A DNA stretch of 64,000 nt, taken from Chitinophaga pinensis. GTDB taxonomy: Bacteria; Bacteroidota; Bacteroidia; Chitinophagales; Chitinophagaceae. The stretch covers positions 62,001 to 126,000 of the forward strand of contig NZ_VOHS01000005.1 in the NCBI RefSeq assembly GCF_007896845.1. Direction: 5' to 3'. Shown here piece after piece: positions 1 to 64,000 of this stretch; within the stretch, counting starts at the first letter, position 1; every line of letters begins with the position of its first letter. A model generated the notes under the pieces. The model did no database searches, had not been told where the DNA came from, and was given only the letters and a program-made list of their open reading frames with translations. The position numbers and the translations under genes are program-made.

Positions 1-630
1 GGACCTATCGAAGGACACCCCTCCGGATGGCTTCTGCTGCTGCACCCTGACTTTCTGTGGAATACTCCGCTGGCAAAAAAGATCAGGCAATATGAGTTTT
101 TTGACTATGCAGTAAATGAAGCTTTATTTCTCTCAGAAAAAGAAGAAATCACCATCAGACAAATTATCACCAATATTGAGCAGGAATATTATGGAAATAT
201 TGACCCGCTTAGCCATAATATTATTATTTCGCACCTGGAGTCTTTGTTCAATTATTCCGAACGGTTTTACAGGAGACAATTTTTAACACGACGGATATCT
301 AATCATCAGTTGTTAGACAAACTGGAACATATACTACAAAGATATCTGGATGAAGAAACAGGATTACCAACTGTGTCCAGTGTTGCCGAAGCCTTACATG
401 TTTCTCCTGACTATCTGAGCAGTATGCTTAAAACGTTAACGGGACTGAATACGCAGCAGCATATTCACCAGAAATTGATTGAAAAAGCAAAAGAGCAGTT
501 ATCAACAACTACACTTTCAGTCAGTGAAATTGCGTATCAATTAGGATTTGAACATCCGCAGTCATTCAGTAAACTGTTTAAGATAAAAACCAGTCTTTCG
601 CCTGTTGCATTCAGGAGGTCTTTTCAATAG
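1..630 (+). CDS. AraC-family transcriptional regulator (5' partial)
   Basis: The reading frame is open from base 1, so the start of the gene lies outside the window; 209 residues are visible. The last ~95 residues form an AraC-type DNA-binding domain with two helix-turn-helix units. The first includes 'VAEALHVSPDYLSSMLK' and the second 'SVSEIAYQLGFEHPQSFSKLFK', followed by the usual 'SPVAFRRS' ending. The visible upstream part resembles the effector-sensing region of AraC regulators that lack an obvious cupin, but the ligand cannot be told. Its 3' end overlaps the 3' end of the convergent exporter gene by 20 bases (611-630). The internal ATG at 244 is not the real start because the family-like sequence continues upstream of it. 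Confidence 0.9.
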   Translation, partial: GPIEGHPSGWLLLLHPDFLWNTPLAKKIRQYEFFDYAVNEALFLSEKEEITIRQIITNIEQEYYGNIDPLSHNIIISHLESLFNYSERFYRRQFLTRRISNHQLLDKLEHILQRYLDEETGLPTVSSVAEALHVSPDYLSSMLKTLTGLNTQQHIHQKLIEKAKEQLSTTTLSVSEIAYQLGFEHPQSFSKLFKIKTSLSPVAFRRSFQ

Positions 631-1591
631 GCGCCGGTTGATATCCCGCCTGTTTCCATGTATTCCGGAAATGCACACTAATCCCCACCAACACCACACA
701 AAATCCGACCTGCGCATACCCTCCCGGAAATTGGGCACCCTTCAATACGATCTCTCCAATCAGAGTAAACAATATTTCAAACGCCTGTGTCGCCTCTATT
801 GCCGCAAGTGCTACTGTATTCCTGCTGACGATCTGTGTAGCCTGATAAAAGCCTACCCCACCGAGGAACCCTGAAAACAAAGCAGATAAAAAAGACGACT
901 CACATTGCAGCAATGTCGGCGGGCCGCTTTTAACAAAGCCTGTTATGCTCAATATGACCAATAAAGGCAGGCAACCGATACTCATTCCCAGCACACGTTG
1001 TAAAGCGTTTAGATGAAGCCCTTTTTGCTCAAGATCCACCATTAACCTACGATTACCCAATGGCCACACGATTGCCCCGGCTATCACTGTTAAAATGCTT
1101 AAAATGGTATTCCTCAGGGAATGCAATTCTGTGAGTTTTTCCAGCTGCATGATAAACACTCCTGATAATATTACCACAGAGATAATTAATGCCTTCTTAG
1201 GTATCACCTTCCGGTGATCAGGATAAATAAGAGGAGCGAGTAAAATACCTGCCAGAATATTGATCTGAAAGGTGGCAGCGACCATCCAGCCGGGTGACCA
1301 TAAGGAAGCTACCGCTAACAATGTATATAGACAACCGAAGCCGATAATACCCCATTTCAGGAAAGTAACCGGCGCTTGTCTGATGGCAGACAGGGTTGCT
1401 TTTAGCTGCCCTGCCAGCAATACTACTACTCCAAGGATAGGAATAAGAAACAGACTGCGTAACGCAGCTGTCCACGCCCAATGCCCACCAGTGCCTGAAA
1501 TCAGACTATTGATAATGAATGTGGAAGATAAAAACAGGGACGCAGTAATGCCCCACAAAATGGCCTTTAAAACTTTTCTTTGTTCTGACAT
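611..1591 (-). CDS. DMT-superfamily multidrug resistance efflux transporter (EmrE-like)
   Basis: This 326-residue protein is almost entirely hydrophobic, with about ten predicted membrane helices. It begins with a short polar stretch followed by 'ILWGITASLFLSSTFIINS'. Length and pattern match the duplicated drug/metabolite transporter fold (multidrug resistance efflux transporter family), an inner-membrane exporter. The substrate cannot be read from the sequence. The gene faces the partial AraC gene tail to tail with a 20-base overlap. A -7 promoter element lies four bases upstream of the ATG, so the mRNA may be leaderless. The neighbouring AraC genes may control it, but nothing in the sequence proves that. 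Confidence 0.8.
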   Translation of the reverse strand: MSEQRKVLKAILWGITASLFLSSTFIINSLISGTGGHWAWTAALRSLFLIPILGVVVLLAGQLKATLSAIRQAPVTFLKWGIIGFGCLYTLLAVASLWSPGWMVAATFQINILAGILLAPLIYPDHRKVIPKKALIISVVILSGVFIMQLEKLTELHSLRNTILSILTVIAGAIVWPLGNRRLMVDLEQKGLHLNALQRVLGMSIGCLPLLVILSITGFVKSGPPTLLQCESSFLSALFSGFLGGVGFYQATQIVSRNTVALAAIEATQAFEILFTLIGEIVLKGAQFPGGYAQVGFCVVLVGISVHFRNTWKQAGYQPAPIEKTS

Positions 1592-1595
1592 GCCA

Positions 1596-1603
1596 CAAAA
1601 GTA
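1596..1603 (-). promoter_or_regulatory. Bacteroidota -7 promoter element (TACTTTTG)
   Basis: On the minus strand this reads TACTTTTG, matching the TAnnTTTG -7 consensus. Only four bases separate it from the exporter ATG at 1591, so transcription would begin at or next to the start codon. No convincing -33 TTTG is seen. Confidence 0.5.
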
Positions 1604-1649
1604 GATTGACCTGCAGCCCGATTCTGGTACTTTTCGGGTGATTTATGGC

Positions 1650-2528
1650 CTATATCGATCGGCTTTGCCGGAAGGCGGCAGGTGTCAGGCCCGTATGCTT
1701 CTTAAAGAAACGACCGAAAAAAGCAGGATCGTTGAACCCCAGGGCATAACTTATTTCTTTGATTGATTGCACTGATGTCTGTAGCAGAATCTTACTTTCC
1801 GTCACCAGACGTTCCTGTAGCAATTCAAACACAGTGAGTCCTGTGGATGCACGGCAGATGTTGTTCAGTTTTTTGATATCATTTCTCAGATACGTTGCGT
1901 AAAATGCCGCCTGATGCTGCTGCCGGAAATTGCGCTCTATTAGTTGTTTCAGCCTGTGTAATAATTCACGCTGTGCAAGGCTGGTCTGCGGAAGAGGATG
2001 TTGCTGATTGTGTTGCTGATTATATTGCAGGAGTAATAAAGAAACATAATGCATTATGATATCCACATCCGGGTTCGTATCGGCTACTCCGATACGAAGT
2101 TGTTCTATAATAAAGCCCGTCACTACTGACAGCTCTGCATTCAGATCGATAAAAGGTGTGGACGCATAGGCATCCAGTAAGCCCCTTCCGTCCTCGTGGG
2201 GATGAATTTTAAGAAATCTTTTGAATAGTTCTTCTCCAAACATAATCAGCCAGCCATCACGGTCGAAAGGTGCAATCAGGTGAACCTGTCCGGGATGTAT
2301 AAAGAACAGACGATCTGGCTGTATATCGAATGTTTTGAAGTTGATCGCATGTGTTCCTGTACCCGCTGTAACCAGCATCAGTTCATAGTGATCATGACGA
2401 TGAGGAATGACGGAAAGAGGATTAATATCTTTATGTAATCTGACAACACGGATGTATTCTCCATCCAGTAGCTCCTGAACAGGCAGATCACGGGGTCTTC
2501 TGAATGATAAATCGTCTGTCTCAAACAT
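1650..2528 (-). CDS. AraC-family regulator with N-terminal cupin domain
   Basis: This is a 292-residue protein. Residues ~35-110 look like an AraC-binding cupin: 'IPHRHDHYELMLV' has the metal/sugar-pocket histidines and 'HPGQVHLI' the second cupin motif. Residues ~190-290 are the AraC DNA-binding domain, ending in 'EISYALGFNDPAFFGRFFKK' and 'TPAAFRQS'. Such proteins usually sense a small molecule and activate a nearby gene. The closest candidate target is the exporter gene downstream on the same strand (58 bp away), but each may have its own promoter. The ATG at 2528 gives a normal full-length protein. The ligand is unknown. Confidence 0.9.
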   Translation of the reverse strand: MFETDDLSFRRPRDLPVQELLDGEYIRVVRLHKDINPLSVIPHRHDHYELMLVTAGTGTHAINFKTFDIQPDRLFFIHPGQVHLIAPFDRDGWLIMFGEELFKRFLKIHPHEDGRGLLDAYASTPFIDLNAELSVVTGFIIEQLRIGVADTNPDVDIIMHYVSLLLLQYNQQHNQQHPLPQTSLAQRELLHRLKQLIERNFRQQHQAAFYATYLRNDIKKLNNICRASTGLTVFELLQERLVTESKILLQTSVQSIKEISYALGFNDPAFFGRFFKKHTGLTPAAFRQSRSI

Positions 2529-2804
2529 AGTCTCCCCTTCTTATCGGGCTGGTGCAAGATAAAAAAATTCACCTATCGCTGCTTGTTAATCAACAATAAG
2601 GGAAGAACAATTTATCACCAGAGACCATTTTTTACAGGCTGGTAAATTTAAAAGAGCGATTAATTTGGGACTACATTAAATTGAATACTATTCAATACAA
2701 ATAATTTCCGGACATTCCTGATAGTGAAGACTTATTTAAGATAGTAAATCTGATACCTGTTATGGAATTCCCCTCCCCCTGCATCTCTATAAAAACCAAG
2801 CCCC
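2529..2804. other. AT-rich intergenic region between divergent genes
   Basis: This 276-bp spacer separates the minus-strand AraC gene from the plus-strand hypothetical gene and should carry both promoters. No exact TAnnTTTG element, strong hairpin or small gene was recognised. Confidence 0.4.
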
Positions 2805-3626
2805 TTGAACAAATTACTCCTCTTCTCCCTGCTCTTCACCGCCTGCCAGGCAAGTAGCTCCCAAAAGCACACAGCAGCCATTAAAATCCCCCTTCCTGCC
2901 CACAATATCCCCTTCGACTCCTCCTACCAATACATCCACGTCTTCGTCGCCCTATGCGACAATGACAACCAGGGCATTGTCCCCGTACCCAAAGCAATCG
3001 GCAATGGGCAGGATCCGGATAAAAACTTGTATTGGGGTTGTGGTAATGGTGTCCGCACGTATTTTAAAAACAGCAAGGAATGGACATTAGTTAAGAAATA
3101 CAGGATGGACAATCTCAGACCGGAACGTCTGATCTTCCGGCATGTGCAGGCACCTTATTACCTGATCGCAGATGCTTACGATGGAAGATACATCAAACAA
3201 TGCACCATTGACTTTCTAAACAGTTGCGCCGGACGTGTAAAAGACACGATACAGCTAAAGGAGAAAATATTGGGCACTAATGGCAATGCCAGATTACTGG
3301 CTTACATCGGCCATGATGGACTGATGGATTTCGATCTGCAGGAACGTTTTATCAATGCAGACAGCATCCGCAGAGATGCCATTATATTAGCCTGTATCAG
3401 CAGGGACTATTTCACCCCTCATCTGGCCCCTACACTGGCACGTCCGCTTGTCTGGACGACCGGCTTAATGTCTCCGGAAGCCTATACTTTACATGATGCG
3501 TTGAGCAGTTACATCAGGAATGAATCAGCAGAAAATGTAAGAAACAGTGCAGCAAGAGCTTATTCAAAATATCAGAAGTGTAGTGAAAAAGCGGCTAAGG
3601 GTTTACTGGTTACCGGTTGGAGGTGA
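2805..3626 (+). CDS. Conserved hypothetical secreted/lipoprotein-like protein
   Basis: This 273-residue protein starts with TTG. The N-terminus 'MNKLLLFSLLFTACQ' looks like a lipoprotein signal with a lipobox-like 'FTAC', so the protein is probably anchored outside the inner membrane. The body contains 'VFVALCDNDNQGIVPVP', 'NLYWGCGNGV' and 'AYIGHDGLMDF', which look like conserved family motifs. I do not recognise an enzyme family or catalytic set, so no function is assigned. It is followed after ~30 bp by a methyltransferase gene that has its own apparent promoter. Confidence is high that it is a gene and low on function. Confidence 0.75.
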   Translation: MNKLLLFSLLFTACQASSSQKHTAAIKIPLPAHNIPFDSSYQYIHVFVALCDNDNQGIVPVPKAIGNGQDPDKNLYWGCGNGVRTYFKNSKEWTLVKKYRMDNLRPERLIFRHVQAPYYLIADAYDGRYIKQCTIDFLNSCAGRVKDTIQLKEKILGTNGNARLLAYIGHDGLMDFDLQERFINADSIRRDAIILACISRDYFTPHLAPTLARPLVWTTGLMSPEAYTLHDALSSYIRNESAENVRNSAARAYSKYQKCSEKAAKGLLVTGWR

Positions 3627-3643
3627 TATTGGCGGAACAGCTT

Positions 3644-3651
3644 TACCTTTG
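3644..3651 (+). promoter_or_regulatory. Bacteroidota -7 promoter element (TACCTTTG)
   Basis: TACCTTTG is an exact TAnnTTTG match, four bases before the ATG at 3656. It supports that ATG over the upstream in-frame TTG at 3617 and predicts a leaderless transcript. A TTG at 3617-3619 lies roughly where a -33 element would sit, though the spacing is slightly long. Confidence 0.55.
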
Positions 3652-3655
3652 TTGC

Positions 3656-4258
3656 ATGGAAGAGAAGAAAGATGTCTTTAAGATATACAACATTATCGCG
3701 GACTGGTTTGCGGCCAACCGTCCGCAGGCATTGACGGAGAAAGCATATCTGGATAAGTTGATTCAACTGGCAGGAAAAGACGCTGAGATACTCGACCTTG
3801 GCTGTGGAACCGGCAAGCCGATGATGCACTATCTGATGAGTCAGGGGCTGAAGGTGACGGGCGTAGATGCCAGTCATCGTATACTAGAGATCGCCAAACA
3901 AAACCTGCCATCGGCTGTATTGATACAAGCCGATATGCGCACACTATGCCTGAAAAGGAAATTCAACGCTATCATCGCCTGGCATAGTTTCTTTCATCTT
4001 CCTGCGACAGATCAACCAGTCATGTTCCAGATCTTTAAAGATCATTTACACGATAAAGGAATACTGATATTCACATCCGGTACCGAATACGGTGAAGCGT
4101 GGGGCATAAATGGCGGTGAAAATCTATTTCATGCGTCGCTCAACTATGATCAGTACCGGACATTATTAGAAGAAAACAATTTTCAGATAATTGAATACAA
4201 AGAAAATGATCCTCAATGTGGTGATGCTACCGTCTGGATAGCACAATTACATCTTTGA
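3656..4258 (+). CDS. Class I SAM-dependent methyltransferase
   Basis: This is a 200-residue protein of the Rossmann-fold class I methyltransferase family. SAM-binding motif I is 'ILDLGCGTGKP' at residues ~45-55, followed by the acidic strand 2 motif 'VTGVDAS' (~66-72) and an 'ADMRTL' motif (~92). The acceptor substrate cannot be inferred; small methyltransferases of this type modify many metabolites. An in-frame TTG at 3617 would add 13 residues, but the ATG at 3656 sits directly behind a -7 promoter and begins the recognisable fold. The stop codon abuts the stop codon of the convergent gene, with no bases between. Confidence 0.85.
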   Translation: MEEKKDVFKIYNIIADWFAANRPQALTEKAYLDKLIQLAGKDAEILDLGCGTGKPMMHYLMSQGLKVTGVDASHRILEIAKQNLPSAVLIQADMRTLCLKRKFNAIIAWHSFFHLPATDQPVMFQIFKDHLHDKGILIFTSGTEYGEAWGINGGENLFHASLNYDQYRTLLEENNFQIIEYKENDPQCGDATVWIAQLHL

Positions 4259-4921
4259 TCAATGATCAGCTTCAAAGCCATGACCATTTTTTCCGTAGAA
4301 GATCAACCAACGGGCAGCAGCATACAGTATATGAACTTGACTTGGCAATGAGCCTACTTCTATATCCGGTGGTAAATGCTGATCCTTCAGATACAGCAGC
4401 TCATGTTTTGTTGCGAGTTTATCTGCCACTTCCAGCAGCTGTTCGCCATACTGCACCGTACTCTCTGCCAGATGAGTTTCCCACGCAGCCTCATATAACT
4501 GTTTTCCTATCAGCTCCTCACAGAATGTTGTGACAAATTTCCCTCTGAACACATTCTCATCCTGTATCTCAGATATATACACAGGTACACCGTCTGTCTC
4601 TTTCGCCAGCTCAATCACATAATAACCTTTATAATGCTGATACCAGAATTCCAGGCTGTCAGATTTATCACTTGCATCATATTGTGCTTTTACCCACGCG
4701 TCTGCTTCCGGATCTCTTCCTACCATGGGCGCTTTGATGGTTTCATAAGAAGGTATCTGTATCTCAAACCACTCTTCTTTCAATGCTTCTCTTGAATATC
4801 GCTTCTTCGTGCCGGGAATTACAGGTATAGGGTCAGTTCCATTGAGTATACGAAAAAGCTGATCAAACCTCTCTTTACATTCAGGTTTAGGTTTACCCAA
4901 CGGACGCCAATCTAGTCCCAT
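4259..4921 (-). CDS. Hypothetical protein, family not recognised
   Basis: This 220-residue protein has no signal peptide or membrane segment and is probably cytoplasmic. It begins 'MGLDWRPLGKPKPECKERF' and is rich in Trp, Tyr, Lys and Glu. No catalytic motif is visible. The composition and the 'EFWYQHYKGYYVIEL' segment fit a globular soluble protein. It is convergent with, and directly abuts, the methyltransferase gene. It is supported as a gene by its length, its ATG start and the lack of a better reading frame opposite it; no function is proposed. Confidence 0.65.
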   Translation of the reverse strand: MGLDWRPLGKPKPECKERFDQLFRILNGTDPIPVIPGTKKRYSREALKEEWFEIQIPSYETIKAPMVGRDPEADAWVKAQYDASDKSDSLEFWYQHYKGYYVIELAKETDGVPVYISEIQDENVFRGKFVTTFCEELIGKQLYEAAWETHLAESTVQYGEQLLEVADKLATKHELLYLKDQHLPPDIEVGSLPSQVHILYAAARWLIFYGKNGHGFEADH

Positions 4922-5027
4922 AAGATATCTTAAATTAGAATTTCAAAAAATGAGGCTTACAATAGAGTTTATGGAGGGATAAATATATAAATTCGGGACG
5001 ACTTGAGCTATTAAAAAAATCCACATT

Positions 5028-5558
5028 ATGCAAACGCTTGATCCTGCTGATATTCTGAAGCAATTTAATCATACCATTACGAGCTGGTTAAACTACCTCG
5101 ACGACTACACTATTGAGATGTTACACCAACAACCCTTACCGGGTAGCTGGTCATTGGGACAGGTATATATCCACATTATCGACGATACACAGTATCAGGT
5201 CGGACAAATGAAACTGGCGCTGTCTGATGTGCATAATAAACACGAAGACATGCATCCCAACGCCAGACAAATGTTCCTGCATAACAGCTTCCCTGAAATC
5301 CAGATCGAAGGACCGGCTACAAATACACCCATCAGACAGCCTCAAAGCAAAGAGGAGCTAAAACAGGCCTTGTTGTCAATCAAAGCAGAAGTGAATCAAT
5401 CAGCTGGAAATCAACAGCTTTTAAAGTCAAAAGGAAAATCCCTGCATCCGGGATTGTTGTTTTTCAGTGCCGCTGAATGGGTGCAATTTATGGAAATGCA
5501 TATGCGACATCATTTCCGGCAGAAGGACCGGATAGATAGGCAGCTATTTACCTGTTAA
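5028..5558 (+). CDS. DinB-family protein (putative metal-dependent hydrolase/transferase fold)
   Basis: This 176-residue protein has the DinB/YfiT four-helix-bundle pattern. The N-terminus has 'ADILKQFNHTI', then 'PGSWSLGQVYIHIIDD', then a C-terminal 'EMHMRHHFRQ'. The likely metal ligands are His49 and the pair His158/His162, matching the family's three-histidine site. Members include thiol transferases, hydrolases and stress proteins; the substrate here is unknown. It lies alone on the plus strand between a convergent neighbour and a strong palindromic terminator. Confidence 0.85.
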   Translation: MQTLDPADILKQFNHTITSWLNYLDDYTIEMLHQQPLPGSWSLGQVYIHIIDDTQYQVGQMKLALSDVHNKHEDMHPNARQMFLHNSFPEIQIEGPATNTPIRQPQSKEELKQALLSIKAEVNQSAGNQQLLKSKGKSLHPGLLFFSAAEWVQFMEMHMRHHFRQKDRIDRQLFTC

Positions 5559-5666
5559 TGAGACATTTATAGTAAAACAAACAGCTTCAGGCTCATTAAG
5601 TCGAATCTTTGCGACTCAAAATGTGAACAAATGGCTTGTAGCAACTAAGAAACAGCTATAAACGTC

Positions 5667-5690
5667 AATGGCAGGAATATTCCTGCCATT
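5667..5690. terminator. Bidirectional palindromic terminator
   Basis: AATGGCAGGAAT and ATTCCTGCCATT form a perfect 24-bp palindrome with A/T-rich flanks, placed between the 3' ends of the DinB gene and the convergent dehydrogenase gene. It probably terminates both. Confidence 0.65.
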
Positions 5691-5713
5691 AATAAAATTA
5701 TCTATTACAAGCC

Positions 5714-6465
5714 TTACAGATCCCTGTAACCACCATCCATCAGCAGCTCCCCTCCTGTCATATAAGACGAGTCGTCAGACGCAAGAAATAAAAACCCTTT
5801 TGCCATTTCTTCTACCGTACCACCACGTTTCAACGCTACCGCACCTGCAAAAAAGTCACCCACCGTATTTTATACGCTTGTGTAAAACCAGACTTTGTCA
5901 AAAGAGGCGTGTCAATAAATCCCGGTGCTAATGCATTCACTCTTATTTTCTGCGGCGCCAGTTCTGCCGCCAATACTCTGACCAGCGCTCGTTTTGCTGC
6001 TTTGGAAGCGACATATGCGCTACCTTCTACAAAAGCTTTGTCAGATACAGTGGACGTTGTAATAACAATAGAAGCGCCCTCATTCAGGTATGGCACAGCA
6101 TGTTTTATGGTGAAGAATGCGCCCTTATAGTTGATATTCGTCACCTTGTCAAATATCTCTTCTGTCATCTCAGCAATTGGTGCAGTTAGCATGATCCCTG
6201 CATTAACAATCAATACATCTATTTTCCCCAGTGTAGCATGTATCTCTTTAAAGAGCAACACGAAACTACTCATATCACTGACGTCGCTGACATACCCCAT
6301 TGCACCATTTCCTATTTCAGTCACTGCGCTATTGATCGTCTCCGCATCACGACCTGTGATCACCACTTTTGCACCTTCCTGCGCAAATAACTTTGCCGCG
6401 CCTAAACCAATACCGCTGTTTCCTCCCGTAATTACCGCTACCTTATTTTTTAACTTCTGTGACAT
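5714..6465 (-). pseudogene. Short-chain dehydrogenase/reductase, frameshifted near 5868-5871
   Basis: Read from the ATG at 6465, this is a classical SDR: 'TGGNSGIG' NADP-binding motif (residues 13-20), 'NAG' (88-90) and the active-site 'YVASK' (Tyr151, Lys155). After 'GFTQAYK' the frame runs into a premature stop at 5836. The adjacent frame then gives a perfect SDR ending ('[17 protein letters not shown]', then '[12 protein letters not shown]') to a stop at 5714. Restoring one base in the T4 run at 5868-5871 gives 250 residues, the usual SDR length. It is either a recent pseudogene or a sequencing error. It follows a Crp/Fnr-type regulator gene by 91 bp on the same strand. Confidence 0.85.
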
Positions 6466-6556
6466 ATTGTTTTGCTTTTTATGTCACAAAGCTCTCACAG
6501 AAACAGCAGGGCAAAAATCAAGCAGATTAAAAAAAACGGTTAACCTTGATTAACTT

Positions 6557-7147
6557 TTATGATTTCGATGCCGCTTTTTTGTTACGGATTTTAGAAATAA
6601 ACTGTGTAGTCACTCCCAGATAAGAAGCAATAGCATACTGTGGTACCTTCTCCAACATACCGGGATACGCGGCTATAAAGTCATTATACCTTTCTTCAGC
6701 AGTACGTGTCAATGAGGCAATGATCCTTCGCTGGTGATAAGCAGCGAGACCTTCTGCAGCCATACGGAAAAAGGTTTCAATATCATGGTATTCCCGCTTC
6801 AGACGTTGCTCGGCTTCATATTCTATCTGCGCCACTATACTGTCTTCGAGCGCCACCACAAACATGGTAGCCGGCTTCTGAAAAATATAACTGCTGTAAT
6901 CACTGATCCACCAGTCATCTATCGCCAGTTGTATCGTATGATCAGTACCCTCAGCGCCTACCACATAAGAGCGGAAAGCACCTTTGATAATAAATGTACG
7001 GACACGGGCGATAAACTCAGGCTGAATGATAAACTGCCGCTTCTTAATACGCTTCACTGTAAACGCTGCGACAAATGCATTCAGTTCTTCTTCAGGCAGC
7101 GACATCCGCTTTGATATATGTTGCTTCAGTACTTCCAACTCATTCAT
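6557..7147 (-). CDS. Crp/Fnr-family transcriptional regulator
   Basis: This 196-residue protein has a cyclic-nucleotide-binding-like beta-roll at residues ~10-130, with 'FIIKGAFRSYVVGAEGTDHT', and a C-terminal winged helix ending in 'IASYLGVTTQFISKIRNKK'. The phosphate-binding cassette of true cAMP receptors is not conserved, as in most Bacteroidota members of this family, so the effector is unknown. It probably controls the dehydrogenase gene just downstream, which is a common arrangement, or acts globally. A TAAATTTG -7 element is five bases ahead of the ATG. Confidence 0.88.
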   Translation of the reverse strand: MNELEVLKQHISKRMSLPEEELNAFVAAFTVKRIKKRQFIIQPEFIARVRTFIIKGAFRSYVVGAEGTDHTIQLAIDDWWISDYSSYIFQKPATMFVVALEDSIVAQIEYEAEQRLKREYHDIETFFRMAAEGLAAYHQRRIIASLTRTAEERYNDFIAAYPGMLEKVPQYAIASYLGVTTQFISKIRNKKAASKS

Positions 7148-7152
7148 AGTGA

Positions 7153-7160
7153 CAAATTTA
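7153..7160 (-). promoter_or_regulatory. Bacteroidota -7 promoter element (TAAATTTG)
   Basis: The minus strand reads TAAATTTG, an exact TAnnTTTG match, five bases upstream of the Crp/Fnr ATG at 7147. This again predicts a leaderless or near-leaderless transcript. Confidence 0.5.
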
Positions 7161-7565
7161 ACTCCGCTAAATTCCTGATTATGTACCCCTAAGTTAAATC
7201 ACTCCGGAACAACATGACAACATATATAATCTTCTCAACAATTTAAAAAACACCATAATACTAACTACCTCATTCTAAAATATTTAGCTGCGTAAATTGA
7301 TTTACTTGTCCGAATTATCTGTATATTTAATTGCAGACCGCACCTCAAATAACGACTCAGAAGACCATAAACTATTTACATCAACCAATTCAAAAATTGA
7401 AATCCTTAGTATTTAATGTAAGCCTTATCTGACATCCACGCGACAATAGTCCAGCGTAGTGTATTGACGTGTCATATCACAAGAACTCATACGCAGGAGT
7501 GATGCCTGCAGGTGAAACTATTGTCTCATTTTTCCACACCATCACGACCAAACCCACATTATAAA
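7161..7565. other. Gene-free intergenic region
   Basis: About 400 bp of AT-rich sequence separates the divergent Crp/Fnr and CxxCH-lipoprotein genes. No complete TAnnTTTG element was found for the plus-strand gene. A short GC hairpin (GCAGG...CCTGC, around 7494-7510) lies ahead of the lipoprotein start. A GTG at 7512 is in frame but is not favoured as the start. Confidence 0.4.
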
Positions 7566-9071
7566 ATGAAGTACATATTCAATAAAAAGATATGGCTGCT
7601 GATTATGCCCATTACAGCTGTTATTTATTTCTCCTGCGCAAACAATACAGAAAAGAAAACACAGACAACTGAAGGAGGTGATGCAGGCTCCTGCCAATGT
7701 AGCGAAAATGTAAGTATTCCGTTCAATAGCAATGTACCGGGAGACCTTCCAACAGGATTGTTTTCCACTCAACAAAATGCCGACTGCTTCGGTTGGTGGG
7801 AATTCATCACATTAAACTGGCCCACACAAGGCGACTTTTTCGGTCAACCCGGCAGTACCGCACCTGTACAGTGGGAAAACTATATCACTTCAGAAGAATT
7901 ATATCCGTCTGATGGCGCCGCTCCTCGTGCATGGGCCCAGTTAAGGGAACATCTGAATCTGCCGAAAGATGTACTCGCCAAAGATGAACGTATGAAAGAA
8001 GCAACGCTTCTCCTGAGTATGACCAGCAAATTCGACGGCCTTCCTATGTTTCTGGACAGCATGAATACGGAAGAAGCACAACCTCAGTTCAGCCCTGCAT
8101 GGCTGGGTGCCCAGAATGGAACCAATGTATGGTACGCTATCCATTTCAATCAGGATGAGTATAACTATATCGTCAACAATAAATTCTACGACGCCTATAA
8201 GCAGCATGAAGCTGTGAATAAAGGCGTACCTATCGTATTCCCCTCCGGTGCATATAATGGCCCTACAGGTGCTGTAGAAGTGAAATCTGCATGGCTGGAA
8301 GTGACTGATCCGGATAATCCTAAATGGAAAACCTATAAATTATCCAAAGCAGTCGTAGAAGATATAAAAACCGGTACTTACCGTTATGCCCTTGTAGCAC
8401 TTGTCGGACTACATATCCTGCAGAAAACCACCTCCCAGCCACAATGGGTGTGGACAACTTTTGAACATGAAGCCAATGCGCCGGATATGAACCAGACAGA
8501 TACCACTTCTATCTCGTACAATTTCTATAGTCCCAATTATAAACCACCAACCGTCAAAGTAACCAGTGGCTGTAATAATATAGACACTACGGTTACCTTC
8601 TCCTCATTGCCTAATCAGGCACCGCCCTACTATCTCTGCAGCGGCATGGGCCCCGTTCCTATTCAGGTGAAAAGGCAGTTCCCCATAGATTCATTCGCAA
8701 AAGCAGCTAACAAAACACTGCATGCGTATATCGAAAAAAACTATGCGGGATCTATATGGTCACACTACCATCTGGTAAATGTGTTGTGGTCTACCAAAAA
8801 CCCACCTCCAGGCATTCCGGAGAAACCACAGATCCAGCCTTTACACCCAATAGCCATGGCGCCATCGCCGAAAGACCAGCCAGTTGCAAATACCACGATG
8901 GAAACGTACATCCAGTCGCAAACCTGTACCGGCTGCCACCGGTTCACGCAGATTGCGCCTATTCCGGGTGATACCAATCCAAAGTTTGCAGCTGACTATA
9001 CATTCTCCATGTTCAACGCCAGCTATCCCGGAAAAAAAATCATTCAGAAAATCAACAAGCAGAAAAAGTAG
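7566..9071 (+). CDS. Lipoprotein with a C-terminal CxxCH haem-binding motif
   Basis: The ATG at 7566 gives 501 residues beginning with a clear lipoprotein signal ('WLLIMPITAVIYFSC', lipidated Cys24). A GTG at 7512 would put 18 extra residues before the signal peptide, so it is rejected. 'CTGCH' at residues 454-458 is a covalent haem c attachment motif. A segment reading 'QPQWVWTTFEHEANAPD' and the Trp-rich 'CFGWWEFITLNWP' resemble a family of large cytochrome-c-like hypothetical proteins. The protein is probably a periplasmic or outer-membrane-anchored redox protein. The partner and distal haem ligand are unknown. A terminator follows at 9101. Confidence 0.75.
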   Translation: MKYIFNKKIWLLIMPITAVIYFSCANNTEKKTQTTEGGDAGSCQCSENVSIPFNSNVPGDLPTGLFSTQQNADCFGWWEFITLNWPTQGDFFGQPGSTAPVQWENYITSEELYPSDGAAPRAWAQLREHLNLPKDVLAKDERMKEATLLLSMTSKFDGLPMFLDSMNTEEAQPQFSPAWLGAQNGTNVWYAIHFNQDEYNYIVNNKFYDAYKQHEAVNKGVPIVFPSGAYNGPTGAVEVKSAWLEVTDPDNPKWKTYKLSKAVVEDIKTGTYRYALVALVGLHILQKTTSQPQWVWTTFEHEANAPDMNQTDTTSISYNFYSPNYKPPTVKVTSGCNNIDTTVTFSSLPNQAPPYYLCSGMGPVPIQVKRQFPIDSFAKAANKTLHAYIEKNYAGSIWSHYHLVNVLWSTKNPPPGIPEKPQIQPLHPIAMAPSPKDQPVANTTMETYIQSQTCTGCHRFTQIAPIPGDTNPKFAADYTFSMFNASYPGKKIIQKINKQKK

Positions 9072-9100
9072 GACGGTAATAAATGAGAAAAAACAAATTA

Positions 9101-9127
9101 CGGCCCGTTTTCGGGCTGTTTCTTTTT
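9101..9127 (+). terminator. Rho-independent terminator
   Basis: CGGCCCG and CGGGCTG form a short GC-rich hairpin with a TTT loop, followed by TTTCTTTTT. It sits 30 bp after the CxxCH-lipoprotein stop. Confidence 0.65.
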
Positions 9128-9148
9128 ATACTCACTCCTGACAGAGTG

Positions 9149-9180
9149 TTGAATAATACATTCCAAATATTCTATATTTG
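9149..9180 (+). promoter_or_regulatory. Promoter with -33 TTG and -7 TATATTTG
   Basis: TATATTTG at 9173-9180 matches TAnnTTTG exactly. A TTG at 9149-9151 lies 21 bases upstream, at the proper spacing for the Bacteroidota -33 element. The gene start at 9210 follows after 29 bases. Confidence 0.6.
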
Positions 9181-9209
9181 ACCCGGAATTGAATTTCAAA
9201 CCTATACCA

Positions 9210-9809
9210 ATGGATAATTTAGATATCGTACAGATATTAGGAACCGGACTGTCCGGATTTGGCTTTTTGTTGATGTATCTGGCATATAAACTGATCAGTA
9301 GTCTGGTGCCCCTACCCAACGTTAATCCCAATATTATCAAGATGATCAACCGCTATATGCTGGTTTGCTTTATCATGACAGTGACCGTCGGCATCTTTAC
9401 TTTCATGACGACTTCCTATAAGAATAACGTGATTTCTGATCAGGCAGCCCTGATCAAGAGTAAAGATACTGTTGTAAACATTCTGGCTACCGCCCAGAAA
9501 GCCAAATTGCTTTCCGACAGCCTTTCCCGTAATATAGACGGTCCTCTGGCCGGAGAAGTAAAAACCAGACAAAACAGCTATCTGGATACCTTACAGAAGT
9601 ATATTGACGGAGAACACAACCCGGCACAACACGAACGGTTTAACCGGTATAAAGAGAGCCTGACCAATATCACGGACTCCCTGACCATGGAGAATCTCGA
9701 TCGCAAAAGAAAAGAATTCCTGAAGGAGAAATATGTGGGGATCAATGACTCCATTACCCGATTCTCACTAAAACTGGCAGATGCAAAAAGCGTAGTCGCG
9801 CCTAAATAA
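9210..9809 (+). CDS. Small membrane protein with C-terminal helical domain, unknown function
   Basis: The ATG at 9210 gives 199 residues; the upstream in-frame TTG at 9189 is less likely because of promoter distance. Two hydrophobic segments are visible (residues ~6-30, 'GTGLSGFGFLLMYLAYKLI', and ~47-68, 'MLVCFIMTVTVGIFTF'). The remaining ~130 residues are Lys/Asp/Ser-rich and probably helical or coiled-coil ('AQKAKLLSDSLSR', 'LTMENLDRKRKEFLKEK'). This suggests an inner-membrane anchor with a soluble sensor or scaffold region. No known family was recognised. It is a single-gene unit with its own promoter and terminator. Confidence 0.7.
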   Translation: MDNLDIVQILGTGLSGFGFLLMYLAYKLISSLVPLPNVNPNIIKMINRYMLVCFIMTVTVGIFTFMTTSYKNNVISDQAALIKSKDTVVNILATAQKAKLLSDSLSRNIDGPLAGEVKTRQNSYLDTLQKYIDGEHNPAQHERFNRYKESLTNITDSLTMENLDRKRKEFLKEKYVGINDSITRFSLKLADAKSVVAPK

Positions 9810-9824
9810 CATATGCTCAAACAG

Positions 9825-9871
9825 AAACAGGTGTTGTATCGATAAAGCTGATACAACACCTGTTTTTTTAA
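9825..9871 (+). terminator. Strong rho-independent terminator
   Basis: A perfect 16-bp stem (AAACAGGTGTTGTATC with its complement, 9825-9840 and 9850-9865) is followed by a T tract. It terminates the small membrane protein gene and shields it from the convergent operon. Confidence 0.85.
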
Positions 9872-9912
9872 CTACCAACGGAAGCCGTGCCGTTTAAACA
9901 GCACCGGTTATC

Positions 9913-11973
9913 TTAGGCAATCTCAGCTGCCTCCACGTTTTTACTACTTTTCTTTTCCTTTTCTTTTTCTGGTTTTCCACACGGACAGATGAACGGATAT
10001 TCTGCATCATCGATCAGTGGTTCTATGCCAAAAAAGTCATTCAACACCGATTCCGCCGTACAATAAGCGCCTTCCACCCATGCCTGATCATTGGAATACG
10101 CCTCTCCTACGATGAAGATATTCGCATCCTGACCCGGATTGAGTGATGATGGCTTCCTGATCTTCTGCTGTACATCACATACATCATAATGTGCTGCCCA
10201 CGCATGGTAACCGGCATTGAATGGCGGTAAAGACCAGTCCATAAACCTTGTTTCCAGCGGTTCAGGAACAAATGTATAATCTGACTGCGGACCAAAATGC
10301 ACGGCCGCCAGCTGTGCACGCAGCATTTTGACCATTGCTTTCGATGGTTCTCTTGGTCCGTCCAATGTCTGATAATCTTCAGAAAAAGGTATCACACGTT
10401 GCCGGTCAGGTCCCAGCTCCAGCTCCTTCCAGAAGCTGGCATACATTTCATCGTCATAAGCGGCCAGCAGACCATACACTTTCTTCGCTTCCTTATTCAG
10501 GGCATTATCCCCGAAATAAACAACCTGACGAATAGGCATATCTGTCACGCTTGGGCCGATCGTATTGCGATGTGCAGCCAGCAGCAATTGTTTTTCCTGC
10601 TCTACTGTCAACCTTTCGTTAATCGCCAGTTCCACTGTCTTCACAAAAGTATCAGTAGAAGCAAATGGTGTTTCAAAAATATTGGTGTCCTTTTTAATAT
10701 CCGTCAGGTATTGTTCCGGAAAACCCGCTTTTCTCAACTGCTCAATCACATCCTGTGTGATTTCATAACCATTGATCTGTGCAGGATAGGTCGGCGGCGT
10801 CTTTGCATTATCCGCCCACCATGGCTCATGGAAGAACATACCTATTTTGTAGGATGGCTGTAAAATAGCCGATTCCAGATAGAGCTGTACTTTAGAGGTG
10901 TTCAACACATCTACTGCACCTTCCAGATCTTCGTAACGCGTTGCCTGTGCTACTTTTTCAATCGGTGCACGGGACATCGCCATCCATGCCGCATCCGTTT
11001 CAAAGGTGCCGTTCTTTTTGTTGGGGTTTTCTCGGGAAGCCGTCGTATACCTGATCTTATTACCTATCTGTAAAATGGAATGCAGACGCGTATTATGCTT
11101 GTAATTCAGTTTTACACCCTTTTCCTTCGCCAGATCCTCAATGGCGTTAAACAGGGCTGTAAACATGTAAGAATACCCCTTTGTCAAGGTCTTGTACTCC
11201 GTACCCGGTGTAAACTCATTATTCGCCTGAAAGGCAACTGCCGAGTTCCAGTTGATCACGTTAGAGCTATACCCGTTTCCATCTGATGTATAATTAAAAC
11301 CCTCTGTTCCCAGCTGATCAAACATCAAGTTCCAGTAACCTATATCGCTCAGCTTATCTCCTTTTTTAAAGGCAGAACTATCCGGCATATTGACTTTAAT
11401 CACACCGTTGGCATAGAAGTTACACCATTCGGCTCTCGTCTGCGGACCAGAATGAGCGGTAACTGCCAGGTTTTCCACAATATTAAAACCGGTATCAGGA
11501 GAAGCCGCTGCACCATAGTTATCCACATTATAAGGTGCCGGGTTATTCGAAGAAATCTGGTTCAGATACATATTCTTTGTACGCAGGTAATACAGCGGAT
11601 TAGTGGATTCATTAAAAGGCACCGCGTATTTATCCAATCCAAGCTTTTTAATTACGGTGGTTACCAGCCGGTGTCCACCCGCTTTGCCGTCATTATCCCC
11701 ATTCCAGTATGAGTAACGCATACCACCTACTTCCAGATAAGAATTATCCGGATCGTTTTTATAATGCCATGTACATACGCGTGCACCGGGTTCACGTGTA
11801 CCTTTATTTTTGTCATTAAAGGCATAATGCCCGAAGTCGATAAGATCCAGTGTATCGCCGGCAGTCAGTTGTTTTGCCTTTGCACCGGTATCTCTGACTT
11901 TACCGTTCAGCAATCGCCAGGCAGTATAAAGCCCTGCTGCTCCGGCGCCAAAAATTGAATATGTTTTAGCCAT
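9913..11973 (-). CDS. FAD-dependent amino-acid/monoamine oxidase
   Basis: The ATG at 11973 gives 686 residues starting directly with the FAD-binding Rossmann motif 'YSIFGAGAAGLYTAW' (GxGxxG at residues ~9-14). A TTG at 12033 would precede this with 20 poorly matching residues inside the upstream gene, so it is rejected. 'LEVGGMRY' is the conserved second motif. The C-terminal 'FIVGEAYSNDQAWVEGA' is the FAD-closing motif typical of flavin amine/L-amino-acid oxidases. The expected reaction is oxidation of an amine or amino acid to an imine/2-oxo acid with H2O2 formation. The C-terminus carries 'CPCGKP' and a Lys/Glu-rich tail of unknown role. It is 43 bp downstream of the ThDP decarboxylase gene and almost certainly co-transcribed with it. 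The exact substrate is not readable. Confidence 0.85.
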   Translation of the reverse strand: MAKTYSIFGAGAAGLYTAWRLLNGKVRDTGAKAKQLTAGDTLDLIDFGHYAFNDKNKGTREPGARVCTWHYKNDPDNSYLEVGGMRYSYWNGDNDGKAGGHRLVTTVIKKLGLDKYAVPFNESTNPLYYLRTKNMYLNQISSNNPAPYNVDNYGAAASPDTGFNIVENLAVTAHSGPQTRAEWCNFYANGVIKVNMPDSSAFKKGDKLSDIGYWNLMFDQLGTEGFNYTSDGNGYSSNVINWNSAVAFQANNEFTPGTEYKTLTKGYSYMFTALFNAIEDLAKEKGVKLNYKHNTRLHSILQIGNKIRYTTASRENPNKKNGTFETDAAWMAMSRAPIEKVAQATRYEDLEGAVDVLNTSKVQLYLESAILQPSYKIGMFFHEPWWADNAKTPPTYPAQINGYEITQDVIEQLRKAGFPEQYLTDIKKDTNIFETPFASTDTFVKTVELAINERLTVEQEKQLLLAAHRNTIGPSVTDMPIRQVVYFGDNALNKEAKKVYGLLAAYDDEMYASFWKELELGPDRQRVIPFSEDYQTLDGPREPSKAMVKMLRAQLAAVHFGPQSDYTFVPEPLETRFMDWSLPPFNAGYHAWAAHYDVCDVQQKIRKPSSLNPGQDANIFIVGEAYSNDQAWVEGAYCTAESVLNDFFGIEPLIDDAEYPFICPCGKPEKEKEKKSSKNVEAAEIA

Positions 11974-12016
11974 TTTGTGTGGTGATTTGAAGGTGAGGAA
12001 ATGTGAGATAGATTTT

Positions 12017-13738
12017 TTAAGGTTCGAGGCCAAGACGACGCATCTGTCCCGGCAGGTCTTTCTGAGGAATAACGACTTCTACCAGTGCAGGCTGATTCTG
12101 TATTCCGGCGATGACAGGGAGCAGATCTTCCAGTTCTTTTACGGTAGTAACCCGGAAGCCTTGTGCACCAAAGGCCTGTGCAAGCGCGAGATAATCCCAT
12201 TTAGGCAAGAGATCGAACGTATCGAATTTGTGTTCCGGACCGGGTTTAAACGCATCCATATTCACGTATACCTGTTCGATAGCATATACCGCATTGCTCA
12301 TTACAAATATGACTGCATTGAGATTGTTTCTTGCCAATGTGGATAATGACTGGCATACCGTCATAAAGCCGCCATCACCTGCCACAGCCCATGACCTTTT
12401 ACCACTGCCCAGCTGTGCCCCGGTGGTTGCACCGGTTTCATAACCGATGATCTGCCATGCTGCGGAGGAGAGGAAACTGTTTTGCGGTAATCCATAAGCA
12501 TTAGTGGCAACATACATCGCGGAACTGATACCAAATGTCCAGACGATATCCTGCAGCATATTCCCCTCATGCAGGAATTTCATAGTGTGCTGGAAGAAAC
12601 GGTTGTAGGTGAGTACTTCAGGAGTTGCATCAAAAACAGGATCTGAATTAGAGATCCATGGTTCCGGATAACGCGGTGGAGGCGGCGCTATTACATCCAG
12701 CGGATAAGGGGCTCCATGTGCTTTAAAACGTTCGATCAGTGCACGCATGAAATCTTCCATGGTCACCTCTTCATAAATAAAGTAACCCACTCTTACCAGT
12801 TCAGTAGTAGCCAGTACCATATCCGCATACTTATTCTCTATAAACCACAGATAGTCGTCTGTGATAATAGTGCCCAGTGTCAGGAAACAATCTGACTCTG
12901 CCACCAGATTGCGTACACTTTCAATGGAAGCCTGATCTGAATAAGTACCGATAAATTTCTCACCACCTTCATCCAGCACTGTTTTACCCAGACTGGTCGT
13001 GGTGTAGAGATAACCGCTGACGTCAATCAGTTCCTGTAAAAGCGGTGAAAGTCCGTGGCGTAATACTTCTACGCCTGCAAAGATCAATGGCTTCTGTGCA
13101 GCTGTCAGCTGTGCCCATGCAGTACTGACTGCATTCTCCAGTGCCAGTGGTTCACTTTCAAATCTGATCGCTTCCAGTGGTGTTTCTGAGGGACGTACGC
13201 AAGGTTCTCCCCATACTTCTTTGTAACACTCAATAAATACCGGCCGCTTATAAGTCAGAGCAGCCACTATCAGACGATCAATCTTTTCTCCTGCACCTGC
13301 AGAAGTGCTCAGCGTTTCTGAAGCAACCGTTACCTGACCGTATACTTCCTGATCAGCAGCAAGATTGCCGGTTGAGTGATGATACAAAACGTCATACATC
13401 TTTGTGATCTGTCTGGCATCTGCTCCGGGTGTTGCAGAAATAACCACAACAGGGCTCCGCTCTACATAGGCGCCACCGATTGCGTTCAATGCAATAAAGG
13501 TACTTACTCCATATTGCAGGGATACAGCTGCCAGTCCGCGGGTACGGCCGTATGCATCCGCGGCATACGCAGCATCCAGTTCGTTGATTGCCCCCACGGC
13601 ATTCACACCGGGGAAATGCTCTAATGTTTGTGTGAAGTGCTTTACATAATCGCCGGGGATCTGGAAAACTTCTGTAACATTCAATTGTCTAAGCCGGGTT
13701 AATAAATAATCCGCAACGGTAAATGTTTCGTTTTGCAT
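12017..13738 (-). CDS. ThDP-dependent 2-oxo-acid decarboxylase (pyruvate/indolepyruvate decarboxylase family)
   Basis: This 573-residue protein has the full length of the pyruvate decarboxylase family. The N-terminal domain has 'QIPGDY' and the catalytic Glu53 in 'INELDAAYAADAYGR'. The paired histidines His120-His121 ('LYHHSTG') mark decarboxylases as opposed to acetolactate synthases. The C-terminal ThDP motif is 'GDGGFMTVCQSLSTL' from residue ~454, ending near 'VMSN'. It should convert a 2-oxo acid to an aldehyde plus CO2. With the downstream oxidase it would form an amino acid to aldehyde route, possibly for an aromatic amino acid; that pairing is inference from the operon. Confidence 0.88.
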   Translation of the reverse strand: MQNETFTVADYLLTRLRQLNVTEVFQIPGDYVKHFTQTLEHFPGVNAVGAINELDAAYAADAYGRTRGLAAVSLQYGVSTFIALNAIGGAYVERSPVVVISATPGADARQITKMYDVLYHHSTGNLAADQEVYGQVTVASETLSTSAGAGEKIDRLIVAALTYKRPVFIECYKEVWGEPCVRPSETPLEAIRFESEPLALENAVSTAWAQLTAAQKPLIFAGVEVLRHGLSPLLQELIDVSGYLYTTTSLGKTVLDEGGEKFIGTYSDQASIESVRNLVAESDCFLTLGTIITDDYLWFIENKYADMVLATTELVRVGYFIYEEVTMEDFMRALIERFKAHGAPYPLDVIAPPPPRYPEPWISNSDPVFDATPEVLTYNRFFQHTMKFLHEGNMLQDIVWTFGISSAMYVATNAYGLPQNSFLSSAAWQIIGYETGATTGAQLGSGKRSWAVAGDGGFMTVCQSLSTLARNNLNAVIFVMSNAVYAIEQVYVNMDAFKPGPEHKFDTFDLLPKWDYLALAQAFGAQGFRVTTVKELEDLLPVIAGIQNQPALVEVVIPQKDLPGQMRRLGLEP

Positions 13739-14034
13739 GAGTCGTGGTTTATGATGATCTTTCGAGGAATACTATGGGCAATAGCAAACATGCCCGGGCA
13801 TATCAGCCCGGCAACCTGAAACAATAAGATTATTTTTACCAGTTATTGAATTCCACAGCAAAAAACACGAAGCACCGCAGTGCGGTTACATCGTCAGTTC
13901 AAATGAGAGTTGATTTGATTAATTCCCTTGAGGTCGATTTTGAGTATAGTATAGATTATTCTGAGTCGTTGTGATTATGATCCCACAAACTGAAATTATG
14001 GCAAATTTGTTTAAAAACAAAAAACATCGCTCTA
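13739..14034. other. Upstream region of the decarboxylase-oxidase operon
   Basis: This 296-bp spacer contains a 12-bp palindrome, ATGCCCGGGCAT (13790-13801), and a nearby GC hairpin (CCGGGC 13794-13799 with GCCCGG 13806-13811). Both lie ~55-75 bp upstream of the decarboxylase ATG. They are a candidate operator or mRNA leader structure. The rest is AT-rich with no recognised element. Confidence 0.4.
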
Positions 14035-15057
14035 TTACTTATTGTCTGATAATGACATTCCAAGAGCAGCTGCCAATGCTGTTATCTTAGCCGGCGTATT
14101 CAGACTCTTTTCCAGATCAGCAATGTTCAGATTACCTGCCCTGCTTTTGAACAGGTATGTTTTGAATACATACTGATTGGCTACAACTGAGAACTGCCCG
14201 CCGTGTGTATCAGTCAACTGTGTCACGAATGCATCTATAGCTGTTATTAACGCCGGATACGTCGCTGATAAACCGGCAGACCATTCCGCAATGGCGGACA
14301 AATACTCTTTCACTTCCGGTACCTCTATATAAGCCAGTTTATCCAGTTGTTTCTGTATGTTTTCAAAGGTCATGTTTTCCCAATCCTTCGACTTTAATAC
14401 CGGTATCTGCCAGATGGCCTGTTCTTCTTCCCAGTAATCGCGCTCCACTTTCACCTGATGCATGATGAACCCCGGCAATTCTATTGCAGTAAGATAACCC
14501 GCATGACAGGCTCCGGTATCAATCCCCCATGTGTTGTTCTTTATTTCAGGTAATGCGCCTGTCACATGATGACCATAAATCAATGGTTTATTACCCTGAT
14601 AGCGGTTGACCCACTCCGGCGCTTCCCCATATTTCTTCTCCAGATAACGATCTCCGGCGGTAGATCCACATAAGACCTCTTCCCGCTGGGCGGCCAAAGG
14701 GATATTATGTTCAAATGCGGCATGTACGATAATAGCTTCGGGTGTCTCATGAAAATACGCCAGTGTAGCACACCATTCCAGAAATGCAGTGTATGTATCT
14801 CCGAATTGCAGTTTCACGATTTCCTGTGCATAACTCAACACCCCGTTCAGGTGTTTGCGTTCATGGTTGCCCATCAGCACTTTACTGTTTGGTCTGTTCC
14901 TAAAGTATTCATATACCTCGCGGGATTTTCCCCCACGATCCACAATATCTCCTACGGAGAGTAACAGGTCCTCTGACTGTAATCCCATCAGATCAGTCAG
15001 TTGTATCAGTTCATCATAACAACCATGAATATCTCCTACGACGAATGTGCGGCTCAT
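14035..15057 (-). CDS. PPP-family metallophosphoesterase (serine/threonine phosphatase-like)
   Basis: This 340-residue protein carries the full PPP phosphatase metal-site series: 'GDIHGC' (residues 8-13), 'GDIVDRGG' (36-43), 'GNHE' (63-66) and a later 'YGHHVTG'. It should bind two metal ions in the cytoplasm and cleave phosphoesters, possibly protein phosphate or dinucleoside polyphosphates, since bacterial relatives include both. The last ~130 residues after 'WQIPVLKSKDWENM' form an extra helical C-terminal region beyond the minimal enzyme. It is divergent from the PARG-like gene, sharing a 120-bp promoter region. Confidence 0.88.
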   Translation of the reverse strand: MSRTFVVGDIHGCYDELIQLTDLMGLQSEDLLLSVGDIVDRGGKSREVYEYFRNRPNSKVLMGNHERKHLNGVLSYAQEIVKLQFGDTYTAFLEWCATLAYFHETPEAIIVHAAFEHNIPLAAQREEVLCGSTAGDRYLEKKYGEAPEWVNRYQGNKPLIYGHHVTGALPEIKNNTWGIDTGACHAGYLTAIELPGFIMHQVKVERDYWEEEQAIWQIPVLKSKDWENMTFENIQKQLDKLAYIEVPEVKEYLSAIAEWSAGLSATYPALITAIDAFVTQLTDTHGGQFSVVANQYVFKTYLFKSRAGNLNIADLEKSLNTPAKITALAAALGMSLSDNK

Positions 15058-15177
15058 ATTGCAGTATAGGGTAAGGTTAGCGGCTGAAAATTACACCTTT
15101 CACGAAAAATAATTTGTCTGTTTCAGGAAAAAGATTTCTCTTTGTGTCGAATTAACGCAAAGTAAAATTAACCCACT

Positions 15178-16050
15178 ATGAACAAAAATGAAAGAGTGGC
15201 GATCGCTTATGAGACCGTGGATATTTTAAACACGGGTCGGTATAGCAACCCTGAGAAAGAGCTGGTAGATATCAGTGCGGCACTGCAATACACAGTGGAT
15301 AACACCATTCATTATACCCCCGATGATTTTGAAAATGTGCTGATTGCGAGAGACAAACTGTTGCAGACACCGGTTGCGGACACCTGCACATTTGAAGTAA
15401 CAGCCGAAACGACTTTTGGCGCTGCGGCCAGACTGATACAACAGGAAGGAGAAGAAGACGTGTGTTGCCTGAATTTCGCTTCTGCGAAGAATCCGGGCGG
15501 CGGTTTTCTGGGTGGCGCACAAGCACAGGAAGAGAGTCTGGCAAGGGCAAGCGGATTGTATGCATCTCTGAAAGCCAAACCTGCTATGTATTACTTCAAT
15601 CGCGCAGAAGGCAATCTGTTGTATTCGGATCATATGATCTATTCCCCCCTGGTACCCGTATTCAGAGATGATAATGATCAGCTGATTGAACAGCCCTATC
15701 ATGTGTCAATTATTACTTCTCCGGCTGTCAACCGGGGCGCGCTGATTGAAAATCAGCCGAATAATGCACACCGCATAGAAGCAGTGATGCTGGAACGGAT
15801 TGAGAAGCTGTTGTCTGTCGCAGTTATGAATAAACAAAGCACCCTGATCCTTGGCGCCTGGGGCTGTGGTGTATTTAGAAACAAAACGACAGATGTGGCT
15901 GCATGGTTTGCCCATCATCTGTTGCATAATGAAGCTTTCAGACATGCCTTCAAAAGAGTGGTTTTTGCTATTTACGATCCATCGGAGAAAAAGCAAAGCA
16001 AAGACGCTTTCGTAAAAGAGTTCAGCCGTCCTTTCACCCCTGTTGTTTAA
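15178..16050 (+). CDS. PARG-like macrodomain protein (TIGR02452 family)
   Basis: This 290-residue protein matches microbial poly(ADP-ribose) glycohydrolase-like proteins (TIGR02452). The diagnostic signature GGG-x(6-8)-QEE is present as 'GGGFLGGAQAQEE', with GGG at 107-109 and QEE at 117-119; the second glutamate is the catalytic residue in studied PARGs. 'LGAWGCGVFRN' is the phosphate-binding loop typical of macrodomains. The expected activity is removal of ADP-ribose from targets or hydrolysis of related NAD metabolites. No ADP-ribosyltransferase gene is seen nearby. It ends just before a strong terminator. Confidence 0.88.
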   Translation: MNKNERVAIAYETVDILNTGRYSNPEKELVDISAALQYTVDNTIHYTPDDFENVLIARDKLLQTPVADTCTFEVTAETTFGAAARLIQQEGEEDVCCLNFASAKNPGGGFLGGAQAQEESLARASGLYASLKAKPAMYYFNRAEGNLLYSDHMIYSPLVPVFRDDNDQLIEQPYHVSIITSPAVNRGALIENQPNNAHRIEAVMLERIEKLLSVAVMNKQSTLILGAWGCGVFRNKTTDVAAWFAHHLLHNEAFRHAFKRVVFAIYDPSEKKQSKDAFVKEFSRPFTPVV

Positions 16051-16086
16051 CCCCTGTCTTCCGGAGTGGATGTCAGCGGCATCCCC

Positions 16087-16125
16087 AAAAAGGTGTATCG
16101 TGTCAATCCCGATACACCTTTTTTT
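16087..16125 (+). terminator. Strong rho-independent terminator
   Basis: AAAAAGGTGTATCG (16087-16100) pairs with CGATACACCTTTTT (16110-16123) across a nine-base loop, with T7 on the 3' side. It terminates the PARG-like gene. Confidence 0.85.
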
Positions 16126-16267
16126 ATATAGCGCTATTAGTTTGATTGTCTTGTCCTGATATAGGTTTACGGTTTGGGTGAGATAATCCGTTTGAATTTT
16201 ACAATATTAAAATATAATCCTGGAAAAGTTTTTTTGCTGATTTTAGTCCTGGATCTGGTTTACAGTA

Positions 16268-17205
16268 TCAACTGTTAATCCTGATTCGGGACTCTTTTTT
16301 TTTATTTCGCCATCTTCTCACTAATTCTCCTTGTTTTGCATGTGCCTGATTTGGAGTCAGGTAATCACAACTGGTATGAGGCCTCTGGTCATTGTAGATA
16401 TGGATAGACTCTGCTACCACAGCTACCACAGTCTCATAGTTTTTAAATAACCTGTCCAGGGCAAATTCTGTCTTTAATATACCATTTACACGCTCAGCAA
16501 TAGCATTTTCATAAGGATTACCTTTTTCGGCCATACTAACTTTTATTTTACTATCATGAAGTAGCTTAATATAGCCATTACTACAATACTGAGAACCCCT
16601 GTCAGAGTGATGAATCAGGCTATGATTTCCAGGCGTGTTTATGGACGCCAAAGCCATTTTCAAAGCTTCAGCAGGCCCTTCGGCAGCCAGTGATAAATGC
16701 AGGCAATGACCAACTATTTTCTTGAATAAGCATCCGTTATCAGGCTCAAATAACAGAACTTGGAACCCACCAAACGTAGATACGTGATATCACTGACCCA
16801 TACCTGGTTGGCCCGGTCCAGATTCAACTCTTTAATCAGATTTGGGTACTTTTTGAAGGGATGATTAGAATCAGTAGTCTGTACTTTTTTTCGTTTTCTT
16901 TTACGGAGGAGCATTCCATTTTCAGCCAACAGATTAAAAAAACGATCCCTACCTAATTTGATTTTATGATGTTGAAGAGTTTGTGATAATATTCGATGCA
17001 GTTTTTTAGTACCCAATTGTTTTGTGAAGCTCTGATTTGTACCGCTTTTTCAAGAACGATAGCCATTTCAAGAGCAGATTGATGATTAATATTTTTTGCT
17101 TATAAAAAGCTTGTCTGCTTTTACCAAACAGTCCGCAAATATTACCCAAATGTTTATCAGGATAATGTTCCTTTACTCTGCAGACGGTTTGGTACCAGGC
17201 TTTTT
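16268..17205 (-). pseudogene. IS3-family transposase orfB (DDE integrase), three frameshifts
   Basis: Pieced together, this is a normal OrfB: 'HYPDKHLGNICGLFGKSRQA' N-terminus, 'LGTKKLHRILSQ' helix-turn-helix region, and all three catalytic acids (Asp in 'VWVSDITYL', Asp in 'HHSDRGSQY', Glu in 'NAIAERVNGILK'). The frame breaks at the T6 run 17092-17097, the T4 run 17020-17023 and the T4 run 16717-16720. Each break is repaired by one added A on the coding strand. Internal stops therefore come only from indels, not from substitutions, which points to very recent damage or sequencing error. Confidence 0.85.
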
Positions 17206-17579
17206 TTGGATCTCAATATTAAATTGATCTTCAGCCACTTCAATCATTGTCTGAAAAGCAAATGCCTTCATATTGGCATGATCCAGCTTTCTACGCAGCT
17301 CTTCATTTTGCTTTTTTAAGGCCTCAAATTCTTTTTTTCCTGTTCTGTCATAGCGGTACCTTTTATAGGTTTTTCCAAAGTAGTTTGCCTAAGTTCGGAA
17401 GAAAAAAGGGAGTACCAATAAGCTACTTGTGATTTTGTAATCTTATAACGAGCAGCCACCTGGCTCATGCTTTGGTCCCCAGCCATATATTCGGCTACAA
17501 CTTTATTCATGAATGACTGCTCATATTGAAATTGCATTCCTAGACGACCCTTACGTCCCTCATTGTTTGAATTTTGCAT
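17173..17579 (-). pseudogene. IS3-family orfA (helix-turn-helix), one frameshift
   Basis: This encodes the orfA DNA-binding protein. 'MAGDQSMSQVAARYKITKSQ' is the helix-turn-helix, and 'KKQNEELRRKLDHANMKAF' is the leucine-zipper-like region after the break. A premature stop at 17316 results from one missing A in the run at 17332-17338. Restoring it extends the frame to a stop at 17173, past the A7 slippery site that would shift ribosomes into orfB. Confidence 0.85.
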
Positions 17580-17630
17580 GTTTTACACTTTTTAAGGTGT
17601 AAACCTATTTCAGGATCATACAGATGCCGC

Positions 17631-17702
17631 TTTGATATTAGTTATCCTACGTTCATCCTACGTTCATGAACGTAGGATGAACGTAGGATAACTAATATCA
17701 AA
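17631..17702. repeat. Perfect 72-bp palindrome with internal CCTACGTTCAT repeats
   Basis: Bases 17631-17666 are the exact reverse complement of 17667-17702, with no mismatch and no loop; the centre is TTCATGAA. Each arm contains two tandem copies of ATCCTACGTTC-like sequence. It begins 12 bp outside the IS3 right end, so it is not part of the IS terminal repeat. A related imperfect copy lies at 58330-58410. It may be a mobile extragenic palindrome, a very strong cruciform/hairpin or a terminator; its function is unknown. Confidence 0.9.
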
Positions 17703-17780
17703 TAAAGATCAGAGCGGAAATCAATCTTACCACGTGGCACCATTTTTCTTAATTTTATTACTGTATCAAAAGGGCTGGTT

Positions 17781-19503
17781 ATGAAAAACACAATATACCT
17801 CATTTCCCTGCTTTGCCTCTTCACTACAGTACATGCCCAACAACATACCTACTGCAACCCCATCAATATTGACTATGGTTTTACGCCTATTCCCAACTTT
17901 TCTGAAGCCGGGCGGCACCGGGCGACTGCAGATCCTGTCATTACTTTATTCAAAGGTGATTATTACCTGTTTTCCACCAACCAATGGGGATATTGGTGGA
18001 GCAGTGATCTATCTGACTGGCATTTCGTGCCCCGGAAGTTCCTCAAACCCTGGCACAAAGTCTATGATGAATTATGTGCGCCTGCGGTCTTTGTTTTGGA
18101 GATACACTACTGGTCATCGGATCGACCTATGAAAAGAATTTCCCTATCTGGATGAGTACGCATCCCCGGACGGATAACTGGACAGAAGCCGTAGATTCAT
18201 TCCGTGCCGGCGCATGGGACCCTGCCTTTTTCTGGACGATGATAATCGCCTGTATCTCTATCATGGTTCAAGCAATACCTATCCACTTTATGGTCAGGAA
18301 GTAGACCGGCATGCCCTTCAACCGATCGGAGCACGCCATGATCTTATTAAACTGCATGATGACGAACATGGATGGGAACGTTTCGGAGAATATAATGACA
18401 ATAATTTCATGTCCCTTTATGGAAGGTGCATGGATGAACAAACACAATGGTAAGTACTACCTGCAATATGGCGCTCCGGCACTGAATTCAGCGGTTATGC
18501 AGATGGCGTATACATCAGTGACCATCCACTGGGACCTTTTACTTATCAATCACACAACCCTTTCAGTTATAAACCGGGTGGATTTGCACGGGAGCAGGAC
18601 ACGGTGCTACTTTTCAGGATAAAACAATAATTGGTGGCATGTGTCAACCATGTAGTGAATGTGAAGAATAACTTCGAAAGACGGATCGGGATATGGCCTG
18701 CCGGATTTGATAAAGATGATATACTCTATTGTAATACCGCCTTCGGCGATTATCCACATTATCTTCCGGGAGAACAGAAAAGCGGACAGTTTACCGGCTG
18801 GATGCTGCTAAATTATCAACACCCGGTATCTGTCTCTTCCACGTATGGTGCTTTTGCTGCGAATAATGCAGTGGACGAAAACATTAAAACATATTGGTGT
18901 GCCGCGACTGCCAATGCCGGTGAATGGATACAGACAGACCTCGGAGAAATTGCGACTGTCCACGCCATACAGATCAATTATGCGGATCAGGATGCAGACA
19001 TTCTGGGCAAACGGACCGACATCTATCATCAATATCGTTTATGGCATTCTACAGATGGGAAAAACTGGCAGTTGTTACACGACAAAAGCCGGAACAGGAA
19101 AGATGTACCACATGACTATGTTGAATTCACAAAGCCTGTTAAAACCCGGTATATCAAACTGGAGAATATTCATATGGCGAATGGAAAATTTGCTATCAGC
19201 GGACTAAGGGTATTCGGTAAAGGAAATGGTACTACGCCTGCAGATGTTAAGCAATTTATGGTCTTACGTCAGCAATCAGACAAGCGAAATGCATGGCTGA
19301 AATGGTTTCCTGCTGATGATGCCTATGCTTATAACATCTACTATGGTATTGCCCCTGACAAGTTATATAATAGCATTATGGTATATGATGCCAGTGAGTA
19401 CTACCTAAAAGCACTTGATAAACAAATCACCTATTATTTTACGATTGAATCCCTCAATAAAAATGGGGTAAGCAAAAGGAGCCCCGTGATTAAAATTGAG
19501 TGA
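17781..19503 (+). pseudogene. GH43-family glycoside hydrolase with discoidin and FN3-like domains, multiply frameshifted
   Basis: The ATG at 17781 starts a signal peptide ('LISLLCLFTTVHAQ') followed by a GH43 five-blade propeller. The catalytic base is Asp in 'RATADPV', the pKa modulator Asp lies in 'AWDPAFFLDDD', and the general acid Glu is in 'MEGAWM'; the last two appear only after frame repair. A C-terminal F5/8-type (CBM32-like) domain ('YGAFAANNAVDENIKTYW') and an FN3-like domain ('AWLKWFPADDAYAYNIYYG') complete it. Frames change near 18094, 18227, 18413-18418, 18478, 18590, 18626 and 18654. All are explained by about eight missing bases, with no nonsense substitutions. If intact it would be a secreted arabinosidase/xylosidase/galactosidase-type exo-enzyme. 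Either a very young pseudogene or a poor-quality read region. Confidence 0.8.
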
Positions 19504-19531
19504 TTATCAATCGTTTTCATCAAATTTTCAG

Positions 19532-19539
19532 TATCTTTG
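19532..19539 (+). promoter_or_regulatory. Candidate -7 element (TATCTTTG) for the GH2 gene
   Basis: TATCTTTG matches TAnnTTTG. It lies 210 bp upstream of the GH2 start, implying a long leader that would include the palindrome at 19674. No clear -33 element is seen. Confidence 0.4.
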
Positions 19540-19673
19540 TCACTCGAAAGACCAGAAAAGTTAAAACCAAACAATCGCATCCGCAGGCAGGACAACGAAT
19601 TCGCACGTTACTATTTCAGCAATAAATACTTATTAATGTTATACCTCAACGATGATCTTTTATCTAACGCAGC

Positions 19674-19685
19674 GTAATCGATTAC
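19674..19685. promoter_or_regulatory. LacI-type operator candidate GTAATCGATTAC
   Basis: This perfect 12-bp palindrome with a central CG resembles LacI-family operators. It sits 63 bp ahead of the GH2 ATG. No LacI gene lies in the window, so the assignment is tentative. Confidence 0.35.
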
Positions 19686-19748
19686 ACTGAGGGCGGAAGC
19701 GAGATTCCACAACAACTAAAATCAATTAACAACCAATCAATTACAGCA

Positions 19749-22147
19749 ATGAATCTGATTAAGACTGCTAGTGTATGTTTCTTAAGTGTCGCGCTTGGTC
19801 AGGGCGTTATGGCGCAGACCGGCTGGAAAGCACAGTCCGCTACAATCAAAACCCGTTGGGCACAGGAAGTCTCCCCAACCAATGCCCTTCCGGAGTATCC
19901 CCGTCCACAGATGGTGCGTGAGAACTGGCAAAACCTCAATGGCCTGTGGCAATACACCATTACCCCAAAAGACGCCGCTATGCCTTCCGCTTTTGGCGAT
20001 CAGATACTTGTGCCATTTCCTATCGAATCGGCCCTGTCAGGTGTAAAAAAGCCACTGCTGCCTACGCAGCATCTTTGGTATAAACGCACTTTGTGCAGGC
20101 ACCACTCAAAGATGGAGAACATGTCTTATTACATTTTGGCGCCGTTGACTGGCAGGCCACTGTCTATGTAAACGGTAAAGAAACAGGTACACACGCTGGT
20201 GGTTATCAGTCCTTCTCTCAGGATATTACTGCTGCACTCAAAGACGGAGAAAACGAAATTATTGTCAAGGTATATGATCCTACCAGTGAAGGCGTTGGCC
20301 CGCATGGTAAACAGGTCCTGAACCCCGCTAATATCTATTATACCCCTTCTTCCGGTATCTGGCAGACTGTATGGGTGGAAACTGTGCCTGCTGCCTATAT
20401 CGCAGACTTAACACTCACTCCTGACGTAGACAAAAACGTGCTGAATGTGAGTGTAAATGCGCCGGCAGGTACTAATGTAGAACTGATCGCCAGTGATAAT
20501 GGCACCGAAGTCAGTAAAATAAAAGGTAAAGCAGGCAGCCTGCTAAAACTGCCTGTAAAGAACGCAAAACTCTGGTCTCCTGCCAGCCCTTTCCTGTATG
20601 ATCTTACAGTGAAACTGAGCAAAGGAAACAAGACAGTAGACGAAGTAAAAAGCTACTTCGGTATGCGTAAAATTGCTATCCAGAAAGATGAAAAAGGTGT
20701 GGACCGTATCTTCCTGAATAACAAACCTTACTTCAATCTTGGTACACTGGATCAGGGTTTCTGGCCGGACGGACTCTATACCGCTCCTACAGACAATGCC
20801 CTGAAATTCGATATCGAAGCTATTAAAGCGATGGGCTTTAACACCATCCGTAAACATATCAAAGTAGAACCGGCACGCTGGTATTATCATACTGATAAAC
20901 TGGGTATGCTGGTGTGGCAGGACTTCGTGAATCCTAATCAGGGATTACCGGAAGGTGCTAAAGCGGAATATGAAAAAGAAACCAAAGAAACGCTGGAGCA
21001 ACTGCACAACTATCCCTCTATCACTACATGGGTGATCTTTAACGAAAAATGGGGTGCTTATGATCAGCAGCGCATCACTGAATGGGTGAAAAGTGCAGAT
21101 CCTTCCCGTATCGTAAACGGTCACTCCGGCGAAATGCTGTATGTGAATGAACAACTGCGCAGCCCCTCTCCTAATGCATGGGTAAGTGCAGATATGACCG
21201 ATGTACACTCCTATCCTGACCCGATGAATGCACCTGCAGAACCGGGCAAGGCAAGGGTATTGGGTGAATTCGGCGGTATCGGTGTATTTATTCCTGAGCA
21301 CCAGTGGAATACTGGCAGCGCATGGGGATATATACAGGAAAAACCAGCAGCACTGGCAGCCAAATATACCATCATGAATCAGCACCTGAAATTGCTGGAA
21401 GCAGATGGATTATCCGGCTCTATCTATACACAGCCTTTTGATGTGGAAGGTGAGCAGAATGGTCTGTTAACCTATGACCGTGAGGTAGTGAAGATCCCAT
21501 TTGAACAGATGCGCAATATTCATGCGTCACTAAACCCGGATCTGGGTACTGTGCCACAGGTAACTGCCATGAATGCAGATCTGACTGATCCGGTAGTTGC
21601 ATATAGCAAAATGCTGCAGGAATATGTAGGTGGCCGCCGGGATGTGTCATTCCTGTTCAACCTGGCCATGATGGCAAAACAGGCGGGTGACAAAACAGGT
21701 GCTAATCTGGCCGGCAGTGCTTATATCGCTTCATTACAGGCCCCTTATTCCCCTGAACAGCTGGATCTGATCCTTCAGTTCACCAACAGTACAAAAGACA
21801 AAGGCTTTGCCGTATTACAGCAACAATTGCAATCCAGTAATTCTCAGTTAGAGAAAAGACCAGTTACCGTGAAGCTCATGAATATCGTGTTTAAAGACGT
21901 TATCGACCCTGTATTGCAGAAGAGCACAGACCCTGACTGGTCAGCTATTGCCAATAGCATCAAACCTTACGGCGATCCGGGTGAAGAAATCTATCTACGC
22001 GCAAAAACAGTCTATACTTTCAATAAACAGGATTGGTCTAACTACGCATCTGCAGCTAATACCTATCTGGAAAAATATGGACAGAACATTCCTGAACAGG
22101 AAAGAAATATGTTCCGTCAGGCTATTGACAATAATAAAAACCAATAA
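19749..22147 (+). pseudogene. GH2-family glycoside hydrolase (beta-galactosidase/glucuronidase-like), one frameshift at ~20091
   Basis: From the ATG at 19749 a signal peptide ('TASVCFLSVALGQGVMAQ') leads into the GH2 sugar-binding domain ('NLNGLWQYTITPKDA'). The frame breaks after 'HLWYKRT' and resumes as 'VQAPLKDGEHVLLHFGAVDW'. Adding one T to the run at 20090-20092 gives a continuous ~799-residue enzyme. The acid/base Glu is in 'VIFNEKWG' (~433) and the nucleophile Glu in 'LGEFGG' (~506), a normal GH2 spacing. It probably acts in the periplasm or outside the cell on a beta-linked plant polysaccharide fragment. The exact sugar is not predictable. It may work with the GH43 gene upstream. Confidence 0.85.
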
Positions 22148-22240
22148 TCATTAAAAGACAGTGGTTGCCTTGTATAATCTGCCTGTTATAGTAATATAGC
22201 GGGCAGTTATCTCAGGTTGATCATTAAACGACAACAACAG

Positions 22241-22275
22241 AAAAGGGCTGGTTCTTCGAACACAGCCCTTTTTAT
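22241..22275. terminator. Bidirectional terminator
   Basis: AAAAGGGCTG (22241-22250) pairs with CAGCCCTTTT (22263-22272), flanked by A and T runs, between the convergent GH2 and DUF1349 genes. Confidence 0.8.
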
Positions 22276-22278
22276 TTA

Positions 22279-22821
22279 TCAACTCCTGATTTCTTTTACC
22301 TGAAAATCTTCAAATACCACCTCAAACGATTCCTTACCCGGAGCCGCTGCCACTACACCAATACCTGCTGCTACATCAGGGGGAAAATACGCGAGTCGCA
22401 GCATTTCGTATTGCACCCCGTCAAAAGAGTATTTTATTTCCACATAGTCGCCTTTTCTTAGTAATGTAAGCCAGATAGCAGCCGGGCTATCATGCCGCGG
22501 TACAACAGACCAGTCAGATACTTCACGGGTAACAACAGCGCTTACATTCTGCACGCCATCGACATATTCAATCCCGGTTTTAATCCAGTTCTTTTCGTCA
22601 ATACGTATCATTAAACCAGCCTGATGAAACAGTTCTTTATACTGTCCGCTGATCTTTACACTGGCTTCAAAATCCCCTGTAATTTCTTTATAGTAAAAAG
22701 GACCATTATCACGGATAAAACCATAGTGTGTGATCCGCCAATAGTCGGTATCGGGTTCAATGGTACAGCTGAGTTTCTCTTCATTACCTGACCAGTTTCC
22801 GGGTTCATTATTCCACTTCAT
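22279..22821 (-). CDS. DUF1349 (concanavalin-A-like/lectin fold) protein
   Basis: This 180-residue protein has no signal peptide. The pattern 'NGPFYYKEITGDFEASVKI' followed by 'HQAGLMIRIDEKNWIKTGIE' is typical of DUF1349, a concanavalin-A-like jelly-roll. Members are small soluble proteins, sometimes fused to glycosidases, and are thought to bind or modify carbohydrates; no catalytic residues can be assigned here. It is a single-gene unit ending at a shared bidirectional terminator. Confidence 0.85.
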   Translation of the reverse strand: MKWNNEPGNWSGNEEKLSCTIEPDTDYWRITHYGFIRDNGPFYYKEITGDFEASVKISGQYKELFHQAGLMIRIDEKNWIKTGIEYVDGVQNVSAVVTREVSDWSVVPRHDSPAAIWLTLLRKGDYVEIKYSFDGVQYEMLRLAYFPPDVAAGIGVVAAAPGKESFEVVFEDFQVKEIRS

Positions 22822-22948
22822 GGGATTGATTTGAGCAAATAAAAAAGTTGGTAAATAATAGAAAGGAATGGGTTACATCATTGCAAATATTCAAATTTAC
22901 CTGAACTGCAAAAGCAGTCATCGTATGCCAATAAAAGTATTTATTCAC

Positions 22949-22995
22949 AAAAAGCCGGCAGGCATGCTGATGTGTGGATCAGCAGCCTGACCGGC
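22949..22995 (-). terminator. Terminator of the DUF4846 gene
   Basis: Read on the minus strand, GCCGGTCAGGCTGCTGA pairs imperfectly with TCAGCATGCCTGCCGGC and is followed by TTTTT, 30 bp after the DUF4846 stop. Confidence 0.65.
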
Positions 22996-23024
22996 ATTGC
23001 ATGGTATAGGGAGTGACAATCTTA

Positions 23025-23903
23025 TCAGAACCTCATTAGCTGGTTCCAGTCAAAAATCCATTCGGGTGTATTGAGTAATTTTCCGCCGTTATATTGATAC
23101 CAGGGATTTTCATTACTGGCTGGATTTTGTAGTATGTGGATATCCTGTGCAGGCATATAACTCTGTGCCAGCAGAAAGGTCTTTTGACCTGCATGATTGA
23201 CACCGATATCCATTACGATCACTGCATGACCGGGAGAGCCTCCACGGATAAACACATCACCGATATTGATGGCAGCAGGACTATTGACATTATTCAATTC
23301 TTTACTGAGTGATAAGGTCCCGGCATAAGAAAAAACCGTCTGCAGGAACTCTGCAAAACAAGCGTCTCCCTGACCGGGCTTCGCTATCAGTTGCTTTTGT
23401 AAACGCCCTTTTTTTACAGGAAAACGATAACCTTTCATCCAGCTGCTATAGTCCATCAATGTACCATCCGTAGCATGGAAAGCTATTTTCGCATACTGAC
23501 GGGATGCATACAAATATTCTGCATATAAACGTATCACAGCATCTGCACATTGCTGCAGATCTTTCTTACCAACAGAGATGTCGAGTACAGCATATTGTGC
23601 CGTCTGATTCCTTTTTTTCTCTCCGTTATACAGATACACCGTATTATCTGCTTTTAAAGGAATCGTTCTGAGCCATTCACCAAAGGATCCTTTTGCGACA
23701 GGCTCTCTTTTAAAACCCGGCGGCAAGGGCAGTTGCCCTACTGTTTTATAGTGCACAGCAGATATAGCATGCGGTGCTTTAGCCTGCAGATATTGCCAGG
23801 ACAGTACAACGACTGCGGTAACAAACATGGCCACAAAGGCCCAGGATAAATACTTCAAGGCAACAACGTTTCTATTAGGATGCAGGAAACAATGGAATTC
23901 CAT
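23025..23903 (-). CDS. DUF4846 membrane-anchored periplasmic protein
   Basis: This 292-residue protein has one N-terminal membrane segment (residues ~18-38, 'WAFVAMFVTAVVVLSWQYL') and a soluble C-terminal domain outside the inner membrane. 'PLPPGFKREPVAKGSFGEWLR', 'CADAVIRLYAEYLY', 'GDVFIRGGSPGHAVIVMD' and 'AQSYMPAQDIHIL' are characteristic of DUF4846. The 'PGHAVIVMD' segment has a conserved His-Asp pair that could be catalytic, as in papain-fold proteins, but this is not established. It is a single gene with its own terminator and an inverted repeat just upstream. Confidence 0.85.
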   Translation of the reverse strand: MEFHCFLHPNRNVVALKYLSWAFVAMFVTAVVVLSWQYLQAKAPHAISAVHYKTVGQLPLPPGFKREPVAKGSFGEWLRTIPLKADNTVYLYNGEKKRNQTAQYAVLDISVGKKDLQQCADAVIRLYAEYLYASRQYAKIAFHATDGTLMDYSSWMKGYRFPVKKGRLQKQLIAKPGQGDACFAEFLQTVFSYAGTLSLSKELNNVNSPAAINIGDVFIRGGSPGHAVIVMDIGVNHAGQKTFLLAQSYMPAQDIHILQNPASNENPWYQYNGGKLLNTPEWIFDWNQLMRF

Positions 23904-23908
23904 AAACA

Positions 23909-23932
23909 GGTGTTAACATTTTCTTTAACACC
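23909..23932. promoter_or_regulatory. Inverted repeat GGTGTTAA-N8-TTAACACC upstream of the DUF4846 gene
   Basis: Eight-base arms (23909-23916 and 23925-23932) sit 6 bp upstream of the DUF4846 ATG, where a repressor could block transcription. It could also be a leader hairpin. No cognate regulator is identified. Confidence 0.35.
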
Positions 23933-23940
23933 CTGCAAAA

Positions 23941-23969
23941 AAAAAGCCCGCTTTTCAGCGGGCCCTTTC
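23941..23969 (-). terminator. Terminator of the SUFU gene
   Basis: On the minus strand GGGCCCGC...GCGGGC is followed by a long T run, immediately after the SUFU stop codon at 23972. Confidence 0.8.
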
Positions 23970-23971
23970 AA

Positions 23972-24625
23972 TTAGTCTGCTCTGTCGAGGTCAGTTATCA
24001 ACAGTGGATTATACTCCCGCATTTCATCGATCAGTCTTTCGACTTCACTGGTTTGCGGTTTAGCCAGCAACCTTTCTACTTCTTTCTTTGTCAGACCTAC
24101 CATCTGCAGGAAGGTCACTTCACCGTGCGGTGTACTGATCACACCCAGTTCCGGATCAGGGACAAATGCCAGTCCTACTATATCCGTTGCCGTGTCTAGT
24201 CTGATCGGTCCGTTTGCAGGTACAAAATGGTAAGGTTCAAACCAACGCTCGCTTTTGTATACATAGCGGGCAAGGTTATTCATCATCCGGATCGCCCATC
24301 CGGGATCACCTTCATCGTCTGCATACGGTTTTAACCGGAAGGTAAATTCGAAACCCCATTTACTGAATTCCTTACCTGCCTGTTCTTCATCATAATACAA
24401 CTGCGACATGCCATAGCTGATGAGATGCAGGTGCTTCACCTGTTTCTCGCTGTCATAGATGCTGGTACCGTCAATAGGATCTTCTCCCCCGACCATGAAA
24501 TGTAAAGACGGCGCATAGTGCCTTGGTTCCTGTTCAGGATAAATGCTGTCCAGCTGTTTGTCAATGGCCAGCCAGCCCACGGCATCATCTGCAGTGAACA
24601 GTTTACTGTACTCTTCCTTTGTCAT
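23972..24625 (-). CDS. Suppressor-of-fused (SUFU) domain protein
   Basis: This 217-residue soluble protein matches the bacterial SUFU family: 'VGWLAIDKQLDSIYP', 'HLHLISYGMSQLYYDEE', 'WGFEFTFRLKPYADD' and 'WAIRMMNNLARYVYKSERWF'. In bacteria this family occurs as a stand-alone protein and as an immunity protein in polymorphic-toxin systems. No toxin gene is adjacent here, so an immunity role is speculative. It lies 33 bp downstream of lysA on the same strand, separated by two copies of GGTGATTAACATT, and may be co-transcribed with it. Confidence 0.88.
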   Translation of the reverse strand: MTKEEYSKLFTADDAVGWLAIDKQLDSIYPEQEPRHYAPSLHFMVGGEDPIDGTSIYDSEKQVKHLHLISYGMSQLYYDEEQAGKEFSKWGFEFTFRLKPYADDEGDPGWAIRMMNNLARYVYKSERWFEPYHFVPANGPIRLDTATDIVGLAFVPDPELGVISTPHGEVTFLQMVGLTKKEVERLLAKPQTSEVERLIDEMREYNPLLITDLDRAD

Positions 24626-24658
24626 AGGTGATTAACATTTAACAATTGGTGATTAACA

Positions 24659-25966
24659 TTACAGTTCGTGTCTGATCATTTTTCTCACCAGATCCTGCTG
24701 GGTTTCACGTTCTCTGATGATATATACTTTGTCTTGATCGATCATTACTTCAGCGGGTCTCACATGCAGGTTATAATTACTGGCCATTACCATCCCATAG
24801 GCGCCTACGGTGAATACTGCCACATAATCTCCCTGCTGTAACGGCGGCAAAGGACGTTCTTTGGCCAGATAATCAGATGACTCACAGATGGGTCCTACCA
24901 CATCATAGGTAGTCAGCCCTTCCTGCTGTACCGGATAGTTCCTGTTTGCCAGCAAGTGTTGTGCTTCCGGTTTTACCGGCCATATGAAATGGAAGGCATT
25001 GTACATCGCAGGACGGATCAGTTCTGTCATACCGGCATCCAGTATCGCGATTTGTTTATCGCCGGACTGTTTTACATATAATACTTTCGTCACAAGGATC
25101 GCCGTATTCGCAGAAATGGACCTTCCCGGTTCGAGGATGATCTTAAATCCTTCATGCTTCACATAAGGTTCCAGCAGCTTAATGATCGGACCGGCAAAAC
25201 TCTCCCAAGAGAAGTTATCGTTATCCACATAATTGGCAGGGAACCCTCCACCGATATTCAATACTTTCAGGATAATATTCTTCTGCTTCAGAGACTCCGT
25301 CAGACTGACCATCTTACGGATCACTTCCTCATAAAATGTATAGGAAGATATTGGTGAACCGATATGACAATGCAGACCTTTTATTTTTACATATGGATGG
25401 TCCGCATTCTCTTCTACCAGTGCTTCCACATTCGCGTAATCAATGCCGAACTTCGCCCCTTTATAACCAGTGCGGGTCTTCTCGTTTGTCTTCTCATCAG
25501 TTATATCCGGCTGTATGCGGATCAATACACTCACCTCTCTTTTCAGGTCTCCTGCGAGCTCCTGTATTCTTGCCAGCTCCTGTTCTGATTCGATATTGAT
25601 ATAGCCAACTTCACTCATGATGGCATCAGTGATCTCTTCATCAGATTTACCTACACCTGCAAACACCACCTTAGAGAGATCGGCGTTGCTCTGTTTTACC
25701 ACAAACAGCTCTCCCCCGCTCACGATATCCATACCAGCACCTAAAGCTGCCAGTTCGTTCAGCAGGTGAACATTGTTACTTGATTTTACCGAAAAACAGA
25801 TTACAGGATCCAGCTTCTCAAAAGCACCATAAATCTTCTTATAATGCAACCTGAGTGTGTTCGCAGAATACAGGTAAAAAGGAGTCGGAAGGCCTTTGGC
25901 CGGCAGGCTGTCTACGGGAACATCCTCGCAATACAGTACGCCATTCTTATATTGAAACAGATCCAT
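24659..25966 (-). CDS. lysA: Diaminopimelate decarboxylase
   Basis: This 435-residue fold-type III PLP enzyme catalyses the last step of lysine biosynthesis, meso-diaminopimelate to L-lysine plus CO2, in the cytoplasm. The PLP lysine is in 'CFSVKSSNN' (~60), the His stacking on PLP in 'GLHCHIGSP' and the glycine phosphate loop in 'LNIGGGFPANY'. 'ILEPGRS' and 'GPICESSD' carry the substrate-binding Glu/Cys pair, and the C-terminus has 'VGAYGMVMASNYN'. The length is normal and the ATG at 25966 is a good start. It is followed by the SUFU gene after 33 bp and is divergent from the ArsR gene. Confidence 0.95.
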   Translation of the reverse strand: MDLFQYKNGVLYCEDVPVDSLPAKGLPTPFYLYSANTLRLHYKKIYGAFEKLDPVICFSVKSSNNVHLLNELAALGAGMDIVSGGELFVVKQSNADLSKVVFAGVGKSDEEITDAIMSEVGYINIESEQELARIQELAGDLKREVSVLIRIQPDITDEKTNEKTRTGYKGAKFGIDYANVEALVEENADHPYVKIKGLHCHIGSPISSYTFYEEVIRKMVSLTESLKQKNIILKVLNIGGGFPANYVDNDNFSWESFAGPIIKLLEPYVKHEGFKIILEPGRSISANTAILVTKVLYVKQSGDKQIAILDAGMTELIRPAMYNAFHFIWPVKPEAQHLLANRNYPVQQEGLTTYDVVGPICESSDYLAKERPLPPLQQGDYVAVFTVGAYGMVMASNYNLHVRPAEVMIDQDKVYIIRERETQQDLVRKMIRHEL

Positions 25967-26041
25967 AAAAAATTATCTATAAAACATTAAGATAGCAGAA
26001 ATTATTGTTATGAAAACATTATAAAATCGCTACGACTAAAA

Positions 26042-26064
26042 ATCGGAGAATTCCGATACCTTTG
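26042..26064 (+). promoter_or_regulatory. ArsR promoter: operator inverted repeat plus -7 TACCTTTG
   Basis: ATCGGA-GAAT-TCCGAT (26042-26057) is a perfect six-base-arm inverted repeat that shares its last T with TACCTTTG (26057-26064). The -7 element ends four bases before the ATG at 26069. A protein bound to the repeat would block RNA polymerase, so this looks like an autorepression operator on a leaderless promoter. Confidence 0.65.
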
Positions 26065-26068
26065 TAAT

Positions 26069-26371
26069 ATGGATCAAGTAGACGTTTTTAAGGCCTTATC
26101 CAACAAAAAGAGGCTCGAAATATTAGCCTGGCTGAAGGAACCGGAAAAGCATTTCCCGAAACAGGAATGTGGTGAATTTGCGAAAACAGGTGTATGTGTG
26201 GGACACATTCAGCAGAAATCAGGACTGACACAATCCACCGTGTCAGAATACCTGTCTTTATTACAGCGGGCTAATCTGCTGATAGCAACCCGTTTAGGGC
26301 AATGGACCCATTATAAGCGGAATGAAGAGGCGATCAGGAAACTGGCCCTTCATATTCAGGATGAGCTTTAA
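26069..26371 (+). CDS. ArsR-family winged-helix regulator
   Basis: This 100-residue protein is close to the minimal ArsR length. 'ALSNKKRLEILAWL' is the usual first helix and 'QKSGLTQSTVSEYLSLLQRA' the recognition helix-turn-helix, followed by the wing ('RLGQWTHYKRNE'). Cys34 and Cys43, with His46, lie around the position of the metal-sensing 'ELCVCD' site of classical members ('GVCVGHIQ'), so it may sense a metal, a thiol-reactive compound or redox state. No resistance gene follows; a strong terminator lies 30 bp after the stop, so its targets are elsewhere or it mainly controls itself. Confidence 0.88.
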   Translation: MDQVDVFKALSNKKRLEILAWLKEPEKHFPKQECGEFAKTGVCVGHIQQKSGLTQSTVSEYLSLLQRANLLIATRLGQWTHYKRNEEAIRKLALHIQDEL

Positions 26372-26400
26372 TTCGTCAGATATATCTTATTTCAATTATA

Positions 26401-26441
26401 AAACAAAGAAGCCTGATCAGATCGATCAGGCTTCTTTGTTT
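26401..26441. terminator. Perfect 18-bp-stem bidirectional terminator
   Basis: AAACAAAGAAGCCTGATC (26401-26418) pairs exactly with 26424-26441 across a five-base loop. It lies between the convergent ArsR and GH92 genes. Confidence 0.9.
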
Positions 26442-26463
26442 TTATTATCCAATAATCCAATAT

Positions 26464-28719
26464 TTACTTTGCAGCAGGGCTGTAATTGAGGGAAGATGGC
26501 GGCGTTGCCTGCGCACCTGTACCCCATTGTTTATTAGGCGATTCACCCATTACCAGTTCCAGCACGCCACCTTTCAGCAGGTCTTCATGTGTAAACCACG
26601 GCACGTTGAGCGGCTGACCATTCAGCGTAGCACGCTGGATATATTTTTTAGTAGCAGAGCTACCCGGCGCTGATACAGTAAATGTCTTACCATTAGACAG
26701 TTTAATCGTGATTTCTGAGAATACCGGGCTACCGATATTATATACCGGAATACCGGGTGTTACCGGACAGAAACCCATCATGGAGAATACCACAAATGCG
26801 GTCATACCACCACCATCTTCATCACCCGGAATACCAAACAGGTTATCTGTATACCATGTATCCAGCAGCATACGGATACGTTTCTGTGTTTTCCATGGTG
26901 CGCCTGTGTAGTTGTACAGGTAAGGAATGTGGAAACTTGGTTCATTTCCCATTACGAACTGTCCTACCATACCAGTAGCATCCGGGAAGGTGTACCAGAG
27001 GCTGTATTTACTACGGCCGAGGTTTTCACGGAATAACTGATCCAGTTTTTCTTCTGCTTTCGCTTTACCACCCATCAGATCAAATAATCCGGACAGGTCA
27101 TGTTTCACATCCCAGTTATAAGTGTAAGCATTGTTTTCTGTGAAATAGTCACGTCCACCCTGTCCGCCGGAGAACTTAGGATCAAAAGGCTCTATCCAGT
27201 TACCTTCAGCATCTTTCGGCCACATAAAGCCTTTATCTGCACGGTATACATTTTTGTAGTTAGCGGCACGTTTCAGGAACAGAGGTACATCTTCCGGATG
27301 ACCAGCTGCTTTTGCCAGTTGCGCGATACACCAGTCATCATAGCTGTTTTCCAGTGTTACGGCTACTGCCTGACGGCGCTCAAAATCGTGCACTTCTTTC
27401 ACGGTTTCTTTTTCATCCGGTTTCAGGGATGGCATATAACCGTGTTCTGTATAGAAGGCATCGAGGGAAGTGGCAGGACCATTTCTCCATGGCAACAAAG
27501 TAGCCTGTAAGGAGTTCTTTTTCAGCCCTTCGTATGCTTTTGCGATATCGAAATTACGTACGCCTTTAAACCATGCATCCGCCATCCATGCAGCTGCGTG
27601 GTTGCCAGTCATACAAGGCATGTCTCCATGTGCTACTGCGAATGAAGGCATCCAGCCGCTCTGCTCATACATATCCACATAAGAGCGGATCTTATCAGCT
27701 TCCATCTCAGGATTTAACAGTGTTTGCAGAGGTTCCAGTGCGATATAGGTATCCCACAGCCAGTTATCCACATAGAAAGGCTTATCGGAGGTATGTACTT
27801 TATGATCGTAGGCGCTGTAGTACTGACCGTACTCGTTGATATTCACCATTCTCTCATAAGCGCGGTACAGGGAAGTATAAAATACCCTCTTTTGCGCATC
27901 AGTGCCACCTTTTACGTTGATCTGACCCAGCACTTTATTCCATGCGGCTGCGCCTTTGATAACGAGAGGTGAGATATTCCACAGAGGAATTTCTTTTTTC
28001 AGGTTGGCTTTTGCCTGTTCAACGCTGATAAAGGAAACACCGTAACGTACGGCTACTTTCTGCGGACTATTACCCAGTGCAGCAAACAGGTGCTGCTTCT
28101 TATCTCCGCGATATTCAGTACCGGTGATATCAGCGTTCACTTCCGCATAAAAATAGGCGCTCATACCATTGAAGGTTTCCCGGCCACTGATAGCACGTTT
28201 ACCATCTACGGTCAGGTCACCATCACGATTGAGGATACTTAATCTCAGGTAATGTGGTGCATTAGCGGCGAAATTAACTTCGAAGTATCCGCTGTGTGCT
28301 GCGGGCGCAAATGTTATCTCGTCAGTATCATCCAGATATGCAGAATATTTGCAAGGTGATACCTTTTCCCGGTCATATACACGCGAACGCTTCCAGTTTT
28401 CGGTATTTACCTCTCCGGAGAGTGGCATAAAGCCAAAAAGGCTTTGCTGACGATGGGAGGCTATTGTCAGTGGGAAAAAGTCGATCTGATCTTCCAGCTG
28501 ATCTTTACGGGAAGGGAATACCCTCACCATACTGTTAGGCAGATACATGGCGGGCCTCGTAGGCTCCAGTATCAAGCCCACACTACCTATAGTGGGGTCT
28601 ACATAAGTCAAATTTCCTGTGGGGCTCCAGAGGTTGCTTGCCCCCATCTGAGCCAGACCTGACGTGGTAATTCCTAAGAATAACATGGCTGTACTTATCA
28701 AGTACCTGTTTCTTTTCAT
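26464..28719 (-). CDS. GH92-family alpha-mannosidase-like glycoside hydrolase
   Basis: The ATG at 28719 begins a signal peptide ('RYLISTAMLFLGITTSGLAQ'); a start at 28776 would add 19 residues before it and is rejected. The mature ~725-residue protein has the GH92 N-terminal beta-sandwich ('YVDPTIGSVG') and (alpha/alpha)6 catalytic domain. The likely general acid Glu is in 'YFTENNAYTYNW' (~525) and the base Asp in 'GIPGDEDGGG' (~631), a spacing close to studied GH92 enzymes. 'GNEPSFHIPYLYNY' is also conserved. These calcium-dependent enzymes remove alpha-mannose from N-glycans or mannans. It is a single-gene unit between terminators. Confidence 0.9.
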   Translation of the reverse strand: MKRNRYLISTAMLFLGITTSGLAQMGASNLWSPTGNLTYVDPTIGSVGLILEPTRPAMYLPNSMVRVFPSRKDQLEDQIDFFPLTIASHRQQSLFGFMPLSGEVNTENWKRSRVYDREKVSPCKYSAYLDDTDEITFAPAAHSGYFEVNFAANAPHYLRLSILNRDGDLTVDGKRAISGRETFNGMSAYFYAEVNADITGTEYRGDKKQHLFAALGNSPQKVAVRYGVSFISVEQAKANLKKEIPLWNISPLVIKGAAAWNKVLGQINVKGGTDAQKRVFYTSLYRAYERMVNINEYGQYYSAYDHKVHTSDKPFYVDNWLWDTYIALEPLQTLLNPEMEADKIRSYVDMYEQSGWMPSFAVAHGDMPCMTGNHAAAWMADAWFKGVRNFDIAKAYEGLKKNSLQATLLPWRNGPATSLDAFYTEHGYMPSLKPDEKETVKEVHDFERRQAVAVTLENSYDDWCIAQLAKAAGHPEDVPLFLKRAANYKNVYRADKGFMWPKDAEGNWIEPFDPKFSGGQGGRDYFTENNAYTYNWDVKHDLSGLFDLMGGKAKAEEKLDQLFRENLGRSKYSLWYTFPDATGMVGQFVMGNEPSFHIPYLYNYTGAPWKTQKRIRMLLDTWYTDNLFGIPGDEDGGGMTAFVVFSMMGFCPVTPGIPVYNIGSPVFSEITIKLSNGKTFTVSAPGSSATKKYIQRATLNGQPLNVPWFTHEDLLKGGVLELVMGESPNKQWGTGAQATPPSSLNYSPAAK

Positions 28720-28760
28720 TAGATTCCTTTTTGCATGATAGGACAGGTAAAGTACAAATG

Positions 28761-28794
28761 AAAAAAGAGACTCCAAAGCCGGAGTCTCTTTTTT
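28761..28794 (-). terminator. Terminator of the collagen-like lipoprotein gene
   Basis: AAAAAAGAGACTCC and GGAGTCTCTTTTTT form a perfect 14-bp stem with a six-base loop. It lies downstream of the minus-strand gene ending at 28814 and is symmetrical enough to work both ways. Confidence 0.85.
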
Positions 28795-28813
28795 ATGTCC
28801 TTTTTACTATTTC

Positions 28814-29392
28814 TTAGTCTTTCAGGTGCAGATAAGCTTTTACCTGTTTGTAGTCATTCCAGTCGATACCAGCGGCTTTACGGGCTTCAGCACCACCGGG
28901 AATGATAACATATCTGTATTGCTGATATTTTGCAGTACCGTCTGTGAAGGTGTTGAACGGACCATTTGCCAGCAACGTGATCAGACCAGTGGAAAAAGAC
29001 GGGCTGATAGTAGCGCCGGTAACCGGGCTAACATATGGCAAAGGCGCGATATCTTTCTCTGCATCAGAATAAGTATTGATAAATACTCTTACATCACCGG
29101 TAGACAGGATCTCGTCAGTGATCTTTTCGGCTTCAATCTGTGCGCCGAAGAAAATAGTATCCAGCACACCATTACCGTTGTCATCTGTTTCTTCTTTTAC
29201 AGCAGTGAAGGTTACATCCAGCCAGTCAGAATAAAGAATACCGGAAGTACCATCTTTACCGGGCGTACCGGCAGGACCTGCTGCACCAGTATCCCCTTTT
29301 GCGCCCGCAGGACCAGCTTCACCATCTTTACCACATGCACCGAAGAAAATAATACCGCATAACATTAAAGCATACAAAGACATCTTTCTCAT
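28814..29392 (-). CDS. Lipoprotein with a short collagen-like Gly-X-Y segment
   Basis: This 192-residue protein starts with a lipoprotein signal ('LYALMLCGIIFFGAC', lipobox FGAC). About ten consecutive Gly-X-Y triplets follow, starting 'GKDGEAGPAGAKGDTG', a collagen-like stretch that could trimerise the protein. The C-terminal ~130 residues form a globular domain that includes 'DDNGNGVLDTIFF' and a repeated-strand pattern. It is probably displayed on the outer membrane. It follows the last PorP/SprF gene by 92 bp on the same strand and may be the last gene of the large operon, or separate; a small GCAGC/GCTGC palindrome lies in the gap. Confidence 0.75.
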   Translation of the reverse strand: MRKMSLYALMLCGIIFFGACGKDGEAGPAGAKGDTGAAGPAGTPGKDGTSGILYSDWLDVTFTAVKEETDDNGNGVLDTIFFGAQIEAEKITDEILSTGDVRVFINTYSDAEKDIAPLPYVSPVTGATISPSFSTGLITLLANGPFNTFTDGTAKYQQYRYVIIPGGAEARKAAGIDWNDYKQVKAYLHLKD

Positions 29393-29484
29393 GTTTCGAT
29401 TTAGGTTTTTGAATTTTAAGTTAAAGTGATTGAAATATCTCCATCAAATAGTTTCCGTTAAAGCAGCTGCATGCTGCATAAGAT

Positions 29485-30522
29485 TTACCACATATTACGC
29501 GGACACAGATCCGCAAAGCGATTCCCGATCATAATACCCAGGACAATTTCATGAGAACCATGACTGGCTATGTTCAGTCCGGAAGTTGTATAGTCATAAG
29601 AATACCCGATGTTAAAAGTGGCATTCACATTAATCCCTACCATCGCAGCAATACCATCATTATAGCGGTAAGATCCTCCTACCCATATGCGATCACGGTA
29701 TTGCAGCTTCGCATTGACATCAAAGCTCACCGGCAATGCCGTTACATATTTGATCATAACTGAAGGCAGCAGACTCACCTCTTCATTCACCCACAGGCGG
29801 TATCCCGCGGTTGCAAATAAATGCGGCACCAGTTTGCCTCTATAGACACTGTCTCCTTTCACCTGACCATTATCAAAACCAATTCCTGAAGGCACAACAT
29901 TCTGGGCGGAAATACCGGCAAAGTATTGCGCGGAATAGAGATACAGCCCTGCACTCACGTCAGGTCTCCACCTCCCTAACACAGTACTGGAAGCAATCGC
30001 CGGATCTGAAGGATTCTGAAACTGTAAAGCCGTAGCATCCAGAGAAATGCATTGCGCACCCACACTGATACCGGCACTCAGACTGGTACCCGGTGCTATC
30101 CCGATATGATGTGCATAAGTACCGCTGACTGAAAAGCGGCTCAGTGGACCCGTCTTATCATTCAGGATAGTAAACCCCGCACCGGCATGTGAAGGAGGCG
30201 CTGTATAGGTTTCCCAATAGGCCTTTCCACGGGGATTAGACCCTTCCGGATTAAACCCTGTTGCAGAAGCCTGCGGATAGTCTGTTTTACGCAAAGGACC
30301 ATGTACGGTCAGGTAGGTCGTTACCGGACTTCCATTCACACCTGTCCACTGATGACGGTGACTCGCCTTTACATCCCAATAGTTCTCTATCCCCGCTACA
30401 GCAGGATTAATGATAAACGTGTTCAGTACATACTGTGTATAGTGTGGTTGCTGTTGCGCCAATACCTGTACCGGCCATGCCAGTACAAGTATTATCGCTG
30501 TTATCATGCCCTTCAGCTGCAT
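29485..30522 (-). CDS. PorP/SprF-family T9SS outer-membrane protein (second copy)
   Basis: This 345-residue protein has a signal peptide ('LVLAWPVQVLAQQ') and the PorP/SprF opening 'QQPHYTQYVLNTFIINPAVAG'. Repeated amphipathic strands fit an outer-membrane beta-barrel. Family members are needed for secretion or surface attachment of proteins carrying type B T9SS C-terminal domains; in Flavobacterium johnsoniae, SprF serves the adhesin SprB. It starts 3 bp after the OmpA/PD40 gene, so the two are translationally coupled. It probably serves one of the two cargo proteins encoded upstream. Confidence 0.85.
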   Translation of the reverse strand: MQLKGMITAIILVLAWPVQVLAQQQPHYTQYVLNTFIINPAVAGIENYWDVKASHRHQWTGVNGSPVTTYLTVHGPLRKTDYPQASATGFNPEGSNPRGKAYWETYTAPPSHAGAGFTILNDKTGPLSRFSVSGTYAHHIGIAPGTSLSAGISVGAQCISLDATALQFQNPSDPAIASSTVLGRWRPDVSAGLYLYSAQYFAGISAQNVVPSGIGFDNGQVKGDSVYRGKLVPHLFATAGYRLWVNEEVSLLPSVMIKYVTALPVSFDVNAKLQYRDRIWVGGSYRYNDGIAAMVGINVNATFNIGYSYDYTTSGLNIASHGSHEIVLGIMIGNRFADLCPRNMW

Positions 30523-30525
30523 ACG

Positions 30526-32286
30526 CTACTGTTTTAAGATCCTCAGTTCGATACGTCTGTTCAGTCTTCTGCCTTCCGGATTATCTGTTCCGTCAGGGTT
30601 CGTATTAGGTGCTACCGGTTTAGTGGCACCGTATCCTTTGTATTGTAAACGTTGCTTGTCGATACCTTTTTCCACCAGATAAGCCACACAGTTCAGTGCG
30701 CGTTTTTCTGACAGTTGCTGGTTGTATGCAGCAGAACCGGTATTATCCGTATGTGCACTGATCTCTATTTCCATCTGCGGATGATCTTTCAGTAAAGCCA
30801 CCAATTTATCCAATGCCGGATGAGAGGCAGGTGTCAGGATAAACTCGTTCAGTTCGTAGTAGATCTCCTGCATGGTAATGGCTGTATTCGCCGGCGCATT
30901 CAGAATCGTATCTGCAAGCGTTGGCGGAGGGGTAACCGCTACTACCGGCTCTTCTTTCACAGGCGGTGGCGGTGGTGCCAGATGCAGACTGAATAATTCC
31001 AGACAACATTCGGCGGAACGGTCCGAAGAAAACCATGCATCTTCCAAAATGTATTCAGACTTACTGCGGCTGAAGAAATACATATCATCTTTTACATCAT
31101 TCACCGGATAACCGAAGTTGACAGGTGTGTCCCATTTAGTCAGGTTGCCTTTTGCATAGTAAAGGTCAAAACCTCCCATGCCTGTCCGGCCATTGCTGGC
31201 AAACACCAACGTGCCGGAAGCAGGATGGAAGAAGGGAGCCTCTTCATCTGAAGAAGTATTAATGGCTGGTCCAAGATTTTGAACAGACAATGGTTTACCC
31301 GAAGCATCCAGTTCAGCGCTCCACAGATCATATCCTCCAAGTCCTCCTGCCCTGTCACTCGCAAACAACAAATGACGACCATCCGGCATGATAAAAGGTT
31401 GTTGTGCATTGGCGCCTGCCACGTTGATCATCGCATCCAGTTTCACTGGTTCACTCCACTTATCCCCTTCTTTACGACTGGTATAGATGGCGGCTGACTT
31501 CTTCGCATCTGCTGTTGTCCATTGTGTGAGGTACATAACATTACCATCTGCAGAGATACTGATCGCACCCTGATGCGTCTTTGTTGTCTGCGGAACACCA
31601 GCGCGGGCGGTAACAGCAACAGTATCTTTTGCCAGATAGATGCGGTTCGTGTAATTGGATTCTTTGGTAGATGTATATAATAACTGATCACCTGCCCATA
31701 CAGGCGCATAAGAAGCGCCGCCGGCATTCAGCGCGGCGGACGCTTTTCTTATATGGTAATCGGACTGCTCTTTTTTCTGTAGCTGCTCGCGGATAAAAGG
31801 CAGGTTACGCAGTTCCTGCGCGGCAGCAGTACTGTAAGTATCCTGTTTATCATAGCGGGACAGGAAATCTTTGAATGCAGCTTCAGCGGCATCATATCTT
31901 GCCAGTGAACGCAAACTTTCTCCGTAATAATAAGCTGCCAGTGGAAAACGGCTGCTATCAGCGGCTACTACTTTTGCAAACAGGGGCGCTGCCTTTTCAT
32001 AATCATGTAAGTGACGATAACTGTCTCCCAGCTGGTAGGCTGCCAGTACTTCATCTGCAGAAGGTGCAGGCTTTGTTGTTCCACCGGGTGCTGTATAAGG
32101 ACTATATCCATCTTTAGCAGGAGACTTAGTATTCACCGCCAGATACTTTTCATAGTACATGGAAGCTGAATAATAATCTGCCTGTTTGTAATAGCTGTCC
32201 GCAGCTCTTAAATAACTTACTTTATGTTGTGCCCATGCCAGCTGCATAGCGGCCAGACCTATGACTGTCAGAAATACTTTCTTCAT
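30526..32286 (-). CDS. OmpA-family protein with TPR and PD40 repeats (PorE-like architecture)
   Basis: This 586-residue protein has a signal peptide ('VIGLAAMQLAWAQ'). TPR-like helices follow ('AADSYYKQADYYSASMYYEK', ~30-160), then WD40-like PD40 beta-propeller repeats ('FIMPDGRHLLFASDRAGGLG', 'LVFASNGRTGMGGFDLYYA', ~190-400). After a proline-rich linker (~434) comes an OmpA peptidoglycan-binding domain (~475-586) with 'ISAHTDNTGSAAYNQQLSEK' and 'NRRIELRI'. This order resembles PorE of the T9SS, which links the secretion ring to peptidoglycan. It is flanked by two PorP/SprF genes (18 bp and 3 bp gaps), so it probably anchors this surface complex to the cell wall. Confidence 0.85.
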   Translation of the reverse strand: MKKVFLTVIGLAAMQLAWAQHKVSYLRAADSYYKQADYYSASMYYEKYLAVNTKSPAKDGYSPYTAPGGTTKPAPSADEVLAAYQLGDSYRHLHDYEKAAPLFAKVVAADSSRFPLAAYYYGESLRSLARYDAAEAAFKDFLSRYDKQDTYSTAAAQELRNLPFIREQLQKKEQSDYHIRKASAALNAGGASYAPVWAGDQLLYTSTKESNYTNRIYLAKDTVAVTARAGVPQTTKTHQGAISISADGNVMYLTQWTTADAKKSAAIYTSRKEGDKWSEPVKLDAMINVAGANAQQPFIMPDGRHLLFASDRAGGLGGYDLWSAELDASGKPLSVQNLGPAINTSSDEEAPFFHPASGTLVFASNGRTGMGGFDLYYAKGNLTKWDTPVNFGYPVNDVKDDMYFFSRSKSEYILEDAWFSSDRSAECCLELFSLHLAPPPPPVKEEPVVAVTPPPTLADTILNAPANTAITMQEIYYELNEFILTPASHPALDKLVALLKDHPQMEIEISAHTDNTGSAAYNQQLSEKRALNCVAYLVEKGIDKQRLQYKGYGATKPVAPNTNPDGTDNPEGRRLNRRIELRILKQ

Positions 32287-32304
32287 GTTGTAATCATTTT
32301 TTCT

Positions 32305-33312
32305 TTATAACCTTGGACAAACGAAATCACCCGCTGGTGTTTTCACTGATTTCCGGCCAATGAATGATAAAGAGAGTTCGAAGCTGTTATTACCTCTCGT
32401 AATCTTACCGAGATCAGAAGAGTTGACATCGTAGCTCAATCCGAGCATAAAGCTTTTGTAGCTTACACCGGTATATACAGAGAAGGCGTCTTTTAAACGA
32501 TAGTTCGCACCCAGCATCACATCTGTTTCAGCAGCAACTGTGTATTGTCCATAAGCACCCAACATCTTCTCAGAAGCAGCACCTTGTTTCATATACAATA
32601 CGTTTGGTGTGAGACTGAACAGTTCAGAGATCATCACTCTTACACCGGCATGTGCAGTGGTACGCATAGGTATGCGGGCATCACCGGTAGTACTGAACTG
32701 ATCACTGGGTTTATTCAGGTGCATGACAGAGAATCCACCATAGAGGTTATATTTCTTACCCGGCAGTGCATCGTAATACAACACACCTGCGCCGGCATCA
32801 AAAGCTGCAGCAGTTGTTTTATTGAACATATCATTGGTGGCCTGTCCGGGGTTGTAACCGGTGATAGGATTCCATTGATCACCAAAGTGCAATTTAGCCG
32901 GATCAAATCTGCGCTGAATAAGCCCCATCTGAATACCGAAGACCACCCTATGTTGTTCAAATGCACCAAAGCGGACACCCGTATAAGAAGCGCTACCATA
33001 AGCAGTTGTATAGTTATAGCCACCGTCACCCGCCTTCTGGTTTAACACACTGGCGCCGAAGTTGATATTATTATTCGTCTTCACTTCTCCTGCAATACCA
33101 TAGGTTTTGAAAGGACTGCTCACGCTTCCCCACTGAGAACGATAGATGGCAGATACGCGATAATCCCCATCAAACACACCTGTCAGGGCAGGGTTCAACC
33201 ATGCCGGATACACATAGTAACCGGAGAAGTGCGGGTCGGATTGCGCCTGCAGCTTTTTACCGGTCAGGCCCACTAAGCACAGCATCAACAATGCTTTGGT
33301 AAAAGTTCTCAT
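32305..33312 (-). CDS. PorP/SprF-family T9SS outer-membrane protein (first copy)
   Basis: This 335-residue outer-membrane barrel has a signal peptide ('LLMLCLVGLTGKKLQAQ'), then 'DPHFSGYYVYPAWLNPALTG', the classic PorP/SprF N-terminal motif. 'GIQMGLIQRRFDPAKLHFGD' and the closing 'YDVNSSDLGK...FELSLSF' also match the family. It is 48 bp downstream of the 1371-residue cargo gene and 18 bp upstream of the OmpA/PD40 gene. By analogy with SprB/SprF it is the likely dedicated partner of the adjacent type B cargo. Confidence 0.88.
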   Translation of the reverse strand: MRTFTKALLMLCLVGLTGKKLQAQSDPHFSGYYVYPAWLNPALTGVFDGDYRVSAIYRSQWGSVSSPFKTYGIAGEVKTNNNINFGASVLNQKAGDGGYNYTTAYGSASYTGVRFGAFEQHRVVFGIQMGLIQRRFDPAKLHFGDQWNPITGYNPGQATNDMFNKTTAAAFDAGAGVLYYDALPGKKYNLYGGFSVMHLNKPSDQFSTTGDARIPMRTTAHAGVRVMISELFSLTPNVLYMKQGAASEKMLGAYGQYTVAAETDVMLGANYRLKDAFSVYTGVSYKSFMLGLSYDVNSSDLGKITRGNNSFELSLSFIGRKSVKTPAGDFVCPRL

Positions 33313-33360
33313 GATGTCAGCTTTTTTTATTGATCAATGTTTTTTAATAGTTGTTTATAC

Positions 33361-36300
33361 TTATCTCACCAACACTACATAACCAGTCAGCGGCGCAGAT
33401 CCATTCTTTATTTTTATAACATAATAGTAAGTTGCCAGTGGCAGAGGATGTCCATTCATCATACCATCCCAGGGTGTGTTGTAACCGGTGGACTGAAATA
33501 CTTTCTGTCCGTAGCGGTTATAGATTTCAACAACACATTCCGGATAATCAGCCAGATTAGTTATTACCCAGGTGTCATTGATACCATCTCCATTCGGAGA
33601 AAAGGCATTAGGCACTTTTACCTCCTTGAACACCTTTACGGTCAGCTCATCACTGGCGGTACAACCTCCCAGACCTGTAGCTGTAAGGGTATAGGTAGCA
33701 TCTGCTTTTACCGTCAGCATAGGTTGCAGTATGTCCGGATCAGACAGGTCAGTAGCAGGCGTCCATCTGAAAGTGAGTTCGTTTTCATTATTCACGACAG
33801 GTGCAAACCGGATCACCGTTCCTTCTGCCACTACGAATGAAGGGCCGGCGTCTACTACAGGTTGCAGGTATACTGTTACCGGTGCGGTGAAAGGTTCGGA
33901 AATACAACCGGCATTACTTGTCACGGTCAGCCGCACGGTATAGTCTCCCGGTTCCTGATATCTCTTCACAGGGTCTGCAATATTGTCGGAACTACCATCT
34001 CCAAAATCCCATGTCCATGCACTGATGACCCCATTATCAACAGTGCTGTTGTCAGCAAAGAAATTGTCTGTACCCTGACACAGTGTATCAGGAGAAGCTG
34101 TGAAAGCTGCTGTAGGTTTATTGAAAAATGCGCTGAGTATTTTTGCGGTATCGTGTGTACAGCCATAGGCAGATACTACTGATAAGGTCACATTATAAGT
34201 ACCTGCTGTTGCGTACACATGTGAAGGGTTTCTGTCAGTCGCGGTTGCACTGCCATCACCAAAACTCCATTGATATGTGTTTGCGGCTGTGGATAAGTTG
34301 GTAAATATTGCATTTCCTTCAGGCATACAGATCGCTGCCGGCGGATTGAAATCAGCCACTGGTAATGCATGTACAACAGCATTCTTTGCAGTCGTATCAC
34401 TTACACAACCGTTATCGCTTACAACCGACAGTTTTACTGCATAAGTACCTGTTGTTTTATACAGTTGATCGAAAGGACTGTCATTACTTTGTACAGCTGT
34501 AGTACCATCTCCGAACTGCCAGTTCCACGTAGTGATGCTGCCGCTGCCTGCGGTAGATTGATCAGTAATACGTACAACAGCTCCCAGACATACATCAGTT
34601 GTAAGAGAGAAATCAGCAACGGGTGCAGGCAGTACATTTACATTAGCGGTGATGGAGTCTTTACATCCGCTATCCGCAGTGAACACATACGCTACTGTAT
34701 GTGTTCCGGCACCTGCTGCCGAAGGATTAAAATTGCCGGCGGCATCAATATACGGGCCCCGGTAGATACCGGCCCCGGTCACGCCATTCGTAACCCCGGC
34801 AAGCGCAATGGACACGGTGCCCTTTACGCCTTCGCAAACAGCTGGGATACTCGCATACGTTAATACAGGCTTTACATTGAAAGTGGCTGTTACCAACGTG
34901 TCTTTCACACAACCGTTTACGGTCGTCACACTGTGCCGGATTTTATAGGAACCATAGTAGGTATAGGAATGTAAAGGATTGTTTAAAGTGGAGGTATTTG
35001 GATTTCCGGTTGTTGCATTGGGGTCTCCAAAATCCCATGCATAACTTGCGATTGCCTGTCCGTCAGGAGCGGTCGCCGTACTTGTAAACTGTACCGGTGC
35101 ACCTTGTGCGATACAATCATCCGGGTATGTAAATGAAGCTACTGGTGCTGCGTATACTGTCACTGTTTTCCTGACGGTATCACTCACACACAGATCACTT
35201 ACTTTCACTACCTGACTGACAGTATAAGTTTTATAATCGGCATAGGTGGCTGTTGTTGCCGAATTGGTAGTATTTGTTTTACTGGTACCGTTGCCAAAAT
35301 CCCAGTTCCATTCTTTTATTGGCGCCGGACCAGCATACGCCGCATTGTCATTAAAAGTAACGGTACTACCAGCGCAGATTGCCGCAGTTGTAACGGCAAA
35401 ATCTGCTACCGGTTTGTTATAGACTGTCAGGTTAAAGCTTGTATCTGCCACACAACCATCTTCTGTAACTACCGCATATGTGATGGCTTGTGTACCGGCG
35501 CTCAGGCGCTGGCCTGTCTGTTGTAATGCAGATGTTACACCACCCGGGAAACCCCATTTCCATTGCGTCAGTTTATACCCGTTACTGCTGTCTTTACCGG
35601 CGAAATAAGCCGTATCCAGTTCACAGGCAGTAGCGAATGTATAAGCAGCAAGCGCATCCGGTTTACCCTTTACGGCCACTGTAAAGTTGACTTCTTCTGT
35701 GTTATTACAGTTATCGATATGTGGTGCTGTGGATAATACGGTGATATCATAATAACCGGCGTTCGGAAATGTATAAGGCTGTGGTAAAGTATACTGATAG
35801 TACTGTACGCCCTCAATCAGCAGCTGTTTTGCAGGAGCCGGCGAATTCTGTACAACATCTGCGGCAGGACTGATATCAGCGCCCAGCTTACTCAGTTGCC
35901 ATTCCAATTTTGTAGGTTGATAGGTCAGCAACACAGATAGATCCAGCGGCGTATTCACACAGGTGAATGGGTGCATTGGTCTGGAGGTATCTGCCTGATT
36001 GTGGATCTGTCCGATCGCGTTCAGATTATTGATGAAGGTACCGGCGTTATATCCGTAACTTTCAAAGTCACCAAGGCCATAGGTAGTGGCATTAAAGGCA
36101 GAATCACTCTGTACGGTACATTGTGCAGCAGCAGCTGTCCAGCGTTTAACAACTACGGTATAACCCGGCAGGTTCGGATGTGGATAACTCAGATCAAATG
36201 TATTCTGACCATCTATTTTCAGGGAAGGAATACCATTATCAGGGATAACAAGTAAGAGCCCATTCACTTCAATCTTTTCCACATTATTTCTGTAGAAGGC

Positions 36301-37476
36301 TACTTTCTTCGTGGCTTGTTCAACCGGACTGAGATAGATCATTTCAGGGTCTCCGATACCGGTTGTATTCGGACAACCACCCTGAGAGGCCATAAACTGC
36401 GCCAGTAAAACCGGCTTATCAGCTTCAATATAATCAGCAGTGTTGCTGACAAATTCATAACAGGAATGAGACAAGCCTGTCAATACAACACCGTTACGTT
36501 TTACGATAGTGGAAGGATCTTTAACGACTACTTTATAAGGATTCGTCTGGAAACTGGTGGCTACTCTGCCTGAGATAGGTGCTGTCAGGTAACGTTTTCC
36601 CCATGCCTGATAAGGAAATACCTGTTGCATATTATTATCTCCGCTGGTGCCTGCGGTACTACCAGGGCAATTAATGCTCGTACGGCTACTACCGGAAAAT
36701 ACGGATATGGGGAAACATTTGCCGGATGCATTGGCGATGGATCGAACAGTAGTACCTGTCAGCTCTTTTCCTTTACCACCACCGAGTGGCGCACCTACCA
36801 ACTGGTAGATATCACCTTTGTTGAGCGTCACCGTAAACGGTACGTTAGCTGGACGTCCGTTACGGCTCGACTCAGAGGGGTTAATCTCAACCATCGTATT
36901 GTCTTCCTTCGCGATGACATACATCCAGGAAAAACAGTCATTTGCAAAGCTCTGCTGGCTATTTAATGAGATATAAGAGTATCCCCAGGTAGAAACCGGC
37001 ATCAGCATAGTAGCACCTGATGATACGCTTCCGTAAATGTGTGCATAAGCTACGATCGGCACGTCACTTACGATATGAATACCTTTATTACTAAAGACCC
37101 CTTCCCCACCGGTACCACCATAAGAAGGCGGTACAGAATACAGTCTGGCATCTACGGAACCGGCTTTAGGAATAAGATCGCTTACGATCACTGTATTTGC
37201 GGGAATAGTATATGTTCTTGACCATGCAGTTCCATCGATACTTATCGTAACAGTCGCAGCATCTTCTGCACTCAGGTATACGACCATGTTCTGGCTATTG
37301 GTAAAGCCGGGTTCCATAAACTGATGGTGTCCATAACCAACCCAGAATTCTTTACCTCTATTGGACAGTCCCTGAGCCATTGTGCTAATGCCGCACAGTG
37401 TGAGTAAGCAGGCAGCAGCGCCTGTACGGACTGCTGCCTGCATTTTTTTGAAAATGTTGGTTACGAATGTCGTCAT
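33361..37476 (-). CDS. Secreted 1371-residue PKD-repeat protein with IgGFc-binding-like domain and T9SS type B C-terminus
   Basis: After a signal peptide ('AAACLLTLCGISTMAQ') residues ~40-500 form an IgGFc-binding-protein-like domain ('GKEFWVGYGHHQFM', 'VPIVAYAHIYGSVSSGATML', 'NVPFTVTLNKGDIYQL'). From ~600 there are about six PKD-type domains with the 'WxFGDG' core (e.g. 'WNWQFGDG', 'YQWSFGDG', 'WTWDFGDG') and further Ig-like units. The C-terminus ('VPNAFSPNGDGINDTW', 'IYNRYGQKVFQS', 'GHPLPLATYYYVI') is the gliding-motility-associated type B T9SS sorting domain, so the protein should be exported to the cell surface. Its gene starts 2 bp after the stop of the 2972-residue cargo gene. A role as a surface adhesin or binding protein is likely. 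Confidence 0.88.
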   Translation of the reverse strand: MTTFVTNIFKKMQAAVRTGAAACLLTLCGISTMAQGLSNRGKEFWVGYGHHQFMEPGFTNSQNMVVYLSAEDAATVTISIDGTAWSRTYTIPANTVIVSDLIPKAGSVDARLYSVPPSYGGTGGEGVFSNKGIHIVSDVPIVAYAHIYGSVSSGATMLMPVSTWGYSYISLNSQQSFANDCFSWMYVIAKEDNTMVEINPSESSRNGRPANVPFTVTLNKGDIYQLVGAPLGGGKGKELTGTTVRSIANASGKCFPISVFSGSSRTSINCPGSTAGTSGDNNMQQVFPYQAWGKRYLTAPISGRVATSFQTNPYKVVVKDPSTIVKRNGVVLTGLSHSCYEFVSNTADYIEADKPVLLAQFMASQGGCPNTTGIGDPEMIYLSPVEQATKKVAFYRNNVEKIEVNGLLLVIPDNGIPSLKIDGQNTFDLSYPHPNLPGYTVVVKRWTAAAAQCTVQSDSAFNATTYGLGDFESYGYNAGTFINNLNAIGQIHNQADTSRPMHPFTCVNTPLDLSVLLTYQPTKLEWQLSKLGADISPAADVVQNSPAPAKQLLIEGVQYYQYTLPQPYTFPNAGYYDITVLSTAPHIDNCNNTEEVNFTVAVKGKPDALAAYTFATACELDTAYFAGKDSSNGYKLTQWKWGFPGGVTSALQQTGQRLSAGTQAITYAVVTEDGCVADTSFNLTVYNKPVADFAVTTAAICAGSTVTFNDNAAYAGPAPIKEWNWDFGNGTSKTNTTNSATTATYADYKTYTVSQVVKVSDLCVSDTVRKTVTVYAAPVASFTYPDDCIAQGAPVQFTSTATAPDGQAIASYAWDFGDPNATTGNPNTSTLNNPLHSYTYYGSYKIRHSVTTVNGCVKDTLVTATFNVKPVLTYASIPAVCEGVKGTVSIALAGVTNGVTGAGIYRGPYIDAAGNFNPSAAGAGTHTVAYVFTADSGCKDSITANVNVLPAPVADFSLTTDVCLGAVVRITDQSTAGSGSITTWNWQFGDGTTAVQSNDSPFDQLYKTTGTYAVKLSVVSDNGCVSDTTAKNAVVHALPVADFNPPAAICMPEGNAIFTNLSTAANTYQWSFGDGSATATDRNPSHVYATAGTYNVTLSVVSAYGCTHDTAKILSAFFNKPTAAFTASPDTLCQGTDNFFADNSTVDNGVISAWTWDFGDGSSDNIADPVKRYQEPGDYTVRLTVTSNAGCISEPFTAPVTVYLQPVVDAGPSFVVAEGTVIRFAPVVNNENELTFRWTPATDLSDPDILQPMLTVKADATYTLTATGLGGCTASDELTVKVFKEVKVPNAFSPNGDGINDTWVITNLADYPECVVEIYNRYGQKVFQSTGYNTPWDGMMNGHPLPLATYYYVIKIKNGSAPLTGYVVLVR

Positions 37477-37478
37477 GG

Positions 37479-40400
37479 TTATCTGATCAGGTTGATAATT
37501 CCTTTCTTATCTACCGTACTGCCATCTGCCAGTTGCAGTCTGCACACATACATGTATACACCTGATGGCTGTGGTTTGCCTTTGTAAGTACCATCCCATC
37601 CACGGCTCTGGATATCAGATTCGAAGAGTTTTTCTCCCCATTGGTTGAAGATCATCAGGTGGATATCTTTAATGATGCTACCATATACTTTCAGTTCATC
37701 ATTCACCGCATCACCATTAGGCGTAAAGGCATTCGGAATGTAGATACCGTCCAGCAGTGTGGTACCACTTACCGGTCCTGTTTCTACAGGTTTACAACCC
37801 AGCGCTCTTACCCACAGTTTCACTTCCTGCATTGGCTGTAAGCCGGTAATGGTATGGAATAATCCTTTGCTACCGGAAGAAGGAACGGTCCAGTTCAGAC
37901 CATCCGTTGACACCTCATATCCTGAAGCATTCGGCACCGCATCCCAGACGAAACGCAGGGCATTTACACCTGTAGAATCGAGTGTTACGACTGGTGCTGT
38001 CAGCTGTGGTAACACGGTGAGCACCGCTGGTGTACGCACAGGAGATGCACAACCATCCTTATTTGTTTCGAGATAATATTTCACATCTGCAGTAACATTG
38101 GTGACGCTCAGTGTACTGCCATCTGCTATTTTATTACCGCCTGCTGGTGCATCATACCAGCTGTAGTCTACTCCTGTTGCAGGGCTCTGTACCTCGAAAG
38201 AAGCGTCAGTACCCATACAGATGGTCAGTGAGTCTGTAACCAGTATACCTTCTGCCGGTCCTTTTACTTCCAGCTCTTTGGTTGTATCGGCTATACATCC
38301 ATCTGCTGCCACCAGTCCAATTGTCACATCGTATGTACCACCGGAAGAGTAGAGATATACAGGAGATTGTATGCTATCTATCGCACCATTACCAAACTCC
38401 CATTTCCATTTAGTGATAGCTGCGTTATTTGTGGTTGATCCTGTTCCTTCGAAGTGTACGGAGTCGCTTACACATCCATTGAAGGTGGCGGTATAGTCCA
38501 CTTTCGGCGCAGCGATTACATTCACCGGCAGGAAGGTTTCTACTTTATTATCACAGCCTTCGAATGACGGATCCTGCATTACTACCGGCACATAATAAGT
38601 ACCTGCTTTGGAGAAGGAGTAATCTGCATCAATTGCAAAACGGTAGTATTTCTTATTGTTAGCGATGAATGAATCAACCGGTACCGGATTATTCTGTGTT
38701 ACATCAGCAGCAGGTGTGATGTTGCTTACCTTACTGATGTTCCACTGTAAAGAAGTAGGACGCTGTGTTGAGATAAAGGTGAATCTGAACGGCGTATTCT
38801 CACAGGTGTAATCATTAGCCGCACCTGTACCGTTATTCACGTTAGAGATTGAAGCACGGGTATTCAGATTTCTTACCAGAGTACCTGCGTTATAGCCGTA
38901 GCTTTCAGCATCTCCCAGACCGTATGTGATCGCGGTAAATGCGGAGTCACTGGTTACATAGCTCTGTGCTTTTGTAGCATCCCAGCGTTTCACCACTACG
39001 GTGTAACCCGGTAAAGCAGGGTGAGGATATTTAAAGTCAAACAGTGTGCTGTTATCTATTTTCAGACTGTTCACACCATTGGTAGGGATGATTAGTGTCA
39101 GATAGTTGGAGATAATTCCTTCTTCCGTGTTACGATAGAAACCAAGCTGTTTAATACCCTGTTCTATCGGACTGAGATAGATCATTTCCGGATCACCATA
39201 ACCATCGGCATTGAAACATCTGCCGGTAGACGCGATATACTGTGCTACCATGATTGGCTGATCTGCTTCGATATAGTTAGGTTCTTCACTTACATATTGA
39301 TAGAAACGTCCTTTATTGAGTCCGGTCAGTGTAACGCCATCTACTTTTACTTTTGTAGCCGGATCTTTTACCATAATCCTGTAGACGTTACCCATCAGTT
39401 TTGAAGGATCTTCATCTGTAGATGTAGGCGCTGTCAGGTAACGTTTGCCCCATGCCTGTGAAGGGAAACACTGCTGGATAAAGTTATCACCACTACCACC
39501 ACTACCTGTAGGATCACAGCTTACGCTGGTACGGCTGTTACCGGAGAATACGGCAATCGGATAACATTTACCGGCTGAGTTAGATACTGATCTGAAGATT
39601 GTACCTGTTACATCATAACCGGTGGTTTCACTTACCCTTGCACCTAATACCTGATACACATCACCTTTGTTCAGTGTTACGGTAAATGGTACGTTAGCAG
39701 GGTGACCGGTTGCTGTCGGAACAGACGGCGTAATCTCTACTACCGTATTTGGCTGATCAGCGATCACATAAGCCCATGAGTAGTCAGCGGCGCCGTATAC
39801 CTGATTGTAACCCAGTGCATAGTATTCATATCCATAGGTACCTACCGGCAGGAGCATGGTAGCACCTGAGGACTGATTACCATAAATATGTGCGTATGCT
39901 ACAATCGGCTTATCACTTTCTATGCTGATACCTCTGTCAAAGAGACCTTCTGATACCAGACGGGCATCTTCCAGTCCATTTTTCGGTATCATGTCTGTTG
40001 CCAATGTTGAATTAGCATCCAGATGGTAATGTTTAATCCAGCTGGTACCATTCACTTTTACGGTAACGTCAGCAGCTTCCTGTGCACTCAGGTAAAGCAC
40101 CATATCCTGATCATTACTACTGAAGAAGAAGTCATGATGACCGTATGCCACCCAGAAACGGGTACCTCTGTTCGAGCTGTCGGCCGGTGGAATCACAACA
40201 GGAACTACCGCTCTTGCGCTATCAACCAGACCCGTGAATTTATCAAGGAAGCTCAATTTAGATTCCGTGATATAGTTATTGTATTCATCTACTTTGCTAC
40301 TGTCTGTCACCAGCCACTTATCATCCGCATCTGTTCTGCCTAATCCCAGCTGTGATTGCTGTCTTACAAAACCCTGCCATGGATCCATATAGAAGGTCTT

Positions 40401-43400
40401 CACGGAGAAGTCGAATGCACCTGTGCCGCTTGTCTGCACATCATTATAGAAGTACATTTTTTCTACAGACGCATCTACATTCGGAGGTACTGTGCCTGTA
40501 TATCTTCTGATATCCACAGTAGCAGGAACCGGTGCACCGGCTGCCCATGTGATGGACATCACACTGTCAGAACCCATCATAAAGTGCTGGGTAGTACCGG
40601 CAGCAGGTGCCGCAGGCGTAGCTGTCAGCAAGGCTGGTGTAGAAGTCGGTACGAATTCATATGCACCTAGGTCAGGTACACCATCCTGTAAGGTGGCCGA
40701 TCTTGGTTGACCTTTAATATCATGATCATTGAAAGGAATCTGTATACCACGACCATTCAGGGCCCATACACCGGGTGCATTCACCACCGGACTACCATCC
40801 GTCAGGTTCAGTTCCGGTTTATAGAAGATGGAGTGTATATCCAGTCCGGTATGTCCTATCCATGAAGCTAAAGTTGCATCTTTATAAAGAGAGGTAGATG
40901 CCAGTACTGCACCGGAAGAATAGATCAGGTTGTAGTCTGTATTCTCTCCCACTACACTACCCATATCCAAAGCGATACCTGCTGCACCGTGACTAAAGAT
41001 GTTATTTCTTACCACTACGCTGCTGCCGTCATCGTCTCTGAATCTGGCGGTGATATTGGTGGTTTTACCTGACAGATCAGGAGAACCGTTATAGATCGTG
41101 TTGTTATAGTAAGTAGCAGCCTTATCACCGTCTACATACAGTCCATAAACTGTTTTATTGGCTGTTACGAGGCTCACTACGTTATTCAGTATACTGGTGT
41201 TATTATTATCGCCGGTATATAAACCATAGAGCGATGCTTTGTTGTTGGTCAGTGCAATGATCTTATTGCCAATGATTTCAAACGGCGCATAAGTTTCAGT
41301 AGTACCCCATCTTGCCTGAATACCATATATTTTATCACTGGATACGGTATTCAGGATGTTAACGGTATTCTGATTGATCTGCCATGCAGTATCTGATTCG
41401 AAGACATAGATACCATAGCCTGAGCTGCTCATATCACCATCCAGATTGATGATATTTCTGGTCATCTGCATACGGCTGGTATACTGCGAATAGATACCCC
41501 ATTTGAAGCTGTTGTTAATGATATTACTGTCAACCACGTGATCTAAAGACTGACTCTGATCACCAAGGCCAAAGAAGTATACACCCGCTGAACCATTTTC
41601 AATTGTATTGCCCTTGATCACAATGTTATTACCAACATAGTTTTCTCCGATGATAGCGGCTACATCTGTGCTGCTGTTGATCACATCAGGAGCAATGATC
41701 TTACAGTTGAGGATACTATCGTAAGCAGCGGCACCTGAGAATACTACTACTTTACCATAGTTATTGTCGGTCGCTTTCATGGTAATACCATTGAAAGTGA
41801 TATAGCTTGCACTATCCAGACTTACCACATAGTTGGTATCATAAGGAGAGGCATACGTCATCGTAACATCTGCTGCAACACCACTTGCACTACGGAAGGT
41901 GATTCCGGCATCCGGACCAGCGCCTGCTACGGCATGCATCCTGATGTGCTCATTATAGGTACCTGCTGCCACATCAAAAATGATAGCGCCATCGATACCA
42001 CATTCCAGAGCTTCTACTGCTTTATTGAAGGACTGGAAGTTAGTCACACCGGCTGGTTTTGTGGGGTCGATTGTATAACGACCGGCAGCAAACGCCGCGT
42101 TCATATTTACTTTTACTGCGGCAGAGTAAGTCGTGTCAGTGCCACATACTACGATACAACGGAAGTAATTTTCGAAAGTGATAGGTGTAGCCAGTGTGGA
42201 TACAAACTGCCATTCACCAAAGTTTGTCCATGGTCCGGTAGCTGCTTTTGCACGCTGCCAGCGATACGTCTGGGTACCACCTTTAGTATTACCTGTCAGG
42301 TCCAGTTTTACTGTATCTCCAAGACAGATACCACTACCCGGTGTGGCAGTCGCGGTACCGGCTACAGGAGGAGCAGTACATTTTGGAATATTGATTTCAT
42401 ATGCGCCCAGATCTGGTGTAGTTGTACTTCTGGTCACACCTATGATATCTTTGGTTACTCCTACCGGAATACCGGCGTTGTCAAACGGAGAGATCACCGG
42501 TGCATAGTTACCATTCTGCATATCGGCATAGATCGGTTCTACACTGATAGATGCTGTACCAAAAGGCGTCGCCTGCCATGTTGCAATATCAGGAACATTA
42601 ACAGATTCTACTTTACCGACATAAGAACGACCTGCTGCCTTAAGATAGATATTATTATTACCGATACTCAGGATCTGCTGGCTGGCATTACCCAGTTTGA
42701 TACCGATCCTGTCATATCTGTTACTTGTTGCACTTCTGAGACTAATGATATTGTTATTGAAAGCAAGACTATCCGCATTACCGTCCAGAGAGAAGCCCAG
42801 TACGTCTGCTTCAGGAGCGCTTTCTATTTCAATTGTATTGTGATAAATACCGGTTTTATTGGTAAATCCACCATAGATACCTGTAACAGTTGATCCGCTA
42901 CCACCTGTAGCGTGGATGATATTGTTTCTCACAATATTCCATACGCTGCCTCTTGTCTGTTCTACAGAGATACCTACGAACCCACCATAAGCGGTACTAT
43001 TACCACCAAAAGGATTCACCACGCGGTTGTTCTCGATGAGGAGACCATTATGCGTAGAAGATCTGATACCATTAAAGTCACTCATACTGCCGTTACGCGT
43101 AGGACGGCTGATGATATTACCCGCAATTGTCGTATTCAGGGTACCATCTGTCAGGATACCATTCTGTGTAAATTCTGAGATGTTGTTATTCAGGATACGG
43201 TTATTAGCAGCCGGATATTCTTCTTTACCAAACAGTGTCAGTGCTGAATAACCACCAACAATGTTATTTCTTTCAATCAGGTTATTATTACAATAAGAGG
43301 CATTATAACTTTCACCTTCATCCGTGCCACTACCATTGATGACCATAGCCACTCCCTTGGAATAATCTGTGGTGCTTACTATGATATTACATCTGCGGAT

Positions 43401-46397
43401 GATGTTGTTATCAGCATGATCCATCAGCTGTATACCTACACCATATTGACCACTACCGTCTCCGTTTACTGTCAGACTATCAATGATCACATAATCACTA
43501 TGACGCAGTTTGATCGCTGCTCTTTCTGAAGATACGTCAGAGCTGTAGGCGATGGTATTACCGTTACCATTGAAAGTAACTGTATTCGTCGCGGAGGCGC
43601 CTTTGATCGTATCCAGTATCATCTGTTCGTTATAAGGCCCGGAACCTGCTACCACGTTAAATACTACCGGACCGGAGATACCGCAGGACAATGCATCAGC
43701 TGCAGAGGTAAAGCTGGTGAAGTTGAGTGCGGAAGCCGGTGCATTTTTGTTGATGGTATAAGTCTGCGGTGTCATAGGTGGGTTCACCGTCAGTAATACC
43801 GGTACGGAAAACGTAGTATTCCCGCTACAGGTGACTGCCAACCGGTAATATTGTGTTGTTGTGGCCCTGATAGTTGTATCCGGACCAGATAGTACATTGC
43901 CAATGGAAGTGAAAGGACCGGCTAAAGCGGTGGCTGTCTGCCACTGGTAACTCTGACCAATACCGATAGAATTACCGTTTGCGCCCAGCATTACATCCGT
44001 ATTCTGACATACTACTGATTTAGACAGTGTGGCAGTTCCCGGTGTAGGAGGTGCTGTACAGGCAGGTGGCGTAAATTCATATGCACCCGCATCAGGTGTT
44101 GTGGTGCTACGGGTAGCGCCTGTGATATCGAGGGCTACATCTGCGAAGGCACCTTTATCATCCACAGAGCTGTTCTGTGGTTTGAAGTTGCCTGTTGCCG
44201 GATCTACAAATAATGGCGGTGCAAAAACAGAAGCCTGTTCACGCCCCGAGATACTCTGCCATTGTACCAGAGTTGCTGCATCCTGTCCTTCATATCCTAC
44301 AAAAGCATTTGTCACTGTATTCGCGATGAAGAACACGTTTCTGTCAGATTCCAATCCGGCACCAGCACCATCTGTGTACATGGCGTGTTTCTTAAAATTG
44401 CCTGTTCTTGATATGTAGATCAGGTTATTTTTAAACTGGAGACCACCAGCGCCATTATCTGCGGTGAAACCTTTTGTTGCGTAAGTTCCCTGCGCAGCTG
44501 CGCCATCAAGAACGATCGTATTATGATACAACCAGATATTATTGGAATAATTACAGGCGATACCGGTAACGTCGGCACCACTGTTCATATCATAGATCAG
44601 GTTGTTGGTAATCTTATTTTCAAGACCAGTGATAGCCACTACCATATTCACATTGATACCGGTAGCAGGCTGCTCATTGCCCGGCATACCACCATACGGC
44701 GTATGGATACGGTTTGCATTAACAATTGCTTTGGTGTTCAGTCCATTCAATTCAATACCTGCGAAGTACCACTGGGTTGTTCTGGTCGGATTGCTGATTT
44801 CATTACCTTCCACCAGTGTATTAAAGGAGCCCTGCAGTTTTATCCCGGTATTGTGAACATCATATATTTTATTGTTGAGGACTTTGTTACCTGACACGGA
44901 GGTAAACTGACCACCAAACATGGAGATACCGTAGTATCCACCGGTAATAGTATTATTGCTCAGGGTGTTGTTATCACACTTCGCGTCTTCTACAGTTGCA
45001 CCGGGGCCACCACTTAATGTGATACCTACAAACTGGTCGATGGTGGTTACCAGATCACTGGTGATGGTACAGCCGTTGATCGTGTTATTGTCTGCATCGT
45101 TTGTCAGGTGTACAGCGGTACCATATTGCTGGAAGCCGGTACCTTCTGCTTTTATCTGCAGGTTATTCACTATTACATAATCTGCGCCATCCAGTTCGAA
45201 TACATATTGTTTCTTCGCATCAGCGGAAAGGAAATGCAGTAATGCCCCATTACCATTGAAAGTAATAGTGCTGCCGGCAGATGCGCCGGTGATGGAGGGA
45301 ACGGATACCTGTTCGTTATAAGGACCAGAACCTGCGGCCACGTTAAATATTACATTGCCGCTGATACCACATCTGATAAAGTTGACAGCGTCTGCGAAGG
45401 AATGGAAATTATTACCGGCAGTTGCTTGTCTGCTATCAATGGTGAAAGTACCACTCACCGGCGCAGGTGTTACTACCTGTTGGCTGGCAGAGGTAGTGGC
45501 ACTACCGCTGGTACAGGTTACTACACAACGGTACCAGGTGCTGGCAGTCTGTGTTACTGTCACAGCTGGCAGGGTTGCACCACTGACGTTGGTCCAGGTG
45601 CTGTTATTAGCAGAAGACTGCCATTGGAAAGTTAAACCTGAGGCAAGAGAAGTGCCTGTCAGTGACAGGTATACTTTACCCGTAGCACAAAGTTCTGCTG
45701 CATTTGCCACGACTGTTCCTGCCACAGGTGCACCGGTGCAAGCTGCTGCTGGTGTCCATGTAAACAGGATATCAGGACGTGTATTCAGGTCGCCGGTATT
45801 ATCAGTTGAAGTTGTGCTACATTCCGTACCGTCATTTCCTCTATAGGTATGCGCTGCTTTATAGGGCATCATTGTAGTAAAGGCTACTTCCGGATTCTCA
45901 TTGCTGGTACCACCAGAAGGATCACCATTACATACTTCAACGATAATATTATCAGAACCGTTCCAGATAAGCGGGGTATTGAAGGCAAACTTGTTATAAC
46001 CCGCTACCGGCAGGTAGTGATTGGGACCGTATACCTGATTAGTAACCGTTTCCCATCTGGTTTCATCCAGGTTATTCAATGTTACGAAGCCTACCTTTAT
46101 TACATAGTTTTCTATGATGCTCATACCACGCAGGTTAAGCACATTAAAGCCAAGGGCACTGATATTACCCGCGCCCATACCTGCTGCCTGCAGGTCGGAT
46201 GCCAGATAAAGATATTGTGCACGGGCGCCCTTCTTGTAGTCCTGCAGCGGGCAGGGATACCAGCTGATCTCACTGCCAAAGGTGCTGGAGCCCAGTTTAA
46301 TATCCTTGGTCTGGGACTTAACAGGCAGTATACCCAGCAGTGCTACTGCCATGAGCAACAAACCCCTGTAAAAAGAATAAGTAGAATACCGTTTCAT
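37479..46397 (-). CDS. Giant 2972-residue surface protein: three beta-helix repeats, IgGFc-binding-like domain, PKD, T9SS type B C-terminus
   Basis: A signal peptide ('GLLLMAVALLGILPVKSQ') is followed by an N-terminal jelly-roll-like region. Then come three ~560-residue repeats, each with an Ig-like domain and a right-handed parallel beta-helix. The repeats announce themselves by 'SFADAVNFIRCGISGNVIFN' (~335), 'ADALSCGISGPVVFNVVAG' (~895) and 'AVEALECGIDGAIIFDVAAG' (~1455), and each helix is full of Asn-rich turns. An IgGFc-binding-like domain follows at ~2080-2560 ('GTRFWVAYGHHDFF'), closely similar to that of the next gene, then PKD (~2640), Ig-like and FN3-like domains. The type B T9SS signal ('IYIPNAFTPNGDAVNDE') ends it. 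Probably a giant adhesin or polysaccharide-binding protein; no lyase active site could be assigned to the helices. Confidence 0.9.
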   Translation of the reverse strand: MKRYSTYSFYRGLLLMAVALLGILPVKSQTKDIKLGSSTFGSEISWYPCPLQDYKKGARAQYLYLASDLQAAGMGAGNISALGFNVLNLRGMSIIENYVIKVGFVTLNNLDETRWETVTNQVYGPNHYLPVAGYNKFAFNTPLIWNGSDNIIVEVCNGDPSGGTSNENPEVAFTTMMPYKAAHTYRGNDGTECSTTSTDNTGDLNTRPDILFTWTPAAACTGAPVAGTVVANAAELCATGKVYLSLTGTSLASGLTFQWQSSANNSTWTNVSGATLPAVTVTQTASTWYRCVVTCTSGSATTSASQQVVTPAPVSGTFTIDSRQATAGNNFHSFADAVNFIRCGISGNVIFNVAAGSGPYNEQVSVPSITGASAGSTITFNGNGALLHFLSADAKKQYVFELDGADYVIVNNLQIKAEGTGFQQYGTAVHLTNDADNNTINGCTITSDLVTTIDQFVGITLSGGPGATVEDAKCDNNTLSNNTITGGYYGISMFGGQFTSVSGNKVLNNKIYDVHNTGIKLQGSFNTLVEGNEISNPTRTTQWYFAGIELNGLNTKAIVNANRIHTPYGGMPGNEQPATGINVNMVVAITGLENKITNNLIYDMNSGADVTGIACNYSNNIWLYHNTIVLDGAAAQGTYATKGFTADNGAGGLQFKNNLIYISRTGNFKKHAMYTDGAGAGLESDRNVFFIANTVTNAFVGYEGQDAATLVQWQSISGREQASVFAPPLFVDPATGNFKPQNSSVDDKGAFADVALDITGATRSTTTPDAGAYEFTPPACTAPPTPGTATLSKSVVCQNTDVMLGANGNSIGIGQSYQWQTATALAGPFTSIGNVLSGPDTTIRATTTQYYRLAVTCSGNTTFSVPVLLTVNPPMTPQTYTINKNAPASALNFTSFTSAADALSCGISGPVVFNVVAGSGPYNEQMILDTIKGASATNTVTFNGNGNTIAYSSDVSSERAAIKLRHSDYVIIDSLTVNGDGSGQYGVGIQLMDHADNNIIRRCNIIVSTTDYSKGVAMVINGSGTDEGESYNASYCNNNLIERNNIVGGYSALTLFGKEEYPAANNRILNNNISEFTQNGILTDGTLNTTIAGNIISRPTRNGSMSDFNGIRSSTHNGLLIENNRVVNPFGGNSTAYGGFVGISVEQTRGSVWNIVRNNIIHATGGSGSTVTGIYGGFTNKTGIYHNTIEIESAPEADVLGFSLDGNADSLAFNNNIISLRSATSNRYDRIGIKLGNASQQILSIGNNNIYLKAAGRSYVGKVESVNVPDIATWQATPFGTASISVEPIYADMQNGNYAPVISPFDNAGIPVGVTKDIIGVTRSTTTPDLGAYEINIPKCTAPPVAGTATATPGSGICLGDTVKLDLTGNTKGGTQTYRWQRAKAATGPWTNFGEWQFVSTLATPITFENYFRCIVVCGTDTTYSAAVKVNMNAAFAAGRYTIDPTKPAGVTNFQSFNKAVEALECGIDGAIIFDVAAGTYNEHIRMHAVAGAGPDAGITFRSASGVAADVTMTYASPYDTNYVVSLDSASYITFNGITMKATDNNYGKVVVFSGAAAYDSILNCKIIAPDVINSSTDVAAIIGENYVGNNIVIKGNTIENGSAGVYFFGLGDQSQSLDHVVDSNIINNSFKWGIYSQYTSRMQMTRNIINLDGDMSSSGYGIYVFESDTAWQINQNTVNILNTVSSDKIYGIQARWGTTETYAPFEIIGNKIIALTNNKASLYGLYTGDNNNTSILNNVVSLVTANKTVYGLYVDGDKAATYYNNTIYNGSPDLSGKTTNITARFRDDDGSSVVVRNNIFSHGAAGIALDMGSVVGENTDYNLIYSSGAVLASTSLYKDATLASWIGHTGLDIHSIFYKPELNLTDGSPVVNAPGVWALNGRGIQIPFNDHDIKGQPRSATLQDGVPDLGAYEFVPTSTPALLTATPAAPAAGTTQHFMMGSDSVMSITWAAGAPVPATVDIRRYTGTVPPNVDASVEKMYFYNDVQTSGTGAFDFSVKTFYMDPWQGFVRQQSQLGLGRTDADDKWLVTDSSKVDEYNNYITESKLSFLDKFTGLVDSARAVVPVVIPPADSSNRGTRFWVAYGHHDFFFSSNDQDMVLYLSAQEAADVTVKVNGTSWIKHYHLDANSTLATDMIPKNGLEDARLVSEGLFDRGISIESDKPIVAYAHIYGNQSSGATMLLPVGTYGYEYYALGYNQVYGAADYSWAYVIADQPNTVVEITPSVPTATGHPANVPFTVTLNKGDVYQVLGARVSETTGYDVTGTIFRSVSNSAGKCYPIAVFSGNSRTSVSCDPTGSGGSGDNFIQQCFPSQAWGKRYLTAPTSTDEDPSKLMGNVYRIMVKDPATKVKVDGVTLTGLNKGRFYQYVSEEPNYIEADQPIMVAQYIASTGRCFNADGYGDPEMIYLSPIEQGIKQLGFYRNTEEGIISNYLTLIIPTNGVNSLKIDNSTLFDFKYPHPALPGYTVVVKRWDATKAQSYVTSDSAFTAITYGLGDAESYGYNAGTLVRNLNTRASISNVNNGTGAANDYTCENTPFRFTFISTQRPTSLQWNISKVSNITPAADVTQNNPVPVDSFIANNKKYYRFAIDADYSFSKAGTYYVPVVMQDPSFEGCDNKVETFLPVNVIAAPKVDYTATFNGCVSDSVHFEGTGSTTNNAAITKWKWEFGNGAIDSIQSPVYLYSSGGTYDVTIGLVAADGCIADTTKELEVKGPAEGILVTDSLTICMGTDASFEVQSPATGVDYSWYDAPAGGNKIADGSTLSVTNVTADVKYYLETNKDGCASPVRTPAVLTVLPQLTAPVVTLDSTGVNALRFVWDAVPNASGYEVSTDGLNWTVPSSGSKGLFHTITGLQPMQEVKLWVRALGCKPVETGPVSGTTLLDGIYIPNAFTPNGDAVNDELKVYGSIIKDIHLMIFNQWGEKLFESDIQSRGWDGTYKGKPQPSGVYMYVCRLQLADGSTVDKKGIINLIR

Positions 46398-46421
46398 GTG
46401 AATAACTTTCTTTTTGGATTG

Positions 46422-47723
46422 TTAAAACCAGGATATCCAGGATTTTCCGTCTTTAGCGCTTACCATATCGTAACCGCTATTCGTTTTTACCAGATAGAAT
46501 CCGTTGGAGTCTGTGATCTTCGTAATGGTGTTGGAGACAGCAGTTTCTCCTTCCGGCAATTCTCCGAGTATGCCCAGATATGGGAATATGATGCGGCCGT
46601 CTGTTTTGAAAGTCGGAGCGCTGAATGCAGGTCCGTATTCGATGTATTGTCCGGCGTCAGTGCGGGTTACAAAACCTAAGAGGTCATACACTGTATTGTC
46701 GCTGGTACCGAATTTTGGATAGAATACAACAAAGGAATAGTCAGGCAATTGCTGAATGCCGTAGGCATCGTCAATACCGTCTACATGGAATCCATCTACT
46801 GTTACCCAGTAACTACCTGCATCTACCTGCTGTTGCCACCAGGTTTTCGCAGCGTCTTTATCAATTACCAATGGTTTCGCTGTTTCTTTGATGGTACCGG
46901 TATTTCCGTTGGCCGTAAAGCCCAGTGTCGTTGTGGAGGCGTTCCAGGTAACATTATCGAAGCCGGTCAGCGTCTCATTGCCGGTATTAATGGCAGGTGA
47001 GAATGCTACACCGGTTGGCGTATAATAAAAGCCGGTGCTTTCTGTATGATTATTGCCACCTTCATCTACCCAGCTGATGGTAATGGTTCTGCTGGCAACA
47101 TCAAAAGCCACATCATAACCTTTACTGTTAACAGTCAGGCGTTTGAAGTAAGTGAGGTAGCTACCTATTTTATCTATCAGGCGATTGCTCTTCTGTGCAG
47201 CATAAGCATTCTTTTCTGCCTCTGTTGCTTTTACAAGTACAGCTCTGCTGCCATGATATCTTCCTTTGAGTACGATCGAGTCACCACTCATGCCTTCGAT
47301 GGAAAATTCGAAGTCAGAGTATAATCCTTCGCCATATACACCGCCATTCACGGAACCATCCGGATCGCTCAGCAGGTGTATGTAGGAATAAGTATCAAAC
47401 AGGAGACATGGCTGTTGCAATGCTTTCAGACGATAGCTGCTTTCTGCCATGGTCACGGAAGATGCAGAGTCGAAATCAGCATACATCTTTACCCTGTTGG
47501 AATCATTGAACTGAAAGTAAAAAGAGAATATACCATGCTCCAGACCAGAAGGATATACCAGCCCTTTCCAGCCGTATGGCGCAGCCACAAGCATATCATT
47601 ATACTTTTTCAGGGTATCGTTCAGGCGGGTATCAGGAGGAGCACTGAATACGTCTTCATCCGATTTCTGGCAGGCTGCCAGTACGGAAAAGGTAAAACAT
47701 ATCAGGAGTAAGCGTTTATACAT
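46422..47723 (-). CDS. DUF4302 lipoprotein
   Basis: This 433-residue lipoprotein has lipobox 'VLAAC' (Cys18). 'LNDTLKKYNDMLVAAPYGWKG', 'FSFYFQFNDSNRVKMYADFD' and 'LKGRYHGSRAVLVKAT' are characteristic of DUF4302, a Bacteroidota family repeatedly encoded beside SusC/SusD and zinc metallohydrolase lipoproteins. It is probably an outer-membrane surface lipoprotein that binds substrate for the transporter, but its biochemical role is unknown. It lies 51 bp after the metallohydrolase gene and 24 bp before the giant cargo gene, inside the operon. Confidence 0.85.
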   Translation of the reverse strand: MYKRLLLICFTFSVLAACQKSDEDVFSAPPDTRLNDTLKKYNDMLVAAPYGWKGLVYPSGLEHGIFSFYFQFNDSNRVKMYADFDSASSVTMAESSYRLKALQQPCLLFDTYSYIHLLSDPDGSVNGGVYGEGLYSDFEFSIEGMSGDSIVLKGRYHGSRAVLVKATEAEKNAYAAQKSNRLIDKIGSYLTYFKRLTVNSKGYDVAFDVASRTITISWVDEGGNNHTESTGFYYTPTGVAFSPAINTGNETLTGFDNVTWNASTTTLGFTANGNTGTIKETAKPLVIDKDAAKTWWQQQVDAGSYWVTVDGFHVDGIDDAYGIQQLPDYSFVVFYPKFGTSDNTVYDLLGFVTRTDAGQYIEYGPAFSAPTFKTDGRIIFPYLGILGELPEGETAVSNTITKITDSNGFYLVKTNSGYDMVSAKDGKSWISWF

Positions 47724-47774
47724 AATATCTTGCGTCTTTTCTTAGTGTTTTGAAATGATTGTCAGCCGCTGTTT

Positions 47775-48686
47775 TTAGTAGATCAGTGCTTCAACTGCTT
47801 TCCGCTTCTTTGTCTGCAGACTGTAGAAATCTATTTTCCACGCTGTTTTAAAGTAGGCCACAACCATGGCTTCTTTCTGACGCAGGGCAGAGATGGCCTG
47901 TGCCTGTGTCACACCACTGGCTGCGGTTCCTTCCGGTATACTGGCGATCAGTCTTTCAAAACCTGCACGGCCGTCTGTCAGCATCAGGGAGATCATTTCC
48001 ACAAAGTCATCGTCAAAGCCAGACATCGCATATGGGGTAATAAAACCATTGGCGTGTGCCTCGTCATCGCTGATATTGGTCCAGTTGGCAGAATAACGCC
48101 CTGCGGAGATATTTTTAAAGGCTGGTGGGTAAAGTATCGTCTGATGAAGAATATGCCCAAATTCGTGCTCTATTACATGAAAGATCTGCTTCAGGGTTGC
48201 TGAGTCAGAAGGCTTATAATTGGGCATGCCTTTGATACGGAAAGAATTGATGGAATAGAGGACCACTTTACGGCCACCTTCAGCGGTACCTAAAGTGATA
48301 GTGCCGTTATCCACATTCCAGCTGGCGCTGCCACAAAGGATCAGGAATTTCGGACTGTTCTTACGGAAGAATTCAATACCCGCTTCCTGTACATAGGTGT
48401 CTATCCATACTTTTTTAATGGATTGCAGGGCTGGTTTTACCATTGCTTCCTGTGGCGGTACCAGTGTTTTGTTCAGATCAAACTCAAACTGGTCCCATTT
48501 GTATTTTGCTTCAATGTTATACGGTACTACCAGAGTATCATACAACCATTTGTCGAGTGCTGTTTTTTGCCAGCTATCTCCACCCAATCCAGGAATATCT
48601 TCCAGATTACTCAGATCGTCATCTTTTGCACATGCGGCAAACAAGGCCACCGTCAGGAGAAGTAATAATGTCTTTATATTTTTCAT
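47775..48686 (-). CDS. Substrate import-associated zinc metallohydrolase lipoprotein (Peptidase_Mx1-like)
   Basis: This 303-residue lipoprotein has lipobox 'LFAAC' (Cys19). 'VIEHEFGHILHQ' (~172) is an HExxH zinc site with an extended HExxHxxxH-like layout, and the downstream 'DEAHANGF' and 'DDFVEMISLMLTDG' supply further conserved acidic residues. It matches the TonB-associated HExxH lipoprotein family (TIGR04549). Members sit on the outer membrane and probably cleave peptides or other polymers for import by the neighbouring SusC/SusD pair. It is 30 bp downstream of susD-like and upstream of DUF4302. Confidence 0.88.
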   Translation of the reverse strand: MKNIKTLLLLLTVALFAACAKDDDLSNLEDIPGLGGDSWQKTALDKWLYDTLVVPYNIEAKYKWDQFEFDLNKTLVPPQEAMVKPALQSIKKVWIDTYVQEAGIEFFRKNSPKFLILCGSASWNVDNGTITLGTAEGGRKVVLYSINSFRIKGMPNYKPSDSATLKQIFHVIEHEFGHILHQTILYPPAFKNISAGRYSANWTNISDDEAHANGFITPYAMSGFDDDFVEMISLMLTDGRAGFERLIASIPEGTAASGVTQAQAISALRQKEAMVVAYFKTAWKIDFYSLQTKKRKAVEALIY

Positions 48687-48716
48687 GCTGTTTGCGGGAT
48701 AAATCCTGAGAAATGT

Positions 48717-50165
48717 TTAGCGGGGATTTAATGGAAGTCCGGATGTCTTGGCCGATACAGGTATCTGAATAACCCTGCGCGGATCATCTGCGCCGAGTAT
48801 GATAGTCTGTCCCTGACTGGTTACATGGGTAACAGGCACTTTGTAGCGCATCAGATCAAACCAGCGTGTACCTTCCTGCACGAATTCTGCTCTTTTGAAA
48901 TCCAGCACAGTGTTCAGCAAAGCGTCTTTGTTATCAGAAAGTCCATAGTAACTTTTGCATTTGGCCAGTGTTACCGCATCAGCAGATGCATCATAGTTGG
49001 TGATACGCGTACTGGCATAAGTATTCAGGTCAGCAAGAACAGCGGAGGTGTTACCCAGTTGTGCGTTTGCTTCGGCTCTGTTGAACAGTACTTCTTCGGC
49101 TGTGAATAAAGGCAGCATAGTATAGATGTAACCAATGGTTGCATTCACCGATTCCTTTACAAAATATTCACTCAGCTTAGGAATGAAGTAATCAGCAGTT
49201 CCATATGTATATGCAGGGAAGCACCAGTCACCACCTGTTACATTACTACCCATGATAGCTCTGTACATCGGGAAGTTCATACCAAACCGGTACTGTGCCA
49301 GATTACGACCGTAGCTGGAATTAGTTTCCACCAGCAGGAAGTTGGCATTCTCGCTGGAGTTGGAATAGATGTTAAATAATTCCAGTGGAGAAAGGAACAC
49401 ATAGGAGCTGTTCCACGGACGCAGATAGGTTACTGCCTGACTTGTCGGGAAAGCCATATCTGCGTAGGTGATCACTTGTTTATAGTCACGTTTGTACAGG
49501 TAGAACCTTGCCGCAAAAGCATAAGCTGCTTTCTGGTTAAAGTGGTACTTAGGTACTTTGTATTTGTCATCACGGATCAATGGTAAACCTGCCAGCAGGT
49601 CTTTTTCGATCTGATCGTATACATAGGCTACTGTCTTCCTGTCATATTGTTTGAAGACTACTTCTTCCGGTTCGGTAACATACGGAATACCCATATCTGT
49701 ATTAGCCGTTGCTGCATCGTAGCTTTTAGAGAAGATATTTACCAGCATAAAATGTGCATATGCACGTGCTACCAGTGCTTCTCCTTTCTGCCGGCTGTAA
49801 GCAGCGGTGTCTTTTGCATTTTCACAGGCGATTAAGGCGTTGTTAGCCGCAGCGATGGCGGTATAGGCCGCGGCCCAATAATATTCAGGAGAATCCTGAT
49901 TGATGTTTTGTACATCATTGAAATAGAAAGGATCTCTGTTGGTACGTACGTCGATACCGGTACCTTTATCGGCCACGTTGTCGGACATCGCTTCGCAGAA
50001 GGTCATATAGTTAGCCTGTGGATAAGCAGTACCCAGCAGCTGGCTTACCTTTTCAGGTGTGTCCAGTTGTGTCCAGGTACTATCCGGCTGTTGATCCAGA
50101 TATTTTTTACATCCTGTTACGGACGGGAGAATAGCTAAAAGTATATATAGCGCTTTTCTTTGCAT
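48717..50165 (-). CDS. SusD/RagB-family nutrient-binding outer-membrane lipoprotein
   Basis: This 482-residue protein has a lipoprotein signal ('LLAILPSVTGC', Cys19), then the SusD N-terminal motif 'KKYLDQQPDSTWTQLDTPEK'. TPR-like helices follow ('EYYWAAAYTAIAAANNAL', 'GEALVARAYAHFMLVNIF'), and the C-terminal 'LDFKRAEFVQEGTRWFDLMR' is the most conserved SusD motif. It forms the lid of the SusC transporter and captures substrate at the surface. The gene starts 11 bp after susC-like. With a protease next door rather than glycosidases, the cargo may be peptide rather than glycan (inference). Confidence 0.93.
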   Translation of the reverse strand: MQRKALYILLAILPSVTGCKKYLDQQPDSTWTQLDTPEKVSQLLGTAYPQANYMTFCEAMSDNVADKGTGIDVRTNRDPFYFNDVQNINQDSPEYYWAAAYTAIAAANNALIACENAKDTAAYSRQKGEALVARAYAHFMLVNIFSKSYDAATANTDMGIPYVTEPEEVVFKQYDRKTVAYVYDQIEKDLLAGLPLIRDDKYKVPKYHFNQKAAYAFAARFYLYKRDYKQVITYADMAFPTSQAVTYLRPWNSSYVFLSPLELFNIYSNSSENANFLLVETNSSYGRNLAQYRFGMNFPMYRAIMGSNVTGGDWCFPAYTYGTADYFIPKLSEYFVKESVNATIGYIYTMLPLFTAEEVLFNRAEANAQLGNTSAVLADLNTYASTRITNYDASADAVTLAKCKSYYGLSDNKDALLNTVLDFKRAEFVQEGTRWFDLMRYKVPVTHVTSQGQTIILGADDPRRVIQIPVSAKTSGLPLNPR

Positions 50166-50176
50166 ACTGTCTGTTT

Positions 50177-53100
50177 TTAAATGCCCACTTTAAGAGATAA
50201 TGTAAACTGCTTCTGTATTGGCTGTGCCACACCTCCGGCGTTGAAGAACTCAGGATCCTGTCCTTTCAGTTTTTTGTCTGAATAGATCAGCCACATGTTA
50301 TTCGCAGCAGCTGTTACCAACAGACTGCTAAAACCTGTTCTCTTTAAGAAGCTGGCTGGCAGCAGGTATGTCAGGGATACCGTTTTCAGACGCACAAAAT
50401 CTCCTTTTGCTACGCGCGCTGTAGAATAGTTGTAGTTGTTATAAGGATATGCGCCACCGAGCAGTGTCTGCTCATATGCATCGAGTATGGATGGTACATT
50501 TGTCTGGGTTTCATCTTTCGGCATTATCCAACGGTCATAGAACTCATTGGGCATTGCATCGAGGTCAGAGTAAGCCGTTTTGAAAGCCGGGTACAGACGG
50601 ATCTTGTTACCCCACTGATAAGTCATGAATACGTTCAGTGATAATGCTTTGTAGCGGAAGGTATTATTCAGACCACCTGTTACCGGAGGATCTACGGGTC
50701 CCTGATAAACCAGTGTACCAGTTGCATCATCCTGCAGATCAACGTTTGAGCTGGTCTTACCATCACCTGTAACGAAGGTCGGTACACCAGTATGCGGGTC
50801 CAGTCCTTTATAGTCAAGGGAGAAGAGACTGCGTACCGGATAGCCTTCTTTATTACCACCTTCGGCAGCAACGAGGTCAAAGATCAACGGAGCGTTTTTC
50901 GCATTGGTGATCTTATTGGTGTTATAACCGAAGGTCAGGTTAGTTCTCCATCCCCAATGTTTTTTACGGATCACTTCACCACCTACCATGACTTCAATAC
51001 CTTTGGAAGTCATATCCGCATAGTTGGCTGCTTTGTACAGTTCACCGCCGATGCCGGAGGTTTTAATAAGACTGATCAGGTCAAAACTTTTACGGCTGTA
51101 AAGGTCGAGCGTCATGTTCAGGCGTCTGTCTAAGAAGCCTGCTTCTACACCGAGGTTAGTCGTATATAATTTTTCCCATGTGAGTTCGGTATTCTTCAGG
51201 TGTGCCAGCTGGATGACAGATTCCACTTCATTCAGGTGTGCACGACGGCTGTTTACAGTCTGATAAACGATATTAGAGTTGGTAGCAGGTCCCATGCTGG
51301 CGGTCAGACCATAGCTGGCGCGTAAGGAGAGATAATCTACATTACGGAGTTCACGCATGAAGTCTTCTCTATCCAGATTCCAGCGACCAGCGAAGCTCCA
51401 TGTAGGGAGCCATCTCGCACCGGAAGAAGCACCCAGACGGTTAGAACCATCATAACGGGCATTAGCGCTGATACTGTATTTATCCCCATAAGAGTAATCA
51501 GCTGTACCATAGAAGGCGGCAAATCTGTCATAGTCGCGTGCCATACCATAGTAAGGGAAGTTGCTTTCAATAGTCTGTTTCAATACACGATAGTCGATAT
51601 AAGGAACACCACCGTTATTGTATTGGTAACCATAACCTGTATTGGAAGCATTTTGTCTGTCAGCATATTTCACCTGCTGACCTGCCAGTATATTCAGATT
51701 ATGATTACTGCCAAATGTAGTTCTGTAGCTGAGTGTGTTACGGAAATCGTAGTTGACCAGCTGGTCTTCCGTTCTGTTATAGAAACCACCTTCCGGTAAT
51801 ACAATCACCGGCGGTGCATCCGGGTTCTCCGGATCGCGGTACAGGAATTTATTATTTTGTGCGATGGTCGCATTGTCTGCTGCCCGGTAAGCATTCGCCA
51901 TGTTGGCGTCTTCAGTGATCTGGTGTTCACGGGAAGATTTCACATAACGCAGTGCGCCTACAAATTCCCATTTCAGTTTATCGGTGATTTTCCAGCCCAG
52001 ATCACCTTGCAGACGAAGGTCCATCACATTTAGTGAGAGATAGTTATTACGCAGTTCATTGATGATATTAAAATCCGCGAAGTTGCGTCTGAAATATTCC
52101 AGATCGCCTTTATCATCATATGCTCTCAGTGTACGGCTGGTATTCAGTGCGTAGCTGAAAGGGTTGATATCGAAATCGCGGTCATACTGTCCTTCTACCG
52201 GATTACTGTTACGCGTCAATGTACCCGGCGCCCTTTGCTGACGTACGGAGCCGAGTGTAGAGAAACCAGCTGTGAATCTGTCGGAGAATTTATAGTTATT
52301 ACGATAGTTCAGGGTATAGCGATGTACTTTATCTGCTATTGTCCAGCCGTTATCTCCATAATAGCTGGTAGAGAAATAGGATTGGGAGCGATCTGTACCG
52401 GAGGATACGCTGATGGAATGTTCCTGTACGAAGTTGTTGCGGAACAGGATATCGAACCAGTCGGTATTAGCTCTGCCATATTGTAATAGGAAAGCTTTAC
52501 GCGCTTCAGGTGTATTCTCCAGTTCGAAGTGACCATTCACGTCTGTCTGCAGCATATCATACATTTTTCCGTACACACCGACGTCGCCACGGGAAAGGAT
52601 ATCGGATGTCAGAATACCTTTACGCTCAAGCTCTGCCAGTACAGACATCTGTCTGGCAGAGTTCATGATATTAAAGTTTCCATAGGTAGGTTTCAATTGT
52701 GTACTGAAATTGCCGCTATAGGCAATGGTGGGTTTACCTGCACGTCCTTTTTTGGTCGTGATCACCACTACACCATTCATGGCGCGGGCACCATAGAGTG
52801 CCGTTGCTGCAGCATCTTTCAGGATATCGAAACTTTCAATGTCGTTAGAGTTCAAACCTGCAACAGCAGAACCCAGTAAAGTGGTAGGGTCACCACTGGA
52901 AAGCTGGTCATTAGAGATATTGGCCACATCTTCCAATACTACTCCGTCTACTACCCATAATGGTTTGTTATCACCGTTAATGGAGGTAGCACCGCGGATA
53001 CGGATCTTGGGAGCGGTACCAAATGTACCTGATACGTTCTGTACAGATACACCCGCCACACGGCCTTCCAGCATGCGGCTAACATCTGCCACACCATTTA

Positions 53101-53587
53101 TTTTTACGTCTTCTGCCTTGATAGATACGGCAGAACCCGCGAATTTCTTTTTGTCAATATTCTGGAAACCTGTCACCACCACTTCTGACAGGGAGCCTTC
53201 TGTACCACTCAACAGGACATTCACCAAAGTCTGACCGGTAAACAGGACGACCTGTGCTTTTTTACCAATAAATGAAAAGCGTAAGCTGTCTCCGGAACGG
53301 GCGCTTAATGTAAAATCACCATCAACAGTTGTCACTGTTCCTTTTTTCGTAGACAGGTTGACTACTGATACATTGGGCAGCGCGACTTTCTCTTCAGCAC
53401 CAGTCACCCTTCCTTTCGCCAGACCCATAGGGATAGAATCTCTTACTATACGGCTGTCAGCCGCGTGGTTGGTTCCGGCTGCATGCGCAGCACCGGATAG
53501 TAATAGCAGTATTGTAACCGTAATAATTCCCCTCCGGCGCTTTTTTAAGGACGCCGGCAATTGATTACCATGCATAGGTAATGTCAT
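50177..53587 (-). CDS. SusC/RagA-family TonB-linked outer-membrane transporter
   Basis: This 1136-residue protein is a typical SusC. After a signal peptide ('IITVTILLLLSGAAHAAG') comes a carboxypeptidase-regulatory-like domain (~58-130, 'ALPNVSVVNLSTKKGTVTTV'). The 'SEVVVTGFQ' TonB box region and plug ('MLEGRVAGVSVQNVSGTFG', 'DILKDAAATALYGARAMNGV') follow, then a 22-strand barrel. It imports oligomers across the outer membrane using TonB energy. It is the first gene of the ~24-kb operon, and the divergent sensor kinase lies across a 430-bp region. The start could be Met5 ('MHGNQLP') instead of Met1. Confidence 0.93.
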   Translation of the reverse strand: MTLPMHGNQLPASLKKRRRGIITVTILLLLSGAAHAAGTNHAADSRIVRDSIPMGLAKGRVTGAEEKVALPNVSVVNLSTKKGTVTTVDGDFTLSARSGDSLRFSFIGKKAQVVLFTGQTLVNVLLSGTEGSLSEVVVTGFQNIDKKKFAGSAVSIKAEDVKINGVADVSRMLEGRVAGVSVQNVSGTFGTAPKIRIRGATSINGDNKPLWVVDGVVLEDVANISNDQLSSGDPTTLLGSAVAGLNSNDIESFDILKDAAATALYGARAMNGVVVITTKKGRAGKPTIAYSGNFSTQLKPTYGNFNIMNSARQMSVLAELERKGILTSDILSRGDVGVYGKMYDMLQTDVNGHFELENTPEARKAFLLQYGRANTDWFDILFRNNFVQEHSISVSSGTDRSQSYFSTSYYGDNGWTIADKVHRYTLNYRNNYKFSDRFTAGFSTLGSVRQQRAPGTLTRNSNPVEGQYDRDFDINPFSYALNTSRTLRAYDDKGDLEYFRRNFADFNIINELRNNYLSLNVMDLRLQGDLGWKITDKLKWEFVGALRYVKSSREHQITEDANMANAYRAADNATIAQNNKFLYRDPENPDAPPVIVLPEGGFYNRTEDQLVNYDFRNTLSYRTTFGSNHNLNILAGQQVKYADRQNASNTGYGYQYNNGGVPYIDYRVLKQTIESNFPYYGMARDYDRFAAFYGTADYSYGDKYSISANARYDGSNRLGASSGARWLPTWSFAGRWNLDREDFMRELRNVDYLSLRASYGLTASMGPATNSNIVYQTVNSRRAHLNEVESVIQLAHLKNTELTWEKLYTTNLGVEAGFLDRRLNMTLDLYSRKSFDLISLIKTSGIGGELYKAANYADMTSKGIEVMVGGEVIRKKHWGWRTNLTFGYNTNKITNAKNAPLIFDLVAAEGGNKEGYPVRSLFSLDYKGLDPHTGVPTFVTGDGKTSSNVDLQDDATGTLVYQGPVDPPVTGGLNNTFRYKALSLNVFMTYQWGNKIRLYPAFKTAYSDLDAMPNEFYDRWIMPKDETQTNVPSILDAYEQTLLGGAYPYNNYNYSTARVAKGDFVRLKTVSLTYLLPASFLKRTGFSSLLVTAAANNMWLIYSDKKLKGQDPEFFNAGGVAQPIQKQFTLSLKVGI

Positions 53588-54017
53588 ATGTATAGCTGAT
53601 TTACTGAAATGATCCTGGTTGTAAAAAATATCTTCTTCTGGTTGCTCCTGACCTGATAGTGTGACGTATTACCCGGCTTTTACTGTTCCACGCGTTAGAT
53701 TTAGCTGTAACGAATTAACATTCAACTGTCAATACCCCTTAAGAATGTTGCGAGCCAGGCTCCTTTTTTCAAAAGCTAAAATTATTCAGTTGGGAAGGTT
53801 GTTGCATCCGGGTAAACCGCCTTTATAGAAATTAGCGGTAAACCACTATTTAATTCTTATCTTACTCCCCGGAATCAACCAAACTTTATATTCGTAACGA
53901 CACTATTTTATAGGAAATCCTTTGTTGCAACCAGAATCTATTTCGTATCCTGTAATAACTGTCAATTTTACAGGAAAAATTTGCCATGATGCCACAAGGA
54001 GAATGAAATGACTTCTA
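53588..54017. other. Divergent control region between the SusC operon and the two-component system
   Basis: 430 bp without a gene. It should hold the promoters of the SusC operon (minus) and the kinase gene (plus). Seen: a near-consensus -7 (TAGCTTTTG on the minus strand, ~53772-53780), TATATTCG at ~53890 (one mismatch to TAnnTTTG), and an inverted repeat at 53948-53975. No small gene or RNA was recognised. Confidence 0.45.
53948..53975. promoter_or_regulatory. Inverted repeat TCCTGTAA-N12-TTACAGGA
   Basis: Two perfect eight-base arms (53948-53955 and 53968-53975) lie 43 bp upstream of the kinase ATG. The spacing suits a dimeric regulator such as the NarL-type response regulator encoded nearby; that link is inference. 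Confidence 0.4.
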
Positions 54018-56084
54018 ATGATGGGTAACCTTAGTAACCTGTTCCACGGTAAGATCCGTAGGACGCTGCTTTTTGCGCTGTTACTTTTAATTGGTAACAG
54101 CCTGTCCCTTACTGCCCAGACGGTAACTGACCAGCTAACAAGGAGTGTCACGCATTCCGGTACCAGCATAAAGCATGTGGACAGTCTGTTAAAACTTGCC
54201 GGTACCAAGAAAGATACTGCCACCAGTAATGCGGTTCGTCTGTATTATATGGGAATGGAGGATGCACGCATCTTGAAGTATAATAATGGCGTTGCACATG
54301 CGCTGGCGGGTCTGGCGCTTTGTTATAATAATAACAATGAGAAAGACAAGGCCCTGTCATGCGAGCGTCTGGCTCTGCATTATTGTGAAGATAATCAGGA
54401 AGGACTGGAAATGCGGGTGAACATCTACCTGTTCATGTCGCAAAGCTTTTATTATAAGGGCAAGTATGATTCTTCTGCCTACTACCGCTATGCGGCCCTT
54501 GACCTGCTGGAGGCTAATAAGGTAACAGACCGCAGGATGCAGACACGTGTATATTGTAGTCTGCTTGATTTCTGGTTGAATATTAATGAAAATATCCAGA
54601 ACGACTCGCATATTCAACAGATCATGGGCCATATAGACAACCTGATCGACAGCGCCAATATTAAGAAGGATACTACCGCACTGATGATGCTTTATTATTA
54701 TAAAGCAGGCTATTTTAATAACATCGTTCAGAACGACTCCGCCCGTTACTACTGTGCATCTGCCATCCAGATGGGAAAGGCAACGAAGATCTCCGCCAGT
54801 ATGGAAGCCGGGCTACTGATCAATACTGCTCTTACCTACCTTGATGATAAGAATCCGGTACCTGCCATTGCATACCTGAAAAAGGCAAAGGCACTCTTTC
54901 CGGCGAACAATCCTATTCCCAACAGGCACCAGATCTTTGCAGATATTTGCACTGGTCAGGCTTTTGTAATGCAGCAACAATATAACAAAGCCATCACCAT
55001 TACCTTACCGGCACTAAATAATGCGGAGGAACGACATATGGTCCACCTGCTGGTAGGCCGGGGCAATCAGGTATTGGCAGATGCCTATGAGGCCGTCGGA
55101 CAGTACAGGAAAGCAGCTGAATACAGAAAGGCTTATACTGTTATCAGGGACAGTATGATGAAAGTGGAGAAACTGGAACTGGTATTCAATCTGGAAATGA
55201 AATACCGTATTGCGGATAAGAATAAGGAGCTGGCGGAGAAGCAGCTGGCTATCACCCGTAATGAAAGCAGGATCAAAACGAAAAATATGCTGATCATCGC
55301 AGTGTCTTCCGGATTACTGCTGATACTGTTGATCAGTGTTCTGATATACCGGAATAATCTGCATAAACAGAAGTTGCAGCTGGAGAAGATCCGGAACCTG
55401 CGACAGGAATTACAGATCAGCAATTTACAGGCGATGATTGCAGGAGAAGAGAAAGAGCGGAGCCGTATTGCCCGTGATCTGCATGACGGCATGGGTGGTA
55501 CGCTGGGTACGATCCGTACACGGCTGAGTGCTATTTTCCGCAGATATACCACTACGGATGTGACGGAAGATTTCAAGGAAGTTCTGCACCTGCTGGAAGA
55601 GGCGTCTGTCGAACTACGTAAAACAGCCCACAACCTGATGCCGGAAATATTGCTTCAGGAGGGACTGACCAAAGCTACTGCCCTGTTTTGCGAACGCGTA
55701 AAGAAAGGACACACGCTGGAGGTTACTTTCCAGTCCATCGGCTTCAATACCGGCTTATCATCCGCAGAAGAACTCACCGTTTATCGCATCATACAGGAAC
55801 TTGTCCATAATATCCTCAAACATGCCAATGCAAAACATGCCATCGTTCAGATCGCCTGTCATGAATCGCAACTGGCTGTTACTGTAGAAGATGATGGCAA
55901 TGGTATGTTATCATCTGCACAATCTGATGGTATAGGATTGAAAACTATCCGGGAACGCGTAAATTCGTTAAACGGGGATTTACATATAGAGAGCGTACCA
56001 GGCGAGGGAACCAGCGTACATATAGAAATTTCGATTAAACATAATAATACTGCCAGACATGCCTATAAAACTAGCGATTGCTGA
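54018..56084 (+). CDS. TPR-containing sensor histidine kinase (HisKA_3 type)
   Basis: This 688-residue protein starts with a signal/anchor segment ('RRTLLFALLLLIGNSLSL'). TPR repeats (~50-400) are probably periplasmic sensing units, then one membrane helix at ~424-446 ('IIAVSSGLLLILLISVLIYR'). The cytoplasmic part has a short coiled coil, the HisKA_3 phosphoacceptor 'SRIARDLHDGMGG' (His ~489) and a HATPase domain with 'RIIQELVHNILKHANA' (N box) and 'VEDDGNGM' and 'GIGLKTIRERV' (G boxes). It pairs with the response regulator, whose start codon it overlaps by 26 bases. Being divergent from the SusC operon, it is the best candidate regulator of that operon. Confidence 0.92.
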   Translation: MMGNLSNLFHGKIRRTLLFALLLLIGNSLSLTAQTVTDQLTRSVTHSGTSIKHVDSLLKLAGTKKDTATSNAVRLYYMGMEDARILKYNNGVAHALAGLALCYNNNNEKDKALSCERLALHYCEDNQEGLEMRVNIYLFMSQSFYYKGKYDSSAYYRYAALDLLEANKVTDRRMQTRVYCSLLDFWLNINENIQNDSHIQQIMGHIDNLIDSANIKKDTTALMMLYYYKAGYFNNIVQNDSARYYCASAIQMGKATKISASMEAGLLINTALTYLDDKNPVPAIAYLKKAKALFPANNPIPNRHQIFADICTGQAFVMQQQYNKAITITLPALNNAEERHMVHLLVGRGNQVLADAYEAVGQYRKAAEYRKAYTVIRDSMMKVEKLELVFNLEMKYRIADKNKELAEKQLAITRNESRIKTKNMLIIAVSSGLLLILLISVLIYRNNLHKQKLQLEKIRNLRQELQISNLQAMIAGEEKERSRIARDLHDGMGGTLGTIRTRLSAIFRRYTTTDVTEDFKEVLHLLEEASVELRKTAHNLMPEILLQEGLTKATALFCERVKKGHTLEVTFQSIGFNTGLSSAEELTVYRIIQELVHNILKHANAKHAIVQIACHESQLAVTVEDDGNGMLSSAQSDGIGLKTIRERVNSLNGDLHIESVPGEGTSVHIEISIKHNNTARHAYKTSDC

Positions 56085-56694
56085 CGATCACCCTATTGTA
56101 GCTAATGGCATCTGCAGCATATTACGTGATGCTGCCCATGTAGAAGTGACCGACATCTATACCAATGGTAATACCCTTTTAAAGGGTATCAGAGAAAGAC
56201 AGCCGGATGTCCTGTTGCTGGATATGCACCTCCCGGATATGAGTGGCCCTGAGCTGGCCGCTAGTATCCTGAAGAACTATCCACAGGTGCGCATTCTGGT
56301 ACTCAGCAGTTCTGATGTGCTGTTTCTTGTGAAGAAAATGCTGAAACTTGGTTGCATGGGATACCTGCTGAAAGAGTCAGACGATGTCACTATCCTGCAA
56401 GCCATCGAAACAGTACAGAAAGGAGGTCAATTCCTCTCTCCTGCCCTGAACCAGCAGCTGATAGAAGATATGTTCCGTAACAAGAAATCGGAAAAGAAAA
56501 ATACTACGCTTACGCGGAGGGAGAAAGAAGTCCTGCAGCTGATCATTGATGAGCATACCAATCAGGAAATTGCGGATAAACTGTTTCTCAGTCTGCATAC
56601 AGTAGAAAATCACCGTATCAGTCTACTACACAAACTGGAAGTAAAAAATACTGCAGGACTGGTGAAGGTAGCATTACAGACGGGGCTGGTTTAG
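56059..56694 (+). CDS. NarL/FixJ-family response regulator
   Basis: This 211-residue protein has a receiver domain (1-120) with the acidic pair Asp9/Asp10 ('IADDHP'), phosphoacceptor Asp55 ('VLLLDMHLPD') and the Lys of 'YLLKES'. A LuxR-type helix-turn-helix (~145-211) follows: 'LTRREKEVLQLI', 'NQEIADKLFLSLHTVENH'. It overlaps the kinase gene by 26 bases in another frame, so the two are translationally coupled. Phosphorylated dimers are expected to bind inverted repeats; the TCCTGTAA repeat upstream of the kinase gene is a candidate. Confidence 0.95.
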   Translation: MPIKLAIADDHPIVANGICSILRDAAHVEVTDIYTNGNTLLKGIRERQPDVLLLDMHLPDMSGPELAASILKNYPQVRILVLSSSDVLFLVKKMLKLGCMGYLLKESDDVTILQAIETVQKGGQFLSPALNQQLIEDMFRNKKSEKKNTTLTRREKEVLQLIIDEHTNQEIADKLFLSLHTVENHRISLLHKLEVKNTAGLVKVALQTGLV

Positions 56695-56731
56695 AATGGG
56701 TTATGTGCTCATTATTTCGTAGTATCGTATA

Positions 56732-57667
56732 ATGAGTAAACGGACCATCTTTAACAGTCTGCTGTTATTATTGCTATCTGCAGCCATATCAGCACCTGCG
56801 CAGAAAAAGAAAAAGGAACATAAGAAGAAGGAAAAACAGGAACAATCTTCCTCCAAAAAAAAGAAAGTACAGCTTAACGAATCTGTCCAGCCACAGGTAC
56901 TGGGGATCGTACACAGTCCAGCCATTCAGGAAGCTTCCGGTCTTGCGGCCAGCAGAGCACTGCCGGGTTACTTCTGGACACACAATGATAGTGGTAATAA
57001 ACCCGAGGTATACCTCCTTGATAATAAAGGACAACTGATCAGCACCATTCAGCTTGAAGGCGTCAAAAACCGCGATTGGGAAGACATAGCGGAAGGCGTC
57101 GGCCCGATTCCACAAAAACAATATGTATATGTCGGCGATATTGGTAACAATATCCGCTTGGACCTGCATACCCATATTTATCGTTTTCAGGCCCCTTCTC
57201 AGGCACCAGCCGCTAAAACGACCATCAAGCCGGAGACATTACTGATCAGCTATCCTGATGGCCCCAGAGACGCAGAAACGGTCATGGTAGACCCCATTGA
57301 CAAGTTCCTGTATGTGGTAAGTAAAAGAGAAAAGGCAGTGGGGATCTATAAGACACCCCTGAACTTCAAAGATGGTGAAAAGGCGGTATTACAGAAAGTG
57401 GGTACTGTCCCTTATACATGGATCACCGCAGGCGACATTTCCCGGGATGGTAAACATATTGTGATTAAAGATAAAAGCCTTGTGTATTACTGGAGCCGGC
57501 AGGCAGGGGAAACAGTGGAAGCTGCGATGGCCAGACCGGCAGTCACCTTACCATACATACCTGAGCAACAAGGAGAAGGCATTGCATTAATGCCGGATAA
57601 TTCCGGATATGTGACCATTAGTGAAGGAAAGAATCAGGCGCTGAATTTTTACCCCCGTCCATTCTGA
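56732..57667 (+). CDS. Secreted beta-propeller-like protein with Lys-rich linker, function unknown
   Basis: This 311-residue protein has a signal peptide ('NSLLLLLLSAAISAPAQ') and a strikingly basic linker ('KKKKEHKKKEKQEQSSSKKK', ~24-44). A domain then follows that looks like a beta-propeller: 'EASGLAASRALPGYFWTHND', 'RDWEDIAEGVGP', 'YVYVGDIGNN', 'PRDAETVMVDPIDKFLYVV'. Similar repeats occur in esterase-like phytase and SdiA-regulated families, but no catalytic set is certain. It lies 37 bp after the response regulator gene and may be co-transcribed with it. The basic linker could bind cell-surface anionic polymers (inference). Confidence 0.75.
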   Translation: MSKRTIFNSLLLLLLSAAISAPAQKKKKEHKKKEKQEQSSSKKKKVQLNESVQPQVLGIVHSPAIQEASGLAASRALPGYFWTHNDSGNKPEVYLLDNKGQLISTIQLEGVKNRDWEDIAEGVGPIPQKQYVYVGDIGNNIRLDLHTHIYRFQAPSQAPAAKTTIKPETLLISYPDGPRDAETVMVDPIDKFLYVVSKREKAVGIYKTPLNFKDGEKAVLQKVGTVPYTWITAGDISRDGKHIVIKDKSLVYYWSRQAGETVEAAMARPAVTLPYIPEQQGEGIALMPDNSGYVTISEGKNQALNFYPRPF

Positions 57668-57690
57668 TCAAAGTAATCATAATGATATCT

Positions 57691-57729
57691 GGTGGCCATT
57701 CTGCTATTAGCAGGATGGCCATTCTTTTG
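57691..57729 (+). terminator. Rho-independent terminator
   Basis: TGGCCATTCTGC pairs with GCAGGATGGCCA (one G-U type mismatch) around a TATTA loop and is followed by TTCTTTT, just after the propeller-protein stop. Confidence 0.7.
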
Positions 57730-57843
57730 GACGCGCAGTAAATATTATTTCGATAGTACACATTTTCAATCCGTTATGATTTGTTAAAAAAACTGTTCAC
57801 TCCTGCGCAAATAGGTTGCACACATATAGCCGTTATTTGTCAT

Positions 57844-57870
57844 TGAAAACTATAAGCATGAAAACTATAA
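57844..57870 (+). repeat. Tandem direct repeat TGAAAACTATAA (two copies, 15-bp period)
   Basis: Copies at 57844-57855 and 57859-57870 lie immediately before the S24/S26-like gene. They could be a regulator-binding pair, or simple AT-rich duplication. Confidence 0.4.
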
Positions 57871-57873
57871 AAC

Positions 57874-58209
57874 ATGAACAAATTCGAACGATTAAAAGCC
57901 GAGTTGGAGCAAACCGGCAAAGGAAAGATGAAAGCATTTGGCAGCTCCATGTTACCCATTCTTAAGAGCGGTACACAACTGACCTTCGAAAAATCCAGCG
58001 AATACAAGATCGGAGACATTGTATTCTGCAAAGTAAAAGGGCATTACATCGACGCACATAAGATTATTAAGACAGACGCGCATAAAGGATATCTGATCGC
58101 TAATAATCATGGATTTGAAAACGGCTGGACAAGGAACATTTACGGCAGAGTAATAACCGGAGAATATCAGCAACAGATTATTTATGAAGCGTCTTCCAGA
58201 AACAGGTAG
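57874..58209 (+). CDS. Small S24/S26 (LexA/signal-peptidase-fold) protein
   Basis: This 111-residue protein has the Ser-Met motif of the LexA/signal peptidase I superfamily ('FGSSMLPILKSG', Ser25-Met26). A conserved 'GDIVFCKVKGHYIDAHKI' strand follows; Lys63 is a candidate general base. There is no membrane helix, no DNA-binding domain and no signal peptide, so it is a stand-alone protease-fold domain. Its substrate is unknown; self-cleavage or processing of a small peptide are possibilities. Two tandem 12-bp repeats abut the start codon. Confidence 0.75.
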   Translation: MNKFERLKAELEQTGKGKMKAFGSSMLPILKSGTQLTFEKSSEYKIGDIVFCKVKGHYIDAHKIIKTDAHKGYLIANNHGFENGWTRNIYGRVITGEYQQQIIYEASSRNR

Positions 58210-58329
58210 TATTTATTCTTAACGGCATCGCCGTTTCCCTTCCCTCAAAATCATATACCATCTCCTGCTCTTTGTACCATTTATCCACATTACTACCTTC
58301 CTGCTCACCCTATCATTATCCGTTTAAAT

Positions 58330-58410
58330 AATGGTTATCCTATACTAATCCTACGCTACACCTACGTTTATAACGTAGCATTAACGTAAGTTGAGTATAG
58401 TATAACTATA
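58330..58410. repeat. Imperfect ~81-bp palindrome related to the 17631 palindrome
   Basis: The sequence folds around 58370: CTACGTT (62-68) and AACGTAG (72-78) pair exactly, and outward arms pair at roughly three in four positions, with GTTATCCTATACT matching the complement of GTATAGTATAAC. It shares GTTATCCTA, ATCCTACG and CCTACGTT blocks, in the same order, with the perfect palindrome at 17631-17702. It lies in a 275-bp gene-free spacer. Confidence 0.75.
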
Positions 58411-58424
58411 GTTTAGTCATAAAA

Positions 58425-58458
58425 AGAGAAACGCCTGGTAATGTTACCAGACGTTTCC
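58425..58458 (-). terminator. Terminator of the GH78 gene
   Basis: GAAACG-C-CTGGTAA and TTACCAG-A-CGTTTC form a stem with one mismatch. On the minus strand it is followed by TCTCTTTTTA, ~25 bp after the GH78 stop. Confidence 0.7.
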
Positions 58459-58484
58459 ATATTCCAATAATATTTATCAACAGA

Positions 58485-60851
58485 TTATTTCAGGTTAAAG
58501 GTGTACTTACCTGCTGTCAGAATAATCTGATCAAACTGCTGTCCATTCAAAGTAATACGCGTTGCATTTTTATCATCAGTCATACCGGCTGGCAATCTTA
58601 ATGTTGCACGTGAAGGTATTTCTACAGACACCTTTATACCATTTCCTTTACGCTTCCATTCCACTTTGATCATACCTGCACTGCTGGCATAGTCTGCCTT
58701 TACAAAATTCAGTGCTTTTACAAAAGCCGGCTGTATATAAAAGTGTTGGAATCCGGGCGCTGCTTCATCCGGACGGATACCTGCCAGTGTCTTATAATAC
58801 CATGCACAATAATCGCCAAAGAAAATATGGTTGTGTGATAACTCTCCCGGCCAGTCTTCAAACAAGGTAGTTGCACCATTGGCAATCCAATGCGCCCAAC
58901 CGGCATAACCGGTATCAGTCAGCATGCGGAAAGCCACATCTGCATAACCATAATCACTCAGGGTTGGTAAAACATACTTTGTACCCATCACCCCAAAATC
59001 TGCGTGATAATTACTACGCTGTACTTTTGCAGACAGCTGCGCGGCAGTTTTAGCAGCTGCTTCAGGAGTAGCCAGTCCGTGGAAAACAGCAGCACTCAAT
59101 GCAGTCATTGTACTGTCCTTGTAAACGCCTGTATTAGCATCAAAATAAGCGCGATTAAATGCAGCACGTATACTATCAGCCAATCTGGTATAAGTCTGCT
59201 CATCGGCCTTATTACCCAATACACGCGCCATTTTCGCTACCAGTTCAGCATCTGTATAAAAATAGGCAGTGGAAGTAAGTGGCATTGGTGTTTTTACCAA
59301 AGACATCCAGTCATCCAGTCCGTGTTTGAACAGGTAACCTTCCGCACCTTTGGCCACCGCATCCGTATACTTTTTAAATGCATCATAATGCTCTCTCACT
59401 AATGCAGTATCGTTATGATAGAGATACATATACCATGTAACGAAGCCTAATGCACTGCCCCAGGCGGGACCGAAGGTAAATTCTTCATTACCCGGACGGT
59501 CATATCCCCATCCATTGGAAGGAGCAATACCCGGCATGGCGCCACTCGGCAATTGCGCGTCACGCACATCATGCAACCATTTGCGATAGCCTTCTGTAGT
59601 CTGATAATTCCATAGCCCGATTTCTGTAGAGATATGTGCATCTGCAGTCCAGCCATTCTTTTCACGCTGCGGACAATCCGTAGGGATGCTGAGGAAGTTA
59701 CTGCGATAAGACTGACGGGCAGCTTCATACAGTTTATTGATCATCGGATCAGAGCTTGTGAAATGCCCTGCTTCTTCAAATGCAGTGCTGTAAAAAAGCC
59801 CTTCCAGTGAATGTACATTCAGGTCCAGCGGTTGGTCAGTCTCAATCTGCACATATTGAAATCCGTGGTATACAAAACGTGGTGTAAACACTTCACGCTG
59901 ACCACCTTTCAGGTAATATACATCTGTCTGGAAACGGAGTTCACCGGGCATGCTCCGCATGTGTTCTGTGTTATGCACCATATCCAGTTCACCGTTTTTC
60001 AACACCTCACCATAATACATGGTCACTTTAGTACCAGCCTGTCCTTTTACTTTTAATGTAGCTACACCGGCGAAGTTCTGTCCCATATCAAACAGGTATT
60101 TTCCATTACCCAGGTTCTTCATAGATACGGGCTTAATACGGCGTATCACCTTTATGGAAGGCATGATCTGCTCGTGTAACGCTCCACCGGGGGAAGCAGT
60201 CAGCAATACCTGTTTCCAGCCGGCATCATTAAATGCGGTCTGGTTCCAGCCGGATATTTCCTGACGGGCATCATAGATCTCACCGGAATAGAGACAGTTA
60301 AACTGACTGGGGCCTGTGGAATATTTCCAGCTATTATCCGTAGCGATCGTTTCAGTCGTTCCGTCATCATAGCGGATAACAAGATCCAGTAGCAGACGTG
60401 GTGTTTTTCTCCACGGTGCATTCTGGAAACCCCATACCGCATGTGACTGGATATTATACCAGCCATTGCCCAGTTCAGCAGCAATACTCTGCGCACCTTT
60501 ACGCGATAACAGTGCTGTTACATCATATACTTTGTATAACAGGCGTTTGTCGTAGCGGGTATATGCCTGTTCCAGTACAGCGTCTGTAACAGGTTTACCG
60601 TTTACAAATACAATATGGTAACCTACACCCGCCACATAAGCAGTCGCGCTGACCACCTTCTTTTCCAGTGCAAATGTCTTTCGTAAATAAGGTGCCTTTG
60701 TAGCCGTGGTATCTTCCGTGTTGGTGATCCAGCTACCTTTCCAGGCGGTATATTGTGCGCTTACAATACTGGTGATCAGTAACAGCGCTGCAGTCAGAAT
60801 TACTCTCAATGTCAGATGTTTTAAATTATGGTACAACAGGGAATGCGACAA
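58485..60851 (-). CDS. GH78-family alpha-L-rhamnosidase
   Basis: This 788-residue protein has a signal peptide ('VILTAALLLITSIVSAQ'). N-terminal beta-sandwich domains precede the rhamnosidase N-domain ('YTRYDKRLLYKVYDV', 'LGNGWYN') and the (alpha/alpha)6 catalytic domain. 'IPTDCPQREKNGWTAD' holds the general acid and 'TTLFEDWPG' the base Glu. It releases terminal alpha-L-rhamnose, for example from rhamnogalacturonan or plant glycosides. The start is uncertain: TTG at 60851 overlaps the upstream GH127 gene by 26 bases, while TTG at 60809 would begin directly with the signal peptide. It is co-transcribed with the GH127 gene. Confidence 0.9.
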   Translation of the reverse strand: MSHSLLYHNLKHLTLRVILTAALLLITSIVSAQYTAWKGSWITNTEDTTATKAPYLRKTFALEKKVVSATAYVAGVGYHIVFVNGKPVTDAVLEQAYTRYDKRLLYKVYDVTALLSRKGAQSIAAELGNGWYNIQSHAVWGFQNAPWRKTPRLLLDLVIRYDDGTTETIATDNSWKYSTGPSQFNCLYSGEIYDARQEISGWNQTAFNDAGWKQVLLTASPGGALHEQIMPSIKVIRRIKPVSMKNLGNGKYLFDMGQNFAGVATLKVKGQAGTKVTMYYGEVLKNGELDMVHNTEHMRSMPGELRFQTDVYYLKGGQREVFTPRFVYHGFQYVQIETDQPLDLNVHSLEGLFYSTAFEEAGHFTSSDPMINKLYEAARQSYRSNFLSIPTDCPQREKNGWTADAHISTEIGLWNYQTTEGYRKWLHDVRDAQLPSGAMPGIAPSNGWGYDRPGNEEFTFGPAWGSALGFVTWYMYLYHNDTALVREHYDAFKKYTDAVAKGAEGYLFKHGLDDWMSLVKTPMPLTSTAYFYTDAELVAKMARVLGNKADEQTYTRLADSIRAAFNRAYFDANTGVYKDSTMTALSAAVFHGLATPEAAAKTAAQLSAKVQRSNYHADFGVMGTKYVLPTLSDYGYADVAFRMLTDTGYAGWAHWIANGATTLFEDWPGELSHNHIFFGDYCAWYYKTLAGIRPDEAAPGFQHFYIQPAFVKALNFVKADYASSAGMIKVEWKRKGNGIKVSVEIPSRATLRLPAGMTDDKNATRITLNGQQFDQIILTAGKYTFNLK

Positions 60852-62868
60852 CTCTCACTTTCGTAAAACCATAGGGTACGAGTGTGATATTGTGTACAAC
60901 AGAATCTACCTTCCCTTTATAGAGCCCTTCTCTGTCGGTCGGAGGCTGATAAGCAACTCCGTTCATGACCTGCCAGGAAGGGATCTTTTTAGCCTTTGCG
61001 GTTATTTCCAGTGGGGCATGCTTCAGGTTCCAGACAAAACTGGAATCCAGTGGGCGCTGCTTTGTCACTTTCATACTGTCAGCCGCATGGCGTATATCAT
61101 TGCGACGTAATGCAAAATTCCAGTCACTGGTGGGATATACGCTATAGTATGCACCTTCTGTGGGGTCGGCGTCTTTTACCCAGCGTTCTTCCAGTTTCAG
61201 GGCATATACCAGAGGACCTCTTTCTACCGCGCTGGAGTTACGTCCCCAGGTACCGGTTTTAATCGTCATGGGCAATTGTAATGTCAGCTCGTCTTTATCC
61301 TTCCATTCACGTTCGATCGTGATCATCTGACCGCCTTTATCTTTTCTTAAGGGCTGGCCATTGAGTAAGATCACAGCTTCATTACACCATGCGGGTATGC
61401 GTAACCGGAGCGGAAATTCAGTCTCTTTTTTTATAGCGATCTGAAAACGGATTTCCTCATTAAAAGGATAATCTGTTACCTCTGTGATGGTCACATCCCG
61501 GTGTTTCTTTCCTACTTCTGCCGTCATTATACAGGGGCCATATTCTAATGCAGCCACCCCTTTGTCAGCCGTCTGATACCAGAGATTAGCCGTGTATTTT
61601 GTCCAGCCCTGATGCATATTGGCCAGACAGCAGGTATAACCGCTGCGGGCGCCCAGCACATTACACATTTCACGATCGAAAGGCAATGAGAAATTGAAAA
61701 CACCTCTGCTGATCTGCAGCTGATTGGCGACCTGAAAATACTGTTTCTCATTATAGTCATCCGTCGTCTGTGTTGGCAAAGCATTAAAAGCCATCTTTTC
61801 GAGTGCATCCATATAAAATACATCTCCGGTGATCGCACTGATATTTTCCAATGAATACATGGCCTCTACGATCGCACAGAGCTCTACTCCCTGCGTAGGA
61901 TCATTTCCATTGAGATCCTCATCTCCGGAGAAGATCCCCATCGGCAGACCGTGAATCGTCATCAGGTCCTGCCAGCCGGTATGGAGATTTTTCAGGTATT
62001 CCTGTTTGCCTGTACGCTGGTAATTGACTGCCGGTGCTTTAAGTCCCATGGCTACATTCACGGCGTGTCTGTTCATCCATTGGGCATTATTGCGATAAGT
62101 GGTGGTGTTGATCACCCAGTCCCTGTTACCAAACCAGGTAGTCCATGGAAATGATTGTTGTTCGATTGTTTCTGCCAGTTCGAGCAGATAATCATCTTTG
62201 GTAATGCTGTATAGCCATTGGGCCATCATTACATTTTCCGCTCCGCGGGATTGGGCCCATTCGGTCCATTTACCCACCGGCGCTACTTTGAGTGCGTCCA
62301 GCTGATAACGGAAGTAGCGGGACATGAACTTGATTACGCGTTTGTCTTCTGTAGCGGAATAATACTGCTGCAATACTTTCAGCATGACCATTTTAGGCCA
62401 CCAGTCCTCTCCTTCTGCGGCATGTTCCGGATCAATATCGATCTGGCGGGTGATTTCTGCATTGGTCAGGGGACCGAAATAACCGCTTTTACGCTGATGA
62501 TCCAGCGTCCAGTTGACATAGCGTAATACTTTTTCTTTCAGGACAGCGTCATCCAGCAGATAAGCGAGTGGCAATGCGCCGTCCAGCCAGTAAGGAGTTT
62601 CCTCCCAGCCATCCCCGCGGCCACCTAGCCAGCCGTTATCATTTTTAATCTTGCCATAATACTCATCCAGATGACCAGATGATCCATGACGCATAATCTG
62701 AAGCTGACGTTTGAGCCAGCCCGTGGGTTTAACATTACCCAGACGTAACGCTTCATACGCGGGAGGAGTGTAGGCGCCGGGTGAGACCTGTTTGATGCCG
62801 GCTTGTGCCCCCAGTGGTAACATGAAAACCACTGGAAGTGCACAACACACCATCCATTTAATTTTCAT
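60826..62868 (-). CDS. GH127/GH146-type beta-L-arabinofuranosidase (DUF1680 family)
   Basis: This 680-residue protein has a signal peptide ('VCCALPVVFMLPLGAQA'). The catalytic domain matches DUF1680: 'WEETPYWLDGALPLAYLLDD', 'GVELCAIVEAMY' and 'GYTCCLANMHQGW'. The Glu and Cys of 'VELC' (~328-330) and the two Cys of 'TCCL' (~412) correspond to the zinc-binding Glu/Cys3 site of HypBA1, where one Cys is the nucleophile. It should remove beta-L-arabinofuranose from arabinan, pectin or hydroxyproline-linked sugars. Its 3' end overlaps the GH78 gene by 26 bases, so the two form a side-chain-trimming pair. Confidence 0.92.
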   Translation of the reverse strand: MKIKWMVCCALPVVFMLPLGAQAGIKQVSPGAYTPPAYEALRLGNVKPTGWLKRQLQIMRHGSSGHLDEYYGKIKNDNGWLGGRGDGWEETPYWLDGALPLAYLLDDAVLKEKVLRYVNWTLDHQRKSGYFGPLTNAEITRQIDIDPEHAAEGEDWWPKMVMLKVLQQYYSATEDKRVIKFMSRYFRYQLDALKVAPVGKWTEWAQSRGAENVMMAQWLYSITKDDYLLELAETIEQQSFPWTTWFGNRDWVINTTTYRNNAQWMNRHAVNVAMGLKAPAVNYQRTGKQEYLKNLHTGWQDLMTIHGLPMGIFSGDEDLNGNDPTQGVELCAIVEAMYSLENISAITGDVFYMDALEKMAFNALPTQTTDDYNEKQYFQVANQLQISRGVFNFSLPFDREMCNVLGARSGYTCCLANMHQGWTKYTANLWYQTADKGVAALEYGPCIMTAEVGKKHRDVTITEVTDYPFNEEIRFQIAIKKETEFPLRLRIPAWCNEAVILLNGQPLRKDKGGQMITIEREWKDKDELTLQLPMTIKTGTWGRNSSAVERGPLVYALKLEERWVKDADPTEGAYYSVYPTSDWNFALRRNDIRHAADSMKVTKQRPLDSSFVWNLKHAPLEITAKAKKIPSWQVMNGVAYQPPTDREGLYKGKVDSVVHNITLVPYGFTKVRVVAFPVVP

Positions 62869-63021
62869 TTGCTTGACTTGAGTAGTGAGTAATATGGAAT
62901 TTTAACGTGGGCTACAAAATAGGAAATCCTGCTTAATAATACACATTAAAAAGCAATAGAAATCCCCGCTGCTGCGGAGACAGTATAGGATGGTTACTCA
63001 GTAAAAATTACTGGTTACGGG

Positions 63022-63720
63022 TTACAACGATGGCGCGTACAACAATGGCAGTACGTCAGAAATATTGCTGACCTGTCTGAAATTCGGACTATCAATATGC
63101 ACATCTACATGTTCATGTTCCCATGTGATATGATAGGGAATATGAATAGCGCTTCCACCTATACCCAGTACCGGCAATACATCTGATTTCAGGGAGTTAC
63201 CGATCATCAGGAACTGGTCAGGTGTAATATCCAGATGCTTTAACAGCTTGCGGTAATCGGCCTCCTGTTTATCAGACATGACTTCCACATGGTGGAAATA
63301 ATGCAGGACGCCTGAATTGCGCAGTTTACGTTCCTGATCCAGCAGATCACCTTTGGTAGCAACAACAAGGCGGTAATGATCTTTCAGTACGGAGAGTACT
63401 TCGGGGACACCATCCAGTATTTCCACCGGTCTGGCCAGCAGGGCTTTTCCATATTCAATAATCTTTTCCACAGCACTGATATCAATGGTTTTATTGGACA
63501 CTGTCAATGCCGTTTCTATCATTGACAGCATAAATCCTTTAATACCATACCCGTACAGAGACAGGTTTTTGATCTCTGTCTGCAATAGTTCACGTGCGAC
63601 GGTATGCTGTGGTAAATAGCTCTCCATCAGTTGGCAAAAATCGGCTTCTGTTTCGCGGAAATAGGGTTCATTGATCCATAATGTATCATCCGCATCAAAG
63701 GCAATAACTTTTATACTCAT
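63022..63720 (-). CDS. HAD-superfamily hydrolase
   Basis: This 232-residue soluble protein has the four HAD motifs: I 'FDADDTLW' (Asp9, Asp11), II 'VVATKGD', III the conserved Lys in 'VEVMSDKQEADYRKLL', and IV 'MIGNSLKSDVLP'. A helical cap domain follows motif I ('YFRETEADFCQLMESYL'). It is a phosphatase or dehalogenase-like enzyme of unknown small-molecule substrate. It is a single-gene unit with a TACTTTTG -7 element 26 bp upstream. Confidence 0.9.
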   Translation of the reverse strand: MSIKVIAFDADDTLWINEPYFRETEADFCQLMESYLPQHTVARELLQTEIKNLSLYGYGIKGFMLSMIETALTVSNKTIDISAVEKIIEYGKALLARPVEILDGVPEVLSVLKDHYRLVVATKGDLLDQERKLRNSGVLHYFHHVEVMSDKQEADYRKLLKHLDITPDQFLMIGNSLKSDVLPVLGIGGSAIHIPYHITWEHEHVDVHIDSPNFRQVSNISDVLPLLYAPSL

Positions 63721-63746
63721 ATGTCTTCAAACTAGGGTTAATGAAA

Positions 63747-63754
63747 CAAAAGTA
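63747..63754 (-). promoter_or_regulatory. Bacteroidota -7 promoter element (TACTTTTG) for the HAD gene
   Basis: The minus strand reads TACTTTTG, an exact TAnnTTTG match, 26 bp before the ATG at 63720. No clear -33 element is seen. Confidence 0.45.
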
Positions 63755-63855
63755 TCCAATAACTATGGGTTTTCCCTGTTTTTTAATCATAAAAGTTCAC
63801 TGCTGTACTGGTGCAGATTTTGTAGTATTTAAACTGTATATTAATACTATTCATC

Positions 63856-64000
63856 TTGAACATACTGCTTACAGGCGCCAATGGTTATATAGGTCAGAGA
63901 TTGATTCCGGTATTACTGGAACAGGGCCATCACATTACCTGTTGTGTCAGGGACAGGGATAGGTTTAACCAGCAGCATGACTATCCGGTATCTGTTATAG
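63856..64000 (+). CDS. NAD(P)-binding epimerase/NmrA-like protein (3' partial)
   Basis: A TTG at 63856 opens a frame that runs off the window. The first residues 'MNILLTGANGYIGQRLIPVL' contain the extended SDR dinucleotide motif GxxGxxG ('TGANGYIGQ'), followed by 'LLEQGHHITCCVRDRDRF', where an Arg at the end of strand 2 suggests NADP preference. This resembles NDUFA9-like or NmrA-like atypical SDRs. Only 48 residues are visible, so the function is open. It is divergent from the HAD gene. Confidence 0.75.
   Translation, partial: MNILLTGANGYIGQRLIPVLLEQGHHITCCVRDRDRFNQQHDYPVSVI

Follow-up and report, generated by a model that had tools for sequence, protein, structure and literature searches.

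The window analyzed here is a 64,000-bp stretch of DNA from Chitinophaga pinensis. It carries nine adjacent minus-strand genes separated by gaps of 11, 30, 51, 24, 2, 48, 18 and 3 bp. An earlier interpretation, made from the letters alone and called here the sequence-only reading, had reported the same genes and gaps; the ORF coordinates match and the recomputed gaps agree. Its family labels for the nine genes were confirmed by Pfam and NCBIfam matches. The extent that it gave to the group was correct for these nine genes but too short, since a tenth gene, which starts 92 bp after the last of them, belongs to the group in all of the 32 loci that were mapped. The features are the following.

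54018-56084, plus strand: divergent sensor histidine kinase, probable regulator (HisKA_3, HATPase_c)
56059-56694, plus strand: LuxR-type response regulator, probable regulator (Response_reg, GerE)
53811-53844, minus strand: operator-like tandem GGTTTACC-N18-GGTTTACC in the SusC-kinase intergenic region, 224 bp ahead of SusC
50177-53587, minus strand: SusC/RagA-type TonB-dependent outer-membrane transporter, 1136 aa (TIGR04056, 630 bits)
48717-50165, minus strand: SusD-like lipoprotein, 482 aa (PF14322, PF07980; 8ypt_A, E 3e-20)
47775-48686, minus strand: zinc metallohydrolase lipoprotein (Mx1, Peptidase_Mx1/TIGR04549), 303 aa, with an HEFGH motif
46422-47723, minus strand: DUF4302 lipoprotein, 433 aa (PF14135), with a predicted lipocalin-like N-terminal domain
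37479-46397, minus strand: GIANT1, 2972 aa (Beta_helix, IgGFc_binding, PKD_4, Ig_7, CHU_C/TIGR04131)
33361-37476, minus strand: GIANT2, 1371 aa (IgGFc_binding, five PKD_4 stretches, CHU_C/TIGR04131)
32305-33312, minus strand: PorPa, PorP/SprF family (TIGR03519, 190 bits)
30526-32286, minus strand: PorE-like TPR/PD40/OmpA protein, 586 aa (NF052230, 257 bits; OmpA, 77 bits; PD40, 56 bits)
29485-30522, minus strand: PorPb, PorP/SprF family (TIGR03519, 272 bits)
28814-29392, minus strand: COL, the tenth gene, collagen-like lipoprotein, 192 aa, in the same place in 32/32 mapped loci
28761-28794, minus strand: intrinsic terminator with a 15-pair stem, directly behind COL

The SusC of the window is a short form that lacks the extra N-terminal part of a second copy on contig C20 of the same genome, and its best solved relative by sequence is 8ypu_C (E 6e-108). 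Mx1 matches TIGR04549 with 307 bits against a cut-off of 75, matches PF15890 as well, and has the solved relatives 4l7a and 9urd. By a loose pattern, lipobox-like N-termini are present in Mx1 and DUF4302 at 32/32 loci and in SusD and COL at 31/32. No Pfam match to a glycoside hydrolase or lyase was found among the ten genes, which by this test are not a polysaccharide utilisation locus.

Both giant proteins carry a C-terminal TIGR04131/CHU_C type B sorting domain of the type IX secretion system (T9SS), PorP/SprF genes adjoin them, and the T9SS translocon SprA is encoded in the genome (2890 bits). The label PorE-like, which the sequence-only reading had also chosen, is appropriate as a likeness only because the NF052230 match stays below the cut-off of 600 bits for PorE itself. 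Internal repeat analysis divided part of GIANT1 into three related beta-helix units. The IgGFc part of GIANT2 was modelled with a pLDDT of 86.4, and structure searches with the IgGFc region gave no function. PorPa, the PorE-like protein and PorPb accompany the two giants in 36 of 37 loci that have both. The exception (G050:C1; L105/L106, 403268-440267) is a diverged further pair of giants, GIANT1 and GIANT2, oriented divergently from kinase and response-regulator genes that are related to those of the window; no SusCD or PorP match was seen nearby. At the seven loci with GIANT2 alone, PorPb was the sole PorP and PorPa was not seen (7/7 for both, within the stretch read). This distribution makes it likely that GIANT2 and PorPb form one partner set, and GIANT1, PorPa and the PorE-like protein another. 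Such pairs would fit the type B cargo complexes PorP-PorE-PG1035 and SprF-SprB described in an excerpt of PMC9143113, and the cognate PorP/SprF shuttles described in one of PMC12618676.

The arrangement is not peculiar to the window. The second operon copy on contig C20 (L009, L010; G000:C20:78000-106000) has its GIANT1 in two frames in the assembly, which may be a real break or a sequencing error. The third Mx1 locus of this genome (C9) is an importer without giants. Among 148 relatives, IgGFc domains were found in 72 and Mx1 in 83. Loci were counted as linked when IgGFc genes lay on the same strand within 25 kb of Mx1 among the matches listed. By this definition at least 62 Mx1 loci in at least 47 genomes are linked to giant genes, all of them in the genus of the window. 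Linkage is present in 47 of the 52 genus genomes with IgGFc among the matches listed, the others being G008, G053, G061, G062 and G070. From the linked loci, 32 were mapped: 30 chosen for spread and the two of the source genome. The order SusC-SusD-Mx1-DUF4302-GIANT1-GIANT2-PorPa-PorE-like-PorPb-COL was found in every one of them. The gap between DUF4302 and GIANT1 has a median of 31 bp and, with the C20 copy set aside, does not exceed 56 bp except in G047. The sequence-only reading had proposed to look for its nine-gene order in relatives and had considered that the two modules might be together in one genome only; the order recurs throughout the mapped loci, and the number of genomes with both modules joined answers the second point.

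The link was also looked for more widely. In a sample of the phylum (395 genomes), Mx1 was found in 25 genomes and IgGFc in 87. Mx1 and IgGFc were not linked in the eight genomes outside the genus that were compared by position (G395, G168, G212, G224, G316, G344, G348 and G453): the two lie on different contigs or at least about 99 kb apart. A link is possible in G344 because matches of both families sit at contig ends. Mx1 and IgGFc were also unlinked in G081 and G086 among the matches listed, and G098 has a weak Mx1 match. Thus, no Mx1-giant link was found outside the genus among the genomes compared, yet one may exist. Each half was found by itself. Giant cassettes without an importer are present in three other genera (G081, G259, and G086, which has a second GIANT2), and six import operons are free-standing (G001, G030, G033, G081, G086 and C9 of the source genome). 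An unrelated SusCD/alginate-lyase locus lies 488 bp upstream of the free-standing cassette of G081 (L112:4737-15140).

The terminator behind COL probably marks the end of the operon. When equal 290-bp windows behind each gene were scanned at the 32 mapped loci, a terminator-like hairpin followed COL in 12/32 and each of the nine other genes in 0/32; 0/960 random windows within the operon and 0/320 shuffles gave a hairpin. The scan is not sensitive, since in 20/32 loci no hairpin was seen behind COL in the same windows. Internal terminators had been named by the sequence-only reading as a possible refutation of its single apparent transcript. None that was terminator-like was found inside the operon at the 32 loci, and this, together with the ten-gene order kept in all of them, supports the claim. 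From these features we infer co-transcription of the ten genes. A consensus promoter scan does not discriminate (41 found against 40.2 expected). GIANT1 and GIANT2 are separated by 319-400 bp in 8/32 loci, and an 818-bp gap with a 246-aa ORF parts DUF4302 from GIANT1 in G047; therefore, there is room for further promoters. None of the other 31 mapped loci showed this extra ORF (L070, G047:C255).

The operon is preceded by one of two regulator types. A divergent LuxR-type two-component pair accompanies a SusC of 1126-1136 aa in 7/32 loci, including the window. In the other 25, an ECF-like sigma factor and a FecR-like protein precede a SusC of 1210-1246 aa; ECF, FecR and, for the extra N-terminal part of SusC, STN are names that we presume from reading the proteins of the C20 locus. 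All seven mapped loci of the two-component type have the tandem GGTTTACC-N18-GGTTTACC; a scan of 1.57 Mb of loci gave it at no other place, and the source genome has a single match. A loose form of the pattern (spacer 16-20) gave 22 matches in 21 of 79 genus genomes. Twelve of these have the spacer type of the tandem, and all 12 lie 5-6 kb upstream of a linked-locus Mx1; a reversed control gave 9 matches, a number close to the remaining ten. The tandem at 53811-53844 is a candidate operator of the two-component system. The response regulator is adjoined in 7/7 loci of this type by the gene of a 311-aa protein with a signal-like N-terminus (56732-57667 in the window), for which no Pfam match was found. 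Alpha-L-rhamnosidase and GH127 beta-L-arabinofuranosidase genes adjoin at 58485-62868 of the window. A GH92 mannosidase gene lies beyond the terminator, at 26464-28776. Among the seven loci of the two-component type, it has the same direction in four (window, G007A, G048A and G010A), is reversed in one, is split into two ORFs in one and was not seen in one within the stretch read.

The two halves of the operon have been inherited together. Across the 32 loci, protein distances are correlated among the ten genes; for SusC and GIANT1 the correlation is r 0.905 (31 loci) and was reached in 0/999 permutations. A tree of SusC, SusD, Mx1 and DUF4302 and a tree of GIANT2, PorPa, the PorE-like protein and PorPb have 27 of 29 splits in common, and the well-supported splits recur in the other tree in 24/24 cases for the cassette and 24/25 for the import genes. 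Co-inheritance alone is no proof of joint function because relatives share gene order partly by descent. A tree built by a quick method from the six free-standing import operons and 21 of the 32 linked loci groups the linked import operons in one clade (SH-aLRT 99), with G033 and G086 next to it; long branches among the free-standing operons leave their own branching order unsure. COL starts 34 bp after DUF4302 in G033, and two COL-like genes start about 1 kb after DUF4302 in G086. Since the linked operons are one clade and the nearest two free-standing ones carry COL, the simplest reading is that one cassette was inserted once between DUF4302 and COL. COL is not necessarily part of the import half, because it was not seen at the other four free-standing import operons (G001, G030, G081 and C9 of the source genome).

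One locus appears to have lost its importer. In G008 an open 423-aa frame (L103:8019-9290) next to the giant cassette joins the first ~230 residues of SusC to the C-terminal half of Mx1, which lacks HExxH there. No SusD, DUF4302 or remainder of SusC was found at this locus; both giants, PorPa, the PorE-like protein, PorPb and COL remain open. The G008 GIANT2 falls among the linked ones (a fork of 22 rows, SH-aLRT 95), at a place that is not exact, and this position makes importer loss the simplest account. Giants can thus outlive the importer, as G008 kept the cassette after losing it. Each half can work alone, because each also exists without the other. This one loss in 33 loci of the clade gives no rate, since 32 were picked as linked and G008 as unlinked.

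Gene content and order, their conservation, the single clade, the co-inheritance and the terminator position were established by computation. That relatives keep the two halves together suggests one surface system that grabs something and eats part of it. In the reading that we prefer, for which belief and doubt are evenly balanced, a five-gene T9SS adhesin cassette (GIANT1, GIANT2, PorPa, the PorE-like protein and PorPb) was inserted in an import operon (SusC, SusD, Mx1, DUF4302 and COL), and the ten genes are inherited as a unit and work by binding, cutting and importing. The giants would leave the cell through the T9SS, and each would be held at the surface by a PorP-like barrel of its own, GIANT1 by PorPa with the PorE-like protein and GIANT2 by PorPb. 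There they would keep a protein-rich target near the cell, and the Mx1 lipoprotein would cleave it. DUF4302 and SusD would receive the freed ligand, which may be a peptide or, as the related iron-capture loci suggest, iron or haem, and SusC would import it with TonB. The whole chain is inferred, and it is plausible. Of the sequence-only interpretation as a whole, the one apparent transcript and the combination, which many relatives share, are retained; the bind-cut-import chain stays a proposal, and G008 and the halves found apart speak against obligatory coupling.

The best explanation that names a cargo is iron or haem capture, although we regard it as rather doubtful. In this account the giants would hold a binding protein, the protease would free its iron or haem, and SusC would import this ligand and not peptide. 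Iron or haem rivals peptides as the cargo because the import core matches Capnocytophaga-type iron-capture loci; the sequence-only reading had not raised this possibility. The window operon has the gene order of these loci, SusC-SusD-TIGR04549-next lipoprotein, and the SusC-SusD-Mx1-DUF4302 core was present in 18/18 named loci that a Capnocytophaga-type query retrieved (eight Capnocytophaga, the others Sinomicrobium, Cellulophaga, Joostella, Polaribacter and Myroides). No COL match was found in the Capnocytophaga loci, several of which hold extra DUF4302 copies and other genes; in L200, L201, L203 and L205 further DUF4302-like genes follow the core. An excerpt of PMC5429918 equates icsC to icsH of C. 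canimorsus with Riemerella B739_0103 to B739_0098, in which B739_0103 is SusC, 0102 is RagB and 0101 is a "substrate import-associated zinc metallohydrolase". According to the same excerpt, the six Riemerella genes are upregulated under iron limitation, with listed changes of 3.1 to 3.8. The model of DUF4302 (pLDDT 90.7), with its lipocalin-like N-domain, weakly hints at a small ligand. However, an iron table in PMC10434189 lists negative values for one SusCD pair and one DUF4302 gene of B. thetaiotaomicron, which count against a general role in iron.

It is also possible, and to our minds again rather doubtful, that the operon serves peptide or glycopeptide feeding. The giants would bind prey cells, glycoprotein or the walls of fungi for cleavage by Mx1, SusCD would import the peptides, as RagAB does, and the downstream GH92 mannosidase may trim glycans. 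The HExxH motif of Mx1 is intact in 32/32 mapped loci. SusC resembles RagA (E 5e-46), though 8ypu and two other SusC entries are closer. The GH92 gene follows COL in the same direction in 4/7 loci of the two-component type, but it lies after the terminator and is reversed, in two ORFs or not seen in the other three.

A rather unlikely alternative is that insertion placed the cassette behind an active promoter and that it is kept for adhesion or gliding alone, so that the halves would be co-expressed without a shared task. The importer-less cassettes of G008, G081, G086 and G259 are consistent with this, as are the gaps between the giants in 8/32 loci and before GIANT1 in G047. On the other hand, the one insertion was kept, with congruent trees, through a deep divergence of the linked loci (mean distance 0.24-0.53 over the ten proteins) and one duplication, and the single loss among the 33 clade loci, a number biased by selection, also speaks against hitch-hiking. 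Prey capture like that by the Aureispira grappling hook is very hard to credit: a PDB search matched GIANT2 to GhpA (9flp) over ten stretches with E 3e-37, but the best stretch (598-1146) falls in the PKD-repeat part, and PKD repeats are common.

The ten-gene operon is real: it is conserved, its halves are co-inherited, and it unites modules of two known kinds. Joint function of its halves is, on the sequence evidence, a good and testable hypothesis. With the operon, the type B giants of one lineage gain a concrete candidate task, since descent links their genes to a particular importer and protease. This task is testable in the variants that nature offers: the fused operon, the cassette or the importer by itself, and the cassette after loss of the importer. 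Two regulator types also occur on the operon, and for the two-component type the genome has a single candidate operator. A stronger form of the bind-cut-import reading is that T9SS tethers deliver a captured protein or cell to the protease and the TonB-dependent importer within one complex. We offer this form tentatively and would sooner doubt it than accept it. If it is true, adhesion and nutrient uptake would be joined in one complex, and the machine would represent a class of importers coupled to adhesins, with a single origin, within the genomes sampled, in the genus of the window.

The operon resembles several known systems in part. Its order of SusC, SusD and TIGR04549-type metallohydrolase is that of the C. 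canimorsus ICS and its Riemerella homologue, as far as the PMC5429918 excerpt describes them. DUF4302 comes next after the metallohydrolase both in the named Capnocytophaga-type loci and in the window. In contrast to those loci, in which no giant, PorP or PorE-like match was found within flanks of about 10 kb in any of the 18, the window has all three; its operon comprises ten genes, and its cargo is putative. With SprB-SprF and PG1035-PorP-PorE the operon shares the type B sorting domains, the adjacent PorP-like barrels and the PorE-like TPR/PD40/OmpA protein. It differs from them in its pair of IgGFc giants, its pair of PorPs and the SusCD-protease importer that shares the operon. RagAB is a SusCD-type oligopeptide importer with the same SusC/SusD architecture; the window adds a dedicated Mx1 protease and a DUF4302 lipoprotein, and its SusC is nearer to 8ypu than to RagA. 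The Aureispira GhpA grappling hook is, like GIANT2, a long repeat surface protein; the best stretch of the match falls within the repeats, and no shared operon was seen. No description of the combined system was found in the open-licence literature among the matches listed. Both modules are of known kinds, and their union in one conserved operon may be new.
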